IMG/VR virus record: IMGVR_UViG_3300048573_000214
Location: 1 to 27,399 of that record
Reading direction: 5' to 3' (one strand)
DNA length: 27,399 nucleotides
DNA from: a virus
The notes beneath the pieces are model-generated. The model searched no databases, was not told the origin of the DNA, and was given only the letters and a program-made list of their open reading frames with translations. Below, one piece after another: positions 1-27,399 of the stretch (positions within the stretch are counted from its first letter, which is position 1; every line of letters begins with the position of its first letter). The translations under genes and the position numbers were made by a program.

Positions 1-2031
1 TCCGGCAAGCGTGTGGTTGACAGCGCTGGTACACAAGTTCAATTCGGCGACGATATTCAGCTGAATAGCAATAAAGTCATCGGCCTGGGCGCTCCGACTG
101 CTGACACAGATGCAGCGACAAAGAAGTATGTGGATGATCGTTCAACTAGTGACTCTACACTAGTACGTACATCGGGTGCGCAGACAATTGCTGGTGTAAA
201 GTCGTTCTCTGATGATGTAACAGTTGCTGGTAACCTGGTGGTTAGCGGAACAACTACTACAGTTAACAGTGAAACTATCAAATTGGCTGACAATCTGATT
301 GATCTGAACAGCAATTTTACAGCAGGTGCACCTACTGAAAATGCAGGTATTCGTATTATGCGTGGTGACGAAGCAGCATCTCAAGTTAGATGGAATGAGT
401 CGTCTGATAAGTGGGAAGTTAGTGCAGATAGCTCTACGTTCTCTGTCATTGCAGTTGCTGCCGATGTAACCGCAGCAATCAGCACAGCAGCAAGTGATGC
501 AACGGCTAAAGCCGCTGCTGCCCAAGCAGCAGCAGCAAGTGATGCAACGGCCAAAGTAGCAGCAGAAGCAACTGCTCGTGACACAGCTATTGCAACTGCA
601 AAGAGTGCAGCAATCGGCACAGCAGCCACTGATGCAACAGACAAAGTAGCAGCAGAAGCTGCCGCCCGTGTTGCTGCTGATAATGCGTTAGGTGTACGTA
701 TTGACAATGTTCTAAGCAACATTGATCCAGCAGCTCTTGATTCGTTGTCAGAAATTGTTACTGCATTCCAGGGAGCTGACAGTACAATCAATGGTGCTAT
801 CACTTCGTTGTCTAACTCTGCTGCTGCTAACTTAGCTGCCGAAGCAACTGCTCGTGACACAGCTATTGCAACTGCAAAGAGTGCAGCAATCAGCACAGCA
901 GCAAGTGATGCAACGGCTAAAGCCGCTGCTGCCCAAGCAGCAGCAGCAAGTGATGCAACGGCCAAAGTAGCAGCAGAAGCAACTGCACGTGATGCAGCTA
1001 TTGCAACTGCTAAATCAGAAGCAATCAGCGCAGCCGCAACTGATGCAACTACCAAAGCTGATGCAGCTCAAGCAGCCGCAATTGCCGCAGTTACAAACGG
1101 AGCAGGTGCAGCTTTTGACACTCTGAAGGAAATTCAAGATGCGATGGCAACTGACACAGAACTGGCCTCTGCTATTGCTGCTATCTCTAACGTGCCAAGT
1201 GCAACTAAGTTGCAAACTGCTCGCACGATTCAGGGCGTAAGTTTTGATGGCACCGCTCCTATTACAGTAGTTACAGCAGGCACTGGCATTAGCGTTTCTG
1301 GAACCACAGTTACTAGCACAATTACACAGTACACTGATAGTCAGGCTCGTGCTGCACACAGTTTTGTTGCTGGATCTGGTGCCTACAACAGTACAACTGG
1401 TGTTATCACAATTCCTACTAACACCAACCAATTGACCAACGGTGCTGGCTATATCACTGGTTACACCGAAACAGACACGTTGGCATCTGTAACCGGTCGT
1501 GGCGCAACAACTACCGCAGCAATCAGCACAGGTGCTCATACCATCACTGGTAACCCTGTTACTGCACTGATCAACGGTGGTACTGCTGGTACAGGTAACA
1601 TTGGTGCTTCTGGTGCAGGATTTAACACTGTGTTTGCTAAAGCAACCAGCGCTCAATACGCTGACTTGGCAGAAAATTATGCAGCTGATGCAGCATATGT
1701 TCCAGGAACAGTGGTTGAATTTGGTGGCGATCAGGAAGTTACATTGGCTACAGAAGCTGGTACTTCAAGAGTGGCCGGTGTGGTTTCTACTGCTCCTGCT
1801 TACTTGATGAACTCTACTTGTGCTAGCGAGCATGTGGCAGCAGTGGCATTGCAAGGTCGTGTACCGTGCTTTGTGACTGGTTCTGTGCGCAAAGGTGACT
1901 TGATGGTGTCTGCTGGAAACGGTATGGCCAAGGCTGATAATGCAGCTCGTGCTGGTACTATTATTGGCAAGGCGCTGGCAAACTTTGACGGCGAAACAGG
2001 CACTATTGAAGTGGTCATTGGTCGCTTCTAA
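1..2031 (+). CDS. Tail-fibre-like structural protein, 5'-truncated
   Basis: The frame is open from the first base, so the N-terminus lies outside the window; the GTG at 13 has no visible ribosome binding site. The visible 676 residues start with beta-type segments typical of phage fibre proteins (KVIGLGAP, DAATKKYVDD, VSGTTTTVNS). A long Ala-rich heptad-like stretch follows at about nt 460-1100, probably a trimeric coiled coil or helical shaft. The C-terminal domain from about nt 1650 (motifs YADLAENY, VPGTVVEFGG, RVAGVVST) is a module found at the ends of fibre and appendage proteins of T4-like aquatic phages; related modules are self-cleaving or trimerising. The shaft contains an exact internal repeat. 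The role is inferred to be host contact or a virion appendage. The gene ends at a strong terminator and faces the convergent NUDIX gene. Confidence 0.75.
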   Translation, partial: SGKRVVDSAGTQVQFGDDIQLNSNKVIGLGAPTADTDAATKKYVDDRSTSDSTLVRTSGAQTIAGVKSFSDDVTVAGNLVVSGTTTTVNSETIKLADNLIDLNSNFTAGAPTENAGIRIMRGDEAASQVRWNESSDKWEVSADSSTFSVIAVAADVTAAISTAASDATAKAAAAQAAAASDATAKVAAEATARDTAIATAKSAAIGTAATDATDKVAAEAAARVAADNALGVRIDNVLSNIDPAALDSLSEIVTAFQGADSTINGAITSLSNSAAANLAAEATARDTAIATAKSAAISTAASDATAKAAAAQAAAASDATAKVAAEATARDAAIATAKSEAISAAATDATTKADAAQAAAIAAVTNGAGAAFDTLKEIQDAMATDTELASAIAAISNVPSATKLQTARTIQGVSFDGTAPITVVTAGTGISVSGTTVTSTITQYTDSQARAAHSFVAGSGAYNSTTGVITIPTNTNQLTNGAGYITGYTETDTLASVTGRGATTTAAISTGAHTITGNPVTALINGGTAGTGNIGASGAGFNTVFAKATSAQYADLAENYAADAAYVPGTVVEFGGDQEVTLATEAGTSRVAGVVSTAPAYLMNSTCASEHVAAVALQGRVPCFVTGSVRKGDLMVSAGNGMAKADNAARAGTIIGKALANFDGETGTIEVVIGRF
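472..575 (+). repeat. 104-bp direct repeat, copy 1
   Basis: By eye this stretch is identical to 883-986, offset 411 bp (137 codons, so in frame). It encodes part of the Ala-rich shaft of the fibre-like protein. A shorter 51-bp identical block also links 565-615 with 841-891, so the shaft is a mosaic of recent in-frame duplications. Confidence 0.9.
883..986 (+). repeat. 104-bp direct repeat, copy 2
   Basis: Second copy of the exact 104-bp repeat at 472-575. Between the copies lies a different segment (nt 660-830, motif DPAALDSLSEIV), so the shaft alternates helical and non-helical units. Recombination between the copies would delete 137 residues and keep the frame. Confidence 0.9.
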
Positions 2032-2048
2032 TCAGTTAACTCTGTAAA

Positions 2049-2078
2049 AAAAATAGGACTGCAAGCAGTCCTATTTTT
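2049..2078. terminator. Bidirectional intrinsic terminator
   Basis: A perfect inverted repeat (arms 2049-2062 and 2065-2078, core ATAGGACTGC) is flanked by A-rich and T-rich ends, giving a U-tract on both strands. It lies between the convergent fibre-like gene (ends 2031) and NUDIX gene (ends 2090) and should stop transcription from both sides. Confidence 0.88.
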
Positions 2079-2089
2079 CTGGCCTCAAT

Positions 2090-2524
2090 TTAAGTAATGG
2101 GATTGTTTGATTGCCACATGTTTTCAATGGCAGAAAGCTTGGTTTGTGTGCTTTCAAGATTCACAGTAGACCAAAGTCCGGGGTGCATATGGCGAGGCCA
2201 ATGCCCGTTGTTGATCCATGCGTATCCGTGGTGCTCGTGATTGAGCACAGGAATAAATTCATCTGCAATTACACATACCCAAGTATGGTATTCAAATTCC
2301 TGATCGTTTGTGGTAAATTTTTCTAATGGCATCAAGCGCAGGTATTCGGGAAAAATCCCCAGCTCTTCCTCGCACTCACGACGCATGCCATCTAGCAAAG
2401 TTTCGCCTGTTTCTACTTTGCCACCGGGCAGCGCCCAACTACCTGGATGCCTGACATCGTTTCTCATCAGATACAAGTACCGACGAGTGCTTAGACTCCA
2501 GAACCAAACGCCGACAGCTTTCAC
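2090..2524 (-). CDS. NUDIX hydrolase
   Basis: A 144-residue protein with a complete NUDIX box at residues 35-57: G35, E41, then REcEEElGI at 49-57, matching GX5EX7REUXEEXGU. The REXXEE glutamates bind the divalent metal. Family members cleave nucleoside diphosphates linked to another moiety (oxidised dNTPs, ADP-ribose, NADH, RNA caps); the substrate cannot be read from the sequence. The start is GTG and overlaps the gp15 stop by 4 nt, so it is translationally coupled to a structural gene and probably made late. A role in nucleotide-pool cleaning or nucleotide-sugar turnover is inference. Confidence 0.88.
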   Translation of the reverse strand: MKAVGVWFWSLSTRRYLYLMRNDVRHPGSWALPGGKVETGETLLDGMRRECEEELGIFPEYLRLMPLEKFTTNDQEFEYHTWVCVIADEFIPVLNHEHHGYAWINNGHWPRHMHPGLWSTVNLESTQTKLSAIENMWQSNNPIT

Positions 2525-3921
2525 AGTACAATACTCCAGCTACCGCCATTGTAGACACCTTGGTAACTTTTGATCCAATACTCTCCAGTCCATTCGTACT
2601 GAACTCCTGTGGTGATATTTGTGACCCATTGCTGTGTGGCACTCTGCGCTACGCTGTTGAATAAAATTTGCCAGTACGTTCCAGTCCACTGGATAATATC
2701 GTTTTCTGAAGCAATAAGGGGCTGATCAAATGCGCCTTGCCAAGCTTCGGCTGGGTATGTGTTTATTGAATTGCCTGTTGAACCGATTAGCAAATATCGT
2801 TGTCCTATCACAGGTGCAGGTAGTCCGTAGCCAGGGCCGCTAGTCAACGGATCAATGATAGCATCAATTGGGGGAAGTGTATTTTGCGGAGCAGTGTCGG
2901 CATCAATATTGTAAATCAGCAGTCGATCATCGGTGGGGTTTATAGCAATGGTGCCCACAATAACAGATCCATCTTCTTGATCTAATCGAATTTGACTAAT
3001 ACCAGGTCTCAATACACCATACGAGCTAATTACCGACGGCCATAGCAATGTGCTATCTTCAACAATCTCCGTGGGCTCAAGACTTGCATTGCTAGCTGGC
3101 TCAACAGATCTATCCTGCAAACATTGTATCTGATTTTCGATCACAACGATTTTGTAATTCCAAGGCGAAACAGATACTCGTGTGCCTAGCAACAAATCGT
3201 TGTCTGTGATAGCATTATGTAAGTCTCCTTGCGCATCGTACATAGATGCAATCACACGTTCTATTACTCCTAGTTTCTTGACTTTGGCAGGTGGCGAGAT
3301 CCAAATTGGTACATTGAATCTAAAAGTCATAATATCAATCATGTCGCTGTTGCCTGCTGGAATAGTCCTTGACGTAAAATTTACGCTTTCTAGTTCTAGC
3401 ACAGACAAGCTGGTCCAGTCAATGTAGTTGTCAGTACTTTGTATCTCCAAGCTCGGATTGAACAGGGTAGATATCTGTTCAAACAACTGGAACTTTTGAT
3501 TGGTGTTACTGGTCCATACATCCATGGTAATGCCCATTTTGTAAGGCACAGGCATAAGTCGTTCTACAGTAAATGCATTGCCTTGTACTGTGTCGTACGT
3601 CTCGGTATCTGTGTCGTATGCACGTTGTCGTACATTTATCTTGCTGACAAATGTGGGGTCTTGCATTCTGGGCCGATCGTAATCCAAGCTCGAAATGTAA
3701 AAAGTCATCAACGGGCTAGCCGGTATTGAATTTCTTGAGTTTTCTTGAATAATAACTTGTGCGTTTCTGCTAGCATCTCCATAACGAACAGGCACTCGGA
3801 TCAGCGCAGCATCGTTGACGCCATCAGTTTCGTTTCCGTATTCGATTTGGAAGTTACTGATGATCCTGGTAAATTGCAACAGAAACCTGCGAATCTGCGC
3901 GTCATAAAAAAATTGATTAAT
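2521..3921 (-). CDS. 15: Tail sheath terminator/stabiliser, gp15-like, apparent AUU start
   Basis: The product resembles T4 gp15, which caps the sheath and tube and joins the tail to the neck. Visible correspondences are FYDAQIRR near the N-terminus, IRVPVRYG, the MPVPYKMGITMDVWT segment followed by FQLFEQISTLFNP, and FNVPIWISPP. The conserved N-terminal FY-x4-RR segment is in frame only upstream of the first ATG/GTG/TTG candidate. The best start is ATT at 3921-3919, six bases after a strong AAGGAG (3933-3928), giving 466 residues. The TTG at 3879 would cut off the conserved segment and has no ribosome binding site. T4 gp15 is about 272 residues; here a long C-terminal extension (from about residue 240) ends in Trp/Tyr-rich repeats (WTGTYW, WTGEYW). 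It follows gp14 on the same strand. Confidence 0.8.
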   Translation of the reverse strand: MNQFFYDAQIRRFLLQFTRIISNFQIEYGNETDGVNDAALIRVPVRYGDASRNAQVIIQENSRNSIPASPLMTFYISSLDYDRPRMQDPTFVSKINVRQRAYDTDTETYDTVQGNAFTVERLMPVPYKMGITMDVWTSNTNQKFQLFEQISTLFNPSLEIQSTDNYIDWTSLSVLELESVNFTSRTIPAGNSDMIDIMTFRFNVPIWISPPAKVKKLGVIERVIASMYDAQGDLHNAITDNDLLLGTRVSVSPWNYKIVVIENQIQCLQDRSVEPASNASLEPTEIVEDSTLLWPSVISSYGVLRPGISQIRLDQEDGSVIVGTIAINPTDDRLLIYNIDADTAPQNTLPPIDAIIDPLTSGPGYGLPAPVIGQRYLLIGSTGNSINTYPAEAWQGAFDQPLIASENDIIQWTGTYWQILFNSVAQSATQQWVTNITTGVQYEWTGEYWIKSYQGVYNGGSWSIVL

Positions 3922-3927
3922 TTTGAT

Positions 3928-3933
3928 CTCCTT
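3928..3933 (-). promoter_or_regulatory. Strong Shine-Dalgarno fixing the gp15 start
   Basis: AAGGAG on the minus strand, six bases before the ATT codon at 3921. No ATG, GTG or TTG lies in the gp15 frame at normal spacing. An ATG at 3905-3903 is in another frame. This site is the main evidence for an AUU start. Confidence 0.7.
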
Positions 3934-3988
3934 GGGTGAACATATCTTGGATCTAGGTGTCGTTGGAAATTATATTACCCAGGCCTAA

Positions 3989-4020
3989 ACTGCTGAGAGA
4001 ACGTTGTTATGTACAGCAGT
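3989..4020 (-). other. Hairpin in the gp15 5' leader
   Basis: Inverted repeat ACTGCTG/CAGCAGT (3989-3995 and 4014-4020; 7 bp, 18-nt loop) just downstream of the predicted late promoter. It lies in an untranslated leader of about 105 nt, unusually long for this compact window. It could affect mRNA stability or translation of the AUU-started gene. Confidence 0.4.
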
Positions 4021-4026
4021 CTGTTC

Positions 4027-4034
4027 TATTTATA
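4027..4034 (-). promoter_or_regulatory. T4-type late promoter for gp15
   Basis: A perfect TATAAATA on the minus strand, just after the gp14 stop codon (TAA at 4057-4055). T4 late promoters consist of this -10 element alone, read by the phage late sigma factor with its sliding clamp. It would give a leader of about 105 nt before the gp15 AUU start. Confidence 0.6.
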
Positions 4035-4054
4035 GCAATGCCAAACGCCCACAG

Positions 4055-5428
4055 TTAACTAGACGGCTGACCGGGGCGTGTGTTGGGATAAGGCTTTGGA
4101 TCTTTTTGTCCATCTTGATCTCCGTTGTCAGCCCGCGGCTTGAGAATTTGACTAAGCCCTTGACGACTAGGGATGTTGCCTAGGTCTGTCGTGGGAACAG
4201 TGTATGTATTATTTACAAAACCTGAACGCAATGTGTCATTGCTGACTCCGTTGTTCAGATTGGTACGCACTTTGTCTTCAATCTTGGTCCATCGATTGTT
4301 GTCGTAACGGAACAGCCTATTGGGAAAATAATCCAGGCGCAAACAATAGTCGCCCGGGTTTGGTGACAGCGGAAATGCTACACCAGATGTAACTGGTAGG
4401 CCATTGGGAGCAATACCATCGCCGGTTAAATAACCGTCGGTATAACCATCACTGCGAGGTGTTACGTTCATACCACCTTGTGTACCGTCGACTGTATTTT
4501 GACCTAAGCTGGTAAGAGAATCGGGATTTGCTGGTTGCCCATCGTCAAGCGTAGCTACAATATAGAATTTTTCTGTGTTGTACCCGCTTAGTGGCACCTC
4601 TGCATCTGCTTGCGCCAGAATTGCATCATTGATCTGTGTATCTTTTGTTCTGGTGCTAAAAACGTCGCTCTGCGTTGGTGCAACATATTCTTGCCAATAG
4701 GTACCGTTGTCGATGGTTATGTCTGGTGGTACATTGACTTGTGCTTGATAGTATACATTGCCTGCATTGACTATACTGCCGGTGGGGTAAAAGTTGCTAT
4801 TGTCCCATATCTGTTGTGAAACAACAGGACTCTTAAGCACGTCTTTAAACTCTTGATTGTTGCTCATTGGCGTGGCTTTGACTCTCCACACGTGGGGTAA
4901 CCAGGTTTGACTCATTCCTTCAGTAGCATAGTCAGCATCTTGAACCACATAGTATCTGGGAATAGGTAGTGGGATATCTTTGTTTAACGGGTGATAGTCT
5001 TTGAGGTTTGGAATCTCAAGAACGTCGCCGTTCATAAGTTTGCGTCCAACTGAATCAATCATGTTGTTATAATGAAAAGTAATAAACAATGTGTCGTTGT
5101 TTAAAAACAATCCGAATTGAGACAAATCAAAGTCCACGTCCTGGTGATTATATACGCCGCGCATGATATAAACATCTTGGTCGTATACTCGATCTCTGTT
5201 TTCAAGCAGCAATAGATCTTGGATGTTTAGTGGATTCAGCTCATCATATGTGGGCTGGGTGGCGTCCCCATTGCCAGATAAGGTAGAATCATTGCCGCCT
5301 GTTTGGGGCCCTAGGTATTTGTGTATATGAATATCTAGGCCACCGACGGTGTACATTTCACTAATAGTGCGGTCCAGGAACTGATAGTCCCGTGTTCGAT
5401 TGGGACGGTAAAGACTGAGTTTGGGCAT
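4055..5428 (-). CDS. 14: Neck protein, gp14-like, with extended C-terminus
   Basis: A 457-residue protein whose first ~190 residues resemble the T4 gp14 neck protein (about 256 residues): IMRG at 88-91, then FGLFLNNDTLFITF at 105-118 and GDVLEIP at 134-140. gp14 joins gp13 in the collar that closes the filled head and receives the tail. The extra C-terminal half holds a carbohydrate-binding-like segment (about 208-248: YPTGSIV, YYQAQV, TYWQEY) and a second module at 359-385 (GDYCLRLDYFPN, RLFRYDNNRW). The gene is minus-strand, the reverse of gp13. No Shine-Dalgarno is seen; a TAAATA box lies 8 nt upstream of the ATG. Confidence 0.72.
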   Translation of the reverse strand: MPKLSLYRPNRTRDYQFLDRTISEMYTVGGLDIHIHKYLGPQTGGNDSTLSGNGDATQPTYDELNPLNIQDLLLLENRDRVYDQDVYIMRGVYNHQDVDFDLSQFGLFLNNDTLFITFHYNNMIDSVGRKLMNGDVLEIPNLKDYHPLNKDIPLPIPRYYVVQDADYATEGMSQTWLPHVWRVKATPMSNNQEFKDVLKSPVVSQQIWDNSNFYPTGSIVNAGNVYYQAQVNVPPDITIDNGTYWQEYVAPTQSDVFSTRTKDTQINDAILAQADAEVPLSGYNTEKFYIVATLDDGQPANPDSLTSLGQNTVDGTQGGMNVTPRSDGYTDGYLTGDGIAPNGLPVTSGVAFPLSPNPGDYCLRLDYFPNRLFRYDNNRWTKIEDKVRTNLNNGVSNDTLRSGFVNNTYTVPTTDLGNIPSRQGLSQILKPRADNGDQDGQKDPKPYPNTRPGQPSS

Positions 5429-5436
5429 GATAATAC

Positions 5437-5444
5437 TATTTAGT
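5437..5444 (-). promoter_or_regulatory. Late-type promoter for gp14
   Basis: ACTAAATA on the minus strand, 8 nt before the gp14 ATG (5428). Transcription would start within about 3 nt of the start codon. It lies back to back with the plus-strand sigma-70 promoter at 5451-5479, forming a compact divergent early/late control region. Confidence 0.5.
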
Positions 5445-5450
5445 TACAGG

Positions 5451-5479
5451 TTGACCAATAAATGCTCCTCTGCTATAAT
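5451..5479 (+). promoter_or_regulatory. Sigma-70 promoter with extended -10
   Basis: TTGACC (5451-5456), a 17-nt spacer and TATAAT (5474-5479), with the TG extended -10 in CTGCTATAAT. The predicted +1 at 5486 is the A of the ATG of the next gene, predicting a leaderless mRNA. Confidence 0.85.
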
Positions 5480-5485
5480 TTGGAT

Positions 5486-5773
5486 ATGAAAATAGTTAAA
5501 TTAAACCGCCGATTTCGTCAATTCAAAGAGCATGGTCACACTGTTGCCCTGCGTTTTGAAGGCTGGAACAAAAAAGCAACCGCAGTTGAAAAAGTCTGTC
5601 GCGAAAAACTAAGGGGCGGCGGTTGGTCGCGTGACCAGGACTGGTACAGTTACTATGGCGATCGAAACAGTCGGTATGATCGTGATGTTGCTCGCCCCTA
5701 TTGGATTACATTCCGCAACGAAGCAGAGTTAACTTTAGTACTACTTTCCGCTGACTTGACTCAAATTGGATAA
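5486..5773 (+). CDS. Small conserved phage protein of unknown function
   Basis: A 95-residue basic, aromatic-rich protein starting MKIVKLNRR, with AVEKVCREKL, WSRDQDWYSYYG and PYWITFR in the middle and a hydrophobic end (LTLVLLS). I do not recognise a functional family; similar short proteins occur in other T4-like phages as hypotheticals. The ATG at 5486 is preferred over the TTG/ATG upstream at 5462 because it coincides with the predicted start site of a consensus promoter. It is probably an early protein. A compact fold that binds nucleic acid or a host factor is possible but unsupported. Confidence 0.75.
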   Translation: MKIVKLNRRFRQFKEHGHTVALRFEGWNKKATAVEKVCREKLRGGGWSRDQDWYSYYGDRNSRYDRDVARPYWITFRNEAELTLVLLSADLTQIG

Positions 5774-5784
5774 TCTGCTATAAT
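5756..5784 (+). promoter_or_regulatory. Sigma-70 promoter with extended -10
   Basis: TTGACT (5756-5761), a 17-nt spacer and TATAAT (5779-5784), preceded by CTGC as in the promoter at 5451. It overlaps the 3' end of the upstream gene. Predicted +1 is near 5791, leaving a 20-nt leader that contains AAAGGAG (5799-5805). Confidence 0.85.
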
Positions 5785-5810
5785 TACACTAATTGAACAA
5801 AGGAGCTGAC

Positions 5811-6947
5811 ATGAAAGTTGCATCTAAACCCATTAAACTGTTGAACCCTCGCAGTGCAGATACAGGCGTTATGGGTACAGAACCCACATGGGAGCGTCAG
5901 CCCACAGACAACCGTATCAGCGCCTTGAGCAAAGCATTTGGCTGGTACAATTACTTTTACGGCAAAAAAGATGCCCGCGACATGATTGTGAACTACCTGG
6001 AGTTGCACGGGCGCAAAGCAGATGTCCGTGCGTTGAAAGGTATTTCGGACGCCAATATTCGCCTGACCACAGGTTGGTTGTGTCGCATGAGCATGGTGGG
6101 TCTGGAACTGACAGAATCGGAGCAGCTCAAGCTAGAAAATCTTTTGACTGAGTTGACCACAAGCAAGCAGGAACTTGTGGATGCTGAATCTGCTGAGCCG
6201 GTGATTCCTCGAGTCACTATCCAAGATCGTCTGCGTGAAAAAGTGTCCGAATGTGCCGGCGAACTCGATGGCTTGTTTGATGAGTTTATTGCCGCTGGTG
6301 CAAAAATGAGCGCTGACTACAAGCCAATCATGTTGATCCGTAGCATGAATGTGGCTCCACAAATGGTGAGCACCCTTGCGGACATATGGAAGCGCAAACA
6401 AGCTGAGTTCGAAGAAGCAGCCAAAGGCAAGGACAGCCAGCTGGTGGAAGGCTACGGCTACCTGAGCAAGATCCAAATGCGAGGCGTGTTGAAGTTTTGC
6501 GAAACTGTGATCAACGACTGCGGTGCATATGTACAGATCAAGAAGGTTGAACGCAAGCCGCGTGTGGCCAAGGCAGTGCCTCCTGAAAAACGTGCAGCCA
6601 AGTTCAAAGTGTGCATGGAGTTTGCTGATCTCAAACTCAAAGGTTTGCCAGCAGCAAATCTTGTGGACAAGAGCGAAGCATGGCTGTATGACACCAAAAA
6701 GCGCAAGCTGATTCACGTGGTAGCAGACAGCCATGCAGGATCCTTTACTGTAAAGAGCAACAGTATTATTGGTTTTTCAGTGTCTGAATCTATGCAAAAG
6801 ACCGTGCGCAAACCTGCAGAAGTGGTAAAAGCTATCCAAGCAGCAGGCAAGCCAGCTGCTCGCAAGATTTTTAAAGATCTTACTACTACCGAAACAGTGT
6901 TTAACGGCCGAGGTACCGAGAACCTAATGTTGCTTAAGGCATGGTAA
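5811..6947 (+). CDS. Conserved phage protein of unknown function
   Basis: A 378-residue protein. The ATG at 5811 is chosen because AAAGGAG lies five bases upstream, inside the leader of the promoter at 5756-5784. The N-terminal half is mostly predicted helical (DARDMIVNYLELHGRK, LKLENLLTELTTSKQELV). The middle is basic (KKVERKPRVAK). The C-terminus contains KRKLIHVVADSHAGSF, GRGTENLMLLKAW and a repeated KPA/KPAARK theme suggesting nucleic-acid contact. I recognise similar hypotheticals in aquatic T4-like phages but no assigned function. Promoter type and ribosome binding site suggest strong early expression. The stop codon overlaps the TAAATA box used by the next gene. Confidence 0.8.
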   Translation: MKVASKPIKLLNPRSADTGVMGTEPTWERQPTDNRISALSKAFGWYNYFYGKKDARDMIVNYLELHGRKADVRALKGISDANIRLTTGWLCRMSMVGLELTESEQLKLENLLTELTTSKQELVDAESAEPVIPRVTIQDRLREKVSECAGELDGLFDEFIAAGAKMSADYKPIMLIRSMNVAPQMVSTLADIWKRKQAEFEEAAKGKDSQLVEGYGYLSKIQMRGVLKFCETVINDCGAYVQIKKVERKPRVAKAVPPEKRAAKFKVCMEFADLKLKGLPAANLVDKSEAWLYDTKKRKLIHVVADSHAGSFTVKSNSIIGFSVSESMQKTVRKPAEVVKAIQAAGKPAARKIFKDLTTTETVFNGRGTENLMLLKAW

Positions 6948-6950
6948 ATA
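6943..6950 (+). promoter_or_regulatory. Late-type TAAATA box before the radical SAM gene
   Basis: GGTAAATA overlaps the preceding stop codon (TAA 6945-6947) and lies 4 nt before the ATG at 6955. There is no Shine-Dalgarno sequence. The same TAAATA-N4-ATG layout recurs at 18305, 22861 and, on the minus strand, 12292. It is weaker than the TATAAATA consensus. Confidence 0.45.
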
Positions 6951-6954
6951 ATTG

Positions 6955-7848
6955 ATGCACATTATTACAAACAAAGTCGATTTTTATATTACCAATGTTT
7001 GTAATTTAACGTGCGATCGTTGCAATCGATTCAACAACCATAATTTTCGTGGTTGGCAGAATTGGAAAGACTACGAAGCTCAGTACGAGCAGTGGGGCAA
7101 TCTAGTCCAACTGACTGCTGCTACTATCATGGGCGGCGAACCTTTTCTGAACCCCACGTTAGGCAACTGGGTACAAGGTATCAATCGTATATTTGGTATC
7201 GAAGTCCAAGTCTTGACCAATGGCACTCGATTCAAACAGGCATCCGGGCTGTATGAGAAACTGCTGTATCGGTCGCCGCGCACAGGCGCAATGAATCATA
7301 TTGGAGTAAGTCTACATAATCTTGCTGACCAGCAGCAACTGCTCCAAGATGTTAGAGATTTTTTTCCTGTGCCCTTTAAAGAGTACCACAAAGGGCATGC
7401 TGAGAACACCTGGAACTCGGATTGGCACTTTGTTGACGATAACGGAGTAATGATTAATGTGTACATTGTTAATCAATTTGGTGCTGCTGCAATACGTCCT
7501 GGACTTACCACAATCAACCAATCTCAGTTTTTCCTACACAACAGCGACCCAGACAACGCGCATAGTGCTTGTACATTTGCTAGATTCAAATCATATCACT
7601 ACATCCGCGGAAGATTGTACAAATGTGGGCCAGTGGCGCTGATGCCTGAATTTGATCAGCAATTCAACTTGCAGATTTCTGACTCAGATCGCGCACTGCT
7701 AAAGTCATACAAGTCATTGGGCGTTGATAATTTTGAAGAATTCCACCAAGAATTCTTCCAAAAGTTAGATCAACCTATTGCACAATGTAAATTTTGCCCT
7801 TCGCGTTCAACAATAAAGCTAATATCGCCTAATAGAAAAGGCCTGTGA
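6955..7848 (+). CDS. Radical SAM protein with C-terminal SPASM/twitch-like cysteines
   Basis: A 297-residue protein. The canonical CX3CX2C (C16, C20, C23; CNLTCDRC) binds the catalytic 4Fe-4S cluster, and GGEP at 60-63 is the SAM-contact motif. C206, C224, C278 and C281 near the C-terminus form a pattern like SPASM/twitch domains, which bind an auxiliary Fe-S cluster and are common in peptide-modifying and dehydrogenating enzymes. The substrate is unknown. It overlaps by one base (TGATG) the next gene, a glycosyltransferase-like protein, so the two probably act together. The ATG at 6955 is preferred to TTG 6952. No Shine-Dalgarno is visible. A second radical SAM protein lies at 22873. Confidence 0.88.
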   Translation: MHIITNKVDFYITNVCNLTCDRCNRFNNHNFRGWQNWKDYEAQYEQWGNLVQLTAATIMGGEPFLNPTLGNWVQGINRIFGIEVQVLTNGTRFKQASGLYEKLLYRSPRTGAMNHIGVSLHNLADQQQLLQDVRDFFPVPFKEYHKGHAENTWNSDWHFVDDNGVMINVYIVNQFGAAAIRPGLTTINQSQFFLHNSDPDNAHSACTFARFKSYHYIRGRLYKCGPVALMPEFDQQFNLQISDSDRALLKSYKSLGVDNFEEFHQEFFQKLDQPIAQCKFCPSRSTIKLISPNRKGL

Positions 7849-8918
7849 TGTTGTTTAAGGATCTGTTCTATCAAACACAACAAGGAGAAATATTCTTAAA
7901 GAGTGGCTGCATGCGACAAGAGCATGTTTTGGCAAACTACTTTTGTAAAACATTACGCAAGTTGAGTTACTCGACTACTGATCCAATGAAACGGATCTGG
8001 ACAAGACACGACAAAACTGTAATTGTGTGTTTGACAGATGATTTTAGTATATGTGACGCTGACCTGTCGGAGTCTCCTCGCCGATGGTTTAGTGATAGTA
8101 CTATTGTAATTACGGACAATTTAATCAATTATAAAGCCGACTACAACGTGATTCGGTTGCCTGCTAATTATTTTGGAGTGTTTAGCTATCGGCCAGCCCT
8201 GCAGAAATTTTTACCAACTCATAGATTCCATTTGTCAGTAAACCGGCTTGATCCTATTAGACAATTGGTATTGCTTGAGTTGATTGTGCAAAGTGGCGGG
8301 TTTGAGACGTTGCAACAAGATCTTGTTAATTTTAACGCAAGAGCCACACCAGCAACTAATGCCACGACGCAAAGTGTGCAGCAAAATTTTGTAAAACATT
8401 GGCAACAGGTAGATGCACATTATGCAGGTGTGTACGATCAACATTGGGACACGGTAGTAAATGCCATGCCTATTCGCAATCATGATCTCACAATTGAGCA
8501 GGCTGGGTTGAACGCATACCTGAACTTAGTGGTTGAAACATATTCCGGCAACACTACTATAACATTTAGTGAAAAGATATTCCGGGCATTGGTAACTCCG
8601 GCACCTTGGACCTTGTTTGCAGCAACAGGTGCGGTTGGATACCTGACAGAGTTAGGCTTTGATGTCCTGTCAGACATCGTGGATCATTCTTACGATTTGC
8701 ACGTACAAGACACCTGGCCGGGAAACTCTAAAATAGTAAACTATATTTCTGCCAGTATCAGTAACTACCAGCAACTTAAACAGCTTGATTTTGATACTTT
8801 GGCAACTAGATGCAAACAAGCAGCAGAGCATAATCAACAATTGTTGGCTGCAATGAAAAAACAGTGGCCTGCTAGTTTTGCAGAGTGGCTACCAGATGTG
8901 ATGGCGCAGATTACATAA
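7848..8918 (+). CDS. Glycosyltransferase-like protein (tentative)
   Basis: A 356-residue protein. The most recognisable part is at about 239-285: TFSEKIFRALVTPAPW, then GAVGYLTELGF and DHSYD. This resembles the C-terminal nucleotide-sugar-binding half of exostosin- or fucosyltransferase-type proteins (pattern S/TEKxFK/R-P-P-G-YL-GF). The N-terminal half is unlike anything I recognise. The ATG at 7848 overlaps the radical SAM stop by one base. A plausible role is sugar transfer to a virion protein or cell-surface glycan, but the family assignment rests on one motif region. The stop codon lies inside the late promoter of gp13. Confidence 0.5.
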   Translation: MLFKDLFYQTQQGEIFLKSGCMRQEHVLANYFCKTLRKLSYSTTDPMKRIWTRHDKTVIVCLTDDFSICDADLSESPRRWFSDSTIVITDNLINYKADYNVIRLPANYFGVFSYRPALQKFLPTHRFHLSVNRLDPIRQLVLLELIVQSGGFETLQQDLVNFNARATPATNATTQSVQQNFVKHWQQVDAHYAGVYDQHWDTVVNAMPIRNHDLTIEQAGLNAYLNLVVETYSGNTTITFSEKIFRALVTPAPWTLFAATGAVGYLTELGFDVLSDIVDHSYDLHVQDTWPGNSKIVNYISASISNYQQLKQLDFDTLATRCKQAAEHNQQLLAAMKKQWPASFAEWLPDVMAQIT

Positions 8919-8921
8919 ATA
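8914..8921 (+). promoter_or_regulatory. Late promoter for gp13
   Basis: CATAAATA, one mismatch from the T4 late -10 box, overlaps the stop codon of the upstream gene (TAA 8916-8918). The predicted +1 near 8927 lies inside the 5' arm of the hairpin at 8920-8942. Confidence 0.6.
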
Positions 8922-8942
8922 TAAGGAACGGAGTTCCTTATA
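8920..8942 (+). promoter_or_regulatory. Hairpin over the gp13 translation start
   Basis: Perfect 10-bp stem (arms 8920-8929 and 8933-8942) with a GGA loop. The 3' arm includes the A of the gp13 ATG (8942), and the GGAG ribosome binding site (8930-8933) is in the loop and stem. In read-through mRNA it should block the start; in mRNA from the late promoter most of the 5' arm would be missing. Confidence 0.6.
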
Positions 8943-9703
8943 TGGCCGAAAATACACTACCCTTGCTCAAGCAAAATCTTATCGAATATGTTGGCTTGAC
9001 ATTAGGCAATCAAATTATTGATCTTGAACTAGATCCCGCACACTTTGAAGCTGCGTATCAAAAAACTATTGGTACTTTCCGCCAGAGAAGCAATGCTGCG
9101 TACGAAGAAGCTTATATTTTTATGGAGTTGATTCAGGATCAAAACATTTATACATTACCTCAGGAAGTTACTAGCGTAAGACAAATCTTTCGTAGAACGT
9201 TTGGAGACGCAACAGGCCCGTTTGCTTCAAACTTTGATCCGTTTGCGCAGGCTAGTATCAACGTTTATCTAATGAACTTTAACGTAGCAGGCGGCCTTGC
9301 TACCTATGATTTTTACAGCCAGTATGTGGAACTGGCTGCCAGGATGTTTGGCGGATTTATGAACTATACATGGAATCCTGTAACTAAAAAATTGCAACTG
9401 ATACGCGATCCAAAAGGCACCGGTGAAAACGTGCTGCTGTGGGCCTGGCAACTTAAACCAGAAATACAATTGTTAAGTGACTATCAGATTTCTCAATGGA
9501 TACGTGACTACATGGTAGCAGCATCTAAAATGATTATCGGCGAAGCTCGTGAAAAGTTTTCTACTATTGCTGGCCCGCAAGGCGGCGGCAGTTTGAATGG
9601 TACTGCGATGAAAGCCGAAGCGCAAACGCAAATGGATGCACTGATTGAGCAACTAAAGATGTATGTAGATGGTTCTCAACCGTTGACTTTTGTAATCGGT
9701 TAA
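8942..9703 (+). CDS. 13: Neck protein, gp13-like
   Basis: A 253-residue protein resembling T4 gp13 (309 residues), which closes the packaged head together with gp14. Recognisable segments are the helical N-terminus (LLKQNLIEYVGLTLG, LELDPAHFEAAYQKTI), IYTLPQEVTSVRQIFRR, and a C-terminal stretch with LLSDYQISQWIRDYMVAASK followed by GEAREKFS and GPQGGG, typical of the cyanophage gp13 family. The ATG at 8942 has GGAG eight bases upstream. It ends with an overlapping TAATG shared with an SGNH hydrolase. gp13 sits on the plus strand away from gp14 and gp15, unlike T4. Confidence 0.82.
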   Translation: MAENTLPLLKQNLIEYVGLTLGNQIIDLELDPAHFEAAYQKTIGTFRQRSNAAYEEAYIFMELIQDQNIYTLPQEVTSVRQIFRRTFGDATGPFASNFDPFAQASINVYLMNFNVAGGLATYDFYSQYVELAARMFGGFMNYTWNPVTKKLQLIRDPKGTGENVLLWAWQLKPEIQLLSDYQISQWIRDYMVAASKMIIGEAREKFSTIAGPQGGGSLNGTAMKAEAQTQMDALIEQLKMYVDGSQPLTFVIG

Positions 9704-10422
9704 TGGCTCGTACACTGGTTATAGGTTGCAGTTTTGTGTCAAGATTGCAACACCGGCAATCTAGTGACATGGTAGTAAATCATGCTCACTATCATATTAT
9801 GGACAGTCCTGGCTCGGGCAATCAGGCAATTGCAGCCAGGACAATTTATCAGCTAAGTCAAGAAACTTACGATCGAGTGGTGGTATTGTGGTCTGGCGTA
9901 AACAGACTAGACTTCCCTGTAAGTGACGAGCTACAGCGCAATCATGACGCTATCAATACTGATTGGACAGCATCCTGCAATATTGGCAGAGCAGCTTGGT
10001 ATCACTCCGGTGGTTTTTTGGGTACAGGTATATTTGGTAACATACCAGAAGCTGTGCAGATATTTTTACGGGCACAGTATTTAGGGTTTGATCCCGATTC
10101 TGCATACTTGAGCGAGCTCACTTTGATGAGCATTGTAAATGTGCAAAATGCATTAAAAGCAATGAACATTGATTATCAAATGGCTTTTATCTACAACACT
10201 GTTCACGGTGATGTTGGTAAACAACAGGAACACAGCCATGGTCGGTTGAACCTGGACTCGGATTGGAATCGAATGATTGACTGGAGCCGATTTCAGCTGG
10301 ACAGCAATCCGTATGATTGGGCAAAACACCAGAACCGACTTGAGCCTGACAACTATCATCCTACCAGAAACGCCATGATTGAGTGGTTTAGACAACAACT
10401 CGACATTGACTTGACCCAGTAA
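9703..10422 (+). CDS. SGNH/GDSL-type hydrolase (first copy)
   Basis: A 239-residue protein with the SGNH landmarks in order: GCSF at 8-11 (nucleophile S10), GSGN at 37-40 (block II/III Gly and Asn), WSGVNR at 63-68, and D216-x2-H219 in DNYHPTR near the C-terminus. SGNH enzymes are esterases, lipases or O-deacetylases; in phages they often act on acetylated polysaccharide. The substrate is unknown. No signal peptide is seen. It overlaps gp13 by one base and so is likely expressed late. The sequence carries the promoter of the following nucleotide operon at its 3' end. A paralogous fold is encoded at 24527. Confidence 0.8.
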   Translation: MARTLVIGCSFVSRLQHRQSSDMVVNHAHYHIMDSPGSGNQAIAARTIYQLSQETYDRVVVLWSGVNRLDFPVSDELQRNHDAINTDWTASCNIGRAAWYHSGGFLGTGIFGNIPEAVQIFLRAQYLGFDPDSAYLSELTLMSIVNVQNALKAMNIDYQMAFIYNTVHGDVGKQQEHSHGRLNLDSDWNRMIDWSRFQLDSNPYDWAKHQNRLEPDNYHPTRNAMIEWFRQQLDIDLTQ

Positions 10423-10434
10423 AACTGCTATAAT
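10406..10434 (+). promoter_or_regulatory. Sigma-70 promoter with palindromic extended -10
   Basis: TTGACT (10406-10411), a 17-nt spacer and TATAAT (10429-10434), with CTGC before the -10 as in the other two early promoters. The -10 sits in a 17-bp palindrome (10424-10440: ACTGCTAT, A, ATAGCAGT). The predicted +1 at 10441 is the A of the next ATG. Confidence 0.83.
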
Positions 10435-10440
10435 AGCAGT
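10424..10440. promoter_or_regulatory. Palindrome over the -10 box: possible operator
   Basis: ACTGCTAT and ATAGCAGT are perfect inverted arms around a single A, covering the -10 region and reaching the start codon. A dimeric repressor bound here would block RNA polymerase. The other two early promoters carry only the left half (CTGCTATAAT). Confidence 0.45.
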
Positions 10441-10965
10441 ATGGCAGATTTAATGATTGACTTAGAAGGACTAGCAACTGGTCCAGACACATGTATCCTC
10501 ACCATTGCAGCACAGTCATTTGACCCTTTTGGACACAGCTATTCGGGCAAATCCTACTATGCTAGGGTAACACTAGAAAGCCAGCCTGATCGGGCAATTG
10601 ATCAAGGCACTATCGAATGGTGGGCCACCCAACCGGCACATGCACGAGAAGAAGCATTTGCTGAAGACGGTCGAATTCCGCTTGATCAAGCTCTAGACGA
10701 GCTAGGCAAGCTAATTTGGCACTCCAGCCGTATCTGGGCACAGGGCCCTACATACGACATGAACATTCTAGAGCATGCTTACAAAAGCTACAACAAACCC
10801 TTGCCTTGGAAATACTATATGGTGCGAGACAGTCGCACAGTATTCAGCTTGTGGCCTGATCAACCTATCCCTCCTACTAGTCACCATGCACTAGAAGATT
10901 GTCGCAGACAAATTGGTATGCTGCAAAACACACTAAAACACCTAAACGTAAAGGCATTAAAATGA
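10441..10965 (+). CDS. DEDDh 3'-5' exonuclease (Rv2179c/RNase T-like)
   Basis: A 174-residue RNase-H-fold exonuclease. The catalytic set is visible: D7 and E9 in MIDLEG, D106 in PTYDMNIL, and H149/D153 in HHALED, giving DEDDh. The size and the MIDLE-x-L start match the compact Rv2179c-like exoribonuclease family found in many phages. It may process RNA or degrade host nucleic acid and so supply nucleotides. It is the first gene of a tightly overlapped operon with a 5'-nucleotidase and a dNMP kinase. The ATG coincides with the predicted transcription start, and no ribosome binding site is present. Confidence 0.85.
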   Translation: MADLMIDLEGLATGPDTCILTIAAQSFDPFGHSYSGKSYYARVTLESQPDRAIDQGTIEWWATQPAHAREEAFAEDGRIPLDQALDELGKLIWHSSRIWAQGPTYDMNILEHAYKSYNKPLPWKYYMVRDSRTVFSLWPDQPIPPTSHHALEDCRRQIGMLQNTLKHLNVKALK

Positions 10966-11456
10966 ACATTTATCTTGACATGGACGACGTGGTCGCTGAT
11001 TGGAAAGTCCACGCATCAAATGTGTTAGGCATGACCTGGGACGAATCAAAAGGTGAGCGTATTCCTCAGTCTGACTGGGATCGGCTCAAAAATGACGAAC
11101 GCTTTTACTTGAACTTGCCACTCAAGCCAGGTGCTCATGACCTAGTGGCTTACTGTCAAGGCCTTACTCAAGAAACCGGCGGGACGTTGAGATTCTTGTC
11201 AGCACTTCCACACGATTACTCGGTGCCTTTTGCTGCACAGGACAAAGTATGGTGGGCAGACAAGCACTTTCCTGGTATCCCTGTGTTCCTGGGCCCTTTT
11301 AGTCATGACAAATATCGGTATGTTAAAAATCCAACTGACATCCTGATTGATGATCGGCTCAGCAATTGCAGCGAATGGATCTCAGCTGGTGGCATTGCTC
11401 ATGTGTACACTACCTGGGAAAAGTGCGAAGCTTGGTTCAAGGACTTGCAAAAATGA
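10962..11456 (+). CDS. 5'(3')-deoxyribonucleotidase, HAD family
   Basis: A 164-residue HAD phosphatase. LDMDDVVADW at 5-14 is motif I (nucleophile D6, acid D8), FLSALPHD at 78-85 carries motif II (S80), and TDILIDDR at 125-132 is motif IV (D130, D131). This is the NT5C/YorS type, removing phosphate from deoxynucleoside monophosphates. The start ATG overlaps the exonuclease stop by 4 nt (ATGA), and an AAGG lies upstream in the preceding gene. It is unusual beside a dNMP kinase because the two act in opposite directions; together they may trim the dNMP pool composition. Early expression is inferred. Confidence 0.83.
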   Translation: MNIYLDMDDVVADWKVHASNVLGMTWDESKGERIPQSDWDRLKNDERFYLNLPLKPGAHDLVAYCQGLTQETGGTLRFLSALPHDYSVPFAAQDKVWWADKHFPGIPVFLGPFSHDKYRYVKNPTDILIDDRLSNCSEWISAGGIAHVYTTWEKCEAWFKDLQK

Positions 11457-12025
11457 AATCACTACCAAAACTGCTGATTATTGGCAATGCTCGCCACGGC
11501 AAAGATACTGTTTGTGATATCCTCAAAGAAGAATTTGGATATAACTTCAGATCCAGCTCGGACTTTTGTGCTGAAAAATTCATCTATGCTGCATTAAAAG
11601 ACAAGTACGGATACAGCACTTACGAACAGTGCTTTGAAGATCGACACAATCATCGAGCTGAGTGGTACGACATGATTCATGACTATTGCCGTGATGACTA
11701 TGCTAGACTGGGCAGGGAGATTTTTGCCGAAAACGAAATCTACTGCGGCTTGCGTAACAAAGCAGAATTTCACGCAATGCGCAATACCCAGGTGTTTGAT
11801 TATACTATCTGGGTTGATCGCAGTGATCACCTGCCTGCTGAAGACAAGTCTAGCATGAGCCTAGAAATCTGGATGGCTGACTATGTGATTGACAACAACG
11901 GTACCCTGGCAGATTTGCAGCGCAACACCCACGAGCTGGTTAAACGTCTGGCAGCAGATCACCAGCACGCCATACAGAATCAGATTTTGATAAATCGACT
12001 TCGCAGTTACGGCACACGGTTTTGA
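11453..12025 (+). CDS. Deoxynucleoside monophosphate kinase-like P-loop protein
   Basis: A 190-residue protein with a Walker A motif at 11-19 (GNARHGKDT), where K17-D18-T19 is the form common in phage dNMP kinases such as T4 gp1. The family phosphorylates dNMPs to dNDPs for phage DNA synthesis. Length is somewhat shorter than T4 gp1 (241 residues). The ATG at 11453 overlaps the upstream stop by 4 nt. Its last 86 bases overlap, tail to tail, the antisense HNH/zinc gene. A related adenylate-kinase-like function cannot be excluded. Confidence 0.75.
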   Translation: MKSLPKLLIIGNARHGKDTVCDILKEEFGYNFRSSSDFCAEKFIYAALKDKYGYSTYEQCFEDRHNHRAEWYDMIHDYCRDDYARLGREIFAENEIYCGLRNKAEFHAMRNTQVFDYTIWVDRSDHLPAEDKSSMSLEIWMADYVIDNNGTLADLQRNTHELVKRLAADHQHAIQNQILINRLRSYGTRF

Positions 12026-12287
12026 GATTTTTTTGATCGCAATGAGCTAGATTTCCGTCCACATGATATACCAGCATTTGTGCTGAGTATTTGGCTCTGA
12101 AGCCACACCTATCGCATACCATCTTTTTCTTATACCCAGCTGCTTCCCAGCTGGGTTTTCTTTTGGCCAATCCTTTTCCCTTGCGGATGCAGTTCTCACA
12201 TCGACTACGATAATGAACAACATCGTCGCGTCGGTAGTTTACAGCGCAAGGCCGTTGTCCACAAACAGCACATATGGGTCTTTTCAT
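11940..12287 (-). CDS. Zinc-binding HNH-like protein
   Basis: A 115-residue basic protein with four CxxC pairs (C6/C9, C30/C33, C58/C61, C92/C95). Between the last two pairs is H75-x-D77-x-N79 followed by N87, close to the HNH nuclease core (YHVDGNL, CDQKNLKTVC). It could be a small HNH endonuclease or a zinc-ribbon nucleic-acid-binding protein. The ATG at 12287 is chosen over the upstream candidate at 12332 because it is the first ATG after a TATAAATA box. It is a lone minus-strand gene between plus-strand blocks and overlaps the dNMP kinase 3' end by 86 bp. Not obviously a homing endonuclease, given its size. Confidence 0.68.
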   Translation of the reverse strand: MKRPICAVCGQRPCAVNYRRDDVVHYRSRCENCIRKGKGLAKRKPSWEAAGYKKKMVCDRCGFRAKYSAQMLVYHVDGNLAHCDQKNLKTVCRNCEVDLSKSDSVWRAGDLLPDV

Positions 12288-12291
12288 GCAG

Positions 12292-12299
12292 TATTTATA
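12292..12299 (-). promoter_or_regulatory. Late promoter for the HNH-like gene
   Basis: A perfect TATAAATA on the minus strand, only 4 nt (CTGC) before the ATG at 12287, with no ribosome binding site. It diverges from the gp18 late promoter 50 bp away. Confidence 0.55.
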
Positions 12300-12339
12300 G
12301 GTGGACCTTTGCAAAGGGCGGTGTAGAGCCACCTTTTTT
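12299..12339 (+). terminator. Possible terminator upstream of gp18
   Basis: Outer arms AGGTGG (12299-12304) and CCACCT (12329-12334) enclose an inner palindrome CCTTTGCAAAGG (12306-12317), followed by a T6 run. It would stop read-through from the early nucleotide operon before the gp18 late promoter. The branched structure makes this less certain than a simple stem. Confidence 0.45.
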
Positions 12340-12348
12340 GAATATACC

Positions 12349-12356
12349 TATAAATA
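12349..12356 (+). promoter_or_regulatory. Late promoter for gp18
   Basis: A perfect TATAAATA box, the T4 late -10 element, 27 nt before the gp18 ATG. The leader includes AAAAGGAAA as ribosome binding site. This is the best-formed late promoter in the window and serves the most abundant tail protein. Confidence 0.75.
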
Positions 12357-12383
12357 TCTACAACTTGAAAAGGAAACCATAAC

Positions 12384-15300
12384 ATGGCTTTAATCTCTCC
12401 AGGCGTAGAAGTAAATGTAATCGACGAAAGTCAATATATTCCTTCCGCAGTTAATACTATACCTTACTTTGTTGTTGCTTCTGCACAGAACAAAGTGTCT
12501 AGCGATGGTGTTACTGTTGCTGCTGGTACCACTGCTGCAAACGCTAACAAAACTTATCTGATCACAAGTCAGCGTGAATTGGCAGCAACATTCGGTGTGC
12601 CGTTCTTCTATAGTACCACAACTGGTACTCCTATCAACGGTTACGAACTCAACGAGTACGGTTTGCTTGCAGCATACTCGGCGCTGGGAGTAACTAACCG
12701 TGCATACGTTCAACGTGTGGATATTGATTTGACTGAACTTACAGCAAGTTTAACACGCCCGGTTGGGTCTGCAGCCGATGGAACATATTGGTTAGACACT
12801 GTTAATTCTAGCTGGGGTATTTTTGAATGGAATCAAACTACCAACGCATTTACAACTCAAACGCCCATCTTGATCACCAGCGCTGCTGATGTTGAGGATG
12901 CACTGAACGGCGATTATACCCCTTTGAACACAGTTGGTATGATTGGCAATTATGCAGTAGTGTCTATTGGCAATGTTATCATTGGCTATTACAAAACCAC
13001 TTCTAACGTTTGGGTGCAAGTTGGATCAGAAGCCTGGCAAACTGCTTGGCCTACCCTGACAGGTACCAACAGCCCTAGCAGCCTGACTGTTGGCAACAAC
13101 ATGTTTATCAACGGCAACTTGGTTACTGTTGGCGTAACCAACACAGTTGCAGGATTTGCAGCAGTGATCAACTCGGCTAGCATCCCCGGAGTAACTGCTT
13201 CAGCAGTGTCGGGCAAGTTGGCAATTTATGCTGACGCTAATGCTACCAATGATGGATCCACTGCCACTAATGGTGTGGTGTCGATTGAACCAGGACCAAA
13301 CTCAGGCACAGCACTGTTAGCAGCGCTGGGCATTACCTCTAATGAATACTATGCTCCGGTATATTTCCCCGGTTACAGTTACCAAAGTCCACGTTGGAGA
13401 AGCACTGATACTGTACCTCGCCCTACAGGCAGCGTATGGAACAACGTTAGCGCTGCCAACAACGGCCTTAGCTTGTCGTTTAAAAAATACAGCTCTGCAC
13501 TTGGTGTTTGGGTAGCACAATCGGTTCCTGCTTTTGCAAATGATATATCAGCATTTGGCACCCTTGACCCATCGGTTGGCGGCAAAAATATTCCAGTTGG
13601 CACAACCTACGTTCAGTATGATGCTCAGCAATATTTGACTGAGCCAAACAGTTCTTTTAACTTTTTGATTCTTGAGCGCACAGCATTGGGTCAAGCTCTG
13701 TACACAGGAACAACAGTTCCTACCGGGGCAGCATTCACTGTTGGTAACAGCTTTTTGTTGTCGGCAACAACTCAGACAAATCCTAATCCGCTAAACGTTG
13801 CAACTGTAACAATTGGTGGAACAGGCACAGTGAGTGATTTTGTTGCAGCCGTAAGCGCGGCAAATGTACCTCACGTGACAGCTAGTGTAAATTCTGCAGG
13901 CAATATAGTGTTAACTCACGACCAAGGCGGAACAATTATCTTAGAAAACGTCACTGGGGCACCGTTGTCAACAGCTGGCTTTACTTTGAGCACCCCAAAA
14001 GCACGAGAATCTAGCACTATCCTTAATTCTATTGTGTTTAGTAACTTTGTAACTACTGAGTTGTTTAATTACACTGCTAGCGACACTGCACCTGACCAGG
14101 ACCCGGCCAACGGTCGCTTGTGGTTCTATAGCGCTGTTAGTGAAACTGACATCATGATTCAAGACAACGGTTCTTGGAGAGGTTATCAGTTGGTTACCAA
14201 TGATGTGCGCGGCTTTGATCTTACTTTGACCAACGCCAGCGGTCCTATTATTGCTGCTACAGAACCTACCACACAAACTGATGCTAGCGAAAGTCCATTG
14301 CAGTATGGAGATCTGTGGATCGATTCCAGCGATCTTGAAAGCTATCCAAAGATTTATCGTTGGGAACCGGTGAGTGGAGTTGATCAGTGGGTTGCAGTAA
14401 ACACTACAGACCAAGTTACCGAAAACGGTGTACTGTTTGCAGACGCACGTTGGGCACCAAACGGAACTACTGATCCTATTGCAGATGCTTTCCCTACTAT
14501 CGAAAGCTTGTTAACTAGCGACTATCTTGATCTTGACGCACCAAGTCCTGCACTGTACCCACAGGGTATGCTGTTATGGAACACCCGTCGTTCAGGATAC
14601 AACGTTAAGAGTTTCCAAAGAAACTACTTTAATGCAGCTTCGTATCCTGATGATGTGTTGCCAGCAGTTACCAGCACCTGGCTCACAGCCAGCGGCAACA
14701 AAGCCGACGGTTCTATGTACTCTGGTCGTCAAGCACAACGTAAAATGGTTGTGGCAGCAATGAAGTCCGGTATTGACACCAGCACTGCTGCTCGTGAAGA
14801 ACAGAATGGCTTTAATATCATTGCTGCTCCTGCATACCCAGAGTTAACACCAAACATGATTGCACTCAGCAACGAGCGCAACAACACACTGTTTGTGGTT
14901 GCTGACACCCCGATGCGCCTTGGTGCAACTGGTAACGAGCTGGTCACTTGGGCAACCAACAACAACGGCGAAGGCTTGCCAACAGAAGACGGTAACTCAG
15001 CAACCAGTAACTACGCTGGCGCATTCTACCCAAGCTGCTTGACAACAGACCTAGGTGGTAACACAGTCGTAGCTCCTCCAAGCCACATGATGGTTCGTAC
15101 TATCTTGCGCAGCGATGCAGTGAGCTATCCATGGTTGGCACCAGCTGGTACACGCCGTGGTGTTGTTGACAACGCTACAGCAATTGGTTACATTGATTCA
15201 GCTACTGGCGAGTTCCAACAAATTGGTGTGAGCCAAAGCGTGCGTGACATCTTGTATGAGCGTAACATCAACCCAATTACCTTTATTCCTGGCGTTGGTA

Positions 15301-15665
15301 TTACCAACTTTGGTAACAAGACTACCACAACTACAACTACTGCGCTGGATCGTATCAACGTTGCACGTCTGGTTGCATTCTTGCGCGGCCGCCTTGAGGA
15401 AATTGGTAAATTGTTCTTGTTTGAACCAAACGACGAAATCACACGTAACGAAATCACTAACCTGTGCAACAGCTTGATGATTGATTTGATTGCTAAACGA
15501 GCAATTTACGACTACCTGGTTGTTTGTGACTTGAGCAACAATACACCAGCACGTATTGACCGCAATGAATTGTGGGTTGATATTGCAATTGAACCAGTGA
15601 AGGCTGTGGAATTTATTTACATTCCACTGCGTATCAAGAACACTGGTGAGATCGCAGCAGGCTGA
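12384..15665 (+). CDS. 18: Tail sheath protein, gp18-like, enlarged
   Basis: The product is 1093 residues, against 659 for T4 gp18. The N-terminus (MALISPGVEVNVIDES) and the C-terminus from about 985 (ALDRINVARLVAFLRGRLEEIGK, ending with IYIPLRIKNTGEI) are the conserved sheath core that polymerises around the tube and drives contraction. The extra length lies between them: a DGTYWLDT-type segment near 133, two related modules at about 230-318 and 450-540 resembling the flagellin-hook IN motif (DFVAAVSAANVPHVTAS pattern), and GDLWIDS near 642. These probably protrude on the sheath outer face. The start is fixed by the late promoter and AAGGAAA. A hairpin follows the stop codon. Confidence 0.95.
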   Translation: MALISPGVEVNVIDESQYIPSAVNTIPYFVVASAQNKVSSDGVTVAAGTTAANANKTYLITSQRELAATFGVPFFYSTTTGTPINGYELNEYGLLAAYSALGVTNRAYVQRVDIDLTELTASLTRPVGSAADGTYWLDTVNSSWGIFEWNQTTNAFTTQTPILITSAADVEDALNGDYTPLNTVGMIGNYAVVSIGNVIIGYYKTTSNVWVQVGSEAWQTAWPTLTGTNSPSSLTVGNNMFINGNLVTVGVTNTVAGFAAVINSASIPGVTASAVSGKLAIYADANATNDGSTATNGVVSIEPGPNSGTALLAALGITSNEYYAPVYFPGYSYQSPRWRSTDTVPRPTGSVWNNVSAANNGLSLSFKKYSSALGVWVAQSVPAFANDISAFGTLDPSVGGKNIPVGTTYVQYDAQQYLTEPNSSFNFLILERTALGQALYTGTTVPTGAAFTVGNSFLLSATTQTNPNPLNVATVTIGGTGTVSDFVAAVSAANVPHVTASVNSAGNIVLTHDQGGTIILENVTGAPLSTAGFTLSTPKARESSTILNSIVFSNFVTTELFNYTASDTAPDQDPANGRLWFYSAVSETDIMIQDNGSWRGYQLVTNDVRGFDLTLTNASGPIIAATEPTTQTDASESPLQYGDLWIDSSDLESYPKIYRWEPVSGVDQWVAVNTTDQVTENGVLFADARWAPNGTTDPIADAFPTIESLLTSDYLDLDAPSPALYPQGMLLWNTRRSGYNVKSFQRNYFNAASYPDDVLPAVTSTWLTASGNKADGSMYSGRQAQRKMVVAAMKSGIDTSTAAREEQNGFNIIAAPAYPELTPNMIALSNERNNTLFVVADTPMRLGATGNELVTWATNNNGEGLPTEDGNSATSNYAGAFYPSCLTTDLGGNTVVAPPSHMMVRTILRSDAVSYPWLAPAGTRRGVVDNATAIGYIDSATGEFQQIGVSQSVRDILYERNINPITFIPGVGITNFGNKTTTTTTTALDRINVARLVAFLRGRLEEIGKLFLFEPNDEITRNEITNLCNSLMIDLIAKRAIYDYLVVCDLSNNTPARIDRNELWVDIAIEPVKAVEFIYIPLRIKNTGEIAAG

Positions 15666-15674
15666 TAATGAACA

Positions 15675-15697
15675 AGGTGGGTGAATTTCACCCACCT
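15675..15697 (+). terminator. Hairpin between gp18 and gp19
   Basis: Perfect 10-bp stem (AGGTGGGTGA and TCACCCACCT) with an ATT loop, but no U-tract after it. It may be an attenuator or a 3' mRNA-stabilising structure that separates expression levels of sheath and tube, rather than a full terminator. Confidence 0.5.
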
Positions 15698-15703
15698 GAT
15701 TCA

Positions 15704-15711
15704 GGTAAATA
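15704..15711 (+). promoter_or_regulatory. Possible late promoter for gp19
   Basis: GGTAAATA, two mismatches from TATAAATA, 19 nt before the gp19 ATG. TAGGAG (15719-15724) serves as ribosome binding site. It directly follows the gp18-gp19 hairpin, so gp19 can be transcribed on its own. Confidence 0.45.
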
Positions 15712-15730
15712 AACACATAGGAGATAACAA

Positions 15731-16354
15731 ATGGCAGTTTCATCATTACAACGCATGACAGTTCCATTGGCGAGCGATCAAAGCTCGTCAACCCAGGGCT
15801 TGTTGATGCCCAAACTCAAATATCGCTTTAGAGTGATGTTTGAAAACTTTGGTGTGTCAAAACCCACCACTGAATTAACCAAACAAGTCATGAGCTTTAC
15901 TCGCCCTAACTTGAGCTTTGAAGAAATCACATTGCCTATCTACAACTCAACTCTGAAGTTGGCAGGCAAGCACACATGGGCAGATGCCACATGTGAAATT
16001 CGTGACGATGCAGGCGGCGCAGTAAGCAAGCTTATTGGCGAACAGTTACAAAAGCAAATGGACTTCTTGGAAATGTCCAGTGCAGCTTCTGGCGTAGATT
16101 ATAAGTTTACTACCAGAGTAGAAGTATTAGACGGTGGCAATGGTGCAAATGCGCCAACCGTGCTCGAAACTTGGTGGTTGTACGGTTGTTATGTAAAGTC
16201 AGCTGACTATGGCTCACTGAACTACGGCGAAAGCGCACCAGTAACTGTTAACATGACAATTGCGTATGACAATGCCAATCAAGGTGCAGGCCAAGGTGTT
16301 GGCACAGAAATTGGTAGAACTATTGGTGACGTGGTAACTGGCGCAGGAGCGTAA
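15731..16354 (+). CDS. 19: Tail tube protein, gp19-like
   Basis: A 207-residue protein, directly after the sheath gene as in T4-like phages. Motifs KLKYRFRVMFENFG, SFTRPNLSFEEITLPIYNS, HTWADATCEIRDDAGG and SAPVTVNMTIAYDNA match the gp19 tube family; T4 gp19 is 163 residues. It forms the rigid inner tube through which DNA passes. The ATG has TAGGAG six bases upstream. The C-terminal Gly/Ala/Thr-rich tail (from about 180) is an extension of unknown role. The next gene encodes a longer protein with the same fold features. Confidence 0.92.
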   Translation: MAVSSLQRMTVPLASDQSSSTQGLLMPKLKYRFRVMFENFGVSKPTTELTKQVMSFTRPNLSFEEITLPIYNSTLKLAGKHTWADATCEIRDDAGGAVSKLIGEQLQKQMDFLEMSSAASGVDYKFTTRVEVLDGGNGANAPTVLETWWLYGCYVKSADYGSLNYGESAPVTVNMTIAYDNANQGAGQGVGTEIGRTIGDVVTGAGA

Positions 16355-16359
16355 TACTC

Positions 16360-17514
16360 ATGGGCAGTTTTGGCCAAGACTTTTCCAAAGGTTTTTTTGG
16401 CACCGACAGCTTGCGTGATTACACTCACGCAAGCAAAGTCTTCCAGTCCAATGCATATGAACTTAAACCTAGGTTTAAGTTCCTTTTTCACGTTAGTTTC
16501 ACAGTCAATTATCAACAGATCCCTGCACTCAAAGGTGCCATGGACATTGATGATTTGACCAATCTTAGTTACACCGTCAAAACAGTAGACCTGCCCAAGT
16601 ACAACATCAGTCACGATTACATGAACCAGTATAATCGTAAGAGACTGGTGCAAACCAAAATCAACTATGATCCAGTTAGTCTGACTTTTCATGATGATGG
16701 TAGCGATACAGTACGCAATATGTGGTACAATTACTACAGCTACTACTACAAAGACGCTAGTCAAAAGTACGGCAATACCCCCAACACCAATGGCAGTATG
16801 GGCTCCAGCTCGAATCAACAAAACGGTTTTGGCGGATGGGATCGTGACATTTACTCTGACAATCGTCAAGTAAACGACTGGGGCTATATTGGCGAAGCCA
16901 TAACTGACGGAACCGGCAGTGCAAACACATCAGGTGGCAAGCCGCCATTCTTTCGTGACATTAGAATCTATGGGTTTGATACCAATCACAAGTATGCAGA
17001 ATACGTACTGATAAACCCAATAATAACCAATTGGGCACACGATCAATATGATTACAGTGCCAGCAATGGCACCATGCAAAACTCCATGACTATTGCATAC
17101 GAAAGTATAAAATACTACACCGGCGGCCCTAACAAAAGTGCAGTTGGCTTTGGTAAACCTGAGCATTATGATACTACTCGTAGTCCTATTGCAAGACCTG
17201 GCAGTACCAACAGTATCTTTGGCCAGGGCGGCCTATTAGATGTAGCCGGTGGTATCAGTGAAGATTTGCAGTCAGGGTCAGTGCTTGGTGTAATTGGTGC
17301 AGTACAAAAAGCTGGTACATTCTACAATACCAACAAGCAAAATGGCGGCCTCAAAACTCTAGTTGCTAGCGAAGCAACTGCCTTGGGCAAAGACATTATC
17401 AAAGGATCATTGCCTACTGCTACCAGGGCAGTGGCAAACAAAGCAGATGGTTGGATATTCCCTACTGCACAATCCAAGCAGTCCAACAACGGCAACACAG
17501 GTAATAAACCATAA
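16360..17514 (+). CDS. Second tube-like structural protein (gp54/gp48-like candidate)
   Basis: A 384-residue protein that shares the tube-fold landmarks of gp19: KPRFKFLFHVSF, YTVKTVDLPKYN (compare ITLPIYNS), KINYDPVSLTFHDDGSD (compare ATCEIRDDAGG), and NGTMQNSMTIAYESIKYY (compare TVNMTIAYDNA). In T4-like phages, longer tube-fold proteins at the baseplate (gp54, gp48) start tube assembly, so a tube initiator or cap is the best guess. The middle has an Asn/Gly/Ser-rich insertion (about 138-170) and the end is low-complexity. A tail-completion role is an alternative. It starts 5 nt after the gp19 stop and overlaps the next gene by one base. Confidence 0.6.
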   Translation: MGSFGQDFSKGFFGTDSLRDYTHASKVFQSNAYELKPRFKFLFHVSFTVNYQQIPALKGAMDIDDLTNLSYTVKTVDLPKYNISHDYMNQYNRKRLVQTKINYDPVSLTFHDDGSDTVRNMWYNYYSYYYKDASQKYGNTPNTNGSMGSSSNQQNGFGGWDRDIYSDNRQVNDWGYIGEAITDGTGSANTSGGKPPFFRDIRIYGFDTNHKYAEYVLINPIITNWAHDQYDYSASNGTMQNSMTIAYESIKYYTGGPNKSAVGFGKPEHYDTTRSPIARPGSTNSIFGQGGLLDVAGGISEDLQSGSVLGVIGAVQKAGTFYNTNKQNGGLKTLVASEATALGKDIIKGSLPTATRAVANKADGWIFPTAQSKQSNNGNTGNKP

Positions 17515-17873
17515 TGTCCACAATCAACAATCCTAATATGCGGCTTGATCAAACTGTGAGAGTGTTTGACAGTTTCTATGAGTTTGATGTCAGTGTTAAT
17601 GCTGCTGAGTACGACGTGATATACAGTTTTTTTCGGAAAGAAATGACCACAGCAACTGCTGCTGGCAATTTTACAGTGAGCCTGTTCAAAGTATCGCAGG
17701 ACACTGGCATTCCTCCGTTGACATTGTTGGCAGAATTCGAAGGAGCCAATGGTGTGAATCTCAATGTACAACTGGCTTACTACCTTAATCTGATTCGAAA
17801 TCGTGCTACCTTGTTGGGCGTAGGGGTAGCAGTACAGCCTAATTTCTATCCTAGCAGAGCGATACTACAATGA
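17514..17873 (+). CDS. Small conserved phage protein, probable structural
   Basis: A 119-residue protein starting STINNPNMRLDQTV, with VFDSFYEFDVSVNAAEYD and AYYLNLIRNRATLLGV. I recognise this as a type of hypothetical protein seen beside head and tail genes in T4-like aquatic phages, but no function is known to me. It overlaps both neighbours (1 nt upstream, 4 nt downstream with gp4), so it is part of the late morphogenesis operon. The PNYY/PNFYPSR-like C-terminus appears conserved. A virion or assembly role is inferred from position only. Confidence 0.75.
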   Translation: MSTINNPNMRLDQTVRVFDSFYEFDVSVNAAEYDVIYSFFRKEMTTATAAGNFTVSLFKVSQDTGIPPLTLLAEFEGANGVNLNVQLAYYLNLIRNRATLLGVGVAVQPNFYPSRAILQ

Positions 17874-18301
17874 GTCATTGGGCCCAGGGCAACTACACAG
17901 TAATCAACAAAGACAAATATGTGGGCAAAGGTGTTCCGCGATATCGCAGCGGCTGGGAGTTGAGTTTCATGCGATTTTGCGATTCCAACGAGCATATTTT
18001 ACAATGGGCCAGTGAATCAATTTCTATACCGTACCGACATCCGCTTACGGGAAAAATGACGCAGTACATTCCAGACTTCTTGATTTCTTATCGTACTAAA
18101 AATAATACCATGCGCGCCGAACTGATTGAAATCAAACCTAAGAAACAAAGTGTGATTGAAAGTAAAATGAGTTCTAAAGATCGTGCAATAGTTGCAATCA
18201 ACTACGCCAAGTGGCATTCTGCAACAATATGGGCCAAGCGTAACGGTATGACTTTCCGTGTCATAACTGAAGATGATCTCTTTAAGAACGGCCGGTCATA
18301 A
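17870..18301 (+). CDS. 4: Head completion nuclease, gp4-like
   Basis: A 143-residue protein, close to T4 gp4 (150 residues). The TnsA/PD-(D/E)XK-type signature is present: YRSGWELSFMRFCD (E30), IPDFLISY (D69) and ELIEIKP (E87, K89), then NGMTFRVITEDDL at the end. In T4, gp4 (also called gp50/65) is needed to complete heads after packaging; the nuclease-like core suggests a DNA-end function. Its start overlaps the preceding stop by 4 nt (ATGA). Confidence 0.88.
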   Translation: MSHWAQGNYTVINKDKYVGKGVPRYRSGWELSFMRFCDSNEHILQWASESISIPYRHPLTGKMTQYIPDFLISYRTKNNTMRAELIEIKPKKQSVIESKMSSKDRAIVAINYAKWHSATIWAKRNGMTFRVITEDDLFKNGRS

Positions 18302-18304
18302 GCC

Positions 18305-18312
18305 ACTAAATA
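18305..18312 (+). promoter_or_regulatory. Late-type promoter before the small terminase
   Basis: ACTAAATA, 4 nt before the ATG at 18317, in the 15-bp gap after gp4. There is no Shine-Dalgarno; initiation would be at or next to the start codon. Confidence 0.5.
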
Positions 18313-18316
18313 TGGC

Positions 18317-18817
18317 ATGACACGCAAACTTGAAGCCCTGTTCGATCTCCCTCCTACTACAGAAGACGTAGACACCACGCTGCCCGAGCTACCTACTAAT
18401 CGTGAAACTCTTGCAGCATTAGATGCTGCAATAGACAAAATTGACACAGCATTGCCTGCTGTACGCGGCCTTGAATCAACAGATCAGGAGATGGACGAAC
18501 TTAGTGATCTTGCTAAAGGAAGCTACAAGGATCTAATAGATTTAGGGATGCAAGTAGATTCAAGGTTTGCAGCAGAGATTTTTAGTGTGGCATCGAACAT
18601 GCTAGGGCATGCTATCACTGCCAAAACTGCTAAACTAGACAAAAAACTCAAGATGATTGACCTGCAACTGAAAAAGATGCGACTAGATCAAACAGCTAAA
18701 CCAGAAGGCGATGACGGCAACGGCCCTGTGCAAACAGCGCAGGGCGTGGTACTAAGTCGTAACGATTTATTAGACAGAATCGTAGGACGCAAAGATCAAA
18801 ACGATCAAAAAGAATAA
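18317..18817 (+). CDS. 16: Small terminase subunit candidate, gp16-like
   Basis: A 166-residue, mostly helical protein, about the size of T4 gp16 (164 residues). The acidic N-terminus is followed by a central helical pair (DELSDLAKGSYKDLIDLG, FAAEIFSVASNMLGHAI) and a Lys-rich helix (KLDKKLKMIDLQLKKM), the layout of small terminases in T4-like phages, which form rings or spirals that present DNA to gp17. It sits in the late operon after gp4, but gp17 is 6.5 kb downstream instead of adjacent. There is no strong sequence signature, so assignment rests on architecture and context. Confidence 0.65.
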   Translation: MTRKLEALFDLPPTTEDVDTTLPELPTNRETLAALDAAIDKIDTALPAVRGLESTDQEMDELSDLAKGSYKDLIDLGMQVDSRFAAEIFSVASNMLGHAITAKTAKLDKKLKMIDLQLKKMRLDQTAKPEGDDGNGPVQTAQGVVLSRNDLLDRIVGRKDQNDQKE

Positions 18818-18820
18818 ATA
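18813..18820 (+). promoter_or_regulatory. Possible late promoter
   Basis: AATAAATA overlaps the gp16 stop codon (TAA 18815-18817), 17 nt before the ATG at 18838. ATAGGA downstream serves as a ribosome binding site. Confidence 0.4.
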
Positions 18821-18837
18821 GAGCATAGGATAATCAC

Positions 18838-19446
18838 ATGAAACCATTTTCAAAATATCTAGCCGAATCAGAAAGAACCTACAACTATCGTATCAAGATG
18901 GTTGGCGACGTTCCTGCCGGCTTTGTCAAAGACTTAGAAGGCAAACTTGCTCAGTTTGATGTTGTATCAATTAGCAAACCCAAGACAAGCCCAGTGCGCA
19001 AGGAAGTTCCGGACTTTCCTGCATTTCCGAACCAAAGCATGACTATTATGGATGTAGAGTTCAAGTACCCTGCAATTGAGCCACAGATCAAGCAGTTGGC
19101 ACAGTTGCTGGGCATGGACCCTGACAGACTGATCATGAGCACAACTCCGTACGAAGATAGTCTTAACAAAGAAAGTGCCAAGATTGGCACAGAAAACAAA
19201 GACCTGCTCAAAGACACCAATTATCCAGCAGATGATGCTGAACAACGTGCTTTGAGCAAGGACTACAGCGCCGAACCGCATGATCATGTGGTATTGAAAA
19301 ACGCTTATCGTTCAGATTTCACCGTGGCTGGTGGCAAAACTCCAGCAGCTAAAACTACAAATGATTTACCACAAGGTACCAAGAGTCCTTTTGCTAACAT
19401 CAAGCGTCCACCAAAGCCAGCTACTGGCGCCAACCCAAGAGGATAA
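18838..19446 (+). CDS. Probable head-associated protein with capsid-targeting-like N-terminus
   Basis: A 202-residue protein starting MKPFSKYLAES, which resembles the capsid-targeting propeptide of T4 internal proteins and ends in LAE, a prohead-protease-type cleavage site. A compact segment follows (YNYRIKMVGDVPAGFVKDLE, MTIMDVEFKYPAIEPQIKQLAQLLG), then a disordered Pro/Lys-rich tail (FANIKRPPKPATG). I recognise related hypotheticals in aquatic T4-like phages but no function. Packing into the prohead and processing by a gp21-like protease are inference. The ATG has ATAGGA upstream. Confidence 0.68.
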   Translation: MKPFSKYLAESERTYNYRIKMVGDVPAGFVKDLEGKLAQFDVVSISKPKTSPVRKEVPDFPAFPNQSMTIMDVEFKYPAIEPQIKQLAQLLGMDPDRLIMSTTPYEDSLNKESAKIGTENKDLLKDTNYPADDAEQRALSKDYSAEPHDHVVLKNAYRSDFTVAGGKTPAAKTTNDLPQGTKSPFANIKRPPKPATGANPRG

Positions 19447-19450
19447 CCCG

Positions 19451-21172
19451 ATGACATTTTTTTACAATCTAAACAAGAAGCTGGACGAGATCCGTGCTAC
19501 TCCTAGTACTACACACAGTCAGTTAAACGAACGTGCTAGTAACAAGCCTGTTGAAGAAGGCTTTGGCGATATGGCTCGCAAGGTGGGCGGCGCAGTAAAG
19601 AAAGCAGCTGGCAAAGCACTTGATACTCTGGGACACGGATCTGACCAAGACATGATTCGTGACTTGCAGAAAAAGTCTGGAATGCCACAAACTGGTTTGA
19701 AGCCAGGTAGCGAACCAAATCCCAAGCAGGTCAAGGAAAAGATGAATCCGGCCAAAGCCAAGAGCTTTGCTGCACTAGCCGAACCCAAAGACAAAATCAC
19801 TTTTGCTGACAAGATTGCAGGAGCCAAAAAAGAAGTTGACGAAATGCTGGGTGATGTTGCTGCCGAAGCAATGAAATCTGCACTCGGTGGCGGCCGCGGC
19901 CGTAATGCTGAAATGGACGAAGAAGCCAGCCAAGGCAATGCATTTACTGCACACAAACGACCCAAGGTTGAAAAGCCAGCAGTGGGTTCTGTCACCCACG
20001 GACGCAAGCATGATGTGGAAGAAGTTCCTGGTGGCCGTAGAGTTACTCGTCGTACAGACACCGCTGGTATCAGTGTTGGCGCCGATGACGAAGCTGCACA
20101 AAGCGGCGAAAAGCGCGGTCGTGGACGTCCAAAAGGTCCTGCTAAAGCACCTGAGCGTGTGACTGGCGGAGCTACTAAACACAAAGGTGGTCGCAAAGCA
20201 GTTGAAGAAGGCGACAACGAAAGCGACGAAATCAAACAAGCCATGGCTATGTTGAAGAAGGCCGGCTACAAAGTAAGCAAGGCAGCTGACGGTGCTGAAC
20301 AAGTTGACGAGAAAGCAGTAAGCAAGAAGCAACAAAAGTTCATGGGCATGGTCCATGCAACACAAAAGGGTGAAAAAGCTCCTTCAAAAGAAGTTGCTAA
20401 AGTTGCCAAGACAATGAAGAAGGGCGATGCAGAAGATTTTGCAAGCACCAAGCACAAAGGCTTGCCTGAAAAGAAAAAGCCTGAGGGCAAGAAAAAAGAA
20501 GTTGAAGAAACCTCTGACAGCACACCAAGCAAGAGTGGCGGCGGCTTCACATTTGGTGGCGGCATCTACGACAGCTTGAATCGTGATCTTGAAAACATGA
20601 TTGCTGAAAATATGAATCAATTGACTGAGAGCATGAATGTTAGCATGAACATCAGCAACGACGAACAAGGTGGCCCTCGTCAAAGCCTTACAGTAACTGC
20701 CACTGATGAAGATGCAATGATGTTAGGGCAATTGCTCAAGAGTGCTGGCCTAGGTGGCAGCGAAGCTGGCGGCTGCGGCTGCGGTTCAAGCCCGTGCAGT
20801 TGCGGCAGCAACGCTGAAGCAGTTGATGAGAATCAACCAGACTATCCCACCAACACAGAAGTCAGCAATGACCCATTCCAGTACAGTGGCGGCATCAACA
20901 AGCCCAAGTCAACTGGACAAACCACAGTGCCTGTTATTGCTGGACAAGAAGATCGTGAAGAAACCTATGCTAGCGAAGAAGAAGATGCTATCAAGCGCAT
21001 GATGGAAATGGCCGGTATTGCCGAAGCCAAGGGTAAAAAGCCCGACTTTCTAGATGTGGACAAAGATGGAGACAAAGCAGAGCCATTTGCAAAAGCATCC
21101 AAAGACAAAGAAGAAGTCGACGAGAGCATTTTTGCAATGACTCGTAACTTGTGGAAGTCATACAAAGGTTAA
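19451..21172 (+). CDS. Large disordered multi-motif protein with DUF3008-like segment and AT-hook
   Basis: A 573-residue, highly charged, low-complexity protein. In order: a basic Ala/Lys N-terminal third; an AT-hook-like RGRGRPKG at 222-229; a DUF3008-like segment at about 291-342 (SKKQQKFMGMVHATQKG, DFASTKHKGLPEKK); an ordered segment with QSLTVTATDEDAMMLGQLLKSAG; a Cys cluster at about 440-452 (CGCGSSPCSCG); and an EF-hand-like loop at 535-545 (DVDKDGDKAEP). Several (L/I)xE sites (LAE, IAE, LTE, IAE) could be cut by a prohead protease. It starts at ATG 19451, 5 nt after the previous gene. A DNA-binding internal capsid or scaffold-core protein is the favoured inference; function is not established. 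Confidence 0.72.
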   Translation: MTFFYNLNKKLDEIRATPSTTHSQLNERASNKPVEEGFGDMARKVGGAVKKAAGKALDTLGHGSDQDMIRDLQKKSGMPQTGLKPGSEPNPKQVKEKMNPAKAKSFAALAEPKDKITFADKIAGAKKEVDEMLGDVAAEAMKSALGGGRGRNAEMDEEASQGNAFTAHKRPKVEKPAVGSVTHGRKHDVEEVPGGRRVTRRTDTAGISVGADDEAAQSGEKRGRGRPKGPAKAPERVTGGATKHKGGRKAVEEGDNESDEIKQAMAMLKKAGYKVSKAADGAEQVDEKAVSKKQQKFMGMVHATQKGEKAPSKEVAKVAKTMKKGDAEDFASTKHKGLPEKKKPEGKKKEVEETSDSTPSKSGGGFTFGGGIYDSLNRDLENMIAENMNQLTESMNVSMNISNDEQGGPRQSLTVTATDEDAMMLGQLLKSAGLGGSEAGGCGCGSSPCSCGSNAEAVDENQPDYPTNTEVSNDPFQYSGGINKPKSTGQTTVPVIAGQEDREETYASEEEDAIKRMMEMAGIAEAKGKKPDFLDVDKDGDKAEPFAKASKDKEEVDESIFAMTRNLWKSYKG

Positions 21173-21173
21173 T

Positions 21174-21356
21174 ATGAGCAATATGATGCGATCTTATAGC
21201 GAGCTGGCAGCAGAAATTGCCACTCGCAATGCCAACAATTACGTTCCTCCGGCTATTCCTACAGTGAAGCAAACTCCTGTGGAAATCCCCGGAGTAATGT
21301 ACCAATCACGTGAGCTGTTCCAGCCAGTGGTGGCACAACCTCGGGACAACAAGTAA
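21174..21356 (+). CDS. Small protein of unknown function
   Basis: A 60-residue protein. The N-terminus (MMRSYSELAAEIATRNA) is a helix with an LAAE site. The rest is Pro-rich (YVPPAIPTV, VEIPGVMYQ) and probably extended. It starts one base after the upstream stop and shares TAATG with the next gene, so it lies inside the late operon. It could be a virion linker or minor head protein, without direct evidence. Confidence 0.6.
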   Translation: MSNMMRSYSELAAEIATRNANNYVPPAIPTVKQTPVEIPGVMYQSRELFQPVVAQPRDNK

Positions 21357-21646
21357 TGGCAAACGTTTACACTTCTTTGGCCAATGCTACAGTCTACACA
21401 GACAAGCTGAGTATTGCCACAGGTAATACTGCGGTAACATATCAAGTTTATGCAGTGGCACTAGGTACAGGCACTCCTGCGGGCAATTTGTATTCTTCTG
21501 CGCTACAGATTCCTGCCAACACTGTGTTTGAAACATATTCTGGCGCCGGTAACAAAGTAACAGTGACTGGTGCCAACTGGACTGCTACTGAACTTGGTAC
21601 TGCTAGCTCTGCAACAGCTAGCATTTATAACGCGGCTGGTAACTGA
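21356..21646 (+). CDS. Small beta-rich protein, possible virion decoration
   Basis: A 96-residue protein rich in Thr, Ala, Gly and Val (VYTSLANATVYTDKLSIATG, KVTVTGANWTATELG). The pattern predicts a small beta-sandwich of the kind seen in phage head-decoration or fibre-tip proteins. There are no cysteines or catalytic motifs. It overlaps the previous gene by one base and ends 2 nt before the next. The assignment as a structural protein is inferred from composition and place. Confidence 0.6.
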   Translation: MANVYTSLANATVYTDKLSIATGNTAVTYQVYAVALGTGTPAGNLYSSALQIPANTVFETYSGAGNKVTVTGANWTATELGTASSATASIYNAAGN

Positions 21647-21648
21647 GC

Positions 21649-22023
21649 ATGAGAGCACAAGAGTTTGTCACTGAAGCACGACAAGGCAAAATTAGCAAAC
21701 GTAATCAATCTGCCACTGTGGGATTGAACACGTTTCACGACAGCCAACGAGCCAATAGTGACTATACTCTGAATCGTGTAATGATGGCAGTGGCCATGGC
21801 AGATGGTTCCGAAAAACCCATTGACATGGATGCCTACAGCTGGGTAGGCAAGGAACGTACAGCTCACCCGTACACAGACGTAGAACAAAAAATGCTCAAA
21901 CAGGCATTTAAAGCAGCTGGTGCAGAGTACAGTGATGTGAACCGCGGTGATCTAGACAGCGAAGAATTAAACAGTACCAACAAGCAAAGTCCTGTACGTG
22001 CGTTCAAAGGCTATCCTAGATGA
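21649..22023 (+). CDS. Internal-capsid-protein candidate A
   Basis: A 124-residue protein. MRAQEFVTEARQG is very close in pattern to the T4 IPIII capsid-targeting sequence (MKTYQEFIAEA), predicting import into the prohead and cleavage after VTE. The body contains TLNRVMMAVAMADGSEKP and DAYSWVGKERTAHPYTDVEQ, which I have seen in related phage hypotheticals. The last residues, QSPVRAFKGYPR, are almost repeated at the end of the next protein (QSPVKGFKGYPR). It overlaps the next gene by 4 nt. The role after cleavage is unknown. Confidence 0.72.
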   Translation: MRAQEFVTEARQGKISKRNQSATVGLNTFHDSQRANSDYTLNRVMMAVAMADGSEKPIDMDAYSWVGKERTAHPYTDVEQKMLKQAFKAAGAEYSDVNRGDLDSEELNSTNKQSPVRAFKGYPR

Positions 22024-22406
22024 GAGCTCGAGAGTTTATTACAGAACAGCGAGAGCTGCCTCCTGAAACAAAAGATCCCATGCGCTATACCTACACATTA
22101 CCTGGGTTAAGTGCAGCAGACCCGTACAAATCATATCGTATGGGAGTTGCATTGGCAAGGGCTCGTAGCGATTATCGCAAAGACAATATAAATCCATACA
22201 TGCCAGAATGGTCGGCAGAAACTACATTTGGAGAACATGCTGTGGTTGCTGGTTTTAATTCTGGTATCGGTCAGCTGATTGACTCTGCGCTCAAGATGAC
22301 AGGAACCCCTGGGGGTAAGAAACTGGTCTCGACACCCGCAAGTGATGAGCCTTCATTTGTTACAACACAAAGCCCTGTAAAAGGATTCAAAGGTTATCCT
22401 AGATGA
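22020..22406 (+). CDS. Internal-capsid-protein candidate B
   Basis: A 128-residue protein with the same end motifs as the protein before it: N-terminal MRAREFITEQR (cleavage site ITE) and C-terminal QSPVKGFKGYPR. The middle is unrelated by eye (DPMRYTYTLPGLSAADPYKSYRM, NSGIGQLIDSALKM). Shared ends with different cores suggest that both are handled by the same machinery: N-terminus for prohead targeting, C-terminus for an unknown partner. It overlaps both neighbours by 4 nt (ATGA), so the three genes should be made together. Confidence 0.7.
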   Translation: MRAREFITEQRELPPETKDPMRYTYTLPGLSAADPYKSYRMGVALARARSDYRKDNINPYMPEWSAETTFGEHAVVAGFNSGIGQLIDSALKMTGTPGGKKLVSTPASDEPSFVTTQSPVKGFKGYPR

Positions 22407-22840
22407 AGACACTGCTGGCCTTGTTGCTTGTGGTGCCTTGTTTGGTATTTGCACAACCCAAACAAAAACTCGGTGTAACCTACGATGCGGCAATCACTAG
22501 AGTAATCGACGGGGACACGGTGGTTATCCAGGCCACCTGGTTGCCCCATCCACTTAAACCAGAACTTGGCATTCGTGTGTTTGGAGTAGATACTCCTGAA
22601 AAGGGCTTCCGTGCGCAATGTGCCAACGAAGCACAGCTTGGTGAAGCAGCTACTGCATTTACCAAAGCGCAGATAAATGCTGCAACCCGACGACAAGTTG
22701 TTTTGATGGATTGGGACAAATACGGCGGACGTGTACTTGGAGACGTTTTACTAAATGGGAAAAGTTTGCGCAGTATGCTAATTGCTAATGGATTCGCCCG
22801 CGAGTATTATGGCGAAGCTAAATCTAGTTGGTGTAATTAA
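22403..22840 (+). CDS. Secreted staphylococcal-nuclease-like (thermonuclease) protein
   Basis: A 145-residue protein. Residues 1-17 are a typical signal peptide (KTLLALLLVVPCLVFA, cleavage near A17). The SNase core has all catalytic positions: D38 in IDGDT, R58 in GIRVFGVD, D63 and E66 in DTPE, and R110 in YGGRVLG, equivalent to D21, R35, D40, E43 and R87 of the Staphylococcus enzyme. Such enzymes use Ca2+ to cut DNA and RNA. A phage nuclease sent to the periplasm or outside could degrade competing or incoming DNA. It shares an ATGA overlap with a probable capsid protein and is thus late. Confidence 0.9.
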   Translation: MKTLLALLLVVPCLVFAQPKQKLGVTYDAAITRVIDGDTVVIQATWLPHPLKPELGIRVFGVDTPEKGFRAQCANEAQLGEAATAFTKAQINAATRRQVVLMDWDKYGGRVLGDVLLNGKSLRSMLIANGFAREYYGEAKSSWCN

Positions 22841-22860
22841 TTTTTCAGCAATAGCAGACA

Positions 22861-22868
22861 TGTAAATA
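22861..22868 (+). promoter_or_regulatory. Late-type TAAATA box before second radical SAM gene
   Basis: TGTAAATA, 4 nt (CTAC) before the ATG at 22873, in the 32-bp gap after the nuclease gene. There is no Shine-Dalgarno sequence. Layout is the same as at 6943, 12292 (minus) and 18305. Confidence 0.45.
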
Positions 22869-22872
22869 CTAC

Positions 22873-24015
22873 ATGTCCAATTTCTTTTGTGCTGCCCCTT
22901 GGCGCGGCCTACATATCAATCCTCAAGGCAGTATAAAGACCTGCTGTGCTGGCAATCCGCACATGTTAGGCAACCTCAACGATCTTGATATTTCTCAAGC
23001 ACTTAACAGCGCAAAAGCGCAAGAAATACGAGCTAGTTTGTCGCAAGGCAAGCCGCACGACTATTGCAGCAATTGTGTAAAAGCCGAGCGTTTTGGCGCC
23101 GAAAGCGAGAGGCATTGGCATAATCGGCTGAGCCCAGATATCGATTATGCCACAGCAGGTGATCAGTATCACTACCCTGTTTTAGTCGATGTGCGTTGGA
23201 ATACCACTTGTAATCTAAGCTGTAACTATTGTGACCCTTCGAGCAGTTCCAAATGGGCTAGCTTAAAACAAATACCCTTCAAAAGCCAAAGCCGTCCATA
23301 TTATGAACAAGTGTGTGACTTTTTAGAGCAACATAAAAGTCATATTCATGAAGTTGCATTGGTAGGCGGAGAACCGCTATTGTTGCCTGAAAATGAACGA
23401 CTGCTAGATGTAATACCTGAAGATTGCATTGTAACATTGATTACCAACATGACTCAAGATCTAGAAAACAACAAGATCTTTAAGAAGCTGTCAAAAAGAA
23501 AAAAAGTTGGCTGGAGCATGAGTTTTGACAACATTGGGCAGCACTTTGAATATGTCAGACACGGCAGCAAATGGGAAATTTTATTAGAAAATCTGCAGCG
23601 AGTCAAAGAGTTGTTTGCTACCCAAGAGCACTGGGGTGGCATTCATGCAGTGTACAATTTATACAACGCTACCCGCTTGGTAGAATTTAAACAATTTGCA
23701 CAGCAGCAAGGGTTGAGTATTACCTGGATGAATTTGTTCGGCCCCGAAGCGCTGGATCCGTTTGTACACGGTCCAGAAGTGGCCAAACTAGCAGCACAGC
23801 AAATAGAAAAACTACAAGAGCAAAATGCATTTGGTCCTGCAGAAATTGGGTTCTTTGCACAGGCGCTTGACAAATATCGTAATACTGATGAGCAGCCTCG
23901 GACAATTAAAACCAAATTTCAAGTTTTTACTCACAGTATTGAAAACAAATACCACCCAGATACCAAAGGTCAATTTGCACAGCTTTGGCCAGAACTAGCA
24001 CATCTATGCATATAA
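22873..24015 (+). CDS. Radical SAM protein with N-terminal SPASM/twitch-like domain
   Basis: A 380-residue protein. Unusually, the auxiliary-cluster-type cysteines come first: FCAAPW (C6), IKTCCAG (C24, C25) and YCSNC (C65, C68). The catalytic CX3CX2C follows (C112, C116, C119; CNLSCNYC), then GGEP at 164-167. This order is that of the twitch-domain radical SAM proteins found in aquatic phages and some bacterial gene clusters. The reaction is unknown; candidates are peptide or sugar modification. It overlaps the following 2OG oxygenase gene by 10 nt, so the two oxidative enzymes are coupled. Confidence 0.9.
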   Translation: MSNFFCAAPWRGLHINPQGSIKTCCAGNPHMLGNLNDLDISQALNSAKAQEIRASLSQGKPHDYCSNCVKAERFGAESERHWHNRLSPDIDYATAGDQYHYPVLVDVRWNTTCNLSCNYCDPSSSSKWASLKQIPFKSQSRPYYEQVCDFLEQHKSHIHEVALVGGEPLLLPENERLLDVIPEDCIVTLITNMTQDLENNKIFKKLSKRKKVGWSMSFDNIGQHFEYVRHGSKWEILLENLQRVKELFATQEHWGGIHAVYNLYNATRLVEFKQFAQQQGLSITWMNLFGPEALDPFVHGPEVAKLAAQQIEKLQEQNAFGPAEIGFFAQALDKYRNTDEQPRTIKTKFQVFTHSIENKYHPDTKGQFAQLWPELAHLCI

Positions 24016-24545
24016 CGCCAGTTGACAACGAGCTCAATCTGTTCAGAGTTGAGAATGTATTTTCTCAAGATTTAGTAAGTCAAATACTAGCAACTGATTG
24101 GCTCAATATACCGTGGCACCGCCAAGAAGGCCAGGAGAGTTGGTCGCGCCGTCGAGTTGACGAAGCAGCGTTGCCTTGGATCAAACAGTGGCACGCACAA
24201 ATAAGCGCCAAATGGAATAGCATTCAGCAGCAGCTGGGGATGTCACTACAACATTATTGCGGGACTGCTTTCTGGATTGATGAACCGGGATTTATATGTA
24301 ATATGCACACCGATGGCGAATTGCCCGGCGGTATGCAGTTAATATGGCAAGGCACTGGTACTAGTTTTTATTGGAACAACAATACCGAATCGTTACGGTA
24401 CCAAACACCGGCTTGTACAAATGCGGGCTATATCATGATCAACCGAGCCGACAGTGCTGGTTACCGACGCTTGCTATGGCATGCAATGCTGACGCCAGTG
24501 GAAAATTTTAGAGTCACATCCTATATATGGTTACAGCCAAAATAA
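24006..24545 (+). CDS. 2OG-Fe(II) oxygenase-like protein
   Basis: A 179-residue double-stranded beta-helix oxygenase. The iron triad is H101-x-D103 (NMHTDGELPGG) and H159 (LLWHAML); R169 (ENFRVTSYIWL) is the likely 2-oxoglutarate anchor. Family members hydroxylate or demethylate proteins, nucleic acids or small molecules. The ATG at 24006 is preferred over the upstream TTG at 23985; it overlaps the radical SAM gene by 10 nt, and its own end overlaps the SGNH hydrolase by 19 nt. Three successive overlaps imply one functional unit. Confidence 0.82.
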   Translation: MHITPVDNELNLFRVENVFSQDLVSQILATDWLNIPWHRQEGQESWSRRRVDEAALPWIKQWHAQISAKWNSIQQQLGMSLQHYCGTAFWIDEPGFICNMHTDGELPGGMQLIWQGTGTSFYWNNNTESLRYQTPACTNAGYIMINRADSAGYRRLLWHAMLTPVENFRVTSYIWLQPK

Positions 24546-25315
24546 CTAATACCACATTTGGTCCAGCACCTTGGCATTTTGGTACATATCATGCCAATAG
24601 TACACAAGAATGGATGCCAACTGATACTAAAGAACATTTTGATAACCTGATGAAAACTCCGGAACACAAAGAATATTTTTCTGAACTAGGCTGGGACAAA
24701 CCTGGTGCAATCAGCTATGATATCAATAGTGAAGGATTCCGTTCAGATGAATTTGACTATGAAACACCGTGTATGATTAGTCTAGGATGTAGTTTTACTT
24801 TTGGAACAGGGTTACCGGTTGAAACTACTTGGCCGTCTTTGGTCAGTGCTGCTACAGGATTAAAGCTAGCAAATCTGGCCTGGGGCGGCAATAGCACAGA
24901 CACATGTTTCAGACTGGCTGAATATTGGATCCCACGTCTACAGCCAAGATTGGTCACAATGCTGGCGCCACCTGACAGCCGATTCGAAGTAATATTGGAC
25001 AGTGCTCTTTCTCAGTTACCGGTTGAAGTAATCATGCCCGACTCGGACTCGTCCACTATTGATCGCAGAGACACATTTATAAAACATTGGTACTTGAACG
25101 ACGAGAACAGTAGACTTAATCAGTTGAAGAATTGTTTGGCAGTACGTCAGTTATGTTGTGAACATGATATACCTTGTTTGATTGAGCGGGCACATGATCA
25201 TGTGTACTGGGACCAAAACAAAGCCGGATATGCACGTGATTTTATGCATGCAGGCCCAGTTATTCATAAAAAAATTGCGGAGAAAATGCTTAATGGCTAT
25301 CAAACCAGGACTTGA
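24527..25315 (+). CDS. SGNH/GDSL-type hydrolase (second copy)
   Basis: A 262-residue protein. An N-terminal region (NSEGFRSDEF at about 68-77, a motif often preceding SGNH domains in sugar-modifying enzymes) is followed by GCSFTFGTG (nucleophile S89), NLAWGGNSTD (G121, N122) and D238-x2-H241 in RDFMHAG. The NxxGFRxxE-type lead-in is common in acetyl-hydrolase or acyl-esterase proteins from polysaccharide clusters. No signal peptide is visible. It overlaps the oxygenase by 19 nt and gp17 by 23 nt. It shares the fold, but little sequence by eye, with the SGNH protein at 9703. Confidence 0.82.
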   Translation: MVTAKITNTTFGPAPWHFGTYHANSTQEWMPTDTKEHFDNLMKTPEHKEYFSELGWDKPGAISYDINSEGFRSDEFDYETPCMISLGCSFTFGTGLPVETTWPSLVSAATGLKLANLAWGGNSTDTCFRLAEYWIPRLQPRLVTMLAPPDSRFEVILDSALSQLPVEVIMPDSDSSTIDRRDTFIKHWYLNDENSRLNQLKNCLAVRQLCCEHDIPCLIERAHDHVYWDQNKAGYARDFMHAGPVIHKKIAEKMLNGYQTRT

Positions 25316-26876
25316 CACAGTATTGGTCAAAGCGCCCCATCGGCGCGAGACTTACACCGAACACGAACTAGAAGAATTTGCTAAGTGCGCAGATCCTATA
25401 ACAGGGCCTATGTACTTTATGAATAACTTTTTTTATATCCAGCATCCTACCAAAGGAAAGATGCTGTACAAGCCTTTCGAATACCAAAAGAGATTGATCG
25501 AAAACTATCACCTCAATCGTTTTAGTATCAGCTTGATGCCTCGGCAAACAGGCAAGTCAACCAGCGCTGCGGGATATTTGTTGTGGTATTCTATGTTTGT
25601 GCCTGATGCAACTATTCTAGTAGCAGCACACAAGTATCTTGGTGCGCAAGAAATTATGCAACGTATTCGCTATGCATACGAGCTGTGTCCCAATCATATT
25701 AGAGCAGGTGCCACTAGCTACAACAAAGGCTCGTTGGAGTTTGATAACGGTTCACGTATTGTATCGCAAACCACAACAGAAAATACCGGACGTGGTATGT
25801 CGATCACACTGCTATACCTAGACGAGTTTGCGTTCGTTAGGCCCACTATTGCGTCTGAGTTTTGGACGTCTATTACTCCTACACTTAGCACTGGTGGTAA
25901 AGCCATTATTACTAGCACTCCTAACTCGGACGAAGATCAGTTTGCACTAATTTGGAAAGGTGCAAACAAAGTTGAGGACGAGTTTGGAAACCCGCGTCCC
26001 AGCGGTCTTGGTACCAACGGATTCAAAGCGTATCGTGCATTTTGGCGGGAACATCCTGACAGGGACGACGCCTGGGCAGATGAGCAACGAGCACAGTTAG
26101 GGGAAGAACGCTTTCGTCGAGAAATGGACTGCGAGTTCGTTCAGGACGAAGAAACTCTGATCAATCCGTTAAAGTTAGTAGGAATGACTGCCACGGATCC
26201 GATTTACAAAACAGGGCAAGTTCGTTGGTTCAAACGTCCGGAGAAAAATAAAATTTATGTAGTGGCGCTGGACCCAAGCCTTGGAACAGGTGGCGACCCG
26301 GCAGCAATACAAGTGTTTGAAGCAAACTCTACAATTCAGATAGCTGAGTGGAGGCACAACAAAACTATTGTACCTGAACAAGTCCGAATACTGGTTGATA
26401 TATGCCGTCATATTAACGAAATAGTAAAAGACACAAAGAGCATATATTATTCGGTTGAAAACAACACCCTGGGAGAAGCGGCGTTGTTATCCATTGAGCA
26501 TTATGGAGAAGAAAACATACAAGGATATTTTCTAAGTGACAAATCGGTGGTTAGCTCCAGCGGACGCCGATACCGAAAAGGTTTTAACACCACAAATAAA
26601 AGCAAATTGTCAGCATGTAGTAAATTCAAGACCTTGGTGGAAACTGATAAAATGACAATCAACAGCTCAGCATTGCTGAGTGAGCTAAAGACATTTGTTG
26701 CCAATGGGGCCAGTTATGCAGCTAAACCGGGAGAAACTGACGATCTGGTAATGTCGACTTTACTGGCAGTACGCATGATGCAGCTATTACAAAGCTACCA
26801 CAGTGAGTTGGACACACAGATGAAAGATTTTGTAGACGAGATAGACACCCCGTTGCCCTTCATTGTGATGTTCTAA
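25293..26876 (+). CDS. 17: Large terminase subunit, gp17-like
   Basis: A 527-residue packaging motor and nuclease; T4 gp17 is 610 residues. ATPase: Walker A at 82-90 (MPRQTGKST), Walker B at 173-178 (LLYLDE, with the catalytic Glu), coupling motif TSTPN at 207-211. Nuclease: acidic residues in VVALDPSLGTGGD, SVENNTLGEA and ETDDLVMS, matching the RNase-H-type metal site. It translocates DNA into the prohead and cuts the concatemer. The ATG at 25293 gives the expected N-terminus (MAIKPGLDTVL), with a GGAG about ten bases upstream; the longer frame from 25182 would read through the SGNH gene. Confidence 0.97.
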   Translation: MAIKPGLDTVLVKAPHRRETYTEHELEEFAKCADPITGPMYFMNNFFYIQHPTKGKMLYKPFEYQKRLIENYHLNRFSISLMPRQTGKSTSAAGYLLWYSMFVPDATILVAAHKYLGAQEIMQRIRYAYELCPNHIRAGATSYNKGSLEFDNGSRIVSQTTTENTGRGMSITLLYLDEFAFVRPTIASEFWTSITPTLSTGGKAIITSTPNSDEDQFALIWKGANKVEDEFGNPRPSGLGTNGFKAYRAFWREHPDRDDAWADEQRAQLGEERFRREMDCEFVQDEETLINPLKLVGMTATDPIYKTGQVRWFKRPEKNKIYVVALDPSLGTGGDPAAIQVFEANSTIQIAEWRHNKTIVPEQVRILVDICRHINEIVKDTKSIYYSVENNTLGEAALLSIEHYGEENIQGYFLSDKSVVSSSGRRYRKGFNTTNKSKLSACSKFKTLVETDKMTINSSALLSELKTFVANGASYAAKPGETDDLVMSTLLAVRMMQLLQSYHSELDTQMKDFVDEIDTPLPFIVMF

Positions 26877-26882
26877 ACAGTT

Positions 26883-26890
26883 CATAAATA
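26883..26890 (+). promoter_or_regulatory. Late promoter before the last gene
   Basis: CATAAATA, one mismatch from the T4 late box, 7 nt before the ATG at 26898, with no Shine-Dalgarno. Same octamer as the gp13 late promoter. Confidence 0.6.
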
Positions 26891-26897
26891 CAAGATC

Positions 26898-27399
26898 ATG
26901 GCACAAGAACAGAACATTTCAACACAGCTCAACGACCTTTTGGTCACTCGCAATTTCTCTCCAGAAACTCTAGACCGCACAGGAAACCCTAGTACTGACG
27001 CAAGTGATGCTAAAACATTCAAGTTTGACTATATTGGCAGTAGCGGAAAAAACTACGGAACTATGGTTATTATCTTGGATTCTAGTGACGATATGAAAGC
27101 GTTTTACGGAGACAATTTGGGTAGAGCAATGGAAGGTGACGACAAAGAAGGTTTTTGGGACTTTCAACAACACTTGGCCAAATTTGCCAACAGTCATCGC
27201 TGGACGTATACTGCTAGTGATTTGAGCAAGCTCAAACATACCATGCAAGGTCTTGCGGCTATCCAAGAAGGTTTGTTTGAAGGCTATTATGGCACAAAAA
27301 AGATCAGTTATGCAGGAGAGCCCACACAAGCAAGACTAATGATCAAACACAATCGTACGCTGGGCGAAGCTGATGCACGCTTTCGGTATGTCGAAAGCT
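26898..27399 (+). CDS. Large phage protein of unknown function, 3'-truncated
   Basis: The frame starts at ATG 26898 and stays open to the window end (167 codons visible). It begins MAQEQNISTQLNDLLVTRN and continues with SGKNYGTMVIILDSSDD, SHRWTYTASDLSKLKHTMQG and MIKHNRTLGEADARFRYVES. The helical, soluble character and the place right after gp17 would suggest portal gp20 by T4 order, but I see none of the portal features. It resembles large hypothetical proteins of aquatic T4-like phages. A late promoter drives it, so a virion or assembly role is likely. Confidence 0.7.
   Translation, partial: MAQEQNISTQLNDLLVTRNFSPETLDRTGNPSTDASDAKTFKFDYIGSSGKNYGTMVIILDSSDDMKAFYGDNLGRAMEGDDKEGFWDFQQHLAKFANSHRWTYTASDLSKLKHTMQGLAAIQEGLFEGYYGTKKISYAGEPTQARLMIKHNRTLGEADARFRYVES

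What the first reader, a model, noticed from the sequence alone, without database searches (positions are those of the whole stretch)
6955..25315. Two parallel cassettes: radical SAM plus partner plus SGNH hydrolase, inside the virion gene block
Cassette 1 is radical SAM (6955), GT-like (7848) and SGNH (9703), with gp13 between. Cassette 2 is radical SAM (22873), 2OG-Fe(II) oxygenase (24006) and SGNH (24527), with three successive overlaps running into gp17. The cysteine domain is C-terminal in one radical SAM protein and N-terminal in the other, so they are not a simple duplication. Late expression beside structural genes suggests modification of virion proteins or surface glycans rather than of metabolites. 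This is the best candidate for an undescribed system.
Basis: partly seen in the sequence, partly recalled or inferred. Interest (0 to 1): 0.66.

Follow-up and report, generated by a model that had tools for sequence, protein, structure and literature searches.

The report
Phage radical-SAM sugar-tailoring cassettes in virion operon
A large uncultivated T4-like phage carries, wedged between its virion-building genes, small swappable sets of enzymes (radical SAM, glycosyltransferase, iron oxygenase, SGNH hydrolase) that probably build or decorate a sugar, most likely on its own particle, though the target is unproven.

Summary
The genes are real. Both radical SAM proteins pass curated cut-offs; the N-terminal versus C-terminal cysteine domain and the three overlaps into gp17 are confirmed. 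X7848 has a confident GT-B-like model, 2OG keeps an invariant HxD...H...R, and both SGNH proteins keep catalytic blocks.

'Two parallel cassettes' is half right. Cassette 2 is a real module: across 58 non-redundant relatives the rSAM2-gp17 interval holds almost only 2OG, a second N-terminal-twitch radical SAM, SGNH2 and a GT, in changing combinations, and none where rSAM2 is absent (few independent losses). Cassette 1 is rSAM1 plus at most one partner, X7848 or a different SGNH; SGNH1 is distributed independently.

In related 85-364 kb contigs the same families recur, with up to ten N-twitch radical SAMs, in a cluster with a carbamoyltransferase, arginine amidinotransferase, sugar epimerase and GTs; 12 of 19 contigs encode IscU. 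A cultured cyanophage has a similar block around an rSAM1 relative.

Best reading: saccharide-tailoring enzymes made late, probably decorating virion proteins. Chemistry and acceptor are inferred. Radical-SAM-rich T4-like phages and phage glycan clusters are already reported; this modular, virion-operon arrangement I did not find described.

The parts
6955..7848 (+). rSAM1: radical SAM protein with C-terminal 4-Cys (twitch-like) domain
   Evidence: Pfam Radical_SAM above cut-off; invariant CxxxCxxC plus Cys206, 224, 278, 281
7848..8918 (+). X7848: divergent GT-B glycosyltransferase-like protein; 1-nt overlap with rSAM1
   Evidence: AF2 model pLDDT 80.5; GT-B matches, best Z 10.0 to T4 beta-glucosyltransferase and trehalose-phosphate-synthase-type GTs; found only with rSAM1 at the gp13 site
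8942..9703 (+). gp13-like neck protein (anchor gene of the site, not part of the cassette)
   Evidence: PHROG head-tail adaptor Ad2, 3e-27
9703..10422 (+). SGNH1: SGNH hydrolase-like protein, independent insertion after gp13
   Evidence: GCS, Gly39 and DxxH-type blocks; no association with rSAM1
22873..24015 (+). rSAM2: N-terminal-twitch radical SAM protein
   Evidence: NF033640 225 bits; twitch resembles BtrN; relatives at 65-83% identity in IMG/VR
24006..24545 (+). 2OG: small 2-oxoglutarate/Fe(II)-oxygenase-like protein
   Evidence: invariant HxD...H...R; no Pfam hit
24527..25315 (+). SGNH2: SGNH hydrolase-like protein, overlaps gp17
   Evidence: invariant Ser89, Gly121, D238xxH241; PDB GDSL matches with the profile
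25293..26876 (+). gp17 large terminase (anchor gene downstream of cassette 2)
   Evidence: Pfam Terminase_6N; 54% to Pseudomonas jumbo phage PA5oct

Best explanation
Cassettes 1 and 2 are interchangeable parts of a phage-encoded saccharide-tailoring toolkit placed in late virion operons. Proposed working: the twitch-type radical SAM enzymes (rSAM1, rSAM2) do a BtrN-like radical oxidation or rearrangement on a sugar or sugar-nucleotide; 2OG hydroxylates or oxidises it; the GT-B enzyme (X7848) transfers it; SGNH enzymes add or remove acyl groups. Overlap with neck and terminase genes on the same strand implies late co-expression, which suggests that the acceptor is a cytoplasmic virion protein, varied to escape recognition. 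Shown: gene families, motifs, modelled fold of X7848, modular linkage, co-occurrence with sugar genes and IscU. Inferred: radical SAM chemistry, sugar identity, acceptor, benefit.
For: X7848 GT-B-like fold. rSAM2 profile best matches the twitch of BtrN, an aminocyclitol dehydrogenase. Cassette-2 interval has a restricted vocabulary with partner turnover: on the gp17 tree rSAM2 changes 3 times, 2OG 14, SGNH2 14, second N-twitch 13; the second N-twitch protein is always with SGNH2 (19 of 19, uncorrected p = 1e-5). Radical SAM pairs with SGNH in separate places with different SGNH subfamilies. The same families recur with a GDP-fucose-synthase-like epimerase, carbamoyltransferase and amidinotransferase, and in cultured cyanophage S-SCSM2R among GTs, 2OGs, an aminotransferase and an amidinotransferase. 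IscU in 12 of 19 relatives. No Wzx flippase or initiating sugar-phosphate transferase in 19. No obvious membrane segment in the six proteins.
Against: No N-twitch radical SAM of this family has a known reaction to my knowledge; twitch/SPASM enzymes often act on peptides. BtrN similarity covers the twitch domain only. A GT-B fold does not tell the acceptor; the top match glycosylates DNA. rSAM2 dependence rests on at most three independent changes. The window itself holds no sugar-nucleotide gene. Contigs are incomplete, so absences are weak.
Confidence: 0.45

Rival explanations
1. Host-surface modification: the enzymes alter host LPS or capsule during infection, e.g. to exclude other phages.
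For: This reading was proposed for pelagimyophage GTs (PMC7029224); the sugar cluster lies near tail-fibre-like genes in two relatives (L271, L272).
Against: No Wzx, PF02397 or PF00953 gene in 19 relatives; no membrane segment in the cassette proteins; late structural operon position. Decorating existing host precursors would not need those genes.
Confidence: 0.2
2. Peptide-type modification: the radical SAM and 2OG enzymes directly modify residues of a virion protein (RiPP-like, in trans), with SGNH as an accessory.
For: Many SPASM/twitch enzymes act on peptides and several peptide maturases are weak hits; small paired proteins with a conserved C-terminus lie upstream.
Against: No precursor peptide between the overlapping genes. 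The small paired proteins also occur in loci without rSAM2. Does not explain GT, epimerase, carbamoyl- and amidinotransferase partners.
Confidence: 0.16
3. DNA base hypermodification: GT, 2OG and radical SAM build a modified base.
For: Top VIA-align match of X7848 is T4 beta-glucosyltransferase (Z 10.0).
Against: Thymidylate-synthase/dCMP-hydroxymethylase family absent in 18 of 19 relatives; GT-B matches include many protein and glycan GTs with similar Z; the genes sit in structural, not nucleotide, operons.
Confidence: 0.06
4. Permissive insertion sites: unrelated moron genes accumulate before gp17 and around gp13, and the linkage reflects the site, not a shared pathway.
For: Partners change often; SGNH1 is independent of rSAM1; few independent rSAM2 changes.
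Against: Very few other families are found in the rSAM2-gp17 interval, and the same families cluster elsewhere in these and other phages.
Confidence: 0.13

Closest known systems
N_Twi_rSAM family NF033640
   Same: rSAM2, a second radical SAM at the gp17 site (L015) and the arrayed radical SAMs tested score above its cut-off
   Different: The model name assigns no reaction; here members are arranged with 2OG, SGNH and GT in a virion operon
BtrN (2-deoxy-scyllo-inosamine dehydrogenase)
   Same: Twitch domain similarity, E 1.6e-7
   Different: BtrN twitch is C-terminal, rSAM2's is N-terminal; chemistry untested
Radical-SAM-rich T4-like marine viral genomes with IscU/ATC (Nishimura 2017, PMC5332604)
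   Same: Many radical SAM genes with IscU and A-type carrier in T4-like phages
   Different: That passage gives counts; modular cassettes at gp13 and gp17 and sugar partners are not described in it
Cyanophage and pelagimyophage LPS/glycosyltransferase clusters (PMC3037559, PMC7029224)
   Same: Phage-borne GTs, sugar enzymes, carbamoyltransferases, radical SAM cassettes
   Different: Those are described in host-recognition or tRNA-proximal regions; here enzymes are inside the neck/terminase operon
T4 beta-glucosyltransferase (GT-B)
   Same: Fold of X7848, Z 10.0 over 245 residues
   Different: 10% identity; acceptor unknown; many other GT-B enzymes score nearly as high

Membership tests
Radical SAM superfamily | CxxxCxxC motif and Pfam Radical_SAM above cut-off | tested here: met
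   rSAM1 31.8 and rSAM2 40.5 bits, cut-off 29.5; cysteines invariant
N_Twi_rSAM (NF033640) | Full-length match above cut-off with N-terminal twitch (rSAM2) | tested here: met
   225.3 bits, cut-off 170, residues 2-378
N_Twi_rSAM (NF033640) | Same for rSAM1 | tested here: not met
   16.2 bits, core only; its Cys domain is C-terminal
2OG-Fe(II) oxygenase | HxD...H metal triad and a 2OG-binding Arg | tested here: met
   H101, D103, H159, R169 invariant in 18
2OG-Fe(II) oxygenase | Match to a curated family model or known fold | tested here: inconclusive
   No significant Pfam, NCBIfam or PDB sequence hit; no fold predicted, so membership rests on the motif
SGNH hydrolase (SGNH2) | Blocks I (Ser), II (Gly) and V (DxxH) | tested here: met
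   Ser89, Gly121, D238xxH241 invariant in 24; weak PDB GDSL matches
SGNH hydrolase (SGNH2) | Block III Asn (GxND) | tested here: inconclusive
   No clear GxND; an invariant Arg152 lies about there
SGNH hydrolase (SGNH1) | Blocks I, II, III and V | tested here: met
   GCS10 and Gly39 invariant; SGxNR and YHPT blocks in most members; no Pfam hit
GT-B glycosyltransferase (X7848) | GT-B fold | tested here: met
   pLDDT 80.5 model; best-ranked matches are GT-B enzymes, though Z 8-10 is modest
GT-B glycosyltransferase (X7848) | Sugar-nucleotide transfer activity | not testable with these tools
   E230, E242, K243 invariant in 26, function untested
RiPP maturation system | Adjacent precursor peptide | tested here: not met
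   Cassette-2 genes overlap and leave no room; a precursor in trans is not excluded
Lipid-linked O-antigen/capsule pathway | Phage-encoded flippase and initiating sugar-phosphate transferase | tested here: not met
   PF01943, PF02397, PF00953 absent in 19 records; records incomplete

The most novel reading that the evidence does not exclude
These large T4-like phages build an aminoglycoside-like, radical-SAM-tailored glycan (amidino-, carbamoyl- and acyl-substituted) and attach it to their own head or neck proteins with swappable late cassettes, giving serotype-like variation of the virion surface.
Probability: 0.2. Interest if true: 0.85.

Novelty: new variant of a known kind. Interest (0 to 1): 0.52.

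Why it matters
If right, a widespread group of uncultivated aquatic phages carries an unusually large set of radical SAM enzymes and its own Fe-S scaffold to make a complex sugar, with parts embedded among neck and terminase genes. It gives the uncharacterised N-twitch radical SAM family a testable substrate class and would extend virion glycosylation to a combinatorial system.

Tried and rejected
Near-identity search in cultured phages: none. tblastn of rSAM2, 2OG, SGNH2 and an X7848 relative in 50,697 phage records: none. Bacterial genomes: only 9 distant radical SAM matches of A5. First AF2 model of X7848 with 8 rows failed (pLDDT 35); 26 rows worked. PDB sequence search with X7848 and 2OG profiles: none. 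The idea that the small CTS-like proteins (21649-22406) are rSAM2 substrates was dropped because they persist without rSAM2. SGNH1 as part of cassette 1 was dropped. Many GPCR rows in the VIA list are probably matches to fusion partners and were ignored. TATAAATA late-promoter-like sites: 3, one 28 nt upstream of gp18, not clearly above chance.

Full report
Setting. The window is a 27.4 kb viral record from a T4-like myophage; gp17 is 54% identical to that of Pseudomonas jumbo phage PA5oct. Relatives exist in IMG/VR as contigs of up to 364 kb.

Observation. rSAM1 and rSAM2 are radical SAM proteins above the Pfam cut-off. rSAM2 belongs to the N-terminal-twitch family NF033640 (225 bits), with four invariant N-terminal cysteines; rSAM1 carries its four extra cysteines at the C-terminus. 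Only the radical SAM cores align, so the two are not a simple duplication. 2OG has the invariant HxD...H...R set. SGNH2 has Ser89, Gly121 and D238xxH241 invariant in 24 sequences, including relatives about 30% identical. SGNH1 has an invariant GCS and Gly and the usual later blocks in most members. X7848 matches no family, but an AlphaFold model built on 26 sequences (pLDDT 80.5) is GT-B-like: Foldseek ranks VldE and trehalose-phosphate-synthase-type GTs first (E 3e-4) and VIA-align ranks T4 beta-glucosyltransferase first (Z 10.0, 245 residues). Z of 8-10 is modest, but the top rows are GT-B enzymes. Overlaps of 10, 19 and 23 nt run from rSAM2 through to gp17; rSAM1/X7848 and gp13/SGNH1 overlap by 1 nt. 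Against relatives the six genes have pN 0.12-0.22 and pS 0.68-0.89, so they are kept functional.

Is it a module? At the gp17 site, loci showed a small vocabulary between rSAM2 and gp17: 2OG, a second N-twitch radical SAM at about 30% identity, SGNH2 and an X7848-like GT; one lineage adds a further SGNH-like gene and an NAD-dependent epimerase. In loci found through gp17 alone, 11 of 17 with rSAM2 had 2OG and 11 of 17 had SGNH2, against 0 of 9 without rSAM2 (Fisher p = 0.002 each, not corrected for relatedness). On a gp17 tree of 58 loci rSAM2 changes 3 times, 2OG 14, SGNH2 14 and the second radical SAM 13: a stable core with fast-changing partners. The second radical SAM was always with SGNH2 (19 of 19, uncorrected p = 1e-5). 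Because rSAM2 was lost or gained so few times, its link with the partners is not independently replicated; the phylogeny-aware pair tests were too small to decide. At the gp13 site, rSAM1 occurs in 11 of 35 loci; X7848 only with rSAM1 (3 of 11 against 0 of 24, p = 0.025), and a different SGNH family (Pfam Lipase_GDSL) takes its place in others. SGNH1 is independent of rSAM1 (2 of 11 against 6 of 24, p = 1). Cassettes 1 and 2 are also separable: seven contigs that hold gp13 and a strong rSAM2 match lack a strong rSAM1 match.

The wider toolkit. Related contigs carry up to ten N-twitch radical SAM matches. In three of the stretches fetched (L269-L271) several lie in tandem with X7848-like GTs and a carbamoyltransferase (Pfam 6e-47 for L271; family found in six contigs). 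An epimerase resembling GDP-fucose synthase, an SGNH-like gene, a 2OG or an amidinotransferase (6e-15 to L-arginine:glycine and 2e-14 to inosamine-phosphate amidinotransferase) are there in one or more. IscU is found in 12 of 19 contigs, and IscU and an A-type carrier lie near radical SAM genes in L088 and L275. In cultured Synechococcus phage S-SCSM2R a 24%-identical rSAM1 relative sits among GTs, 2OGs, an aminotransferase and an amidinotransferase. The rSAM2 profile best matches BtrN, an aminocyclitol dehydrogenase (from general knowledge), through its twitch domain.

Mechanism. The common denominator is saccharide tailoring. Shown: families, motifs, one modelled fold, linkage, and the company these families keep. 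Inferred: that the radical SAMs oxidise or rearrange a sugar, that 2OG and SGNH decorate it, and that the GT transfers it. Virion proteins are my preferred acceptor because the genes overlap or abut neck and terminase genes, the proteins have no obvious membrane segment, and none of 19 contigs encodes a Wzx flippase or initiating sugar-phosphate transferase. Host-surface modification is the main rival, and was proposed for pelagimyophage GTs (PMC7029224). DNA modification is less likely: the dCMP-hydroxymethylase family is missing in 18 of 19. Direct peptide modification is possible but explains the sugar partners poorly.

Known or new. Nishimura 2017 reported a T4-like marine genome with 12 radical SAM genes and phage-encoded IscU (PMC5332604). 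Pelagimyophage radical SAM cassettes in the host-recognition region (PMC7029224) and cyanophage LPS clusters and carbamoyltransferases (PMC3037559) are also known. A full-text search of one open-access library found no paper holding radical SAM, SGNH hydrolase, phage and glycosyltransferase together; that library is partial. I therefore call it a new variant of a known kind, interest 0.52.

Limits. All close relatives are metagenome contigs; absences are weak. Catalysis, substrate and acceptor are untested. X7848's fold rests on one model. 2OG rests on motif alone.

Noticed in passing
21649-22023 and 22020-22406: Two paired small proteins with an N-terminus MRAxEF(I/V)TE like a T4 capsid-targeting/prohead-protease motif (from general knowledge) and a C-terminus SPVxxFKGYPR, both conserved across relatives; possibly packaged internal head proteins.
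   Followed up: partly
18838-19446: Another protein starting MKPFSKYLAE, also CTS-like, with a conserved C-terminus.
   Followed up: no
22403-22840: Staphylococcal-nuclease homologue with a signal-peptide-like start, directly upstream of rSAM2 in many relatives.
   Followed up: no
L269, L270, L271: Tandem arrays of N-twitch radical SAM genes with X7848-like GTs, epimerase, carbamoyltransferase and amidinotransferase genes in relatives.
   Followed up: partly
L088:8965-10421, L275:2915-4623: Phage IscU and A-type Fe-S carrier genes close to radical SAM genes.
   Followed up: partly
12349-12356: TATAAATA, T4-late-promoter-like, 28 nt upstream of the gp18 start; three sites in the window against 0.8 expected.
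   Followed up: no
2090-2524 (-): Nudix-hydrolase-like gene on the opposite strand beside tail genes, kept in many relatives; family named from sequence only.
   Followed up: no
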